Both the position numbers and the translations under genes were made by a program. Positions 1 through 46,492 of a DNA stretch of 46,492 bases are shown in pieces (the first letter of the stretch is position 1; each line of letters begins with the position of its first letter). The notes beneath the pieces were generated by a model, which was not told the origin of the DNA, ran no database searches, and saw only the letters and a program-made list of their open reading frames with translations. Source of the DNA: Mageeibacillus sp. UBA1243 (lineage in GTDB: Bacteria; Bacillota; Clostridia; UBA1212); assembly GCA_002308595.1 (NCBI GenBank), contig DBWH01000006.1, positions 1-46,492 of the forward strand. Direction: 5' to 3'.

Positions 1-90
1 GGCGTTGACATGAGCACGCCGGAGCCGGTTTCGAGCGGTCTGAAGCTTTTCGGTGAGCTTATTGAAGAGATGGAAAAAATAACGGGATAA
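1..90 (+). CDS. C-terminal end of an unrecognised protein (partial)
   Basis: The first 30 codons of the window form an open frame ending in TAA at 88-90, followed directly by a terminator-like hairpin, so this is the 3' end of a plus-strand gene that begins outside the window. The 29 visible residues end in the helical, acidic stretch LIEEMEKITG. No motif allows a family call. It converges on the GH27 gene that ends at 168. The evidence for a real gene is the open frame reaching the window edge together with the terminator. Confidence 0.55.
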   Translation, partial: GVDMSTPEPVSSGLKLFGELIEEMEKITG

Positions 91-98
91 AATGAAAC

Positions 99-131
99 GC
101 GCGGCAGGTTCTTTCAACATTCCTGCCGCGC
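99..131. terminator. Rho-independent terminator, probably bidirectional
   Basis: A perfect 10-bp stem, GCGCGGCAGG paired with CCTGCCGCGC, encloses a 13-nt loop. It lies 8 bp after the plus-strand stop at 90 and 36 bp past the end of the minus-strand gene at 168. An A/T-rich run follows on both sides, though neither is a long uninterrupted U tract. The position between convergent genes fits a shared terminator. Confidence 0.75.
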
Positions 132-167
132 AATTTATAAACTTATTTCAGGCGAAGGGTTCTTCGC

Positions 168-1295
168 TTATTTTTTTATCAGCCTTGCCCTTATGAGCTT
201 AGAGCCGTGGGCGGGCACGCCTGTTACGAATATATCCTCGAACTCGCCGAGGCTCTTCATCTCCCAGAGGTCAAACAGCTTAAGCTTGACGCTCGTTGAG
301 CGGTTGAGGCCTATGTCAGTGAAGCTTACGGGGAAGCCGACTTCGTTGTCCGACATATTGAAATAGCCAAGGACAATGTCGCCGTTCTCCATGTGTCTCA
401 CCCAGACGTCTGCGTTGTCGGGTCTTCCGGTGAGGAGGTACGGCTGGCGGTATGCTGCGTCCTGGTTTACGGCAATGACAGCCTTGTTCTGCAGTATTGC
501 CTTGGTTTCCGGAGTCTGGTTTCTGATGTCGCTGCCGATCATGAGAGGCGAGCCGAAGAATGCCCAGATTGAGAAGTGTGTGCGGTACTCTTCAAGCGTG
601 CAGAAGTTCTCGCGGCCGACGTGTCCCTTGCCGCCCATGCCGACGATGAGCATATCCATGTCGTTGAAGCAGCCCTGGCCGTTGTACTCGTATATATTCT
701 TCTGGATGTTGTAGATGTCGCGGATTGAGCTGAAGCAGTCCACGATGTCGCCCGTTGAACGCCAGAGGTGCGAGCCTGTCGATTTGATCCATCTGTGGGT
801 TTCGTCTGCGCCCCAGCTGCAGGCTGAGAGGACGATGTCGCGGCCGCAATTGGCGAGTGCGAGACCCATTCTTCTGTAGAGCTTGGCGCCGTCCTCGGAC
901 TGAGGCTTGTAGCAGTAGTCAAGCTTGAGGTAGTCGATGCCCCACTCGGCAAACGTTTCGGCGTCAATGAATTCGTACTCAAAAGAAGCCGGGTAGCCTG
1001 CGCAGGTGTAGTTGCCGACACAGGAGTAGATGCCGAACTTGAGGCCCTTTGAGTGGACGTAGTCGGCAAGCGCTTTCATACCGTTCGGGAACTTGACGTG
1101 GTCGGGCACGAGGCGGCCTTTTTCGTCGCGCTTCAGTTCTGACCAGCAGTCGTCGATTACGAGATAATCGTAGCCGCAGTCAAGATAACCATCGTCAACC
1201 ATCCTGTCGGCAATCTCTTTGATGAGATTCTCGTCAATGTTATTGGCGAATGTGTTCCATGAGTTCCATCCCATTGGCGGTTTTGTTACTATCAT
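168..1295 (-). CDS. Alpha-galactosidase, glycoside hydrolase family 27
   Basis: This retaining alpha-galactosidase would remove terminal alpha-linked galactose from oligosaccharides such as raffinose-type sugars or galactomannan side chains. The 375-residue protein opens with the family signature PPMGWNSWNTF. It carries DDCW near residue 48, the nucleophile motif LKLDYC (Asp126) and the acid/base motif WRSTGDI (Asp183), then FNDMDML where most members have NDPDML. No signal peptide is visible, so it probably acts in the cytoplasm on imported oligosaccharides. The start is supported by GGAGG eight bases upstream. It is the last gene of a minus-strand unit after the HerA-like ATPase (30-bp gap) and the DUF4091 lipoprotein. 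GH36 enzymes are much longer, so GH27 is the better fit. Confidence 0.93.
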   Translation of the reverse strand: MIVTKPPMGWNSWNTFANNIDENLIKEIADRMVDDGYLDCGYDYLVIDDCWSELKRDEKGRLVPDHVKFPNGMKALADYVHSKGLKFGIYSCVGNYTCAGYPASFEYEFIDAETFAEWGIDYLKLDYCYKPQSEDGAKLYRRMGLALANCGRDIVLSACSWGADETHRWIKSTGSHLWRSTGDIVDCFSSIRDIYNIQKNIYEYNGQGCFNDMDMLIVGMGGKGHVGRENFCTLEEYRTHFSIWAFFGSPLMIGSDIRNQTPETKAILQNKAVIAVNQDAAYRQPYLLTGRPDNADVWVRHMENGDIVLGYFNMSDNEVGFPVSFTDIGLNRSTSVKLKLFDLWEMKSLGEFEDIFVTGVPAHGSKLIRARLIKK

Positions 1296-1325
1296 ACTGT
1301 TACCTCCATATTTAGTTTATATAAA

Positions 1326-2960
1326 TCACTTTTTATTTCCGAATAAACCCCGCAGGATTTCGTTGATGCCGGTCCTCATTGCGCCTGAAAGAGCGTTGGT
1401 GGCTGCCCTCTCGGCGATCTTGCCGGTCGAAATCTTTTTGCCGCCCGTGACGGAGCGGACAATGTTTGTGCTGACGCTTCTTGAAACCGACGACGATGCG
1501 CTCTTGACGGCTGTATTGGCGGATTTGCTGAGCGTCTTTACGACCTTGTTTTGCGCTGCCGTGTTTGACTTTTTGGTATTGGCGGCAGTCTTTTTGGTCT
1601 CCTGAGCCTTTTTGGCTTTTTCTTCCTTAGCCTTCTCCTGCTGCTGAAGTTCCTCTTCCTGCTGACGCATGAGCTCCTCGCGCGCTGCCATTATGATCTC
1701 GTAGGCTGACTCGCGGTCAATCGGCTCCCTGTACTTTTCGTCCATCTCGTCATTTCTGATGCACTCCTCGACAAGTTCCTCGGGCGCCGTACCCATAAAG
1801 CTCTGCGGAGGAAGAATGCGGACGATTTCAGCCATATCGGGCGCTCCTTTTGCATCAAGGAAGCTCACAACAGCCTCGCCAACGCCAAGGTTCATAATCG
1901 CCTCTTCGGTGTTGAATTTCGGGTTGGACCTGAACGCCCATGCCGCAGCTTTAATTGTCTTCTGCTCCGCGGGTGTGTATGCGCGAAGTCCGTGCTGAAT
2001 CTTGTTCGAGAGCTGCGCAAGAACCTCGTCAGGAATGTCCGACGGGCTCTGTGTGACGAAGTACACGCCAACGCCTTTCGACCTGATAAGCTTAACGACC
2101 TGAACTATCTTTCTGACAAGAGCCTTGGGTGCGTCGCTGAAGAGAAGATGCGCCTCGTCAAAGAAGAAAACAATCTTCGGTTTTTCAAGGTCGCCGACCT
2201 CCGGGAGGCGCTCAAACAGTGTCGAAAGCATCCAGAGAAGGAACGTCGCGTAAACCTTCGGGCTGTTTATGAGCCTTGAACTTGAAAGTATGTTCATGTA
2301 GCCGCGGCCGTCTTTGTCGGTCTTCAGCCAGTCGTTTATGTCAAGGTCAGCCTCTCCGAAAACGTGCTCTGCGCCCTCTTCAGAGAAGTTAAGAAGCGCT
2401 CTCTGAATGGCGCCAATGCTTGCCGTGGAAACGAGGCCGTACTCGTTTGAAAACTCTTTTCTGTTGTCGCCGACGTACTGGACCATCGCCTTGAGGTCCT
2501 TAAAATCAATGAGCTCAAGGCCCTGCTCGTCGGCAACCTTAAACACTACCGTAAGCACGCCCGCCTGCACGTCGTTAAGTTCGAGCAGTCTTGCAAGCAG
2601 CTGCGGCCCCATGTCTGTGACGGTCATTCTGACCGGAATGCCCTTTTCTCCGAAAATATCCCAGAATCTAACGGGGTAGGATTTGTACTCCCAGTTTTCG
2701 ATTTCAAAACTTTTGATGCGCTTCTGCATTGATTCCGAATCCTTGCCGGGAACGATCATGCCGGAAAGGTCACCCTTGACGTCGGCAAAGAAGACGGGCA
2801 CGCCTGAGTCCGAGAATGACTCGGAAAGCACCTTGAGCGTGGTGGTCTTGCCGGTACCGGAAGCGCCGGAGATTATGCCGTGCCTGTTGGCCATCTTGGG
2901 AAGGAGGAAAACCCTTCTGTCCTCGGAAAGTCCGATCCAGTTCTTTTCGTAAATGTACAT
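1326..2960 (-). CDS. HerA-like ATPase (DUF853 family)
   Basis: A 544-residue P-loop ATPase of the DUF853/YjgR type, related to the HerA-FtsK superfamily of hexameric DNA motors. Walker A is GASGTGKTT at residues 32-40 and Walker B with DEAH is at 265-271 (IVFFFDEAHLLF), followed by the sensor-like sequence FVTQSP. Beyond about residue 430 the protein becomes a Glu/Gln- then Ala/Lys/Ser-rich tail that looks coiled-coil to disordered. The cellular role of this family is poorly known, and a DNA-translocating or repair function is inference. GGGGAG lies 8 bases before the ATG. It sits oddly between two carbohydrate genes, 101 bp after the DUF4091 gene and 30 bp before the GH27 gene. Confidence 0.88.
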   Translation of the reverse strand: MYIYEKNWIGLSEDRRVFLLPKMANRHGIISGASGTGKTTTLKVLSESFSDSGVPVFFADVKGDLSGMIVPGKDSESMQKRIKSFEIENWEYKSYPVRFWDIFGEKGIPVRMTVTDMGPQLLARLLELNDVQAGVLTVVFKVADEQGLELIDFKDLKAMVQYVGDNRKEFSNEYGLVSTASIGAIQRALLNFSEEGAEHVFGEADLDINDWLKTDKDGRGYMNILSSSRLINSPKVYATFLLWMLSTLFERLPEVGDLEKPKIVFFFDEAHLLFSDAPKALVRKIVQVVKLIRSKGVGVYFVTQSPSDIPDEVLAQLSNKIQHGLRAYTPAEQKTIKAAAWAFRSNPKFNTEEAIMNLGVGEAVVSFLDAKGAPDMAEIVRILPPQSFMGTAPEELVEECIRNDEMDEKYREPIDRESAYEIIMAAREELMRQQEEELQQQEKAKEEKAKKAQETKKTAANTKKSNTAAQNKVVKTLSKSANTAVKSASSSVSRSVSTNIVRSVTGGKKISTGKIAERAATNALSGAMRTGINEILRGLFGNKK

Positions 2961-3005
2961 TCTGAAATCTCCCCTTAGTTAAGATTCAAAAAAATCTTCG
3001 TAAAC

Positions 3006-3013
3006 CGCCAATG
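3006..3013. repeat. Intergenic copy of the CGCCAATG word
   Basis: One exact copy of the dispersed octamer, in the 101-bp gap between the DUF4091 and HerA-like genes, 9 bp from the hairpin at 3022-3042. See the finding on the window-wide motif. Confidence 0.6.
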
Positions 3014-3021
3014 CGCCGGAA

Positions 3022-3042
3022 GCCGCCGAAACCTTCGGCGGC
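3022..3042 (-). terminator. GC-rich hairpin after the DUF4091 gene
   Basis: A perfect 9-bp stem, GCCGCCGAA with TTCGGCGGC, and a 3-nt loop lie 20 bp past the stop of the DUF4091 gene. On the minus strand no U tract follows at once (a T-rich stretch comes only about 30 nt later), so it may be an attenuating or 3'-protecting hairpin rather than a full terminator. Confidence 0.45.
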
Positions 3043-3061
3043 CGCCGATGCAAAAGACTCT

Positions 3062-5341
3062 TTATTTGCTCTTTAAAGCCGAAAGCATGTTTCCGAGAGC
3101 GATTCTCGTCTCCGTGAACAGCTCCGCATCGTGGTTCCAGTCTGTAAGAGATGTTGCGAGCGATCTGATTATGAGGTTTACCTTCTCCTCGCCGAGCTCT
3201 TTTTTCAGCATTGTCAGGTACTCAAAGTCCTCGATACCGTCTCTTACGATTTCAAGTCTCAGGCAGCCGACAGGTCCGTCGATACCGTAAGGCTTGCCGC
3301 AGTATATGAGGACACCGTTGCCGTATGACTTAACCGTGCCGTTTACGACCTCATATTTCGGGTCGATACCGTAGTTGTTCTCCTTGAACGCCCACTCGTT
3401 GCACATATAGTAGAGGAAGCCGTCAATGTTAAAAAGCTTCTGCAGCCAGAAAAGCTCTCTTGAGCCCACGCCCTCGCAGTTGATGAGAACAGTTGCCTCG
3501 GGTCCGTTCGGAACTCTCGTGACGTACCACCAGACCTCGTCTCCGCCCTCCTGCTCTTTCTTCATTCTCTCCGGGAACTCGCCAAGCTTTTTCTCTATAA
3601 GAGGCGTCATGTATATGTACGTTTTCGGGTTGCTGAGGTAGTCCTTCCAGGTGCTGAAGAAGAAGTTGTGCGGGCACCAGACGTTGACGTATTCCTTGAC
3701 GTACTCAAAGTAGTCGACCGATCCGTCGCCGGCAAGGTCCTCGGTATAATGCATCGGGATGATCATCTTGTATCCCGGGAAGTTCTTTTTAAGTATCTCG
3801 CCGTTTCTGTTGACGTTGTCGAGCATGCCCGTGTTGAGCGGCTCGTCAACGGGATAGAAGTAAGACTTTTCGAGCCATTCGGCCTTCTGCGAAAGGTATG
3901 AGTAGGCGGCGGTCACATTGGCGTCATTGAGGTCTGTCTTCCAGCCGAGTGCCTGAAAAGCCGTGACTCTCGGATTGTTGAGGTAGGAGATAACCCTGTC
4001 GTCGCCGAACTGTCCGTCGTTTGTGTTGTAAGGGATGTTGTACGAGCAGACCCTGTTTTCAAGCAGGTAGTCGTAGTACTTCCGGTAGAGGATGCCGCCG
4101 TCGCCCTCGTAGAGTTCGTGGTAGGCGTAAACGTTGAACCAGGAAAGATCCATGAGCGTTTTGCAGGAAGTTGCCTCGGGAAGCTCGAAATTCCAAACGT
4201 ACGTGAAAATCTCGGCTGTCTTTACGACATCGCCAAGGCCGTTCTTCACGTTGACAGTCGCCTTGTAAAGGCCCTCTTTCGAATCCGCCTTCGTGCCTGT
4301 TTTTATGACGAAAGATTTGCTCTTGTTCTTTGAAACGTTAAAACTTCCGGAAAGCGGGGGCAGCGGGTCAATGACGTTCTCGCCCTCGACTTCAAAATAT
4401 GTGCCCTCAAAAACGTCCGCGGGAAGTTTTGCCGAGCCGTCCTCGCTTACAAACTCGGAGACCTCGAGCGTGAGACCTTCGCGGGTTTCCTTGGCGGTAA
4501 GTATGAGCTGGCATGCCTCGAGTTCGTTCTTTGCAAGGTACATGCAGTAAGTGTCGGTGCCTGAAGCGCTGATGTCCTCCTCGGCGGTGCGCGTGAAGGA
4601 GTGGTTGAACTTCATGATGAGCGAAGAATCCTCGTTCGGAGCCTTAACGGGTTTGTAAGAGGTGTAGACGGCGGGAGCCGACGACCTGTAGTCTTTAAGG
4701 AGCTTGTCAAGTTCCTTCTGCTCGGCGGCGGTGAAAGCCTTGCCGGAAGCAGTCTTCTTCATGTAGGAGAGAGCGTCTTTTTCGGTCTTTAAGAAGATCA
4801 TCTCGCCGACGCAGCACGCCTCGCCTTTTGTGGTTGCGGTCTTTTCAAAGTCGAACCTGAAGAAAGAGTAGTCGCCCTGAAGTTCAGAAGCGCTGAAGTC
4901 AAAGAGAACGTAGCACCAGTCGTCCGACGTGTTGTCGTAGTAGGAGCAACGGTAGAGATTTGCGTCCGGGAAGAGGTTCCCGTTCACGTTGGCGAAAAGA
5001 TAGAACGAGTTGTCGTTGCAGTTTTTCGACTTAATCTTGAGAACGACGAACGGATATTCCGTGGAATTTATGTTCTTCCGGCCGGTGAGCGTCAGGTACT
5101 GCTGAAAATTGAAGGCGCAGTAAGGGTCCGACGCGTATTCGACGTTGGTGGTAAACCAGGGTGAACTGCCGGTGCCGGAGCCGTTGTACGAGATTTCGCA
5201 TTCATTGGCGAGGAAGAGTGTAGATTCAAGAGCACTTTTGTTGTTGAGACTGACTTTTATCGCGCCCGAAGCGTTGTTGCAGCCTGTGAAAAGGCAGATG
5301 ACCATTGATAAAGTGAGTAGTAAAGCAACAGCTTTTTTCAT
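3062..5341 (-). CDS. DUF4091-domain lipoprotein, probable glycosidase-related
   Basis: A secreted, lipid-anchored protein of 759 residues. The ATG at 5341 is chosen because it gives a clean lipoprotein signal (MKK, a hydrophobic stretch, then the lipobox LFTGC with Cys21) and has GGGGG upstream. An in-frame ATG 54 bases further up has no Shine-Dalgarno site and would put charged residues ahead of the signal. The C-terminal half looks like DUF4091, a TIM-barrel-type domain seen next to glycoside hydrolases and GH123-like proteins. The family ending is clear (LRLEIVRDGIEDFEYL). The N-terminal half looks like beta-rich carbohydrate-binding modules. It heads the unit containing the HerA-like and GH27 genes. 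Enzymatic activity is not established for the domain, so sugar binding or hydrolysis is inferred from context. Confidence 0.85.
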   Translation of the reverse strand: MKKAVALLLTLSMVICLFTGCNNASGAIKVSLNNKSALESTLFLANECEISYNGSGTGSSPWFTTNVEYASDPYCAFNFQQYLTLTGRKNINSTEYPFVVLKIKSKNCNDNSFYLFANVNGNLFPDANLYRCSYYDNTSDDWCYVLFDFSASELQGDYSFFRFDFEKTATTKGEACCVGEMIFLKTEKDALSYMKKTASGKAFTAAEQKELDKLLKDYRSSAPAVYTSYKPVKAPNEDSSLIMKFNHSFTRTAEEDISASGTDTYCMYLAKNELEACQLILTAKETREGLTLEVSEFVSEDGSAKLPADVFEGTYFEVEGENVIDPLPPLSGSFNVSKNKSKSFVIKTGTKADSKEGLYKATVNVKNGLGDVVKTAEIFTYVWNFELPEATSCKTLMDLSWFNVYAYHELYEGDGGILYRKYYDYLLENRVCSYNIPYNTNDGQFGDDRVISYLNNPRVTAFQALGWKTDLNDANVTAAYSYLSQKAEWLEKSYFYPVDEPLNTGMLDNVNRNGEILKKNFPGYKMIIPMHYTEDLAGDGSVDYFEYVKEYVNVWCPHNFFFSTWKDYLSNPKTYIYMTPLIEKKLGEFPERMKKEQEGGDEVWWYVTRVPNGPEATVLINCEGVGSRELFWLQKLFNIDGFLYYMCNEWAFKENNYGIDPKYEVVNGTVKSYGNGVLIYCGKPYGIDGPVGCLRLEIVRDGIEDFEYLTMLKKELGEEKVNLIIRSLATSLTDWNHDAELFTETRIALGNMLSALKSK

Positions 5342-5436
5342 ATGTGACCCCCAATTGAGTGTTGGAAGAACCGTCTTTCGGCCCTGCAGTTTCATGTAAC
5401 AGTTAGGGACTTAAGTTATTTCAAATTCTTCGATAC

Positions 5437-5466
5437 ATTTTACTACTTGGAGCGCTTCCGTGTCAA
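5437..5466 (-). promoter_or_regulatory. Sigma-A-type promoter for the DUF4091 gene unit
   Basis: On the minus strand, TTGACA (5466-5461) and TAAAAT (5442-5437) are separated by 18 bases. Transcription would start near 5430, giving a leader of about 90 nt before the ATG at 5341. No other strong promoter was seen before the HerA-like and GH27 genes. Confidence 0.75.
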
Positions 5467-5757
5467 CCGAAAGTGCCCTTGAGGAAGAGGCCTTCCCGCC
5501 TGCCGCAAATGCGCTCTTAGCCCTCTAAACCATCCGTTTAACAATCCTTCCGCACCCACACACGCCAATGTTTTTGTCCTATTTTTAGCAGACTCCACTC
5601 CCGGTAGAGTCGCATCCTCCGTCAGTGGAATCGGTATCTAATAATCTTCAAAGCGGTTTCTAATGTAATTCGGTTGTTCTTCCGGCCGATATATGGCAAG
5701 ATGGACGTGTCAGGTGAAAGCCTTGGCGGCAATTCATTTCGGGAAAGGAACGAAGTT
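5467..5757. other. Gene-free spacer
   Basis: This spacer between the divergent DUF4091 promoter and the SGNH hydrolase shows no credible coding frame. It holds an 8-bp hairpin with one wobble pair (5591-5611, GACTCCAC and GTAGAGTC) and one copy of the CGCCAATG word. No clear promoter for the plus-strand hydrolase was found. Confidence 0.4.
5563..5570. repeat. Intergenic copy of the CGCCAATG word
   Basis: An exact copy of the dispersed octamer in the gene-free spacer upstream of the SGNH hydrolase gene, about 100 bp from the -35 box of the DUF4091 promoter. Confidence 0.6.
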
Positions 5758-6447
5758 ATGACAAAGCTCTCGATATTCGGCGATTCAATACTTAAGGGCG
5801 TTATGTTTAACGGAAACGGCCCGAAAAGGTACAGTCTCTACGAAGGCTCGCTCTGCGAAAGGCTCAGGTCCGAAGGGATTGAGGCAGAGAACCGCTCGAG
5901 GATGGGCTACACAGTGATTGACGGCGCAAAGGACATTGACGAGTACATCGCCAATGCAAAACCCGGCAGCATCCTTCTTGAGTACGGCGGAAACGATTCC
6001 ATGTACCGCTGGAAGGAGATTTCGGAGTCGCCCTCAAAGGTTCACGGCAGAGTCATTGACATCAAAAACTTCACCGAGACGTACGCCTCGATCATCAAAA
6101 AGCTTCTTGCAAACGGGTTTGACGTGACGCTTACGACGATCATTCCGATTGACCCCGAGAGGTATATAAACCACGTCTCCGGCAAGCTCTCGTACGAAAA
6201 TATCATGAAGTGGCTCGGTAATCCCGACAGGCTCACGCGCATGCACGACCAGTACAACGAAGCGATTATTAAACTCGCCAATAAGTACGGCTGCGGCCTC
6301 ATCGATCTAAGGTCAGCTTTCGAAAACCAGGCCGGCGGAAATCAGCTTCTCTGCGTTGACGGCATCCATCCGACGCTTCTCGGCCACAAAAAAATAGAAC
6401 AGGCAGTTGCGGACTTCTTCTCGTCAAAAGCCGCACTCCCCGTCTGA
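5758..6447 (+). CDS. SGNH/GDSL-family hydrolase
   Basis: A 229-residue esterase-type hydrolase with the SGNH blocks. Block I is FGDSILKG with nucleophile Ser10, block III is YGGND with Asn79, and block V is DGIHPTLLGH with Asp201 and His204. No signal peptide is present, so it is probably cytoplasmic. Typical substrates of the family are acyl, acetyl-sugar or lysophospholipid esters, and the substrate here cannot be told. The ATG at 5758 is chosen because GGAAAGGA precedes it and the protein then starts directly at the first strand. A longer in-frame start at 5674 would add 28 residues outside the fold. The gene stands alone, divergent from the DUF4091 gene, and ends in a strong terminator. 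Confidence 0.87.
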   Translation: MTKLSIFGDSILKGVMFNGNGPKRYSLYEGSLCERLRSEGIEAENRSRMGYTVIDGAKDIDEYIANAKPGSILLEYGGNDSMYRWKEISESPSKVHGRVIDIKNFTETYASIIKKLLANGFDVTLTTIIPIDPERYINHVSGKLSYENIMKWLGNPDRLTRMHDQYNEAIIKLANKYGCGLIDLRSAFENQAGGNQLLCVDGIHPTLLGHKKIEQAVADFFSSKAALPV

Positions 6448-6465
6448 AATAACCGGTTTATGTGA

Positions 6466-6514
6466 AAAGCTGCGTCAGGCTTAAAAAAAATTCCCTGACG
6501 CAGCTTTCTTTTTA
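6466..6514. terminator. Rho-independent terminator between SGNH gene and hemZ
   Basis: A 14-bp perfect stem (AAAGCTGCGTCAGG with CCTGACGCAGCTTT) has a 14-nt A-rich loop and is followed on the plus strand by CTTTTTATT. It lies between convergent genes and probably serves both. Its T-rich tail overlaps the hemZ stop codon. Confidence 0.88.
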
Positions 6515-7993
6515 TTCTTCAAGCAGCCTGTTTAAAGCCTCCTGCTTTCTTCTTATTATCTCATCGAGGCTTACAAGGTACTCGTCAACGCTCTTCGTGT
6601 TAAAGAACCGCCCGATAAAGCTTCCGCCGTCCTTGACAATCTTTGTGACAGCTCCCGCGCCGCAGGCTATGACTGTCTTGTCCTCCTCCATAATATGTAT
6701 GTTGTAAGGGCTTTCAAAGCCTTTGCGGCAGTAGCTCACGTTTTCGTTGTTTCCGACGCAGTTTTTCTGCCTGTAGAGGTAGTAGGGAGACATGTTCATC
6801 GCCTTGGCGGCTTTCGCGCCGATGTCGCACATCTTTTCAGTGTCCGAGACCGCGACCTGTTTTTTCATGTCGTCGTCCTTTGAGAGCCTTGAAGCGCGCT
6901 TCAGTGCAAGCGCATGAACCGTAAGCCCCGAAGGTCCGAGCTTTTCAATCTCGTCCATTGTGTGCAAAAAGTCGGAAGGAGTCTCACCCGGAAGGCCGGC
7001 AATGACGTCCATGTTTATGTTCTCAAAGCCAATCTCCTTAGCAAGTTTATATGCCGCAACAGTTTCGGCGCTCGTGTGGCGTCTTCCTATTGTCTCGAGC
7101 GTCCTGTCGTTCATCGTCTGCGGGTTGATGCTTATCCTTGTAACGCCGCGGCTTTTTATCGCCGATAACTTTTCGCGCGTCACCGTGTCAGGCCGCCCCG
7201 CCTCAACGCTGAACTCGTCAAGGCTTCCTATATCAAAGTTTCTCCCTAAAATATCTAGAATCCTGCCAAGCTGCCCCGCTGATATCGACGTAGGGGTGCC
7301 GCCGCCGATGTAAATGTCGGTGACTTTTTTGCCCTTAAGCCTTGGCGATACGAACTCGATTTCCTTTTCGAGAACGTCAATGTAGCTGTCAATCCGCTTC
7401 TGATAGCGGCTTATGGGGCTTGAGCCGAACGTGCAGTAGGAGCAGATTGTCGGGCAGAACGGTATCGAAACGTAAAAGCTGATCTCGTCCTCCGACGGGC
7501 CTATGAATTTCTTCTGATTTTTGAAGGTGTCAAAACAAAGCTCAGTCTTTTTATCGGTGACAAAAAAGAAGTCCCTAAAATGCGCCCTCGCCTCGTCTTC
7601 CGTAAGGCCCGCTTCAAAAAGCTTGTGAAGAACCTTTACCGGGCGAACGCCTGTGAGCACGCCCCAGGGCGACTTATATCCGTAAATATCCGACAAAATC
7701 TTATATAAGTACCTCTTGAGAAGGTTCCTGTCGTTTGAAAGCCCGGTGTGCGCGGCGTATACGCTGTCCTCAGTGACCGCCGACCGTCTTGCGTCAGAGA
7801 CATATATTTTAATCTCGCGGGGCGCTGTATTTGCGTCAGAAAGCCTCAGAACGCTGTCCGGCGCTTCTTCGCTGCCGCCAAGGTCACTCTCCGGGTGCAG
7901 TTCAGGCATCCCGTAAATGTGCGCAAAAACCTGCATTGCTTCGTAGTAATGCATCGGCGTGTATTCCTCGCGGCAGTAAAAGTCAAGTTTCAT
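6512..7993 (-). CDS. hemZ: Radical SAM HemZ, coproporphyrinogen dehydrogenase-like
   Basis: A 493-residue HemN-type radical SAM protein matching HemZ of Firmicutes. It has a long N-terminal extension with SPWGVLTGVRPVK near residue 108, then the 4Fe-4S motif CPTICSYC (Cys180, Cys184, Cys187) and GGGTPTS near 230. HemZ proteins are annotated as oxygen-independent coproporphyrinogen oxidases, but whether all make haem is uncertain and some HemN relatives are haem chaperones or act on other substrates. No other haem gene is in the window. It is the last gene of the recJ-relA-dtd-MBL unit, a common order in Firmicutes. No Shine-Dalgarno site is visible; the ATG is 17 nt after the preceding stop, so coupled translation is likely. 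Confidence 0.88.
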   Translation of the reverse strand: MKLDFYCREEYTPMHYYEAMQVFAHIYGMPELHPESDLGGSEEAPDSVLRLSDANTAPREIKIYVSDARRSAVTEDSVYAAHTGLSNDRNLLKRYLYKILSDIYGYKSPWGVLTGVRPVKVLHKLFEAGLTEDEARAHFRDFFFVTDKKTELCFDTFKNQKKFIGPSEDEISFYVSIPFCPTICSYCTFGSSPISRYQKRIDSYIDVLEKEIEFVSPRLKGKKVTDIYIGGGTPTSISAGQLGRILDILGRNFDIGSLDEFSVEAGRPDTVTREKLSAIKSRGVTRISINPQTMNDRTLETIGRRHTSAETVAAYKLAKEIGFENINMDVIAGLPGETPSDFLHTMDEIEKLGPSGLTVHALALKRASRLSKDDDMKKQVAVSDTEKMCDIGAKAAKAMNMSPYYLYRQKNCVGNNENVSYCRKGFESPYNIHIMEEDKTVIACGAGAVTKIVKDGGSFIGRFFNTKSVDEYLVSLDEIIRRKQEALNRLLEE

Positions 7994-8010
7994 GGAAAAA
8001 TGCGGCAGTT

Positions 8011-8646
8011 TCAGAAAAAGTAAAGCTCATCGCCAATGGTGCTCGGCCGTCCGTGGCCCGGAAGTATCGTGACGTCATCGCCAAGGTGCGAAAGGCGCTC
8101 AAGCGACTCGTTCAGTATCTTCATGCTTCCGCCCTTAAAGTCCGTTCTTCCGACGCCTCCGTCCGCAAAAATAGTGTCGCCCGTAAAGATGAACTTTTCG
8201 GGTTCGTTATAGAGGCATATGCATCCCGGTGTGTGACCGGGCGTGTGAAGCACCTTGAATTTAACGTCTGCGTCAGCCCCTTTGAGAACGATCTCGTCGC
8301 CCTCGTCAACAGTCTTTTCGCACGCGGGGAACGTTCTCGGGTCTTCGAAAAGGTCTGATACATTGGCGTCAATGTCAGTCAGGGTGTCGTTTTCGAGCCT
8401 GTGGCATATGGTCAAAGCATCAGGAAAAGCTTTCTTCAGAGCTTCAAGCGAGGTGACGTGGTCGTAGTGGCCGTGCGTTAGAACAATGAAGTCAAGGTTC
8501 GCGTTCTTTTTGGCAAGAATGTTCTTTAAAGCTTCAACGTCGCAGCTTGCATCCACGAGCATGGCGCTGAAAGTGCCGTCAGCCTTGGGGCTGTCATTTA
8601 TGTATAAAAACGTGTTTGATGGTTCAACGCAGCATCTTGCGATCAT
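8011..8646 (-). CDS. MBL-fold metallo-hydrolase, glyoxalase II-like
   Basis: A 211-residue metallo-beta-lactamase-fold hydrolase. The metal ligands are readable: THGHYDH at residues 57-63, HTPGHTPG, FTGDTIFADGGVGRTD and a final ILPGHG. The short length without the C-terminal glutathione-binding domain fits the small YcbL/GloB-like group found beside dtd and relA in Firmicutes, whose in vivo substrate is mostly unknown. AAAGGA lies about 8 bases before the ATG. The gene is 33 bp after dtd and 17 bp before hemZ. Confidence 0.87.
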   Translation of the reverse strand: MIARCCVEPSNTFLYINDSPKADGTFSAMLVDASCDVEALKNILAKKNANLDFIVLTHGHYDHVTSLEALKKAFPDALTICHRLENDTLTDIDANVSDLFEDPRTFPACEKTVDEGDEIVLKGADADVKFKVLHTPGHTPGCICLYNEPEKFIFTGDTIFADGGVGRTDFKGGSMKILNESLERLSHLGDDVTILPGHGRPSTIGDELYFF

Positions 8647-8679
8647 GGTGTCAGTCCTTTATGCTAAATCCGAAATTCT

Positions 8680-9156
8680 TCAGAAAGTCTTTTTTGAGTC
8701 AAGAAGTATCGTGAACGGGCCGTCGTTTATGATTTTAACCTTCATATCCGCCCTGAAGATGCCTCTTCCGACTTTGATGTCATATGGCTTGCAGAGCTTT
8801 TCAACGCACTCGACGAGCTTTAAATAGATGCTCTCAGCGTCCTGCGGAGCGGCAGCTTCAGTAAAAGAAGGCCTCTTTCCGTGCCTCACGTCGCCCATCA
8901 GAGTAAACTGGCTTATAAGTATAATGCCGCACTGCCTTCCTGCCTTAACTATATCTGGCATCGAAAGGTTTGTCTTTCCCTCGCTGTCCTCAAAAATTCT
9001 CAGATTGACGAGCTTCTCGGCAATGTATTCGCAGTCTTTGTCGCCGTCGTCATTGCCGATACCGACAAGTACGTTGAGCCCTTCCCCGATTTCGGAAACG
9101 AGCTTCCCGCCGACCTCTACAGACGATTCAAGCACGCGCTGAACAACGCATCTCAT
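8680..9156 (-). CDS. dtd: D-aminoacyl-tRNA deacylase
   Basis: The protein hydrolyses D-amino acids (and glycine mischarged on tRNA-Ala) from tRNA, a chirality proofreading step. The 158-residue chain has the family landmarks MRCVVQRV at the start, SQFTLMGDVRHGKRPSF in the middle and ADMKVKIINDGPFT near the end. The usual cross-subunit Gly-cisPro motif GPVT reads GPFT here, a mild substitution. It has GGAGAA eight bases before the ATG. It sits between relA and the MBL hydrolase, the usual Firmicutes order. Confidence 0.95.
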   Translation of the reverse strand: MRCVVQRVLESSVEVGGKLVSEIGEGLNVLVGIGNDDGDKDCEYIAEKLVNLRIFEDSEGKTNLSMPDIVKAGRQCGIILISQFTLMGDVRHGKRPSFTEAAAPQDAESIYLKLVECVEKLCKPYDIKVGRGIFRADMKVKIINDGPFTILLDSKKTF

Positions 9157-9188
9157 AGCACTTTCTCCGTTTGACTTTGATATATTGG

Positions 9189-11516
9189 TTATTTCACCGG
9201 GCGGATGACCTTGCTCACAGTGTCGATGCTCTCGAGCTTCCTTATGAGCATGTCAAGCTGCTGCCTGTCGGTGATTTCCACGCACACGTCAATGTTCTGG
9301 TAATTGTCCTTGTTGTTTCTGGAGCTGAAGGATGTCATCTTGATGGCCATCTCGTTGATCGCATTGGCGACTTTGACAAGTGTCTGGCCGTCGTCGATAG
9401 CTTCGACCTTAATCTCGGCGGTGTGTTTTGCCGAAACAGGGTACTCCATTGCCCATCTCACGGGGATCATTCGGCCCGCGTCAGCCGCTGCCATCGCCTT
9501 GACGTTGGGGCAGTCTGATCTGTGGACCGAGACGCCGCTCGTTCTTGTGGTGTAGCCAACGATCATGTCGCCGGGCACAGGGTTGCAGCACCTTGCGATT
9601 TTAACCAGGCAGTTGGCCATGTCCTGCACTATGACGCCGTTGTCGGAGACGCTTTCGTGAAGGGGCTTCACCTTTGAGTCACGCAGGGTCTTCACGTTCA
9701 TGGGCTCTGCGGCGGCAGCGGTTGAAAGCTTGCGTTTTGCGTCGATATCCTTAAGTCTCGTTATGATTTTCAGAGCGGTGATATCGCCAAAGCCCAGGCT
9801 GTTCAGCATATCGTCAAGATTTCTGAAGTTGCTCCTCTTCAGGAACTCGCCAAGGGTCTCCTGGTCCTCAAACAGATCCTGGTATGTGACGCCCTGACGC
9901 TTGAGCTCTCTTTCCAGCATTATTCTGCCAAGCTCGATATTCTCGTCCCTGCGCTCCTTTTTGAACCATTGGCGGAGTTTTGACCTCGCCTCAGGACTCT
10001 TTACGATTTTAAGCCAGTCGCGGCTCGGAGCCCTGTTGGGAGCGTTTGACGTGATGATATCAATCTTGTCGCCCGTCTTCAGCGTGTAGTTGAGCGGCTT
10101 GAGCTCGCCGTTTACCTTGGCGCCAACCATGCGGTTTCCGATGTCGCTGTGGATGCAGTACGCAAAGTCGATCGGCGTTGAGCCCTGCGGGAGGACCTTT
10201 ACATCGCCCTTTGGCGTGTACACGAACACCTCGTCCGTGTAGAGGTTCATCTTGAAGGCCTCCATGAACTCGTCCGGCGAATCCATGTCCTTCTGGCTCT
10301 CGTAAAGAGCCCTCACCCACTCGTAGTTTTTCTCCTCTTCTTTGGAGACGTCGCTCTTGGTGCCCTCTTTATACCGCCAATGCGCCGCGATACCCATCTC
10401 GGCCATCGCGTGCATCTCGTGCGTCCTTATCTGCACCTCAAAAGGCGTGCCGTCCTTGGCCATAACAGTCGTGTGAATCGACCTGTAACCGTTCGGCTTC
10501 GGGCGCGAGATGTAGTCCTTGAACCTGTCGTCAACGATATTGAACATGTGGTGGATAATACCCAGAACCGTGTAACACTGAGCCTCCGTGTCCACAATGA
10601 CCCTTATCGCCAATAAGTCATAAATCTGGTCGAGCCTCTTCTGGCGGTTCTCCATCTTGCGCTTGATGCTATAGATGTGCTTCGGCCTGCCGTCAATGTC
10701 AGCGCCGTTAATACCGCTCTCCTCGAGCGCCGCCCTCACGAGGTTTATGATGTTCTCGATAAACTCTTCGCGGTTTTTTCGCGTCATGTTGAGCTGCTGG
10801 GCAATCTCGTCGTAGCCGATGGGATCGAGGTACTTGAAGGAAAGGTCCTCAAGCTCCCACTTTATCTTGCTCATACCGAAGCGGTGGGCCAGAGGAGCAT
10901 ATATTTCAAGGGTCTCCCGGGCCTTTTTCATCTGCTGGTCGGTATTCATGTACTGAAGGGTGCGCATATTGTGAAGACGGTCCACAAGCTTGATAACGAC
11001 GACTCTCGGGTCCTCGGCAATGTGCATGACCATCTTTCTGAGGTTTTCGGCCTGCTGTTCTTCCTTGGTGATACCGCCGATTTTTTTCAGCTTCGTGACA
11101 CCGTCAACGAGCGCCGCGATGGTTGAACCGAACTCTGCCTGAACGTCGTCAATCGTAAGAGATGTATCCTCGACAACGTCGTGAAGCATTCCCGCGGCAA
11201 TAGCGTCAGGCGCCGCGTGCATCTCGGCAAGCATAAGAGCCACCTCGATCGGGTGGTCAATGAAGGGCTCGCCGGACTTTCTCTTCTGTCCGCGGTGCAT
11301 CGTATTGGCGACTTCGTAGGCGTGCATGATCTTGCCTACGTTGGACTTCGGGTAGTTGTCCTTGGCGATTTTCATAATCTTGCGAACCTTGGCAAGATTC
11401 GCCTCCTCGCTGTAGTCCTCGCTCACGGGCGTGTTTAAGGCAGTGTCCGCCTTTATGTCGTCCTTCTGTATTTCATTCTCGTTCATGTTTTCAATAGTCT
11501 CGTCCATATCACTCAT
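9189..11516 (-). CDS. relA: Bifunctional (p)ppGpp synthetase/hydrolase
   Basis: Makes and degrades the stringent-response alarmone (p)ppGpp. The 775 residues contain, in order, an HD hydrolase domain (His74, His112-Asp113, RLHNMRTL), a synthetase domain with RFKDYISRPKPNGYRSIHTT and EVQIRTHEMH, a TGS domain (EVFVYTPKGDVKVLPQG), a conserved Cys-containing helical part (RCCNPVPGD) and a C-terminal ACT domain. The HD motif is intact, so both activities are expected. The ATG at 11516 overlaps the end of recJ by 8 bp and uses the Shine-Dalgarno sequence AGGA inside the recJ coding end, so translation is probably coupled. In many Firmicutes apt lies between recJ and relA; here it is absent. Confidence 0.95.
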   Translation of the reverse strand: MSDMDETIENMNENEIQKDDIKADTALNTPVSEDYSEEANLAKVRKIMKIAKDNYPKSNVGKIMHAYEVANTMHRGQKRKSGEPFIDHPIEVALMLAEMHAAPDAIAAGMLHDVVEDTSLTIDDVQAEFGSTIAALVDGVTKLKKIGGITKEEQQAENLRKMVMHIAEDPRVVVIKLVDRLHNMRTLQYMNTDQQMKKARETLEIYAPLAHRFGMSKIKWELEDLSFKYLDPIGYDEIAQQLNMTRKNREEFIENIINLVRAALEESGINGADIDGRPKHIYSIKRKMENRQKRLDQIYDLLAIRVIVDTEAQCYTVLGIIHHMFNIVDDRFKDYISRPKPNGYRSIHTTVMAKDGTPFEVQIRTHEMHAMAEMGIAAHWRYKEGTKSDVSKEEEKNYEWVRALYESQKDMDSPDEFMEAFKMNLYTDEVFVYTPKGDVKVLPQGSTPIDFAYCIHSDIGNRMVGAKVNGELKPLNYTLKTGDKIDIITSNAPNRAPSRDWLKIVKSPEARSKLRQWFKKERRDENIELGRIMLERELKRQGVTYQDLFEDQETLGEFLKRSNFRNLDDMLNSLGFGDITALKIITRLKDIDAKRKLSTAAAAEPMNVKTLRDSKVKPLHESVSDNGVIVQDMANCLVKIARCCNPVPGDMIVGYTTRTSGVSVHRSDCPNVKAMAAADAGRMIPVRWAMEYPVSAKHTAEIKVEAIDDGQTLVKVANAINEMAIKMTSFSSRNNKDNYQNIDVCVEITDRQQLDMLIRKLESIDTVSKVIRPVK

Positions 11517-13599
11517 ACCTCGTTCCTATAGCATCGAACGTCCTCGAGCTCGAGAGGTCTTTTTTCTCGTGTATTTCCGGAAAATAATACATTCCGGTCT
11601 TCTCTCTTCCGACAACGCCAAGCTCCGTAAACACCGAAAGCGCATACTTCAGCTTGAACCACGTGAAGAGTGAGGCAGCGTCACCGCCTTTCTTCATCGC
11701 CTCGCGTTTTACACCGGCAACGTCCCTGAACGAAAACGTACCGCCAATGCCTTTCAGCGTCCTGAAGATCAGGTTGAGGTCCTCTTTTGTTATGTGGAAC
11801 GCCCTGAAAAGGTCAAAATCAATCCTCTCAAGCCGCTCTCCGTAAGTTTCATTCAAAAGCCTGTCGTCCGCGATTCCTCCGCAGTCGCCCTCAATAATAT
11901 CAAGGACTGTCATCTGCGCTGTCCTCTTTCCGTTGAACTCGTTGACGCCAAGCGTATAAACAACCGCAGCAGGCTTTACGCACGTCAGCATATCACCGTA
12001 TTTGAGGTCCTTGAAGTTTACGCCCGTCGCATAACAGCCGCCTCTGAATCTGAAATTGAAGCGGATCACCTTGCCGGTGTCGCCCGGTCTTGACACGTCA
12101 AGACTCTCAATGTCCCCCGTGACGAAAACAGGCTGCCTGTTGCCCTCGCCGAAAGGCTCAAGCGTTTTAAGGCTTTCCGCGGTCTTAAGCGTGATGCACT
12201 CGGGCGGCAGATAAAGTATAGCCTCGGAGGTTTTAACCGCAGGCGTCTTTTGACTCATGGCACCCGCAATTTCCGAAACTCTCCTCACGAGCTCGCCAAG
12301 GTTCTTCTCATAAATACTGAACCCGCACGCATTCTCGTGGCCGCCGAACTTGAGGAAAAGATCGCCGCACTCTTTAAGAGCCTGCACGACGCTTATCCTT
12401 CCGGCGCCTCTTACGGATGCTCTCAGGACAACGTCGCCGCCCCCGTCCCCGTGCTCTTCAGTGAGAACGCAGACGTTCTTGTCGAATCTTTCGCAGAGCT
12501 TGCCCGCAAGCACTCCTATGATTCCCTCGATCCACTCAGAGTCTTTCACAAAAAGAAACTCGTCCTTGGGATCGTTTACAATGTATTTCGACGGATTTGC
12601 CTCAAAATCGGCTGTAATCCGCTCTACTTCCGATTTTCGGAGGTCGCTGAGCTTTATAATGCTGTAAAGCAGCGGCAGCGCCTCTTTTTCGCTCTCAGCA
12701 AGGAGCAGTCTCACCGCGTCTGCCGCCTCGCCCATCCTGCCCGCAGCGTTCAGCACAGGCACGACGTAGAACGAAACAAACTCGGCGTTTATCTCATCGG
12801 CGCGTTTTTTCCCTTTTCTGTCGGAAATGAGCACGTTCAGCCCCGGGAACATGGTGTCCTCAATCATTTCTGCACCGAGCTTCACTATCGACCTGTTTTC
12901 GCCCTGCATCTCCATGATGTCGCCGACGGTTGCAATCGCCGCAAGCGGCAGGTAGTTTTCGATGCCGTCAATTCCGACCGCAATCGAAAGCGCCTCGCAC
13001 AGCTTGTAGGCAACGACGCATCCGCAGACGTTTTTGGCGGGATAAAGCGAGTCTTCCCTTGCGGGGTTCATATTGGCGATACTGTTTGGGAGCTCTTTTG
13101 TGACCTCGTGGTGGTCGGTGACGATGACGTCAATGCCGCGGCTGTCGCAGTAGTCGATCTCCGCATTGGCGGAAATGCCGTTGTCGACAGTTATGATGAG
13201 CGTGACGCCCATCGAAGCAAGCTCGTCAATCACCGAAACCGAAAGCCCGTAGCCCTCTTTTCTCTCCGGAACACGCCAAATCACGTTGCACTCAAGAGAC
13301 TTCTTCAGGAAATCGTACATGAGAGCCGTTGCGCACACACCGTCGCAGTCGTAGTCGCCGAACACGGCAACCCTCTCACCCGTATCAACAGCGTCAAGTA
13401 TCCTGTCAACCGCCGCGTCAACGTCCGGCATGAGCATGCAGTCGTTCAGCCTGTGCGCGCCGAGGTCGGTAAAGCCCTCGGGATCTTCGGGGCAGACCGC
13501 TTTTGCAAGCGCAGAAGATACGTCAAAAGCACCGGGTCTTTCCGAAAGCCCGGCCTTGTCGTTATATTTCGCTGAAATTCTCCAGATGTCAGAAAACAT
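11509..13599 (-). CDS. recJ: Single-stranded-DNA-specific exonuclease RecJ
   Basis: A DHH-superfamily 5'-3' exonuclease acting on single-stranded DNA in recombination and repair. Motifs seen are VFGDYDCDG (metal ligands), VTDHHE, LNAAGRMG and, in the DHHA1 part, GGHENACGFSI, followed by the OB-like and C-terminal regions typical of Firmicutes RecJ. The ATG at 13599 is preferred: AGGGG sits about 11 bases upstream. An in-frame GTG 48 bases earlier has its AGG too close (2 nt). The resulting length is 696 residues. A strong promoter lies 95 bp upstream, making this the first gene of the recJ-relA-dtd-MBL-hemZ unit. Confidence 0.93.
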   Translation of the reverse strand: MFSDIWRISAKYNDKAGLSERPGAFDVSSALAKAVCPEDPEGFTDLGAHRLNDCMLMPDVDAAVDRILDAVDTGERVAVFGDYDCDGVCATALMYDFLKKSLECNVIWRVPERKEGYGLSVSVIDELASMGVTLIITVDNGISANAEIDYCDSRGIDVIVTDHHEVTKELPNSIANMNPAREDSLYPAKNVCGCVVAYKLCEALSIAVGIDGIENYLPLAAIATVGDIMEMQGENRSIVKLGAEMIEDTMFPGLNVLISDRKGKKRADEINAEFVSFYVVPVLNAAGRMGEAADAVRLLLAESEKEALPLLYSIIKLSDLRKSEVERITADFEANPSKYIVNDPKDEFLFVKDSEWIEGIIGVLAGKLCERFDKNVCVLTEEHGDGGGDVVLRASVRGAGRISVVQALKECGDLFLKFGGHENACGFSIYEKNLGELVRRVSEIAGAMSQKTPAVKTSEAILYLPPECITLKTAESLKTLEPFGEGNRQPVFVTGDIESLDVSRPGDTGKVIRFNFRFRGGCYATGVNFKDLKYGDMLTCVKPAAVVYTLGVNEFNGKRTAQMTVLDIIEGDCGGIADDRLLNETYGERLERIDFDLFRAFHITKEDLNLIFRTLKGIGGTFSFRDVAGVKREAMKKGGDAASLFTWFKLKYALSVFTELGVVGREKTGMYYFPEIHEKKDLSSSRTFDAIGTRYE

Positions 13600-13694
13600 A
13601 ACTTCGGTACCCCTTGGCGGTTTTTGAGTGATTTTCAGCCGTTTCACAACCTATTGCGAAATTCGTGAAAAATTCGCGCAAAAATGCAGTTTAG

Positions 13695-13723
13695 ATTATA
13701 CCAAATGACCCACCCGGTTTCAA
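13695..13723 (-). promoter_or_regulatory. Sigma-A-type promoter for the recJ operon
   Basis: On the minus strand TTGAAA (13723-13718) and a consensus TATAAT (13700-13695) are separated by exactly 17 bases. The start would fall near 13688, giving a leader of about 90 nt to the ATG at 13599. Confidence 0.85.
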
Positions 13724-13739
13724 TTGTCACTTGGAGCAG

Positions 13740-13765
13740 AAAAGGGACGTTCCTAAACGCCCTTT
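13740..13765 (-). terminator. Second hairpin downstream of rpsU
   Basis: AAAGGG-A-CGTT pairs with AACG-CCCTTT around a 4-nt loop, with one bulged A. On the minus strand it is followed by TTTTC. It lies after the main rpsU terminator and just before the recJ -35 box, so it may act as a back-up terminator insulating recJ. Confidence 0.5.
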
Positions 13766-13772
13766 GTAAACA

Positions 13773-13780
13773 CGCCAATG
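13773..13780. repeat. Intergenic copy of the CGCCAATG word
   Basis: An exact copy of the dispersed octamer between the two rpsU-downstream hairpins. Confidence 0.6.
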
Positions 13781-13786
13781 CTCATG

Positions 13787-13827
13787 ACAAAAGGAAAAGA
13801 CCTGAAACCGGTTATAGCTCAGGTCTT
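13787..13827 (-). terminator. Rho-independent terminator of rpsU
   Basis: A perfect 9-bp stem (AAGACCTGA with TCAGGTCTT) and a 13-nt loop, followed on the minus strand by CTTTTCCTTTTG. It begins 27 bp past the rpsU stop. Confidence 0.85.
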
Positions 13828-13853
13828 CGTCCCAATTCGTTTTTGCAAAAGAA

Positions 13854-14027
13854 TCAATACTTGCGCTTTCTGGCAGCTTCAGCTTTCTTCTTGCGCTTTA
13901 CGCTCGGCTTCTCATAATGTTCTCTTTTTCTGCTTTCAGCGAGAACACCGGAGCGAACAGTCTCTTTCTTGAACCTCTTCAAGAGACTCTCGTCTGATTC
14001 GTTTTCTCTGCGTCTGATTACTGACAT
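13854..14027 (-). CDS. rpsU: 30S ribosomal protein S21
   Basis: A 57-residue, very basic protein starting [10 protein letters not shown] and ending AARKRKY. The pattern [30 protein letters not shown] is cut here only in description: the key block is residues 13-41, diagnostic of bacterial S21. S21 binds near the anti-Shine-Dalgarno region of the small subunit and helps initiation. GAGGGG lies 7 bases before the ATG. The gene is monocistronic, with a near-consensus promoter upstream and a strong terminator downstream. Confidence 0.96.
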
Positions 14028-14115
14028 TTCTATTCCCCTCCCTCCGGTGATGACTATCTATCGGAGCGGGCCCTTGCGGGCTTCGCGTTGAGTCGTGTTT
14101 ACAAACTCGATAAGC

Positions 14116-14144
14116 AGTATAACAAATAATAAAAAAGCCGTCAA
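14116..14144 (-). promoter_or_regulatory. Sigma-A-type promoter for rpsU
   Basis: Minus-strand TTGACG (14144-14139), 17-base T/A-rich spacer and TATACT (14121-14116). The leader of about 80 nt contains GCCC-GCAA-GGGC, a small hairpin with a GNRA-type loop (about 14067-14078). Confidence 0.82.
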
Positions 14145-14232
14145 CTGTTTTTTTGCGGTATGTTACAAAACATATTATATTGGCCACGCGTGATTTCCGG
14201 CGGATTAGTATTAGTTTAAAACAGTTTCAAGG

Positions 14233-14239
14233 ATTGGCG
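14233..14239. repeat. Intergenic copy of the ATTGGCG word
   Basis: A copy of the dispersed heptamer in the divergent rpsU/yebC spacer, about 35 bp upstream of the yebC -35 box. Confidence 0.55.
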
Positions 14240-14273
14240 TCAGCATTTTAAAGCTGAAATCGCCGATTTTTTC

Positions 14274-14302
14274 TTGATTTAGCAAAATAAACATATTATA
14301 AT
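14274..14302 (+). promoter_or_regulatory. Sigma-A-type promoter for yebC
   Basis: TTGATT (14274-14279), 17-base spacer and consensus TATAAT (14297-14302). Start near 14309 gives a leader of about 45 nt to the ATG at 14354. Confidence 0.85.
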
Positions 14303-14353
14303 AATCGGTGGGCCGAAAACGCCCTTTTCTATTTCAAAAATCGGAGGTATTTT

Positions 14354-15085
14354 ATGTCCGGACATTCAAAATGGGCTAACATTAAGAGAAAAAAAGGCGC
14401 AGCAGACGCCGCCAGAGCGAAGATTTTCACACGCATCGGTAAAGAGATACAGATCGCCGTAAGAGACGGCGGGCCCAATCCTGATAACAACAGCAAACTG
14501 AAGGACGTTATCGCCAAGGCAAAAGCAAACAACATGCCCAACGACAACATCCAGCGCTCCATCAAAAAAGCTTCCGGCGAAGGCGGCGGCGACAACATCG
14601 AGGAGATCAGGTACGAAGGTTACGGCCCGGGCGGAGTTGCCATCATGGTTGACGTCGTTACCGACAACCGCAACAGAACCGCATCCGAAGTCAGACACGT
14701 ATTTGACAAGCACGGCGGAAACCTCGGAAACAACGGCTGTGTCGCATTCATGTTCGACAGAAAAGGCGTCATCCTCATTGAAAACGACGGCGACATCGAC
14801 GAAGAGACCCTCATGATGGACGTTCTCGAAGCAGGCGCCGAGGACTTCAACCCCACCGAGGAAGTTTTCGAGATTACAACAGACCCCGCAGCATTCTCCG
14901 CTGTCAGCGAGGCTCTCGAAGGCAAAGGCTACGTTCTTGCCGAAGCTGAGATCAAGATGGTTCCTCAGACCACCACTCACCTCGACGACGAGAAGCAGAT
15001 TGAACAGATCGGAAAGCTTCTTGACGGTCTTGACGAGAACGATGACGTAATCGACGTATTCCACAGCTGGGATGAGGAAGAATAA
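14354..15085 (+). CDS. yebC: YebC/PmpR-family protein
   Basis: A 243-residue protein opening MSGHSKWANIKRKKGAADA, the family hallmark, with GGPNPDNNSKLKDVIAKAKANNMPND soon after (split in the chain at residues 38-63) and the central acidic segment typical of the family. YebC-type proteins were annotated as transcription regulators. More recent work links YebC paralogues to translation, helping ribosomes through difficult motifs such as proline stretches. Which applies here cannot be told. TCGGAGG lies about 9 bases before the ATG. The gene has its own promoter and terminator and is divergent from rpsU. Confidence 0.95.
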   Translation: MSGHSKWANIKRKKGAADAARAKIFTRIGKEIQIAVRDGGPNPDNNSKLKDVIAKAKANNMPNDNIQRSIKKASGEGGGDNIEEIRYEGYGPGGVAIMVDVVTDNRNRTASEVRHVFDKHGGNLGNNGCVAFMFDRKGVILIENDGDIDEETLMMDVLEAGAEDFNPTEEVFEITTDPAAFSAVSEALEGKGYVLAEAEIKMVPQTTTHLDDEKQIEQIGKLLDGLDENDDVIDVFHSWDEEE

Positions 15086-15111
15086 TTCTTTACCGCTGAT
15101 ATAATAGGATG

Positions 15112-15153
15112 AAACCGCGCAGACTTAAGATAGAAGGCCTGCGCGGTTTTGTT
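15112..15153 (+). terminator. Rho-independent terminator of yebC
   Basis: An 11-bp perfect stem (AAACCGCGCAG with CTGCGCGGTTT), 16-nt loop and TGTTT tail, beginning 26 bp after the yebC stop. Confidence 0.88.
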
Positions 15154-15170
15154 TACTCTAAAATTTCATC

Positions 15171-15197
15171 AAAAAACCTCGCCGTCAAAAGCGAGGT
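15171..15197 (-). terminator. Rho-independent terminator of the tRNA pair
   Basis: A 7-bp stem (ACCTCGC with GCGAGGT) and 8-nt loop, with a run of T on the minus strand (15175-15171). It lies 8 bp past the 3' end of tRNA-Thr. Confidence 0.82.
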
Positions 15198-15205
15198 CTT
15201 TTTGA

Positions 15206-15281
15206 TGGAGCCTCTAATCAGATTCGAACTGATGACCTCATCCTTACCATGGATGCGCTCTACCTACTGAGCTATGGAGGC
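15206..15281 (-). tRNA. tRNA-Thr (anticodon GGT)
   Basis: A 76-nt cloverleaf with encoded CCA. The anticodon stem CATCC/GGATG holds loop ATGGTAA, giving anticodon GGT. The T arm ATCAG-TTCGAAT-CTGAT and D arm GCTC/GAGC are regular. The acceptor stem GCCTCCA/TAGAGGC has a C·A mismatch at positions 6-67, which is unusual. It follows tRNA-Gly after 6 nt and shares its promoter and terminator. Confidence 0.93.
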
Positions 15282-15287
15282 AAATAT

Positions 15288-15361
15288 TGGAGCGGGTAAG
15301 GGGAATCGAACCCCCATGGTCAGCTTGGGAAGCTGATGTTCTGCCACTGAACTATACCCGC
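15288..15361 (-). tRNA. tRNA-Gly (anticodon CCC)
   Basis: A 74-nt cloverleaf with encoded CCA. The acceptor stem GCGGGTA/TACCCGC is perfect, the anticodon stem TCAGC/GCTGA holds loop TTCCCAA, giving anticodon CCC, and the T arm contains GGTTCGATTCC. It reads GGG codons and is the first of a two-tRNA transcript. Confidence 0.94.
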
Positions 15362-15404
15362 AGTGGTTTGATTTTACCGCGGCTGGTGTTTCAGCGCGGA
15401 TTAG

Positions 15405-15433
15405 AGTATACCATATTGAAATTGCCAATGCAA
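15405..15433 (-). promoter_or_regulatory. Promoter of the tRNA-Gly/tRNA-Thr transcript
   Basis: Minus-strand TTGCAT (15433-15428), 17-base spacer and TATACT (15410-15405), ending about 44 bp before tRNA-Gly. The -35 element overlaps a variant copy, CATTGGCA, of the dispersed word. Confidence 0.78.
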
Positions 15434-15456
15434 GAGGTTTTTGAATGAGTTTTTGA

Positions 15457-15485
15457 AGGACATTGGCGTGCTTTTGTGGTATAAT
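15457..15485 (+). promoter_or_regulatory. Promoter of the formate/nitrite-type transporter
   Basis: Consensus TATAAT at 15480-15485 with AGGACA at 15457-15462 (four of six matches to TTGACA) and a 17-base spacer. The spacer begins with the TTGGCG word. The start site near 15492 gives a leader of about 75 nt. Confidence 0.68.
15461..15468. repeat. CATTGGCG word inside the transporter promoter
   Basis: An exact copy of the dispersed octamer overlapping the end of the -35 box and the start of the spacer of the transporter promoter. Confidence 0.6.
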
Positions 15486-15567
15486 CGTAAATGTCACAGC
15501 AGGGCCGCCCTTGATACGGCCGCAGTTTACTCTAAAATCGAAGTTTTTGGAAAACAAGGAGAATAAC

Positions 15568-16188
15568 ATGAAAGATCTTTGCGTGAAATCTGTTCTTGCA
15601 GGGCTTCTCATAGGCTTTGCGGGAGTTTTGTACCTTCAGGCGGTCGTGCTCATCCCGGACAAAACCGCGGGAGTCATTGCCGGCGCCGTTCTTTTCAGCC
15701 TCGGCCTCCTCTCGGTCATAGTCTTCAAAACAAACCTTTTTACCGGAAAAGTAGGCTATATCAACTCGTTCAAAACGTTTTGGCAGGGGCTCATAATGCT
15801 GGCTCTCAATCTGCTTGCCGCGTTCGCGCTCGGCCTTCTCTTCAAGCTCTGCATCGGCGAGTCAGGCGCACTTGTCTCAAGATTTGCCAAAGACTGGTAC
15901 AGGATTTTATTTGACAGCGTCATCTGCGGCATGTGCGTTTTCCTTTCGGTCGACCTTTACAGAAGGACCTCAAACATATTCACGATCATTCTTCCGGTTG
16001 TCGCGTTTATACTGACCGGCGGCGAGCACTGCATCGCTTTTGCGTTCTACATCGGCTCAGCACCGTTTACAAACCTTCCCGAGTCGCTTCTTAAGCTTCT
16101 CATCATGATCATCGGCAACAGCGCCGGCGCCCTCCTCCTCAGGCTCCTCAGCTACCACCTTATCGACAAGCCGAAGGAATCAGCCTGA
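15568..16188 (+). CDS. Formate/nitrite transporter-family protein
   Basis: A compact membrane protein of 206 residues with six predicted helices. It matches the formate/nitrite transporter fold: KTNLFTG after the second helix, the pore-histidine region TGGEHCIAFAFYIG in the fifth, and GNSAGA in the sixth (family GNxxG). Family members pass small anions such as formate, nitrite, lactate or hydrosulphide as homopentamers. The substrate here is unknown. At 206 residues it is shorter than the usual 250-290, lacking long termini. The ATG at 15568 has AAGGAG at 6-7 bases. A frame extension to 15463 has no ribosome site and lies partly over the promoter. Confidence 0.8.
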   Translation: MKDLCVKSVLAGLLIGFAGVLYLQAVVLIPDKTAGVIAGAVLFSLGLLSVIVFKTNLFTGKVGYINSFKTFWQGLIMLALNLLAAFALGLLFKLCIGESGALVSRFAKDWYRILFDSVICGMCVFLSVDLYRRTSNIFTIILPVVAFILTGGEHCIAFAFYIGSAPFTNLPESLLKLLIMIIGNSAGALLLRLLSYHLIDKPKESA

Positions 16189-16208
16189 AAGCGCCCGGTA
16201 AATAACGC

Positions 16209-16241
16209 AAGCGGGAGCCTGCTTCGGTTCCCGCTTTTTTT
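16209..16241 (+). terminator. Rho-independent terminator of the transporter gene
   Basis: AAGCGGGAGCC pairs with GGTTCCCGCTT (one G·T) around a 6-nt loop, followed by TTTTT. It starts 21 bp after the stop at 16188 and may also stop rho transcripts arriving from the other side, though without a U tract in that direction. Confidence 0.9.
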
Positions 16242-16259
16242 GTACCTATGTAACTCTGC

Positions 16260-16267
16260 CGCCAATG
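16260..16267. repeat. Intergenic copy of the CGCCAATG word
   Basis: An exact copy of the dispersed octamer, 2 bp beyond the rho stop codon. Confidence 0.6.
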
Positions 16268-16269
16268 CA

Positions 16270-18294
16270 TCACGACGTGTAGCTTGTGATCTTGAGTCCG
16301 TTTAGGAAGTGCTTGTTGTCCTCTGTCTTGGCGATGTTGTTTATAACCGCTTCGGTGATGTCCTTGGCGTTGTTGACGTTTGAGAACGACCTTCTCAGCG
16401 CGTAAATCTTGTCGAGTGCGTTCCTCGGAAGGAGGAGTTCCTCTTTTCTCGTGCCTGAGAGCGTGATGTCGATGCTCGGGAAGATCCTTCTTTCGGCAAG
16501 CGAGCGGTCAAGGTGAAGCTCCATGTTGCCGGTGCCCTTGAATTCCTCGTAGATTACATCGTCAAGTCGGCTGCCCGTGTCGACAAGGGCCGTCGCTATA
16601 ATCGTGAGGCTTCCGCCACCCTTAATGTTTCTTGCTGCGCCGAAGAACTTCTTCGGTTTGTAAAGAGCCGCGGGATCGAGACCGCCGGAGAGCGACCTTC
16701 CCGAAGGGGTGACCTCCTGGTTGTAGGCTCTTGCAAGTCTTGTGATACTGTCCATGAGGATGACAACGTCCTCGCCCATCTCGACAAGGCGCTCCGCATG
16801 CTCAAGGCAGAACTCCGACACGGCAATGTGACGCGACGTCATTTCGTCGAACGTCGATGCAACCACCATCGCCTGTACAGACTCTTTGATGTCCGTGACT
16901 TCCTCGGGGCGCTCGTCAATGAGAAGCATGATGAGGTGAACGTCGGGATAGTTGCGGATGAGCGCATTGGCGATAGTCTTGAGGAGGACCGTCTTACCTG
17001 CTTTCGGAGGCGAAACGATGAGTCCGCGCTGGCCTTTACCGATCGGTGAGAACAGGTCAATGATTCTCGTCGCGTACTCATCCCTCGTTGTCTCAAGCAC
17101 GAGCTGCTCGTCGGGGTACGTGGGAGTGAGGCTTTCAAACGTGGGTCTTTGGCCTACGTTTTCGGAAATTATCCCGTTGATTTCAAGCACGCATGTGAGC
17201 GCGAACTGTGCGTTGAACTCCTTTGACTGGGCCCTTGCCTTGCCGGTAATCATGTCGCCGGTTCTGAGCTGGTGGCGCCTGATGAGGGGCGGTGCAACGA
17301 AAATGTCCTTGGCGCCCGGGTAGAGAGTTTCGGCTCTTAAAAAGCCGTAGCCGTTCTGGTTGATTTCAAGAATTCCGTAGCAGTCAAACTCCTTCTCCTC
17401 TTCAGGTCTGGGAGCGGGCTCGCGAGCCTCGGTCTCAACGTTTTCCGGAGGAAACTCGTCGCGTTCAAGTGCCCTTGCCGATTCGTCCCTGGGAATTTCC
17501 CTGAAAGAAGGTCTCGGCGGGAATTCGTCGTTAAGCTCCATCTGGCGTTCCTGGAGAGTCTTCGGGAACTCAACCTCGCGGCGAACGAACTGTTCGGAAG
17601 TTCTCTGCTTTTCGGCCATCATCCTCTGGCTCGCAACGTATTCGCGGTCAAGGAGGTATCTTCTGTCAATCTGAGACCTCTGATCGAACGGTCTCTGCTG
17701 AGCCATGCGCTGCTGGGCAGGCGTCATGCGTTTATCCGTAAACTGCTGACTGCCGTACTGGCCGTAACCGGGTTTGCGGTCGTAGCCTTGCGTGAAATCA
17801 CGGCTGAATGCCTGGTCTGCTTTCTGAGGCGTCCTGTAGGTCGGTCTGAAGGCGGGTATTGTCGCCCTCTTTGACGTATCTCTCGGCGTATCCGCAGGCT
17901 TCTGCTCTTCCTGAGCGGGAGCAGGCGTTACAGCGGAAACAGGGGGAATATTTACAACTCCCTGGGGCCTTCTGCCGCGCCTTACTTTCGGCTTCTCGGG
18001 TTCAGAGGCTTCGCTGCTTATTTCTTCTGCAACTGCGATTTTTTTCTTGTTAACGGATCCCTTCGGCCTTCCGCGCTTTTTCTTTTCGCCCTCGGGCGCA
18101 GGTGCTGCACCGGACGTTGCTGCGTCAGAAGGAGCGGTGTCAGCGGGCTGCGTGCCCTGTTCCGGCGTGCCTGCGGAAAGCAAAGCTTCCAAAACCTCTC
18201 CTTTTTTCATTGCGGCTGCGTCGATTCCGATGGCGGATGCAATTGCCCTCAGATCTTTGACAGACATTTTTTTCAAATCGTCTTCTGATTTCAT
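16270..18294 (-). CDS. rho: Transcription termination factor Rho with long disordered insert
   Basis: A hexameric RNA-dependent ATPase that ends transcription. Residues 1-43 form the SAP-like Rho_N domain. About 44-300 is a low-complexity insert, first Ala/Pro/Glu-rich, then Arg/Gln/Pro-rich. Residues 302-370 are the cold-shock RNA-binding domain (NGYGFLR). The ATPase follows with Walker A SPPKAGKT (428-435), Walker [24 protein letters not shown] and the secondary RNA site region after [18 protein letters not shown]. At 674 residues it is about 250 longer than E. coli Rho. The insert contains KKKRGRPKG (71-79) and RRGRRP (105-110), which resemble AT-hooks. AAAGGAG lies 12 bases before the ATG. 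The leader carries an inverted pair of the ATTGGCG word. Confidence 0.95.
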
Positions 18295-18510
18295 TTTAAA
18301 ATTTTACTCCTTTAATTCTCGGGTTTTCTTTTTTAGTTCTCGGGATTTAAGTTTTTTTGATTTGCGCAGCGCATTGGCGATTTCATGCCGCCAATATCCT
18401 CGCCGCGTTTTTTGAGATTTTGGAAACGCTTTTTGAAAGACTTGATAAATAATAACCGGCTTTATTTACTGTACTATATTGAAACGATGAAAATGTTTTT
18501 TCCGGCAGTG
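18295..18510. other. rho 5' region, no gene
   Basis: The spacer between PFOR and rho has no credible coding frame. It contains the rho ribosome site, A/T-rich stretches, and the inverted pair of ATTGGCG words at 18373-18395. Possible -10-like sequences exist on the minus strand around 18460-18482 (TATAGT, TAAATA), but none has a convincing -35, so the rho promoter is not assigned. Confidence 0.4.
18373..18395. repeat. Inverted pair of ATTGGCG/CGCCAAT in the rho leader
   Basis: ATTGGCG (18373-18379) and CGCCAAT (18389-18395) form a perfect 7-bp inverted repeat with a 9-nt loop, about 80-100 nt before the rho start codon, within the likely rho leader. It could fold as RNA or act as a protein-binding dyad on DNA. 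Confidence 0.65.
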
Positions 18511-18536
18511 CCCCGGACCCTTGACAGGGCCCGGGG
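18511..18536 (-). terminator. GC-rich hairpin after PFOR
   Basis: CCCCGG-A-CCCT pairs with AGGG-C-CCGGGG around a 4-nt loop (the A/C position is a G·U pair in the minus-strand RNA), giving an 11-pair stem 13 bp past the PFOR stop. No U tract follows, so it may be a 3'-end stabiliser or weak terminator. Confidence 0.55.
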
Positions 18537-18549
18537 ACTTGGTTATTAA

Positions 18550-21500
18550 TTATTGTTCTTCTTCGCTGTAGAGCGTTATCAGTTTCTGGAGGTGAGCGTA
18601 ACGTTCTGTCGAATTCTCTTCTGCTTCTGCGAAGAGTTTCTCTGCTCTGTCGGGGAATTCCCTTGTGAGTCTTGAGTAACGCGCCTCGTTCATAATGAAC
18701 TCTCTGTAGCTTGCGGAAGCTTCCTTGGAATCTACGCTGAACGGATTCTTCTTCTGAGCCTTGAGCGCAGGGTTGAATCTGAAGAGGTTCCAGTATCCGC
18801 AGTCAACTGCTTTCTTCATCTCAGCCTGGCAGTTTGTCATGCCGCCCTTGATCGAGTGCATCTCGCAGGGAGCGTAGCCGATGATGAGTGAAGGTCCGTG
18901 GTAAGCTTCAGCTTCTGTGATAGCTTTGATTGTCTGGTTCATATCTGCGCCCATAGCGATCTGTGCGACGTAGATGTAGCCGTAAGACATTGCGATCTCG
19001 GCAAGGGACTTCTTAGCGATGGCCTTACCTGCAGCAGCGAACTGTGCAACCTGACCGATTTGCGAAGCCTTTGAAGCCTGGCCGCCTGTATTTGAGTAAA
19101 CCTCGGTATCGAATACCATGATGTTTACGTCTTCACCGGAAGCGAGCACGTGGTCGACACCGCCAAAGCCAATGTCATAAGCCCATCCGTCGCCGCCGAA
19201 GATCCAGACTGACTTCTTGGAGAGGTAATCCTTCTCGGCAAGAATCTCTTTTGCTCTGTCGCATCCGCATGCTTCGAGAGCAGCAACCATCTCTTTTGTT
19301 GCGGCTGCGTTTGCATTGCCGTCTTCGAGAGTGTTGAGGTATCTGTCAACCGCGATCTTAACGTCCTCTTTCTCTGCAACTTCGCGGAGGGCTCTTACCT
19401 TGGCGATAAGTCTCTCGCGGATTGCTTTCTGACCGAGGTACATTCCGAGACCGTGCTCAGCGTTGTCTTCGAACAGTGAGTTAGCCCATGCAGGACCCTT
19501 GCCCTCTGCTGTAGTCGTGTAAGGCGATGTAGCTGCGGGGCCGCCCCAGATGGAGGAGCATCCTGTTGCATTGGAGATATACATTCTGTCGCCAAAGAGC
19601 TGAGTGATGAGTCTTGCGTAGGATGTCTCTGCGCAGCCTGCACATGAGCCGGAGAATTCAAGCAGCGGCTTCTTGAACTGGCTGGAGATAACGTTTGTTC
19701 CGCAAATTTCGGGTTTCTCCGCAACTTTTGCCACGCAGTAGTCGAACACTTTCTGCTGGTCGATAGCGGTCTCCATCGGAACCATCTTGAGCGACTTGGT
19801 CGGGCAGACGCCAATGCAGACGCCGCATCCCATACAGTCGAGCGGTGAAACGGCAAGAGTGTAAGTGTAATCTGTCTTCACAACCGGCTTCGGAGCCTTC
19901 TTGAGGTTTTCGGGAGCGCCTGCGAGTTCTTCAGCATTGAGTGCGAACGGTCTGATAGTTGCGTGCGGGCAGACAAATGCGCATCTGTTGCACTTTGCAC
20001 ATGTCTCTGCTGTCCACTCGGGAACCATAACGGCAACGCCTCTCTTCTCGAAAGCGGAAGCGCCCTGGCAGAACGTACCGTCTGCATAATCGTTGAAAGC
20101 GGATACCGGGAGGCTGTCGCCGTCCATTCTCGAAACGGGATCGAGAACTTCGGCAACCATCTTCTCAAGAGCCGTGCTCTCGTCAGCTGTCTTCTTGGAA
20201 TTGTCGGGAACGATCTTCTTCCAGTCTGCGGGAACTCTGACCTTCTTGAAAGCCGTAACACCGGCGTCAATAGCCTTGTAGTTCATGTCTACAATGTCCT
20301 GGCCCTTCTTCGAGTAGGACTTGTAAGCTGCCTTCTTCATGTAGTCAACCGCTTCCTCGATAGGCATTACGTTTGCGAGTGCGAAGAATGAAGCCTGGAG
20401 AATGGTGTTGGTGCGCTTGCCCATACCGATCTTTCTCGCGAGGTCAATGGCGTTAACCGTGTAGAGGCGGATCTTGTTCTTTGCGATGTATGCTTTAGCG
20501 TCATCGGAGAGATGATGCTCGAGTTCTTTTGCTGTCCACTGACAGTTGATGAGGAACACACCGCCGGGCTTAACGTCGTTTACCATCTTGTAACCCTTGG
20601 TTACGTATGAAGGGTTGTGGCATGCGACGAAGTCAGCCTTGTTGATGTAGTAAGGACTCTTAATCGGCTTATCGCCAAAGCGCAGGTGGGAGATTGTCAC
20701 GCCGCCCGTCTTCTTTGAGTCATACTGGAAGTAAGCCTGAACGTACTTGTCTGTGTGGTCGCCGATGATCTTGATCGAGTTCTTGTTGGCACCGACCGTT
20801 CCGTCACCGCCAAGGCCCCAGAACTTGCACTCGATCGTGCCTGCAGCTGCTGTGTTCGGAGCAGCCTTCTCGGGGAGTGAGAGGTAAGTAACGTCGTCGT
20901 TGATACCAATTGTGAAGTGCTTCTTCGGAGCTTTCTTTGCGAGTTCTTCATAAACTGCGAAGATGCTGGAAGGCGGAGTGTCTTTTGAACCGAGACCGTA
21001 GCGGCCGCCGATGACAGTTGCTTTTCTGCCCTGTGCTTCGAGAGCTGCGACAACGTCGAGGTAAAGAGGTTCGCCGAGAGCGCCGGGCTCTTTTGTTCTG
21101 TCGAGAACTGCAATTTTCTTTGCTGTTGCGGGGATGGCTTCAACAAGCTTCTCTGCGGAGAAAGGACGGTAGAGACGAACTTTAACGAGTCCGACTTTCT
21201 TTCCTTTAGCTGTGAGGTAGTCGATGACTTCTTCGGCAACGTCGCAGATGGAACCCATTGCGATGATGACCTTGTCGGCATCGGGAGCTCCGTAGTAGTT
21301 GAAGAGCTTGTAGTCTGTGCCGAGCTTGGCGTTAATCTTACCCATGTACTCTTCAACGATTCCGGGAACCGCATCGTAGTACTTGTTGCAGGCTTCTCTG
21401 TGCTGGAAGAAGATGTCTCCGTTTTCGTGAGAACCGCGCATTACGGGGTGCTCAGGATTGAGAGCTCTCTTGCGGAACGCTTCAACTGCGTCCATGTCGC

Positions 21501-22083
21501 ACATTTCTTTGAGGTCGTCATAATTCCAGACGTCGATTTTCTGAATTTCGTGTGAAGTGCGGAATCCGTCGAAGAAGTTGAGGAACGGAACTCTGCCCTT
21601 GATAGCCGCGAGGTGAGCAACAGGAGCGAGGTCCATTACTTCCTGCGGGTTGGTCTCTGCGAGCATTGCGAAGCCGGTCTGGCGGCATGCATATACGTCA
21701 GAGTGGTCGCCGAAAATGTTGAGAGCGTGTGACGCTACGCATCTTGCGGAGACGTGGAAGACTGCCGGAAGAAGTTCGCCGGCAATTTTATACATGTTGG
21801 GTATCATCAGGAGAAGACCCTGGGACGCTGTATATGTCGTAGTGAGAGCACCGGATCCGAGGGAGCCGTGTACTGTACCGGCGGCACCGGCTTCAGACTG
21901 CATCTCGATTACTTTAACATTGCTGCCAAAAATGTTTTTCAAACCCTGAGCCGACCATTGATCAACGTAGTCTGCCATCGGGCTTGAAGGTGTAATCGGA
22001 TAAATTCCGGCAACTTCCGTAAACGCATAAGAGACATGCGCGGCGGCTTGGTTACCGTCCATCGATTTCTTTTCTCTTGCCAT
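18550..22083 (-). CDS. nifJ: Pyruvate:ferredoxin (flavodoxin) oxidoreductase
   Basis: The single-chain enzyme oxidises pyruvate with coenzyme A to acetyl-CoA and CO2, reducing ferredoxin: the central energy reaction of fermenting anaerobes. The 1177 residues are the usual length. The N-terminal TPP/pyrimidine part has VAGIYPITPSSPMADYVD. The gamma and CoA-binding domains follow. A 2x[4Fe-4S] domain has CAKCNRCAFVCPHATI and CMGCGVCIGVCPTKSL. The C-terminal TPP domain has GDGWAYDIGFGG and DTEVYSNTGGQ, with further cluster cysteines (CAGC). AAGGAGG lies 11 bases before the ATG. A near-consensus promoter with a dyad over its -10 box indicates strong, possibly regulated, single-gene expression. 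Confidence 0.96.
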   Translation of the reverse strand: MAREKKSMDGNQAAAHVSYAFTEVAGIYPITPSSPMADYVDQWSAQGLKNIFGSNVKVIEMQSEAGAAGTVHGSLGSGALTTTYTASQGLLLMIPNMYKIAGELLPAVFHVSARCVASHALNIFGDHSDVYACRQTGFAMLAETNPQEVMDLAPVAHLAAIKGRVPFLNFFDGFRTSHEIQKIDVWNYDDLKEMCDMDAVEAFRKRALNPEHPVMRGSHENGDIFFQHREACNKYYDAVPGIVEEYMGKINAKLGTDYKLFNYYGAPDADKVIIAMGSICDVAEEVIDYLTAKGKKVGLVKVRLYRPFSAEKLVEAIPATAKKIAVLDRTKEPGALGEPLYLDVVAALEAQGRKATVIGGRYGLGSKDTPPSSIFAVYEELAKKAPKKHFTIGINDDVTYLSLPEKAAPNTAAAGTIECKFWGLGGDGTVGANKNSIKIIGDHTDKYVQAYFQYDSKKTGGVTISHLRFGDKPIKSPYYINKADFVACHNPSYVTKGYKMVNDVKPGGVFLINCQWTAKELEHHLSDDAKAYIAKNKIRLYTVNAIDLARKIGMGKRTNTILQASFFALANVMPIEEAVDYMKKAAYKSYSKKGQDIVDMNYKAIDAGVTAFKKVRVPADWKKIVPDNSKKTADESTALEKMVAEVLDPVSRMDGDSLPVSAFNDYADGTFCQGASAFEKRGVAVMVPEWTAETCAKCNRCAFVCPHATIRPFALNAEELAGAPENLKKAPKPVVKTDYTYTLAVSPLDCMGCGVCIGVCPTKSLKMVPMETAIDQQKVFDYCVAKVAEKPEICGTNVISSQFKKPLLEFSGSCAGCAETSYARLITQLFGDRMYISNATGCSSIWGGPAATSPYTTTAEGKGPAWANSLFEDNAEHGLGMYLGQKAIRERLIAKVRALREVAEKEDVKIAVDRYLNTLEDGNANAAATKEMVAALEACGCDRAKEILAEKDYLSKKSVWIFGGDGWAYDIGFGGVDHVLASGEDVNIMVFDTEVYSNTGGQASKASQIGQVAQFAAAGKAIAKKSLAEIAMSYGYIYVAQIAMGADMNQTIKAITEAEAYHGPSLIIGYAPCEMHSIKGGMTNCQAEMKKAVDCGYWNLFRFNPALKAQKKNPFSVDSKEASASYREFIMNEARYSRLTREFPDRAEKLFAEAEENSTERYAHLQKLITLYSEEEQ

Positions 22084-22117
22084 AAAAGTGATAACCTCCT
22101 TAAGGTTTATATCCTAA

Positions 22118-22134
22118 CGAAGTATAAAACTTCG
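22118..22134. promoter_or_regulatory. Operator-like dyad over the PFOR -10 box
   Basis: CGAAGT and ACTTCG form a perfect 6-bp inverted repeat with a 5-bp centre that includes most of the -10 element. A repressor bound here would block polymerase. The sequence does not match the Rex, CtsR or CIRCE consensus. Confidence 0.45.
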
Positions 22135-22149
22135 AGTGAAATTTGTCAA
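22121..22149 (-). promoter_or_regulatory. Strong sigma-A-type promoter for PFOR
   Basis: Minus-strand consensus TTGACA (22149-22144), 17-base spacer and TATACT (22126-22121). The start near 22115 gives a short leader of about 30 nt. Confidence 0.88.
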
Positions 22150-22204
22150 CCGAAAACGAGCCTCTAAAGCCTTGAAAACTCCTGTTTTTTTTCGATTGTT
22201 TTTC

Positions 22205-23170
22205 CTAAATTATCCGCTTTCCGTCCGCCGCGGTTTCGACAATCTGCTTCATCTTCCTGCTCACCGCAGAACCGCTCAGCTGAGGTGTCAAAAGCGCCCC
22301 GAGTTCGGTGTGCGTGGCCTCCGGATTGGCGATTCTGAAACCGGCAATATCCCGCAGATCATCGGAAAGAGAGTAAAACGCCCCGCTCTTCTTGAGGGCC
22401 TGTATCGCGGAAAGTTCGCGCTCCGCGCAGCGCCTCACCTTGTCGATATTGGCAAGGTCACAGTTCATGACCCTGTTGACGTTGTTTGAGACCTCGCGGT
22501 CTGTCTTGGCGACCTGAAACTTTATCGCCTCGCCCGCGGCTCCCGTCACCGTGAGAAAGTCGCTCACGCCCTCGGCGCTCTTTATGTAGCAGACGAACCT
22601 GTTTCTGCGCTTCGAAACGCCGCTCCTTATCGAGAACGACTCAAGAAGCTTTTTGCAGCAGTTCCCGCTCTCCTCGCTGTCAAAATAAATTTCGATGTAG
22701 CACTTCGGATTGTCGGGTGAAGAAACGGTACCGCCAACGGAAAACATTGCCCTCAGCGCGGCCGCCCTGCAGCAGTCGTCCTTAAGATGTCTGTCAAGCT
22801 CCGGAATACCGAAACCGCCAAGCTCATCATAAAGCTCTCTGAGATAAAACGGTCTTATGCCCGTGAGGTAAAAATCATCCTTTCCGGAAGCACCTGAGGG
22901 CGAAAGATCGATGCCTGTCTGAGGAATATCTATCACGGCTTTGGCGCACATTTCGGGGCTGAGAAGCTTGAACGCGATGAACCTTATGCGCGAGAAGACG
23001 TCCTCGTTTTTTACGTAAGCTACCGTGTTTTCGTCAATCGCCTTAAGCTCTTTCAGACTGTCCTTACCGCAGACCGCCGCAGAAAGCACGAAGAGCTCCG
23101 TGAGCCTGCAGCATCTCTTTTTGAGGTCTGACCAGAGTAGTATTTTTCTGACGTTTTCGGTGTATGACAT
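22205..23170 (-). CDS. whiA: DNA-binding protein WhiA
   Basis: A 321-residue protein with the two-part WhiA design: an N-terminal region degenerate from LAGLIDADG homing endonucleases (AALRAMFSVGGTVSSPD and YIEIYF) and a C-terminal helix-turn-helix (ELGALLTPQLSGSAVSRKMK). The linking block NVNRVMNCDLANIDKV is strongly diagnostic. In streptomycetes WhiA drives sporulation septation; in other Gram-positives it influences division and chromosome segregation. The usual partners rapZ and yvcK are absent here; instead it follows helD by 61 bp. The ATG has no clear Shine-Dalgarno site. Confidence 0.9.
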   Translation of the reverse strand: MSYTENVRKILLWSDLKKRCCRLTELFVLSAAVCGKDSLKELKAIDENTVAYVKNEDVFSRIRFIAFKLLSPEMCAKAVIDIPQTGIDLSPSGASGKDDFYLTGIRPFYLRELYDELGGFGIPELDRHLKDDCCRAAALRAMFSVGGTVSSPDNPKCYIEIYFDSEESGNCCKKLLESFSIRSGVSKRRNRFVCYIKSAEGVSDFLTVTGAAGEAIKFQVAKTDREVSNNVNRVMNCDLANIDKVRRCAERELSAIQALKKSGAFYSLSDDLRDIAGFRIANPEATHTELGALLTPQLSGSAVSRKMKQIVETAADGKRII

Positions 23171-23190
23171 CGGCGGTGTTTACGTTGCGG

Positions 23191-23216
23191 TTTATCGTTA
23201 CAGTTTATCGTTACAG
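23191..23216. repeat. 13-bp tandem repeat, two copies
   Basis: TTTATCGTTACAG occurs twice head to tail, with a decayed third copy just before (TTTACGTTGCGG). It fills most of the helD-whiA gap, immediately upstream of the poorly led whiA start. Confidence 0.7.
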
Positions 23217-23231
23217 CTTCCCGTTAAAGTT

Positions 23232-25310
23232 TTATTCCAGAACCGTGAGCTCGTGCATAGCCCTCGTCGCGGCAGTGTAGAACATGTTTGTGCCTAATTT
23301 TGCGTCGCTTTCGACCATGCTGCCGCCGACGTTGAGGAGGAGCACGGAGTCAAACTCGAGGCCCTTTGCGAGGTAGACCGGCATGAACGAAATCTTTCCG
23401 CGCGGAAGGTCCGCCGGGATATCGGCAAGCTCAAGAAGCCTCTTGCTCTCGGAGTTTGAAGCGGTCACGACGCAGCACCTTGCATAGTCGGACCCGGCGG
23501 CTTTTTTGAGCCACTTGTTAAGTTCGAGGACTGTATTGGCGTCAGTGTCGCCCTCCGCGGAGGAAACGTTAATCACAACCGGCTCGGAGCCGTCTCTCAC
23601 GCAGGAAATTTCGTTCTGTCTGCCGGTTCTTGCCTTGGCGAATTCGGAAATCTGCTTCGTGGATCGGTAGTTGACGTTGAGCTCGTACTTTTTGAAGTTC
23701 TTGCCCTTGAAGGTCGTTTTGATGAGCTCGGCGTAGTCGTCGGAGTTTGCGAAAACGTTCTGGGCAATGTCGCCCGCAAAGAGCATGTTCGCCCTGTCGT
23801 AGCGCTCCTTGATGATGGAAAGCATGACCGGTGAGAGGTCCTGGGCCTCGTCGCAGAACAGGTAGAAGACATTGGCGTCTTCGGAAGGATCACTGATCTT
23901 CAGCGAGAGATATGCGACCGCGACCGCATCCTCGAACGTGAGAACCGGTGTGTTGTAATCGTCGAATTTTGCGATAATATCGGCAAATTCAGGCCCGAGG
24001 CTCCCGGCGAAGCCCTTGTCGGTGTAAAGGCCCCTGTAAATGGCCTCCTCCGTGGTCGACTGGACCATAGCCTCAATGGACGAACGAATCTGTTTGATGG
24101 CTTCCTCGTCGAGAATGTGGTTTTTGGTGATGATGATATCGCCAAGGGAATTCAGCCTTGAAGCGACAGGAAGACCCGAAAGCTCCACGTTGAAAAGGAA
24201 GTCGAGGTCCTCTGACCTTATCTTGTACTCCTTGGCGCCGCCCGAATCGCCTGTCTGGTAGATGATATCGGCAGCTTTGAAGCAGTGCGACTCGTAGTAT
24301 ACGATGTACTTGTTGAGAAGGTCGAGGAACCTTGCGCTGTTCTTGAACTTTACGGCTTCAACGAGCTTTCCGTCCTCATCGGCAAGCATTCTCTCAATTG
24401 AGTTTTCACGCTCGGAATACTTGATGCAGCCGTCGAGGATGTCCCTTATAAACTGCTCCTGCGTCATCGAGACGACGTTGTCCTCGCCAAGGTCCGGAAG
24501 TATGTGCGAAATGTATGCTGAGAACGAGCTGTTCGGCGAGAGCACGACAATGTCGCGGCCCGCGATGCGGTCCCTCAACGAATACATGATGTAAGCAATC
24601 TTGTGCATCGCGACGGAAGACTTTCCGCTGCCTGCGCATCCGGCAATGACATGCACGCCGTCAATCATGTCTCTTATAATCTTGTTCTGGTCCTTCTGGA
24701 GCGACGAGGCGATGACTTTCAGCCTGTCAGACGCGTTCTCGGCAAGAATCTCCCTCAGGAACTCGTCGTCAGACGGCATGTTTATATTCTGCGCCGTTGT
24801 CAGCACGCCGTCGGTCCAGCCGAAGCGCCTTTTCTGAGTAAGAAGACCCTTCTTTTCGCCTACCTTGGCGGTATAGCTCGCCTCTCCGGGCTCGCTCTCG
24901 TAATAAAGAGAACTCACCGGGGCGCGCCAGTCGATGATGACGGGAAGGTAGTCGTTGAACAGAGAATAGATGCCTATGTAGTACACCTTTTCCCTGCCGC
25001 TGTCGTTAAAGATAACCTTTCCGAAGTAAGGCGCCGCGAGCTGTTTTGAAAGCTTTCTCAGGTTCTGCTGAGACTTGTCGTATTTGGTGAGGTTTGAGTG
25101 TTCGAACTGGAGCCAGTCGTTTCTCTCGTCTGCGTGCATTTCGCGGAAGAAGTCGATAAAGTACTGCCTGTCGCGGAGCACGTCCTCTTTCTGGGAATCG
25201 ATCGTCTCGGCCATCGATTTCATCTGGCTGAGTATGACGGACACGATTTCCTCTGAATGAGAAACTTCCGAATCAAATTCCTCTTTTGTAAGTCTTGTTT
25301 TCTCGGACAT
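23232..25310 (-). CDS. helD: HelD-like superfamily I helicase (RNA polymerase recycling)
   Basis: A 692-residue UvrD/Rep-like ATPase of the HelD type, which in Bacillus removes stalled RNA polymerase from nucleic acid. Visible are an N-terminal coiled-coil arm (about 1-95), the HelD-specific block VIIDWRAPVSSLYYES (124-139), Walker A GCAGSGKSS (224-232), DEAQDLSP and a C-terminal FYTAATRAMHELTVLE (TRAMH where UvrD has TRA..L). The IIDWRAP block separates it from true UvrD/PcrA. GGAGGGAG lies about 8 bases before the ATG. It lies between the clpE-like gene (18-bp gap) and whiA. Confidence 0.85.
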   Translation of the reverse strand: MSEKTRLTKEEFDSEVSHSEEIVSVILSQMKSMAETIDSQKEDVLRDRQYFIDFFREMHADERNDWLQFEHSNLTKYDKSQQNLRKLSKQLAAPYFGKVIFNDSGREKVYYIGIYSLFNDYLPVIIDWRAPVSSLYYESEPGEASYTAKVGEKKGLLTQKRRFGWTDGVLTTAQNINMPSDDEFLREILAENASDRLKVIASSLQKDQNKIIRDMIDGVHVIAGCAGSGKSSVAMHKIAYIMYSLRDRIAGRDIVVLSPNSSFSAYISHILPDLGEDNVVSMTQEQFIRDILDGCIKYSERENSIERMLADEDGKLVEAVKFKNSARFLDLLNKYIVYYESHCFKAADIIYQTGDSGGAKEYKIRSEDLDFLFNVELSGLPVASRLNSLGDIIITKNHILDEEAIKQIRSSIEAMVQSTTEEAIYRGLYTDKGFAGSLGPEFADIIAKFDDYNTPVLTFEDAVAVAYLSLKISDPSEDANVFYLFCDEAQDLSPVMLSIIKERYDRANMLFAGDIAQNVFANSDDYAELIKTTFKGKNFKKYELNVNYRSTKQISEFAKARTGRQNEISCVRDGSEPVVINVSSAEGDTDANTVLELNKWLKKAAGSDYARCCVVTASNSESKRLLELADIPADLPRGKISFMPVYLAKGLEFDSVLLLNVGGSMVESDAKLGTNMFYTAATRAMHELTVLE

Positions 25311-25328
25311 ATAATTCTCCCTCCGAAG

Positions 25329-27848
25329 TCAAGCCCCGGTTATAACGAGCCTGCCGTCTTCCGCATTGACAAATACAGTCTTCACGCCGTCAAGCTCTCC
25401 TTTGAGCGTCTTCTCGGCAAGGTCATCCTCAATGTTCTTCTGGATATACCTTCTGAGCGGTCTCGCTCCGTATTCTTCTTCGTAGCCGTTCTTAACGATA
25501 AGGTCAATAGCCTCATCCGAAACGGAAAGCTTCATTCCGTGGCTCTCACATTGCGCGTTAACTTCTGAAAGCATGAGTTTCGTGATTGAAACGAGCGAGT
25601 CGTGCGAGAGAGAGTCAAACAGCACAATCTCATCGATTCTGTTGAGAAACTCGGGTCTGAAGACCTTCTTAAGAGCATTCTCGGCGGCTTTCTGGGCATC
25701 GCCAACGGCATCATTGGCGCCGAATCCGAGCGACACGCCGTTCTGCTTTCCGTACGCATTGGTGGTAAGAATGATGACAGTGTTTTCAAAGTTCACCACC
25801 CTGCCCTGGCTGTCCGTGAGCCTTCCGTCATCGAGTATCTGGAGGAGCATGTTGAAAACGTCGGGATGCGCCTTTTCGATCTCGTCAAAGAGGATAACTG
25901 AGTACGGATGTCTGCGGACTTTTTCGGTGAGCTGGCCCGCCTCGTCATATCCGACGTATCCGGGAGGTGCTCCGATAAGTTTTGCTACGGTGTGCTTTTC
26001 CATGTACTCCGACATGTCGAGTCTGATCATGGACTCAGTCGTGCCGAAGAGAAGTATCGAAAGCTGCTTTACAAGCTCGGTCTTTCCGACGCCCGTAGGT
26101 CCCGCAAATATGAACGACGAAGGCTTGAAGCGCTTTCTGAAGCCGGAGCGGTTTCTTCTGATGGCCCTTGCGACGCATGACACCGCCCTGTCCTGACCTA
26201 TAACGTGCTGCTTCAGTTCATCTTCGAGCTTCAGGAGCCTTTCGGCCTCTTCCGCGCTTATCATCTGGACGGGGATGCCTGTCCAGGTCTCGATTACCTT
26301 GGCGACGTCCTCGTAGGTGACCGCGACGCGGCTGTTTTTGTCAAGTTCCTCGATTTCGGCGTTGAGCTTGGCGATTTCGACAGACTTGTCGGCTCTTCTT
26401 CTGTAGAGCTCGGTCTCGGCATCGTCGACCACCGTCGCGTTCTCGCCGTCCTGCTGCTGAACGACTGCAGGTTTTGACTGGGACTCGGCGATTTCGGAAT
26501 CGATCTTTTTAATCTCTTCCTCGACCTTGGCGATTTCGGTTTTCTTGCCGAAAATGATCTCCGGGACCTTGTTTCTGAGGTTTGCCCTTGAGCACGCCTC
26601 GTCAAAAACGTCGATTGCCTTGTCAGGCAGGAACCTGTCGCTGATGTATCTTGCGGAAAGCCGCACGCAGTCGGTGAGAAGCTCATCGGAGATAGTCACG
26701 AGGTGGTATTCCTCATAGGTGCTGCGTAGGCCCTTGAGAATCTCGACGGTGTCTTCGACCGTAGGTTCCTCGACCATGACGGGCTGGAAACGCCTCTCGA
26801 GCGCGCCGTCCTTTTCAATGTATTTTCTGTACTCCTTAAGGGTGGTGGTTCCGATGACCTGTATCTCGCCCCTTGAAAGAGCCGGTTTCAGTATGTTTGC
26901 GGCATTGAGCGAGCCCTCAGCTTCTCCCGCGCCGATGATGTTGTGGAGCTCATCGATCACAAGGATAATGTTCCCGGCTTTTTTGACCTCGTCAATCGTG
27001 CCCTTCATGCGGCTCTCAAACTGACCTCTGAACTGTGTGCCTGCAACGAGCGCAGTGAGGTCAAGCATGATGACAACCTTGTTCTGAAGTCCGAACGGCA
27101 CCTCTTTCTTCACAATCCTCTGCGCAAGTCCCTCAGCGATGGCAGTCTTTCCGACGCCGGGCTCGCCGATGAGAGCCGGATTGTTCTTGGTTCTCCTGTT
27201 GAGAATCTGGATGACCCTGTCCGTCTCGCGGTCTCTTCCGATAACCCTGTCAAGAAGATTGTTCCTCGCCTTCTCGTTGAGGTCGATACCGTAGTTCGAA
27301 AGAAATTTGTATTTCTTAATATCAAAGACGCCCGCGTTTTCGGAATTCTTTTTGTCGCCTTGGCGGCTGTTTCCGCGGTTTTCCTGCCCGTTTGAAGGCG
27401 CAACCTCGTTATTCCGGTTCCCAAACATCATATTTTTAGCGTCTCTGAAAAGTCTGTTTATGTTAGGCGTGTTCGTTGCGGATTTTTTGCTCTCTGCGTC
27501 CTTGTCGTCAACGTCTCCTTCGCCTTCATTTTCGACATCGCCAATGTTCTCCGGGTCGCCCTCGCCGCCCTCCTGCTGTCCGAGCAGGGAGCCAAGGCCA
27601 TCAGGAAGACCGCTTTCCTCAATCTCGCCGATCATCGAATCGATGTCGTCCGAGACATTGTCAATGTTGTCCTCTGTGATGCCGAATTTGTCCATGAAGT
27701 CCTTTATCTGAGGAAGTCCGAGCTTATAGGCGCACGAAAGGCAGACCTTCTTTGTCTCGCCGGGTTTTCCCGACGGGTCCATCTGCGACACGAACACAGT
27801 AGGTCTTCTTTTCTTGCATATTGCGCAAAGTTCCTGTTCTTTTCCCAT
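25329..27848 (-). CDS. Clp ATPase with N-terminal zinc finger, ClpE-like
   Basis: An 839-residue HSP100 unfoldase. It begins with a C4 zinc finger (Cys8, Cys11, Cys36, Cys39) in place of the double Clp_N domain, as in ClpE. Then comes an acidic Gly/Asp/Glu-rich linker (about 60-150), AAA-1 (GEPGVGKTA), a short coiled-coil middle region, and AAA-2 (GPTGVGKTE, FDEIEKAHPDV). The LGF tripeptide after KQNGVS fits a ClpP-docking loop, so it likely feeds ClpP. The ATG at 27848 has GGGAG 8-9 bases upstream; a GTG three codons earlier has that site too close. It leads the clpE-helD-whiA run. No CtsR or CIRCE box was seen. Confidence 0.88.
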   Translation of the reverse strand: MGKEQELCAICKKRRPTVFVSQMDPSGKPGETKKVCLSCAYKLGLPQIKDFMDKFGITEDNIDNVSDDIDSMIGEIEESGLPDGLGSLLGQQEGGEGDPENIGDVENEGEGDVDDKDAESKKSATNTPNINRLFRDAKNMMFGNRNNEVAPSNGQENRGNSRQGDKKNSENAGVFDIKKYKFLSNYGIDLNEKARNNLLDRVIGRDRETDRVIQILNRRTKNNPALIGEPGVGKTAIAEGLAQRIVKKEVPFGLQNKVVIMLDLTALVAGTQFRGQFESRMKGTIDEVKKAGNIILVIDELHNIIGAGEAEGSLNAANILKPALSRGEIQVIGTTTLKEYRKYIEKDGALERRFQPVMVEEPTVEDTVEILKGLRSTYEEYHLVTISDELLTDCVRLSARYISDRFLPDKAIDVFDEACSRANLRNKVPEIIFGKKTEIAKVEEEIKKIDSEIAESQSKPAVVQQQDGENATVVDDAETELYRRRADKSVEIAKLNAEIEELDKNSRVAVTYEDVAKVIETWTGIPVQMISAEEAERLLKLEDELKQHVIGQDRAVSCVARAIRRNRSGFRKRFKPSSFIFAGPTGVGKTELVKQLSILLFGTTESMIRLDMSEYMEKHTVAKLIGAPPGYVGYDEAGQLTEKVRRHPYSVILFDEIEKAHPDVFNMLLQILDDGRLTDSQGRVVNFENTVIILTTNAYGKQNGVSLGFGANDAVGDAQKAAENALKKVFRPEFLNRIDEIVLFDSLSHDSLVSITKLMLSEVNAQCESHGMKLSVSDEAIDLIVKNGYEEEYGARPLRRYIQKNIEDDLAEKTLKGELDGVKTVFVNAEDGRLVITGA

Positions 27849-27928
27849 ATATGTCACTCTCCCGTTTGATAAGAAATGCGGGTCAGCTTCTTATGCAAAA
27901 CATCTTAAAATAGGATAATTTTGATAAT

Positions 27929-27947
27929 GAGCGCAGTACCTGCGTTC
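27929..27947 (-). promoter_or_regulatory. Hairpin in the clpE-like leader
   Basis: GAACGCAG and CTGCGCTC form a near-perfect 8-bp stem (one A·C in RNA) with a 3-nt loop, about 20 nt after the predicted start of transcription. It may be an operator or a leader hairpin; no known consensus fits. Confidence 0.4.
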
Positions 27948-27965
27948 TCCGAAATCAGGAAATAT

Positions 27966-27994
27966 TCTTATCATATTTCCATTGAAATGTCAAT
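27966..27994 (-). promoter_or_regulatory. Probable promoter of the clpE-like gene
   Basis: Minus-strand TTGACA (27994-27989) is a perfect -35. Seventeen bases on is TAAGAA preceded by TGA, an extended -10-like form. The -10 is weak, so an auxiliary factor or different spacing is possible. Confidence 0.5.
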
Positions 27995-28028
27995 GTTTGA
28001 ACATCTCTTTAAGTTTTTTTAAACCCGC

Positions 28029-30848
28029 TCATTCTCCGCTGTTTTGCGGCAGAACTTTTTTGAGATATTCGCCCGTGTAGGATTCACCGTTTCCGGCAAC
28101 CTCCTCCGGTGTGCCCTTGGCGATAATCGTGCCTCCCCTGTCGCCTCCCTCGGGACCGAGGTCGATGATGTAGTCGGCCGATTTGATTACGTCAAGGTTG
28201 TGTTCGATGACAAGCACCGTGTTGCCCCCGTCGGTGAGCCTCTGGAGTATCTCGATGAGCCTCTTCACGTCGTCGGTGTGAAGGCCCGTGGTTGGCTCGT
28301 CAAGTATGTAAAACGTCCTTCCGGTCGCTCTCTTTGAGAGCTCCGTTGCAATCTTCACCCTCTGCGCCTCGCCTCCGGAGAGAAGCGTTGACGGCTGACC
28401 GAGTTTGAGATAGCCGAGGCCTACGTCGTTCATAGTGTTGATCTTGGCGGCAATTCTCGGAATGTCTGCAAAGAAGACCGCAGCCTCCTCGATGGTCATG
28501 TCGAGCACCTCGGCAATGTTCTTGCCCTTGTAGTGAACGCTTAGCGTCTCGCGGTTGTACCTCGCGCCTCCGCAGACCTCGCACGGAACCGAGATGTCCG
28601 GAAGGAAATGCATCGGTATCTTGAGGATTCCGTCGCCGGAGCAGGCCTCGCACCTGCCGCCCTTAACGTTAAAGCTGAACCTGCCGTTTTTGTAGCCCTT
28701 TGCCCTGCTCTCGGGGGTCATCGCGAAGAGTTCCCTGATGAGGTCGAAGGCGCCGGTGTACGTTGCGGGGTTTGACCTTGGCGTCTTTCCGATCGGCGAC
28801 TGGTCGATTACGACCGCCTTGTTGAGGTTTTCGAGGCCCTCCATGGAGTCGTACTCGCGCGTTTTGGGTCTAGCGCCGTTGAGTTCGCTCTGAAGCGAAT
28901 CCGCGATAATCATGTTGACAAGTGAGCTCTTGCCGCTGCCGCTGACGCCCGTGACGCACGTGAAAACGCCGAGAGGAATGTCAACGTCAATGTTTTTCAG
29001 GTTGTTCTGACGCGCGCCCTTAATCTTAAGGTATGCGCCCGAACTCTTTCTTCTGGTTTTCGGAACGGGTATCGAAAGCTTTCCGGAGAGGTATTTCCCC
29101 GTGAGCGAATCGTCGCACTTCATGATTTCCCCGGGTGTTCCCGCAAAGACTATTTTGCCGCCAAGGGATCCCGCGCCCGGTCCTATGTCTATAATATAGT
29201 CCGACTCCCTCATCGTATCCTCATCGTGTTCGACGACTATGAGAGTGTTTCCGAGGTCGCGCAGCCTCTTCAGCGTCTCGATCAGCTTTCCGTTGTCCCT
29301 CTGGTGGAGGCCTATGGACGGCTCGTCGAGTATATATATAACGCCCGTGAGACCCGAACCGATCTGCGTCGCAAGCCTTATTCTCTGCGACTCGCCGCCC
29401 GAAAGCGTTCCGCTCGTTCTTGAGAGCGTGATGTAGTCAAGTCCGACTGCCTTTAAAAAGCCCAGTCTTGCCTTAATCTCTTTCATGATGGGTGCCGCGA
29501 CAGGCGCCTTCATACCGTCAAATTCAACGCCCTCAAAGAATGTGAGCGATTTTTCGACAGACTTATCGCAGAGCGATGCGATGTCGATTCCGCCGATTCT
29601 GAACGCGAGGCTCTCCTTTTTCAGTCTCTTCCCTCCGCACATCTCGCACGGTCTTGACTTCATAAAGGACTCGTAATGCGTCCTCATCATCTCGCTCTTG
29701 GTTTCAGCGTACCTGTTCTTAAGCGAAGGCATGACGCCCCAGAAAGCGTGTCTGTAAGTGTTTCCTTCGTAGTGGAACGTGACCTTCTCGCCGTCCGTAC
29801 CTTCCATAATGATGCGCCTTGCAGGCTCCGGAATGTTCTTCCACGGTGTGTAAAGCGAAAAGCCGTACTCGTCGCCGAGGCCCTGCATTTTCGCGGCAAA
29901 GTACGAGTCGGAGCAGTTGAATCCCATCGGCTTGATGCAGCCCTCCGCGAGCGAAAGGTTCCAGTCCGGCACGACAAGGTCCTCTGAGAACTCTGTGATG
30001 ACGCCAAGGCCCGTGCACGCGGGGCATGCGCCGAAAGGATTGTTGAACGAGAAAAGCCTTGGCGTCGCCTCGGGTATGCTTATGCCGCAGTCGGGGCAAG
30101 CGTAGTCGCTGCTGATGAGTACCGCCTCGCCCTCCTGAGGAATGAGCTTGAGAAGACCCTTGGCGAGTCCCGTAGCGACCTCTATGGAGTCCGCGATGCG
30201 CCTCTCCGCGCCTTTTTTTACGACAATTCTGTCAACGATGACGTCGATGTCGTGCTTTCTGTTCTTGTCAAGGGCAATCTCCTCGCCGAGGTCGTAGAGT
30301 ATGCCGTCAACGGTAACCCTCGCAAATCCGCTCTTCCTGTAGCCCTCAAGCTGCGCCCTGTACTCGCCTTTCCTTCCGCGAACGACAGGTGCCGCAATCA
30401 TGAGCTTCGTGCCCTCGTCATACCTCATCACTGTGTCGACCATCTGGTCAACGGTCTGCGCGGTTATCTTCTTGCCGCAGCTTGGGCAGTGCGCGTCGCC
30501 GCACCTTGCGTACAAAAGTCTGAGATAGTCATATATCTCCGTAACGGTTCCGACCGTGGATCTCGGGTTCTTCGAAGTCGTCTTCTGGTCGATGGCAATC
30601 GCCGGCGAAAGACCGTCAATACTGTCAATATCAGGCCTCTCCATCTGTCCGAGGAACATTCTGGCATACGAAGAAAGGCTCTCGATGTAGCGCCTCTGTC
30701 CCTCCGCATAAACGGTGTCAAACGCAAGAGAACTCTTTCCCGATCCGCTGACGCCAGTAAACACGACAAGCTTGTCCCTCGGTATCCTGACGTCAATATT
30801 CTTGAGGTTGTTCTCCCTCGCCCCTCTTATTACAATTTCGTCCTGCAT
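28029..30848 (-). CDS. uvrA: Excinuclease ABC subunit A
   Basis: The damage-sensing ATPase of nucleotide excision repair, 939 residues, full length. It has two ABC modules: Walker [10 protein letters not shown] (32-40) and a second GVSGSGKSS, signatures [11 protein letters not shown] and [11 protein letters not shown], and zinc-finger cysteines CPSC, CPDC..CPAC and CEAC..CEVC. Interaction with UvrB is expected through the usual domain. It is translated 67 bp after uvrB in the same direction, the normal uvrB-uvrA pairing. ACAGG lies 7 bases before the ATG. It is the last gene of the long frr-to-uvrA run. Confidence 0.97.
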
Positions 30849-30874
30849 ATCTTAACCTGTGATCTTTATTGACA

Positions 30875-30882
30875 CGCCAATG
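30875..30882. repeat. Intergenic copy of the CGCCAATG word
   Basis: An exact copy of the dispersed octamer in the 67-bp uvrB-uvrA gap. Confidence 0.6.
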
Positions 30883-30915
30883 CGCTTCCGCGCCCGCGCA
30901 CCTGTTTCAAAGTCG

Positions 30916-32976
<2,061 letters not shown>

Positions 32977-33000
32977 GATAACTCAAAGATTTGTTTTAAC

Positions 33001-33843
33001 TCAGGCAAAATACTCGCCCGTGCAGATTGTTTCGCAGGGACCCGTCATCATGACCGAACCGCCGTCCCAGAATATCTCAAGGTCACCGCCAAGGAGCTTC
33101 ACCCTGACCAGGCCCTCTTTCACGCGTCCCGTCTTAATCGCTGCCGCCGCAGATGCGCAAGCGCCCGTTCCGCAGGCCATGGTCTCTCCGGAGCCTCTCT
33201 CCCAGACTCTCATACTTATCGTATGCTCGTCCTCGACAATGACAAACTCGGTGTTGACGCTCTCCGGAAACGCAGGGTGCTTTTCAAACGAAGGTCCTGT
33301 TTTTTCGATGTCAAGGTCCTTGAGAGAACTTAGACAGAGCGGTTTTTCCGACGCGAAGATCACGCAGTGAGGGTTTCCCATTGAAACAGGGACAACGTCA
33401 TACGTGTCGCCGGCGACCGTGAGTTTTCCTCCTTTTATGTCCTTGGCGGGAATCTTTTCGTATTCAAATACGGGCTTTCCCATATCCACAGTTGCGGCCT
33501 TGCAGACACCGCCCTCGCAGTGAAGCTTGAGGCGGCGAAGTCCGGAAAGAGTCATTATATCGACTTCGGTCTTTCCGCCGGTGAGGCCCCTGTCGTAGAG
33601 GTATTTTCCGACGCAGCGGATGCCGTTGCCGCACATTTTGCCTCTCGAGCCGTCCGCGTTGTAGATGTCCATCGTGAAGTAACCGTCACTGTTTTTGCCG
33701 ATGAGTATCAGGCCGTCTGCGCCGATGCCCTTGTGTCTGTCGCTTACCTTAACGGAAACCGCAGCGGGATCTGCGACGGGTTCCTCCTCGGTATAGACGT
33801 ATATGTAATCGTTTCCGATTCCGTGCATCTTGGTAAATTTCAA
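33001..33843 (-). CDS. dapF: Diaminopimelate epimerase, TTG start
   Basis: Converts LL- to meso-diaminopimelate for lysine and peptidoglycan, using two cysteines without PLP. Both are visible: Cys71 in MCGNGIRC and Cys224 in ACGTGA. Also seen are the N-terminal KMHGIGNDYIYV and the GNPHCVIF block. The start is TTG at 33843, supported by AAGGAGGG nine bases upstream and by the usual family N-terminus MKFTKMHG. Using the next ATG would clip five conserved residues. The gene lies 34 bp after mrp and 24 bp before uvrB. It suggests a meso-DAP cell wall. Confidence 0.95.
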   Translation of the reverse strand: MKFTKMHGIGNDYIYVYTEEEPVADPAAVSVKVSDRHKGIGADGLILIGKNSDGYFTMDIYNADGSRGKMCGNGIRCVGKYLYDRGLTGGKTEVDIMTLSGLRRLKLHCEGGVCKAATVDMGKPVFEYEKIPAKDIKGGKLTVAGDTYDVVPVSMGNPHCVIFASEKPLCLSSLKDLDIEKTGPSFEKHPAFPESVNTEFVIVEDEHTISMRVWERGSGETMACGTGACASAAAAIKTGRVKEGLVRVKLLGGDLEIFWDGGSVMMTGPCETICTGEYFA

Positions 33844-33877
33844 CGCTCAGCCCTCCTTTATAAAGCGGTGACGCTCC

Positions 33878-34723
33878 TTAGTTTTCGTTTTTGATAAGCC
33901 CTTCGATCACGTCAGAGACGGGCTTTGTGCCTTCGCACTCAAAGAGTTCGATCATTCCCTTGTCGCAGGCTGCCGCGAGTTTGGGGTCGATCGGTATCTT
34001 GGCGACAGTCTTGATTCCGTACTTTTCGGCTGTCTTTTCAACGTTGCTCTCGCCGAAGATCGTGTGCTTTCCGCCGCACTCGGGGCAGACGAAATAAGAC
34101 ATGTTTTCAACGATTCCGAGCACCGGTATCTTCATGATGTCAGCCATCTTGACGGCTTTTCCGACGATCATCGAAACCAGCTCCTGCGGCGAAGTCACAA
34201 CGACTATACCGTCAACGGGAAGCGACTGGAAAACGGTGAGCGGAACGTCGCCTGTTCCGGGAGGCATGTCGACGAACATAAAGTCAACGTCTTCCCAGAT
34301 GACGTCCGTCCAGAACTGTTTCACGGCGCCCGCAATTATAGGGCCTCTCCAGATGACAGGATCGGTCTCGTTCTCAAGGAGAAGGTTAGTCGACATAACT
34401 TCGATGCCTGTCTTCGAGAGCACAGGGTAGATGCCCATGTTGTCGGAAGTCGCGTTGCCGGTAATGCCGAAAAGCTTCGGAATCGAGGGGCCCGTAACGT
34501 CAGCGTCAAGAATACCGACGCTGTAGCCTCTTCTTCTCATTTCAACAGCAAGCATAGAGGTGACGAGGGACTTGCCGACGCCGCCCTTTCCGCTGACAAC
34601 GCCAATGACCTTCTTGATCTCACTCAGCTGGTTCATCGGCGCAAGAAAACTGTTTTGGTTCTCGCCTGCCTCACCGCACTTTGAAGCGCAGTTTTCGCAG
34701 TCATGGTTGCACGATTCACTCAT
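33878..34723 (-). CDS. Mrp/NBP35-type Fe-S cluster carrier ATPase
   Basis: A 281-residue P-loop protein of the Mrp/ApbC/NBP35 family, which holds and delivers [4Fe-4S] clusters. The deviant Walker A GKGGVGKS is at 45-52. An N-terminal four-cysteine motif (Cys5, 9, 12, 16) resembles that of eukaryotic NBP35, and CPEC is present near residue 223. The family block MPPGTGDVPLT is intact. GGAGG lies 9 bases before the ATG. It lies between ispG, itself a [4Fe-4S] enzyme, and dapF; supplying IspG with its cluster is a reasonable but untested inference. Confidence 0.92.
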   Translation of the reverse strand: MSESCNHDCENCASKCGEAGENQNSFLAPMNQLSEIKKVIGVVSGKGGVGKSLVTSMLAVEMRRRGYSVGILDADVTGPSIPKLFGITGNATSDNMGIYPVLSKTGIEVMSTNLLLENETDPVIWRGPIIAGAVKQFWTDVIWEDVDFMFVDMPPGTGDVPLTVFQSLPVDGIVVVTSPQELVSMIVGKAVKMADIMKIPVLGIVENMSYFVCPECGGKHTIFGESNVEKTAEKYGIKTVAKIPIDPKLAAACDKGMIELFECEGTKPVSDVIEGLIKNEN

Positions 34724-34737
34724 TTATATATCCTCCG

Positions 34738-35820
34738 TTATCGGGTAAATTTATTTCTGACGCACGCAAGGAATTTCTCCGCTGCACCGTCTTCGTCTAT
34801 TTTTTCAACAATTTCGCCGTTTTCAAAAATCAGGAAGCAGCCCTTTCCGCCCGCAAGACCTATGTCCGCCTCGCGCGCCTCGCCCGGTCCGTTTACCGCG
34901 CAGCCCATGACCGCAACCTTGACGGGTCTTTTGAAAACGCCTTCCTTCTCCATCTTTTCGAGGCCCTCTTCAACGGTCCCCGCGACGGTTATAAGGTCAA
35001 CTTCGGTCCTTCCGCAGGTCGGGCAAGACGTGAAATCAACCATCTTTCTGCCGCCAAGGGAAAGCGCCCTTAAAACGTCCTTTGCGACTCTGACTTCCTC
35101 AACGGGATCGCCCGTCAATGAAACCCTTATGGTATCGCCAATGCCCAGCGAGAGTATCGCTCCGAGCCCAACACACGACTTTATCGTGCCGCCCCTGACT
35201 GTGCCTGCCTCCGTTATTCCAACGTGCAGCGGGTAGTCAAACCTTTCGGCAGTCAGCCTGTAAGCCTCAAGGGAAGTGTTTACGTCCGACGCCTTGATTG
35301 AGATCACAATATCGCGGAAATCCGCATCCTCGAGCAGCTTCACGTGTCCCGCGGCGCTCTCAAAAAGCGCCTGAGCCGTCGGTCCGCCGTACTTTTCAAG
35401 AAGCTTCTTCTCGACCGAGCCGCTGTTTACTCCTATCCTTATGGGGACGCCGGCGGCTTTGCACTTTTTCGTTACCGCCAATGTATTCTCAAACGGTCCT
35501 ATATTTCCGGGGTTAATCCTTATCTTGTCGGCACCGCTCTCTACGCACTTTATCGCGAGCCTGTAGTCAAAATGGATGTCGCACACAAGCGGTATGTGAA
35601 TCTTCTTTTTTATCTCGCGCACAGCCTCCGCAGCCTCGCTGTCGGGCACCGCGACCCTTATGATCTCGCACCCCGCGTCTTCAAGCTCCAGAATCTGGCG
35701 CACAGTCGCCGCCGCGTCTCTCGTATCGGTGTTTGTCATCGACTGAACGGTGACGGGGCTGCCTCCGCCTATCACGACTCCGCCCACTTTTACGGGTCTT
35801 GTCTCGTTTCTTCTGAACAT
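34738..35820 (-). CDS. ispG: 4-hydroxy-3-methylbut-2-enyl diphosphate synthase
   Basis: The penultimate enzyme of the MEP isoprenoid route, a [4Fe-4S] protein using flavodoxin or ferredoxin. The 360 residues carry the TIM-barrel start [23 protein letters not shown], and the cluster cysteines CPTC and [10 protein letters not shown]. This is the standard two-domain bacterial form without the plant-type insert. GGGGAGG lies before the ATG, overlapping the end of rseP 4 bp away. With dxr in the same run it shows the MEP rather than mevalonate route. Confidence 0.97.
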
Positions 35821-35824
35821 GCCG

Positions 35825-37126
35825 TCAACCTCCCCTTATCATCCGGAAAACGTCCGAACCCGCGATGACTACCGCAAGGAGTATCATGAGTCCGAGACCT
35901 GCGTAGGAGATGATTGCCTGTGCCTTTGGCGGTATCTTCTTGCCGCGCCTTATAAGCTCAACGACGATGAACAGCAGGTGGCTGCCGTCAAGGCCCGGTA
36001 TCGGAAGCGCATTGACAACGCCAAGGTTCGCGCTGATGAGCGCGGCCATATTGGCGAGTGTGATGATTTTAAGCCCTGTGTTCGCGTTTGCTCCGACAAC
36101 ATCTTTAACCACGCCGGTGAGTCCGACAGGTCCCATGAGACCGGAGAGACCGACTTTCCCGGTGATGATCCACCAGAGCGAGATGTAGACGGACTTGATC
36201 ATCGAAATCATTTCGAGGAAGCCTCTGCCGAGAAGCACGAAAGGATTCTTCGAGTCTATAACCTGATAGCTTGAGTTTCCGAGTGAAACGTAATTCTCGC
36301 CTGACACAGCCTCTTCGCCGTCCGAAACGAGCTCTCCGTCGCACGTTTTTATAACTCTGCAGTTTGCAAGGTTGTTTTCTTCGTCAATCGAGAGCACCTC
36401 TGCCGTGTAGCCGAACACGGTTTCGACGCCCTTTGTTTTTCTCACGATGGTGTAAGAGTAATCCTTTACGCGCCATGATTCGCTCGTCGTTCCGTCCTCA
36501 AGCGTCTTCTCGGTCTTTTCGTAGTTGATGACCTTTTCTATGTCGTAGTAGATCTTGGTGCCTCTTCTGTCGTACTTAAGGCTGTAGCGCGAATGCATGA
36601 CCTCGTCGGAGCTGTCCCTGTCCCGGATTCCGTAAGTCGCGAGCGAAATATCGGTTCCCGTGAGCACGTCGAGTCCGTCCATCTTTTCAAGCCTGTCGCC
36701 CGCCGCAATTCCGACAAAATGCGCCACCGAGTTCCCGTCAATCTTTGAAACAGTGGTGTTCGTGAAATATCCGCTGCCGACAATAAGCGTCGCAATCAGC
36801 CACGCGAGCAGGAAATTCATCGTGACACCGCCAAGGAAAATGACCGCCCTCTTGTACCACTTCTGCGAGTACAGGGAATTCGGTGAGTTTGCGTCGCCGC
36901 GGTCGTCTTCGAATGCACAGTAACCGCCAAGGGGAATGAGCCTCAGCGTAAACTGTGTCCCGTGTTTTTTGCTCTTCCACGCGAAGAGCTTCGGGCCCAT
37001 GAAGATTGAGAACTCGACAACGTTGACCTTAAATATGCGCGCGCATATAAAATGGCCGAGCTCGTGCACTATAGTAAGCACGCTCAGCATTAATATCATT
37101 ATCAGGATACTGAGAAATATCGGCAT
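35825..37126 (-). CDS. rseP: Site-2 intramembrane metalloprotease RseP
   Basis: A 433-residue M50 protease that cleaves within membranes, releasing anti-sigma factors or clearing signal peptides. The zinc site HELGH (His21, Glu22, His25) is in the first helix. A PDZ domain lies near 140-230, followed by an unusually long, tyrosine-rich segment (about 190-290) before the [10 protein letters not shown] motif that provides the third ligand. At least four membrane helices are evident. GGAGG lies before the ATG. It lies between dxr and ispG, the canonical order. Confidence 0.94.
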
Positions 37127-37189
37127 GATTCCTCCGTTTATCTTCAGGTAAAGCCTCTTTCAGTTAAAAGGCCGGTTTTTAAGAAGCCT

Positions 37190-38338
37190 TCAGAGCCCCG
37201 CTGTTTCGTAAGTCTCGTAGCTTACCGCGAGTATCTCTTCGGCAGTCGGTTTTTTGATTTTTTTGTGAAGATTCATCGCCTTTTCGACTATCTTCGGAAT
37301 GTCGGTGAACTTTGCCTTGCCGTCAAGGAAAAGTCTGACCGCTTTTTCATTGGCGGCATTCATGCATGCAGGCATCGACCCGCCCTCACGTCCTGCCGAT
37401 ATCGCAAGATCAAGGCACGGGAATTTGCTCCTGTCGGGCTGCTCAAACGTGAGAGAGAGACCCTTTTGGAAGTCAAGATCCGGCACGTTGCAGAAATATC
37501 TGTCGGGGTATGTGAGCGCGTACTGGATCGGAAGCTTCATCGACGGGCACCCGAGCTGGGCAATGACGGCGCCGTCCCTCATCTTTATCATCGAATGGAC
37601 AATGCTCTGCGGGTGAATTGTGACCTCGATATCGTCAAAGCCGGCTGAATAAAGCCGCGCGGCTTCGATTACCTCAAGGCCCTTGTTCATGAGCGTCGCG
37701 GAATCGATTGTGATTTTCCCTCCCATGTTCCAGGTCGGGTGTCCGAGCGCCATCTCCGGAGTCACCTCTGAAAGCTTCTCTGCGGGATAGGTCCTGAACG
37801 GGCCGCCCGAACACGTGAGTATTATCTTTGAAAGTTGTCTTCTCTTGACGCATCTTAAGCACTGGAAAACGGCCGAGTGCTCGCTGTCAACGGGAAGAAT
37901 CGAAACGCCGCGCGCCTTTGCCTCGCTCATGACGAGCTCTCCTGCCGCGACGAGCGTCTCTTTATTGGCGAGTGCTATGTCGGTGCCCTTCTTTATGGCT
38001 TCAAGGGTCGGTTCGATTCCGGCCATGCCGACAATTGCCGTCACAAGCATGTCCATATCGCCTGCCGCAAGCTCGCGAAGTCCCTCCGGTCCGTAGAGCA
38101 CCGTCGGCTTCATGTCCTTCAGCAGCTCCCTGACCTTCTCCGCGCCCTCTTTCGTTGCGGTGCATAAAAGCTTAACGCCGAACTCCCTTGCCTGGGCGGC
38201 CATCGTCTCCACCGAATTTCCGCACGCCAAAGCCGAAACACGGAAGCTGTCCGGTTTCTGTCCGGAAAGCTCCCGAATAACTTCAAGAGTCTGTGTGCCT
38301 ATAGATCCCGTGGACCCGATGATTCCGATTTTCTTCAT
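37190..38338 (-). CDS. dxr: 1-deoxy-D-xylulose 5-phosphate reductoisomerase
   Basis: First committed enzyme of the MEP route, NADPH-dependent. The 382 residues start MKKIGIIGSTGSIG (NADPH loop), and contain LANKETLVAAG, the metal-site PVDSEHSAVFQ and WNMGGKITIDSATLMNKGLE split over residues 207-227. No strong Shine-Dalgarno site is seen; it follows cdsA by 15 bp, so coupling is likely. Confidence 0.97.
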   Translation of the reverse strand: MKKIGIIGSTGSIGTQTLEVIRELSGQKPDSFRVSALACGNSVETMAAQAREFGVKLLCTATKEGAEKVRELLKDMKPTVLYGPEGLRELAAGDMDMLVTAIVGMAGIEPTLEAIKKGTDIALANKETLVAAGELVMSEAKARGVSILPVDSEHSAVFQCLRCVKRRQLSKIILTCSGGPFRTYPAEKLSEVTPEMALGHPTWNMGGKITIDSATLMNKGLEVIEAARLYSAGFDDIEVTIHPQSIVHSMIKMRDGAVIAQLGCPSMKLPIQYALTYPDRYFCNVPDLDFQKGLSLTFEQPDRSKFPCLDLAISAGREGGSMPACMNAANEKAVRLFLDGKAKFTDIPKIVEKAMNLHKKIKKPTAEEILAVSYETYETAGL

Positions 38339-38353
38339 AGACAGGTTTTGTTT

Positions 38354-39211
38354 TTAAAAAAGTGAGAACATCACGGCGGCGAAATACATAACGCCGAAAG
38401 ACGGCATGTATGAATCGATTCTGTCGAGCATTCCACCGTGGCCGGGAAGCATCTTTCCGAAATCCTTGATGCCGCACTGCCGTTTAATCGCCGACATAAA
38501 GAGGTCGCCGACCTGGCTCACAAACGAGACAAGCGCTCCCATCACCGGGCAGAACCAGACGGGTATGCCCGTATCGATGTGACAGAAGAAAAGAACGATT
38601 CCGTAAACGACGAGCCCGACGGCACCGCCAATGAAACCGCCCCACATTCCCGCAAAAGTCTTCTTGGGGCTTATATCCGGGCAGAGCTTCTTCTTTCCGA
38701 AAAGACTTCCGAAAGCAAACGCGCAGGTGTCCGACATTATGCTGCCGACAAGCGTCATAATGATTAGATGCAGTCCGGGGAGCCCCTTGGGGTCGTTCGG
38801 GAAGAACCTGAGCGCCATTCCGCACCAGAGCAGGAGCGTGATGTAGAGCGAGCCGAAAAACGGCAGCGCCACGTCTTCAAACGTTCTCCTCCTGTGGTCG
38901 AACACAAATACCGCGGCCGATATCATCAAAGCGACGCACAAGACAAGCGGGTAGAAATTAAACGGGAGCCTGATGAAAATGTTTCCGGGCTGAACGACGT
39001 CGGAAAAGGCACCGGCTGCAGCCGCCGCAAAAAGGATGACAGAAGGAACTATTGCAGGATTTTTTCCGCTCTTTTTGAGCGCCCTCAGGTACTCAAAAAT
39101 GCTGACAGCCATAATAAAAAGCAAAAAACCCGCAAAGTAGTAACCGCCGAGTATTATAGCGGCAAGCGCAACCGCGCCGCCAATGAGGCCGGTGATGATT
39201 CTTGCTTTCAT
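38354..39211 (-). CDS. cdsA: Phosphatidate cytidylyltransferase
   Basis: Makes CDP-diacylglycerol, the branch point for membrane phospholipids. A 285-residue membrane protein with about eight helices and the family ending beginning SPKKTFAGMWGGFIGG, then SQVGDLFMSAIKRQCGIKDFG (divided in the chain around residue 225) and LPGHGGMLDRIDS. The ATG at 39211 has GAGGATTTC before it and leads directly into the first helix. An in-frame start 63 bases upstream has no ribosome site. It is 134 bp downstream of uppS, with an A/T-rich dyad in the gap. Confidence 0.94.
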   Translation of the reverse strand: MKARIITGLIGGAVALAAIILGGYYFAGFLLFIMAVSIFEYLRALKKSGKNPAIVPSVILFAAAAAGAFSDVVQPGNIFIRLPFNFYPLVLCVALMISAAVFVFDHRRRTFEDVALPFFGSLYITLLLWCGMALRFFPNDPKGLPGLHLIIMTLVGSIMSDTCAFAFGSLFGKKKLCPDISPKKTFAGMWGGFIGGAVGLVVYGIVLFFCHIDTGIPVWFCPVMGALVSFVSQVGDLFMSAIKRQCGIKDFGKMLPGHGGMLDRIDSYMPSFGVMYFAAVMFSLF

Positions 39212-39275
39212 GAAATCCTCATTTCTGCCTAAATTGTCCGAAATCCTGACAAATCGGCAAAAAGTATTTATCACA

Positions 39276-39302
39276 TAATCTTTAAAAAATATTTAAAGAT
39301 TA
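39276..39302. other. Perfect 11-bp A/T-rich inverted repeat
   Basis: TAATCTTTAAA and TTTAAAGATTA flank a 5-bp centre between uppS and cdsA. It may be an operator or a weak RNA hairpin. It ends 44 bp past the uppS stop and 65 bp before the cdsA start. Confidence 0.6.
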
Positions 39303-39345
39303 ACCGTTGCATTTTCGGTGTATCGGCGGGTTCTCAAAACCGCAC

Positions 39346-40104
39346 TCAGGCGCCGAACCGTCTCTTTCTCCTTGCGAACTCGTCAAGCGCCCTGTCAAGC
39401 TCTTTGTCGTCAAAATCAGGCCAGTAGCAGTCCGCAAAATAGAACTCGGAATAAGCCGCCTGCCAGAGGAGGAAATTGCTGAGTCTCTGCTCGCCGCTCG
39501 TCCTGATGATGAGGTCCGGATCCGGCGTGTCGGGGGCAAAGAGTCCGCCCGCTATCATCTTCTCGTCAACGTCCTTCGGATCAAGGCTGCCGTCCGCACA
39601 CTTTTCGCATATTTTCCTCACGGACGAAGTAATCTCGTCCCTCGAGCCGTAGCTAATGCAGACGTTCACTGTGATGCCGTCATTGTCCTTGGTTATATTT
39701 TCGATGCGGTTTATGTCTTCAAGAAGACGCTCCGAAAGATTGTCTCTCTCGCCAATGATCCTTACTCTGACCCTTCTGCCCTCATCGTCCGGCTTGTTAA
39801 TGAAATTCTCCATAAAATCCATGAAAATCTTCATCAGCGCCATAACTTCCTGTTCGCTTCTCTTCCAGTTTTCAGTCGAAAAAGCGTAGAAAGTGAGATA
39901 CCTTATGCCTCTGTCCGAAGCCGCTCTGATGGTACGCTTGAAGTTATTTGCGCCCTCAAGGTGTCCCGCCGCGGCAGGCAGCAGTCTTTTCTTTGCCCAG
40001 CGCCTGTTGCCGTCCGGAATGATGGCAAGCGATACCACGCCGCGGCTCCTGTCTCCGGCTGCTTCAGAGGGGTTATTCGTCTGTTTATTCTTTTTCAAAG
40101 CCAT
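39346..40104 (-). CDS. uppS: Undecaprenyl diphosphate synthase
   Basis: cis-Prenyltransferase making the C55 carrier lipid for cell-wall synthesis. The 252 residues have SLAIIPDGNRRWAKK near residue 26 with catalytic Asp33, FYAFSTENWKRS, and the C-terminal DLIIRTSGEQRLSNFLLWQ region and FADCYWPDF. The usual HVAIIMDGNGRWA reads SLAIIPDGNRRWA, a variant seen in some clostridia. The N-terminal 25 residues are polar and outside the fold. The ribosome site is weak (AGAAG). A long RNA hairpin lies immediately upstream in the frr-uppS gap. Confidence 0.95.
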   Translation of the reverse strand: MALKKNKQTNNPSEAAGDRSRGVVSLAIIPDGNRRWAKKRLLPAAAGHLEGANNFKRTIRAASDRGIRYLTFYAFSTENWKRSEQEVMALMKIFMDFMENFINKPDDEGRRVRVRIIGERDNLSERLLEDINRIENITKDNDGITVNVCISYGSRDEITSSVRKICEKCADGSLDPKDVDEKMIAGGLFAPDTPDPDLIIRTSGEQRLSNFLLWQAAYSEFYFADCYWPDFDDKELDRALDEFARRKRRFGA

Positions 40105-40124
40105 GTTTTTATCATTCTTCTAAC

Positions 40125-40182
40125 ACACGAAAATGACAGGCCGCAAAAGACAGGTTAAATCCCGCAGCTTGTCATTTTGTGT
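40125..40182 (-). promoter_or_regulatory. Long imperfect hairpin in front of uppS
   Basis: ACAC-(G)-AAAATGACA-G-GCCGC (40125-40144) pairs with GCAGC-T-TGTCATTTT-GTGT (40164-40182): 18 pairs with one bulged base, one A·C mismatch and one wobble in the minus-strand RNA, and a 19-nt loop. It ends 20 nt before the uppS ATG, close to its weak ribosome site. No U tract follows, so it is not a normal terminator. Confidence 0.65.
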
Positions 40183-40185
40183 TCG

Positions 40186-40193
40186 CATTGGCG
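40186..40193. repeat. Intergenic copy of the CATTGGCG word
   Basis: An exact copy of the dispersed octamer, 3 bp from the uppS-leader hairpin and 6 bp from a second hairpin (AAACGC/GCGTTT, 40200-40220). Confidence 0.6.
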
Positions 40194-40267
40194 TCTGCCA
40201 AACGCCCTGAGAAAGCGTTTATGCTACGGCCTTTAAGACACAATTATTGCCCCTTACGGACGGCTCA

Positions 40268-40828
40268 TCAGAGTTCCATGAGTTCCTTGTCCTTGCGAGC
40301 CACGACCTTGTCGATTTCTTCGATGTGCTTGTCGGTGAACTGCTGGATGTCTTTCTCGGACTGCTTCTGGTCGTCCTCGGTGATGACGGAGTTCTTCTTC
40401 TGGTTCTTGAAGTACTCGACGGCGTCGCGTCTGATGGAGCGGATGGCGACTTTTGCGTCCTCACCCATCTTTTTGACCTGCTTGGCGAGTTCAAGACGTC
40501 TCTCCTCGGTAAGTGCGGGGAACACGAGCTTGATGGATTTACCGTCGTTGGAAGGATTGATGCCGAGATCGGACTTCAGGATCGCTCTTTCAACTTCTTT
40601 GAGCATCTTGGCTTCCCAGGGCGTGAAGACGAGAAGTCTCGCCTCCGGCACGCTTACGTTTCCGACCTGCGTAACGGGAGTCTCAACTCCGTAATAGTCA
40701 ACACTGATTTTATTCAAAACTGCGGGATTTGCTCTCCCCGCTCTTATCTCAGCCAGTTCTTCCGTGAGAAGACTGATGGTTTTATCCATTTTTCCTGTAT
40801 AAACATCATATTCTTTTTTATCTATCAT
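40268..40828 (-). CDS. frr: Ribosome recycling factor
   Basis: Splits post-termination ribosomes together with EF-G. The 186-residue protein has the expected length and the family blocks EIRAGRANPAVLNKISVDYYG (split at residues 28-48), FTPWEAKMLKEVERAI and RSIRRDAVEYFKN, ending in the basic helix KVVARKDKELMEL. The ATG at 40828 gives the standard N-terminus MIDKKEYD. GGGGG is about 9 bases upstream. A clear promoter lies about 50 bp ahead. The usual upstream partners tsf and pyrH are missing; a glycogen operon ends there instead. Confidence 0.97.
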   Translation of the reverse strand: MIDKKEYDVYTGKMDKTISLLTEELAEIRAGRANPAVLNKISVDYYGVETPVTQVGNVSVPEARLLVFTPWEAKMLKEVERAILKSDLGINPSNDGKSIKLVFPALTEERRLELAKQVKKMGEDAKVAIRSIRRDAVEYFKNQKKNSVITEDDQKQSEKDIQQFTDKHIEEIDKVVARKDKELMEL

Positions 40829-40873
40829 GATGAAAACCCCCAAATTGTATTCGAGCCGGCTGCTCACTGTTTA

Positions 40874-40888
40874 TGTGAATATATCACA
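40874..40888. promoter_or_regulatory. Operator-like dyad over the frr -10 box
   Basis: TGTGA-ATATA-TCACA is a perfect 5-bp inverted repeat whose centre is part of the -10 element. The arms resemble CRP/FNR- or Rex-type half sites, but the 5-bp spacing differs from those consensus sites. Confidence 0.4.
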
Positions 40889-40906
40889 AAACAGCGAATT
40901 TGTAAA
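40878..40906 (-). promoter_or_regulatory. Promoter of the frr-to-uvrA run
   Basis: Minus-strand TTTACA (40906-40901), 17-base spacer and TATATT (40883-40878); start near 40870, leader of about 45 nt. Confidence 0.8.
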
Positions 40907-40941
40907 GGGTCACGAAGGCCTAAGAAAGCCGTTTTCTGCCC

Positions 40942-40963
40942 TCTTCAAGCGGTCTTCAAGCGG
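40942..40963. repeat. 11-bp tandem repeat, two copies
   Basis: TCTTCAAGCGG occurs twice head to tail in the gap between the amidohydrolase gene and the frr promoter, just before a CGCCAATG word at 40969. Confidence 0.65.
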
Positions 40964-40968
40964 TCTGA

Positions 40969-40976
40969 CGCCAATG
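40969..40976. repeat. Intergenic copy of the CGCCAATG word
   Basis: An exact copy of the dispersed octamer 9 bp beyond the amidohydrolase stop codon. Confidence 0.6.
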
Positions 40977-40984
40977 AGTTTCCT

Positions 40985-41800
40985 CTATTCAAACGCCCTT
41001 CCGTGGCGCGCAAGCAGTGAAGCCGCGTTTTGATACCTGATTTTTGTAAGATCATCCTCAGAAAGCCCGAGTTTCTCAATAAAAGAAAGCTCCCTTTCGG
41101 GTGTGCTCCACGGGCAGTCGCTTCCGAAAAGTATTCTGTCCGCGCCGTGCGCTTTTATTATGTCCGAAGCCTCTTTTTCGGTGATATAGCCAAGGCCGAA
41201 AGCCGTGTCAAAATAGACCGGAAGCCCGCAGAGGTCCGAAAGCACGCTGTCGCTCTGCATCGAAGCTCCCCAGTGGGCAAGGACAACGTCGTTTCCGGTG
41301 AACGCGCCAAGGGCATTGGCGGCATCCTTGAGGCGCCTCGGGGAGGACCTGTCAACATCCTCAAAAGATATGTCTGAGCCTGCGTGGAAAAGGACTATGA
41401 AGCCAAGCTCGCGGACTTTGTCGTAAAGCTTTGCGAGGCGCGGGTCGTCAACGTAAAAATCCTGAAAATACGGGTGAAACTTGATGCCCGAAATACCGCT
41501 CTCCCTGAGCCTTAAAAGTTCGTCCTCCGCTTCGTCGGCAAACGGCGCAACGGAGCCGAAAGAGACCACACTGCCGCCGTTGATTGAGATTGCAAAGTCA
41601 TTTACGTTGTGCATTCTCTTGGCGTCAGTCGAGATGTTGTTGACAACAAACATGTCAACGCCCTGCTCCTTAAGCAGCGTCGAGAGACCGCCGAGGGTGC
41701 CGTCCGTGTACGGTTTGATGCCCCCCGTCGCCGAGAGGCCGCTGACCGCTTTTTGTGCTATTTTATCGGGATAACAGTGTGTGTGAAAATCGATGACCAT
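40985..41800 (-). CDS. Amidohydrolase-family metal-dependent hydrolase
   Basis: A 271-residue TIM-barrel hydrolase of the amidohydrolase-2 (PF04909) type. Metal-site motifs are DFHTHCY (His6, His8), IKFHPYF, FHAGSD, LAHWG and LFGSDCPW. Family members include decarboxylases and lactonases, and the substrate here is unknown. The ATG begins one base after the stop of the GH13 gene, with no Shine-Dalgarno site, so translation is almost certainly coupled. It is the last gene of the glycogen operon. Confidence 0.85.
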   Translation of the reverse strand: MVIDFHTHCYPDKIAQKAVSGLSATGGIKPYTDGTLGGLSTLLKEQGVDMFVVNNISTDAKRMHNVNDFAISINGGSVVSFGSVAPFADEAEDELLRLRESGISGIKFHPYFQDFYVDDPRLAKLYDKVRELGFIVLFHAGSDISFEDVDRSSPRRLKDAANALGAFTGNDVVLAHWGASMQSDSVLSDLCGLPVYFDTAFGLGYITEKEASDIIKAHGADRILFGSDCPWSTPERELSFIEKLGLSEDDLTKIRYQNAASLLARHGRAFE

Positions 41801-41801
41801 A

Positions 41802-43760
41802 TCAGATTTTTTTGTAGATTGCGCAGCCGTTTGTGATTGTAAGAGATACCTTGCCGTCTTCGCCGCAGGTTACGGTTGCGTCTTCCTCCGCGCCGAAGAG
41901 AGGCTCGTATGAGCCCTTTTCAAGCTCGAGTTCGACTTCGGTTTCCGGCTCGCTGCCGCGGCTTATAACCACGACCGCCTCGTCACTGCCGAGGGTCCTT
42001 TTGTATGCAAGAACGTCCTGCATCGGGGTGCTTAAAAACTCAATTTCGCCTTTTACAAGGCAGGGGTTCTTCTTCCTGATTCCGGCAAGCGCCGCAAACA
42101 CCGAGATCATGTTTTTATCTTCGCGGCCCCACGGATATGTGCGCCTGTTGTCGGGGTCCTCACCGCCCTCAAGGCATGTCTCATCTCCGTAATAGACAAG
42201 GGGAACTCCGGGGAACGTGAACATGACGGCAGCATAGTTTGCGACGTACCTTCTCGCAAGAGCCTTTTTGCCTCCCGCTGCCTCAAGCATCGCGGTCATG
42301 AGCCTTTTGACGTCGTGGCTGCCTGTCATATTGACGAGCGCATAGTAGTTTTCGCGCGGGTAGTTTTCCTTGAGCGAAAGGAACCTTTCGGCCGTTTTGT
42401 CCGCGCCGGCATCTCCGCCGAAGAAAGCAAGAAGTATCTTTCTGAACGGGTAATCCGTAACTGTGGAGAGCTCGCGCTCCGTGAAATACGACCTGAGTTT
42501 TCCGTAGCTGACTTTTGTGGAGGCGTCCTCCCAGACCTCGCCAAGGAGAACCGGGTCTAAACCTGTCTCTGCGGAGACCTCTTTGCATGCATTGGCGAGT
42601 TCCTTAATAAACCTGTCCGGAAGCTCGTCGGCAACGTCAAGTCTGAAACCGGCAACACCTTTCCTCAGCCAGTGCTTCACAACGGAGTCATCGTCGCGCG
42701 CGATAAAGTCAAGGTAGCCCGGGGCAAGCTCGTTAACGTTCGGAAGCACGTCAACGCCCCACCAGCAGTCGTAGCTGTCGTCACTCTCCTCCGAGAACCT
42801 GTACCAGTCCCTGTATTTGGAGTTTTTATTCTTGTAGGCACCGCCGCCGTATTTGCCTAATTTATCGAAATAAATGCTGTCCGAGCCCGTGTGGCTGAAC
42901 ACGCCGTCAAGCATGATCTTAACGTTGTCCTTAGCGCTCACGTAAAGCAGGAGATCCATCGCCGGGTCGCCGCCGAGGAGACCGTCAACGTGCATATAGT
43001 CTTCGGTGTCGTAGCGGTGGTTGCTCGCCGCCTTGAAGACCGGATTGAGGTAGATTACATTGGCGCCGAGAGCCTCGATATAAGGCAGCTTTTCGGAAAC
43101 GCCCGAGAGGTTGCCGCCGTGAAAATCCCAGCGCACAACGTCGTTTTCGGCGTTCTTGATGTACATCGGAAGGTCGTCCCACGTGCCGTACATGAACGAG
43201 TTTGGCTTCTGCTCGGCAAGCGCGTCGTAGCCTTTGCAGAACCTGTCGGGGAAAATCTGGTAAATGACAGACTTTTTGAACCACTCGGGCACTTTAAGGC
43301 CCTTTTTGTGGACCGTCACGGTGTAGTAATTGCCGTCAAGCCCTTCCCTGCAGGCTCCGATACCGCCAATGCATTCCTCATTGTTCCCGTAAAACAGATT
43401 TATGTCGCGGCCGTCCTCGCGCACGACAAAGTGAAAGCCGTAAAAATAAACTCCCTGCTTTTCACAGTTAAGAGTGCACGAAAAAACTGTTTTGAGGCGC
43501 TTTCCGTGCTCGGTTTCGGTTACATTGGCGGCTTCATGGGCAAGAGGAATCGCTGACACAACCGGCTCGAAGGTTTCCTTTTCGGACTCATCTTCGGTGC
43601 CGAAAAAGCGCAAAGAAAGCTCCGCCAGTTTGATCTCTGCCGGATTGTCGAGGTTGTCCTCGTAGCTTTCTATTGCGAGCGTGACTTTTTCGCCGGCCGG
43701 AACGGAACCGAAGGGACTCCTGAAAGATTCCGACCGCGAGTTATGCAAAAAAGTGATCAT
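41802..43760 (-). CDS. GH13 alpha-glycosidase (cyclomaltodextrinase/neopullulanase type)
   Basis: A 652-residue alpha-amylase-family enzyme. An N-terminal beta domain (1-155) precedes the barrel, which opens with WFKKSVIYQIFPDRFCKG (160-177). Catalytic residues are Asp375 in GFRLDVADE, Glu408 in LLGEVWED and Asp483 in TGSHDVKR. The N-terminal domain, cytoplasmic location (no signal) and DGVFSHTG block fit cyclomaltodextrinase, neopullulanase or maltogenic-amylase subfamilies. In this operon it probably trims maltodextrins released from glycogen. AAAGG lies before the ATG. Confidence 0.9.
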   Translation of the reverse strand: MITFLHNSRSESFRSPFGSVPAGEKVTLAIESYEDNLDNPAEIKLAELSLRFFGTEDESEKETFEPVVSAIPLAHEAANVTETEHGKRLKTVFSCTLNCEKQGVYFYGFHFVVREDGRDINLFYGNNEECIGGIGACREGLDGNYYTVTVHKKGLKVPEWFKKSVIYQIFPDRFCKGYDALAEQKPNSFMYGTWDDLPMYIKNAENDVVRWDFHGGNLSGVSEKLPYIEALGANVIYLNPVFKAASNHRYDTEDYMHVDGLLGGDPAMDLLLYVSAKDNVKIMLDGVFSHTGSDSIYFDKLGKYGGGAYKNKNSKYRDWYRFSEESDDSYDCWWGVDVLPNVNELAPGYLDFIARDDDSVVKHWLRKGVAGFRLDVADELPDRFIKELANACKEVSAETGLDPVLLGEVWEDASTKVSYGKLRSYFTERELSTVTDYPFRKILLAFFGGDAGADKTAERFLSLKENYPRENYYALVNMTGSHDVKRLMTAMLEAAGGKKALARRYVANYAAVMFTFPGVPLVYYGDETCLEGGEDPDNRRTYPWGREDKNMISVFAALAGIRKKNPCLVKGEIEFLSTPMQDVLAYKRTLGSDEAVVVISRGSEPETEVELELEKGSYEPLFGAEEDATVTCGEDGKVSLTITNGCAIYKKI

Positions 43761-43805
43761 TTTGAGCCTTTTAGCTTTAATTTTTATTTAAAGCAATATT
43801 ACCTA

Positions 43806-46229
43806 TTAAAATGCGGGTTTTACGCCCCAGATTTCGTCGGCGTACCTTCTGATCGTATTGTCGGATGAGAAGACGCCCGAGCATGCGATGTTGACGGCGC
43901 CCATTCTGCCCCAGCGGTCCTTGTCCCTGAAGAGTGCATCCGCCTTCTCCTGAGCCTTCACGTATGCGTCAAAGTCGCGCAGAGTGAAATACGGGTCGTT
44001 GTCGACAGTGAGGTGGTTCTTTATGAGGTCAAACTCGCCCGGAGCCGCACCGAAGCCTGTCGATATCTGGTTTATGATTCTTCCGAGCCTCGGGTCGTGC
44101 GCAATGGTCTTCATCGCGTCGTAGCCGCCGAACTTCTGGTAGTTTATGACCTCCTCTGACGAGAGACCGAATATGATGATGTTGTCGTCGCCGACTTCAC
44201 CGTGAATTTCCACGTTAGCTCCGTCCATCGTCGCGACAGTAACCGCGCCGTTCATCATGAACTTCATGTTGCCGGTTCCGGAGGCCTCTTTGGAGGCAGT
44301 CGAAATCTGCTCACTGATGTCGCCCGCAGGAATCATTATCTGCGCAAGGCTGACGCCGTAGTTCGGCATGAACACGACCTTGAGCTTGCCGTCGCAGCGC
44401 CTGTCGTTGTTTACGATATCGGCAACGGTATTGATGAGCTTGATGGTCTGCTTGGCGATAATGTAGCCCGGAAACGCCTTGGCGCCAAAGATAAATGTCC
44501 TCGGAGCGATGTCAAGGTTCGGATTGTCGCAGATTCTGTTGTAAAGGTCGATGATGTGGAGCACGTTCAGGATCTGCCTCTTGTACATGTGAAGACGCTT
44601 CACCTGGATGTCGAAGATCGAGTCCGGGTCGACCGCGATACCGTAATTGTCAAGTATAAACGCACCGAGCCTCTCCTTGTTCGAACGCTTGATTTCCTGC
44701 ACTTTTGCGACAAATTCTTTATCGTCGCAGTGAGGCTTGAGGTCCTTCAGGAGCAGCGGGTTCTTCTTCCAGCTGTCGCCAATGGTATTGTCAATGAGGT
44801 TCGCAAGCTTCGGGTTTGCCTGAATGAGCCAGCGCCTGTGGGTGATGCCGTTCGTCTTGTTGTTGAACTTTCCGGGGTAGAACTCGTGAAAATCCTTGAG
44901 TTCCTGGTTCTTCAGAATCTCGGTGTGGAGCGCCGCGACGCCGTTTACGCTGTGGCTTCCCACGATCGCGAGATGAGCCATTTTCACCATGTCATCCTGG
45001 ATAATGGACATTGCGCTGAGCTTGCCCCAGTCGCCGTTGTAGCGCCTGGCGACATCCGCGCAGAAACGTCTGTTAATCTCCTCGACGATCATGTAGATAC
45101 GGGGCAGGAGATGCCTGAACATGGGAACGCGCCACTTTTCAAGAGCCTCGGCAAGGATTGTGTGGTTTGTATAGGCAATGGTATTGACCGTCACGTTGAA
45201 CGCATCGTCCCACTCTACGCCCTCCTCGTCAACGAGTATGCGCATGAGCTCGGCAACCGCAAGAGCCGGGTGCGTGTCGTTTACGTGAATCGCAACGTGC
45301 TTGTCAAGCTCTGTGACAGAGATTCCGTTCTTCTTGGCGTCTCTCACGATGGTCTGGATGCCCGCGCTTGTGAAGAAATATTCCTGCTTGAGTCTGAGGA
45401 GCTTTCCTCTCTCTGTAGAGTCGTCGGGATAGAGGACGCTTGTGATGGACGAAACCGCATACTGCGCCGCCTGTGCCCTCTCGTAGTCGCCCTTTGAGAA
45501 CGTGCTGAAGTCAAACGCAGCTCCGTCGGTCTCCGCGCTCCAGAGCCTCAATGTGTTTACGATGCCGTTCTCATAACCCGGCACAGGCATATCATAAGGA
45601 ACTGCGAGAATAGGCTCGTAGTTTGTGTGCTCAGCATGGAACTTTCCGTTCTCGTCAACGCGAAGGCTGCAGTCACCGCCAAACTTTACGATGCAGGCCT
45701 TGTCGTCGCGCCTTGACTCCCATACGTTCTGGATTTTGAGCCAGTTGTCGGGTGTCTCAATCTGATTTCCGTGCACGATTTCCTGTCTGAAAAGACCGTA
45801 TCTGTACCTGATTCCGATGCCCATGCCCGAAATGCCGAGCGAAGCCATGGAGTCGATGAAGCATGCAGCGAGTCTTCCGAGGCCGCCGTTGCCGAGTCCC
45901 GCGTCGGGCTCAATCTCTTCAAGGCAGGGAAGCGAAAGTCCGAGCTCCGAAAGGCCCTCCTCCACAACGTCCTTGATTCCAAGGTTCAGCATGATCGAGT
46001 CAAGCAGTCTTCCGATGAGAAATTCCATCGAAAAGTAGTAAACCGTCTTTTTCTTTTCAGCTGCGTTGCGTGTCTCGGTCTCGTACCAGTCGAGAGCCAT
46101 GTATTCTTTTATAAGCGTGCCGAGTGCAATATATCTTTCGGTGTCCGAGCTTCTCTCGACGTCCGTCCTGTAGAGCTGCATCAGCTTCGCTTTGAAGTCG
46201 TTTTTGAATTTGTTTTTATCTATAAGCAT
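43806..46229 (-). CDS. glgP: Glycogen/maltodextrin phosphorylase
   Basis: Releases glucose 1-phosphate from alpha-1,4-glucan using PLP and phosphate. The 807 residues have YFSMEFLIGRLL near the start, EPDAGLGNGGLGRLAACF, HVNDTHPALAVAELMR and the PLP region EASGTGNMKFMMNG with Lys656. The length is standard. The ATG at 46229 is preferred because it gives the usual N-terminus and sits 8 bp past the glgA stop. A GTG 21 bases further up, overlapping glgA, has GAGGAA four bases ahead and cannot be excluded. Confidence 0.95.
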   Translation of the reverse strand: MLIDKNKFKNDFKAKLMQLYRTDVERSSDTERYIALGTLIKEYMALDWYETETRNAAEKKKTVYYFSMEFLIGRLLDSIMLNLGIKDVVEEGLSELGLSLPCLEEIEPDAGLGNGGLGRLAACFIDSMASLGISGMGIGIRYRYGLFRQEIVHGNQIETPDNWLKIQNVWESRRDDKACIVKFGGDCSLRVDENGKFHAEHTNYEPILAVPYDMPVPGYENGIVNTLRLWSAETDGAAFDFSTFSKGDYERAQAAQYAVSSITSVLYPDDSTERGKLLRLKQEYFFTSAGIQTIVRDAKKNGISVTELDKHVAIHVNDTHPALAVAELMRILVDEEGVEWDDAFNVTVNTIAYTNHTILAEALEKWRVPMFRHLLPRIYMIVEEINRRFCADVARRYNGDWGKLSAMSIIQDDMVKMAHLAIVGSHSVNGVAALHTEILKNQELKDFHEFYPGKFNNKTNGITHRRWLIQANPKLANLIDNTIGDSWKKNPLLLKDLKPHCDDKEFVAKVQEIKRSNKERLGAFILDNYGIAVDPDSIFDIQVKRLHMYKRQILNVLHIIDLYNRICDNPNLDIAPRTFIFGAKAFPGYIIAKQTIKLINTVADIVNNDRRCDGKLKVVFMPNYGVSLAQIMIPAGDISEQISTASKEASGTGNMKFMMNGAVTVATMDGANVEIHGEVGDDNIIIFGLSSEEVINYQKFGGYDAMKTIAHDPRLGRIINQISTGFGAAPGEFDLIKNHLTVDNDPYFTLRDFDAYVKAQEKADALFRDKDRWGRMGAVNIACSGVFSSDNTIRRYADEIWGVKPAF

Positions 46230-46237
46230 GGTTTTTA

Positions 46238-46492
46238 TTATTTCTCGCACATTTCCTCGTAGAGGGAGATGTATTTATCCGCGCTCATGCTCCATGAGTT
46301 GTCGGTAGCCATTGCATTCCTCATAAGCTTCCGCCAAGCCTTCTCGTCTTTGTAAGTTGCGACCGCAAAGCGTATGATTTCGAGCATCTCATGAGCGTTG
46401 TAGTTTGAGAATGAGAAACCGTTGCCCTCACCCGTATACTTGTTGTACGGGATGACCGTGTCCTTGAGACCGCCTGTCTCTCTTACGAGCGG
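46238..46492 (-). CDS. glgA: Glycogen synthase, C-terminal part (partial)
   Basis: The last 84 residues of a plus-outside gene running off the right edge on the minus strand. The sequence begins PLVRETGGLKDTV and contains YNKYTGEGNGFSF and a closing WSMSADKYISLYEEM, matching the GT5 domain end of bacterial ADP-glucose glycogen synthase. The stop at 46238 is 8 bp from the glgP ATG. It confirms that glgP, the GH13 gene and the amidohydrolase belong to a glycogen operon. Confidence 0.9.
   Translation of the reverse strand, partial: PLVRETGGLKDTVIPYNKYTGEGNGFSFSNYNAHEMLEIIRFAVATYKDEKAWRKLMRNAMATDNSWSMSADKYISLYEEMCEK

What the first reader, a model, noticed from the sequence alone, without database searches (positions are those of the whole stretch)
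849..44784. A short word, (C)MTTGGCG, is iterated across the whole window in coding and non-coding DNA
Hand counting gives about 129 TTGGCG/CGCCAA sites where about 23 are expected for a random hexamer. ATTGGCG/CGCCAAT occurs about 53 times (about 6 expected), CATTGGCG/CGCCAATG about 39 times (1.4 expected), and CTTGGCG about as often as ATTGGCG; TTTGGCG and GTTGGCG are much rarer. ATTGGCG is split about evenly between strands (29 and 24). In genes it occurs in all three frames (as Ala-Asn, Ile-Gly and Gln-Trp or His-Trp contexts), so codon use or one peptide cannot explain it. About 11 of the 53 ATTGGCG copies lie in roughly 3 kb of non-coding DNA, about three times the coding density, and many spacers hold exactly one. 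This resembles cyanobacterial HIP1 or DNA-uptake words. Nothing like it is known to me for Clostridia.
Basis: partly seen in the sequence, partly recalled or inferred. Interest (0 to 1): 0.75.

Follow-up and report, generated by a model that had tools for sequence, protein, structure and literature searches.

The report
Genome-wide DNA-uptake-like word in Clostridia
A short DNA word, CATTGGCG or CCTTGGCG, is stamped thousands of times over the genomes of a small clade of Clostridia that carry type IV pilus genes, and it most resembles the self-recognition tags used for DNA uptake by Neisseria, which the papers seen here report only from two Gram-negative families.

Summary
The 8-mer C[A/C]TTGGCG occurs 82 times in the window and 2,739 times in the 1.82 Mb draft genome (152 for the reversed pattern). 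It exceeds a synonymous-codon shuffle about 7-fold in genes and a trinucleotide model about 38-fold outside genes. It is strand-balanced, scattered, and anchors a contiguous motif of 12-13 bp. Among 31 genomes of the order, only this one and three close relatives carry it strongly. These four are also the only ones of six genus members with a full-length PilB-type pilus ATPase; two PilB-bearing genomes of another family lack the word. No tested DNA-methyltransferase family (four) is shared by the four. One relative adds a second variant, CATTGGTT, as Neisseriaceae have dialects. Words are conserved about twice as often as control words in two of three comparisons. Best explanation: a DNA uptake sequence, spread by pilus-mediated uptake that favours tagged DNA, plus recombination. 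The pilus link is one phylogenetic contrast, no receptor was identified, and uptake was not tested. Confidence about 0.5. Papers seen place uptake sequences only in Neisseriaceae and Pasteurellaceae.

The parts
1272..44784 (.). The set of 82 C[A/C]TTGGCG words (40 on +, 42 on -), the first starting at 1272, the last ending at 44784; 75 inside ORFs of about 80 aa or more, 7 outside
   Evidence: exact pattern positions listed; 74 coding sites against 11.1 by synonymous shuffle with ORFs of about 100 aa or more
3006..3013 (-). word between genes (upstream of the HerA-like gene)
5563..5570 (-). word between genes
13773..13780 (-). word between genes, upstream of the RecJ-like gene
16260..16267 (-). 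word between genes, just past the end of the Rho-like gene
18372..18379 (+). word between genes
30875..30882 (-). word between uvrA- and uvrB-like genes
40186..40193 (+). word between called ORFs
28029..32976 (-). uvrA- and uvrB-like genes carrying 6 and 2 words: example of housekeeping genes that hold the word
   Evidence: Pfam; word counts

Best explanation
C[A/C]TTGGCG (core of a contiguous motif of 12-13 bp, GCMTTGGCGDYDT) is a DNA uptake sequence of a clade of Clostridia. A type IV pilus, probably through one of its pilins, binds free DNA best when it holds the word. The pilus retracts, ComEA and ComEC bring the DNA in, and RecA-type recombination replaces the chromosomal copy. Because tagged fragments enter preferentially, copies with the word replace copies without it. 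The word therefore builds up on both strands wherever protein sequence allows it, mostly at synonymous sites and between genes. Shown: the word, its genome-wide excess over codon-aware and Markov nulls, strand balance, conservation, a second variant in one relative, and presence of T4P, ComEA-type and ComEC genes. Inferred: that the pilus takes up DNA, that the word is what it recognises, and that uptake bias causes the accumulation.
For: Genome-wide, strand-balanced: 1351/1388 CMTTGGCG, reversed control 66/86; spacing near exponential, CV 0.99. Coding 565 against 84 by synonymous shuffle, non-coding 86 against 2.3. Information above background runs from -2 to about +10 with no flanking tracts, the contiguous form reported for DUS (passage of PMC12616744). 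Full-length PilB-type ATPase (E < 1e-120) in 6 of 31 genomes of the order, including the four word-rich genomes of the genus (G000, G005, G007, G008) and neither of its other two members (G004, 97% complete; G006, 79%). The locus holds three prepilin-like genes, a pilM-like gene, pilD, pilC, pilB; hits that I read as PilT in G005, G007, G008. ComEC in 29 of 31 and ComEA-type HHH_3 in 9 of 9. G005 uses a second dispersed variant, CATTGGTT (55 coding against 2.9; 9/3.3 in G000, 3/4.7 in G008, 0/0.9 in G007), as Simonsiella muelleri carries two DUS dialects (PMC3630211 section 6). Words are kept in 62 of 102 aligned sites against G008/RUG12790 and 28 of 88 against G005; control words 50/149 and 25/155. 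Clostridial T4P can touch DNA: C. [quoted passage not shown]
Against: The four word-rich genomes are one tight clade (UvrA 91-94% identical to G000 in the three others; G006 80%, G004 78%), so the T4P link is one evolutionary contrast. G010 and G011 carry PilB without a strong word in samples of 160 and 123 kb. ComEA and ComEC are also in word-poor relatives, so they do not discriminate. No receptor found: the three minor pilins are net acidic in G000, G008 and G005, and models of two of them have no PDB match at E <= 0.001. Unlike in Neisseria, close inverted pairs are at most slightly in excess (within 80 bases 38 opposite, 24 same orientation, fewer pairs in all than the roughly 84 expected) and convergent spacers are not enriched (G000 only). 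One-mismatch words are in mild excess overall (1200 against 894), not depleted; depletion at position 3 is also seen in word-free G004 and word-poor G001. Codon-atypical genes still show 5.8-fold excess against 7.3. Relatives without the word show a milder excess of CMTTGNCG (CATTGACG 39 against 11 in G001), so part of the pattern may be an older sequence-context bias. Conservation is absent in the small G007/RGIG10266 set (4 of 25 against 9 of 40). Competence of these bacteria is not known to me.
Confidence: 0.5

Rival explanations
1. A non-uptake DNA-processing protein (nucleoid, segregation or repair factor) reads the word at many sites, and selection maintains it; the T4P genes are coincidental clade markers.
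For: Word conserved beyond controls in two of three comparisons; T4P link rests on one clade.
Against: Density 1.5 per kb, near-exponential spacing and no orientation leave little positional information; a second variant in one species fits a fast-evolving receptor better.
Confidence: 0.2
2. A sequence-specific mutation or repair bias makes the word without selection, as proposed for HIP1 through methylation-guided mismatch repair.
For: The excess reaches codon-atypical genes (5.8-fold); a milder CMTTGNCG excess exists in relatives.
Against: An 8-12 base specificity is hard to get from mutation alone; no DNA methyltransferase of four Pfam families is common to the four word-rich genomes, and G005 and G007 have none over the cut-off.
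Confidence: 0.15
3. A methylation or restriction-related word (HIP1-like orphan methyltransferase, or restriction protection).
For: Another highly iterated word, HIP1, tracks methyltransferases (PMC4390886 passages).
Against: Non-palindromic; PF01555 in none of the four word-rich genomes; PF07669 in none over the cut-off save one hit of G000 that reaches it only with its neighbours; PF00145 only in G008; PF02384 only in G000 and G008. PF02086 and other families were not searched, and G000 is 77% complete.
Confidence: 0.05
4. A Chi-type recombination hotspot of an AddAB/RecBCD-like enzyme.
For: Short, non-palindromic, G-containing, frequent word.
Against: Orientation is nearly even with respect to genes (467 sense, 533 antisense for TTGGCG), majority gene strand (350:321) and G-rich strand (349:322); Chi works in one orientation and is usually skewed (recalled).
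Confidence: 0.06
5. Codon or codon-pair preference only.
For: 845 of 1000 coding TTGGCG sites are in one phase.
Against: 7-fold above synonymous shuffle, about equally in sense and antisense, and densest outside genes (86 against 2.3; 16 words in 8.3 kb of G000 with no ORF of 40 aa in any frame).
Confidence: 0.03

Closest known systems
DNA uptake sequences (DUS) of Neisseriaceae and the ComP minor pilin
   Same: Thousands of copies per roughly 2 Mb genome on both strands; contiguous motif of about 12 bp; variants between species (dialects); one species with two; host carries T4P, ComEA-type and ComEC genes
   Different: Different sequence; Clostridia, not a Gram-negative family; no clear excess of inverted pairs at gene ends; no ComP homologue recognised; uptake untested
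Uptake signal sequences (USS) of Pasteurellaceae
   Same: Iterated, dispersed, strand-balanced core of 8-9 bp; T4P-linked
   Different: USS extends into a T-rich tract beyond its core (extended USS in PMC12616744); no such tract seen here
HIP1 of cyanobacteria
   Same: Iterated 8-mer at high density
   Different: HIP1 is a palindrome tied to orphan methyltransferases (PMC4390886); this word is not palindromic and no shared methyltransferase was found
Chi sites
   Same: Frequent short non-palindromic word
   Different: No orientation preference here

Membership tests
DNA uptake sequence (DUS/USS) | Extreme genome-wide over-representation | tested here: met
DNA uptake sequence (DUS/USS) | Both strands, dispersed in genes and spacers | tested here: met
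   1351/1388; spacing CV 0.99
DNA uptake sequence (DUS/USS) | Contiguous motif of about 10-13 bp (DUS) | tested here: met
   information content -2 to about +10 around non-coding TTGGCG
DNA uptake sequence (DUS/USS) | Dialects that follow phylogeny | tested here: inconclusive
   CATTGGTT strong in G005 only among seven genomes counted; too few genomes to test against a phylogeny
DNA uptake sequence (DUS/USS) | Host encodes T4P and DNA import genes | tested here: met
   PilB in the four word-rich genomes, ComEC, ComEA-type HHH_3; the last two also in word-poor kin
DNA uptake sequence (DUS/USS) | Inverted pairs at terminators (common in Neisseria) | tested here: not met
   62 pairs within 80 bases (38 opposite, 24 same orientation) against about 84 expected; convergent spacers 1.57 per kb, tandem 2.39 (G000 only)
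DNA uptake sequence (DUS/USS) | Cognate receptor pilin | tested here: inconclusive
   three prepilin-like genes found, acidic, no significant structural match for the two modelled
DNA uptake sequence (DUS/USS) | Word raises DNA uptake or transformation | not testable with these tools
   needs culture
HIP1 | Palindromic GCGATCGC with orphan methyltransferases | tested here: not met
   word non-palindromic; no shared methyltransferase of four families
Chi | Orientation bias along replication or genes | tested here: not met
   (draft contigs, replichores not known)

The most novel reading that the evidence does not exclude
A self-recognition tag for DNA uptake has arisen independently in a Gram-positive (clostridial) type IV pilus system, with its own dialects and an unknown, non-ComP receptor: a third origin of uptake sequences and, as far as the papers found here tell, the first outside the two known Gram-negative families.
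Probability: 0.45. Interest if true: 0.9.

Novelty: new variant of a known kind. Interest (0 to 1): 0.74.

Why it matters
[quoted passage not shown]). An uptake word in Clostridia would show that such tags evolve in other T4P systems too. It would imply that these bacteria, known here only from metagenome assemblies, exchange DNA by transformation. It would give a genus with and without the word for testing how tags arise and vanish, and offer a handle for transforming hard-to-manipulate anaerobes.

Tried and rejected
HIP1/methylation: rejected as the main reading after four methyltransferase families gave no shared enzyme. Chi/polar signal: rejected on orientation. Codon bias: rejected by synonymous shuffles and spacers. 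Terminator hairpins: no clear excess of inverted pairs. Relic words in G006: the 3.3-fold excess over the reversed control shrank to 26 against 20 under the codon-aware null, so G006 is not counted as enriched; the reversed control overstates. The codon-aware null was run for 10 genomes only (G000, G001, G002, G004-G008, G010, G011); the other genomes of order and class were judged by raw counts and the reversed control. Prediction that the PilB-bearing G010 and G011 have their own word: not borne out (best hexamer CCTTGT, about 2-fold). G004's TTCCCG excess (697 against about 260 in genes) was considered as another dialect; its flanks are loose, so I do not claim it. Proteome effect: Ala-Asn is rarer in G004, G006 and G001 than in the word clade, but not in word-free G010 and G011, so not used. 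Receptor by structure: pilin-like models from three-sequence alignments, mean pLDDT 77, no PDB match at E <= 0.001. Rows dropped before counts: genes holding masked bases (N) were left out of the shuffles (292 of 310 kept for G000); alignments under 300 bases were left out of the conservation counts. Literature: ten searches. Their listings show no report of an uptake word in Clostridia or of this word as an iterated word; two searches found no paper, several listings were cut (15 of 199, 12 of 51 and 10 of 47 papers shown), and most subscription papers are not held. Papers were seen as passages (PMC12616744, PMC6370729, PMC9556784, PMC12236230, PMC1939737, PMC4390886, PMC5031613, PMC4906244, PMC7811141) or as abstract plus sections 6 and 11 (PMC3630211). 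The class-wide density ceiling of about 250 per Mb was worked out by eye from the table, whose genome sizes are rounded.
Full report
What was checked. The window is part of contig C64 of a 1.82 Mb draft genome (G000, 77% complete, 0.72% contamination). Whole-genome counts: CATTGGCG 1,549 against 56 for the reversed pattern; CMTTGGCG 2,739 against 152. The window's genes with Pfam matches are mostly housekeeping: HerA-like, RelA/SpoT, RecJ, Rho, PFOR, WhiA, UvrA, UvrB, DapF, GcpE, Dxr, CdsA, ribosome recycling factor. Named relatives of its RelA/SpoT protein (four loci of three MAGs) are titled 'uncultured Ruminococcus sp.' and 'Clostridia bacterium', two of the three with 'Rumen' in the title.

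Nulls. With longest ORFs of about 100 aa or more taken as genes in 417 kb of G000, CMTTGGCG occurs 565 times in genes against 84 expected when synonymous codons are shuffled within each gene, and 86 times outside genes against 2.3 from a trinucleotide model. G008 gives 316/41 and 31/1.1, G005 143/25 and 7/0.6, G007 59/14 and 2/0.3. Among relatives without the strong word, G006 gives 26/20, G001 35/17, G004 23/36 in genes. In stretches of G000 with no ORF of 40 aa in any frame, 16 words lie in 8.3 kb; in G008 4 in 4.9 kb. CATTGGCG is the most frequent 8-mer of the G000 sample, masked runs apart. My gene calls are crude and sometimes on the wrong strand.

Shape of the motif. Around non-coding TTGGCG in G000 (147 sites), information above background runs from position -2 to about +10 and then stops; the logo reads G-C-[A/C]-TTGGCG-[A/G/T]-[C/T]-[A/G/T]-T. 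Words with one mismatch are in mild excess overall (1200 against 894 in G000 genes). They are in excess at positions 1, 2 and 6 of the 8-mer (2.25, 1.56 and 2.70 times expectation in G000) and depleted at 3 and 5 (0.41, 0.49). The excess at position 6 is also seen in word-poor G006 and G001 (2.1, 2.8) and the depletion at position 3 in G004 and G001 (0.64, 0.66), so these two are at least partly background. In G000 the words are near-exponentially spaced (CV 0.99; fewer than expected under 20 bases apart), without orientation relative to the majority gene strand (350:321) or the G-rich strand (349:322). Pairs within 80 bases number 62 (38 opposite, 24 same orientation) against about 84 expected.

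Distribution. In the order (31 genomes) only G000, G005, G007 and G008 are strongly enriched (raw counts; codon-aware counts for ten genomes). In 391 genomes of the class the next densest has about 250 per Mb against 1,506 in G000 (worked out by eye; G005, G007 and G008 were not in that draw). UvrA identity to G000 is 94, 92 and 91% for G008, G005 and G007, 80% for G006, 78% for G004. The word-rich genomes therefore look like one clade; no tree was built.

Machinery. PF00437 finds a full-length PilB-type ATPase (E < 1e-120) in 6 of 31 genomes: the four word-rich ones plus G010 and G011 of another family. The best hits of the other 25 are much weaker (E 4e-62 or worse), which I take to be other ATPases. 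In G008 the locus holds three prepilin-like proteins (one with a sub-cut-off ComGE match, E 0.0025; one with a sub-cut-off N-methylation match), a pilM-like protein (my reading; no Pfam match), PilD, PilC and PilB. The G000 and G005 loci are alike; that of G007 was seen in part. The G000 pilus genes lie on contig C1, which itself holds 54 CATTGGCG in 55 kb, so they belong to the same genome. Hits that I read as PilT are in G005, G007 and G008, not seen in incomplete G000. ComEC is in 29 of 31 and ComEA-type HHH_3 in 9 of 9 family genomes, word-poor ones included. G010 and G011 show no strong word in samples of 160 and 123 kb: T4P may be necessary but is not sufficient.

Methylation. In the nine family genomes, PF01555 is absent from all four word-rich genomes. 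PF07669 gives no match over the cut-off in them by itself; one G000 hit reaches it only with its neighbours. PF00145 is found in G008 only of the four, PF02384 in G000 and G008 only. G005 and G007, both at least 96% complete, have none over the cut-off. Other methyltransferase families were not searched. A HIP1-type methylation account is therefore unlikely.

Evolution. In aligned DNA (blocks of 300 bases or more), 62 of 102 G000 words are still words in G008 or RUG12790 and 28 of 88 in G005; control words C[A/C]TTnnCG keep identity in 50 of 149 and 25 of 155, permuted words in 245 of 915 and 113 of 854. The small G007/RGIG10266 set shows no excess (4 of 25 against 9 of 40). G005 adds CATTGGTT, dispersed in unrelated flanks (55 in genes against 2.9; 9/3.3 in G000, 3/4.7 in G008, 0/0.9 in G007). 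In Neisseriaceae, DUS dialects differ between species and one species carries two at once (PMC3630211 sections 6 and 11).

Reading. The anatomy (contiguous motif, thousands of copies, no orientation, a second variant, conservation) together with the pilus genes points to an uptake sequence that spreads by biased transformation, the molecular-drive model discussed in PMC1939737 (passages). Clostridial pilins can bind DNA: PilJ and PilW of C. difficile do in vitro (passages of PMC9556784). What is not shown is function. The T4P link is a single phylogenetic contrast. The receptor is unknown (minor pilins acidic; two models without significant PDB match). The Neisseria-type inverted pairs are missing. 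A milder CMTTGNCG excess in relatives suggests an older sequence-context bias on which the word grew. I put the uptake reading at about one in two, well ahead of each rival. Papers seen as passages place strong uptake specificity in two Gram-negative families; the listings of ten searches show no report for Clostridia, with the limits of the library and of cut listings.

Noticed in passing
G004 sample, L052-L070: TTCCCG is about 2.6 times expectation in genes and 122 against 46 outside; TTCCGGGAA-like words are also in excess outside genes. Possibly another genome word in a relative without PilB.
   Followed up: partly
G005 sample, L091-L100: Non-coding words such as TACTTATTAC and GGGGTGCCGCT in strong excess, probably interspersed repeats.
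   Followed up: no
G001 sample, L081-L090: Non-coding words such as ATGAGTCAGGGGGCAGG and CCACAGCGTC (merged by me from overlapping 8- and 9-mers) in strong excess, probably interspersed repeats.
   Followed up: no
G008 sample, L033-L051: Non-coding words around GCGACTTGCGTAAAGAGCC (merged by me from overlapping 8-mers) in strong excess, probably a repeat.
   Followed up: no
L020 4935-11405 +: Two adjacent, very long prepilin-like proteins (about 660 and 1490 aa) with type IV pilin-like N-termini in G000, possibly pilus-tip adhesins or DNA receptors.
   Followed up: no
L161 1240-4002 -: A 920 aa protein with a GAP1-N2 domain lies next to pilB in G008, with a like-placed relative in G000, G005 and (cut) G007.
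   Followed up: no
G001, G006 samples: A milder excess of CMTTGNCG words exists in relatives without the strong word.
   Followed up: partly
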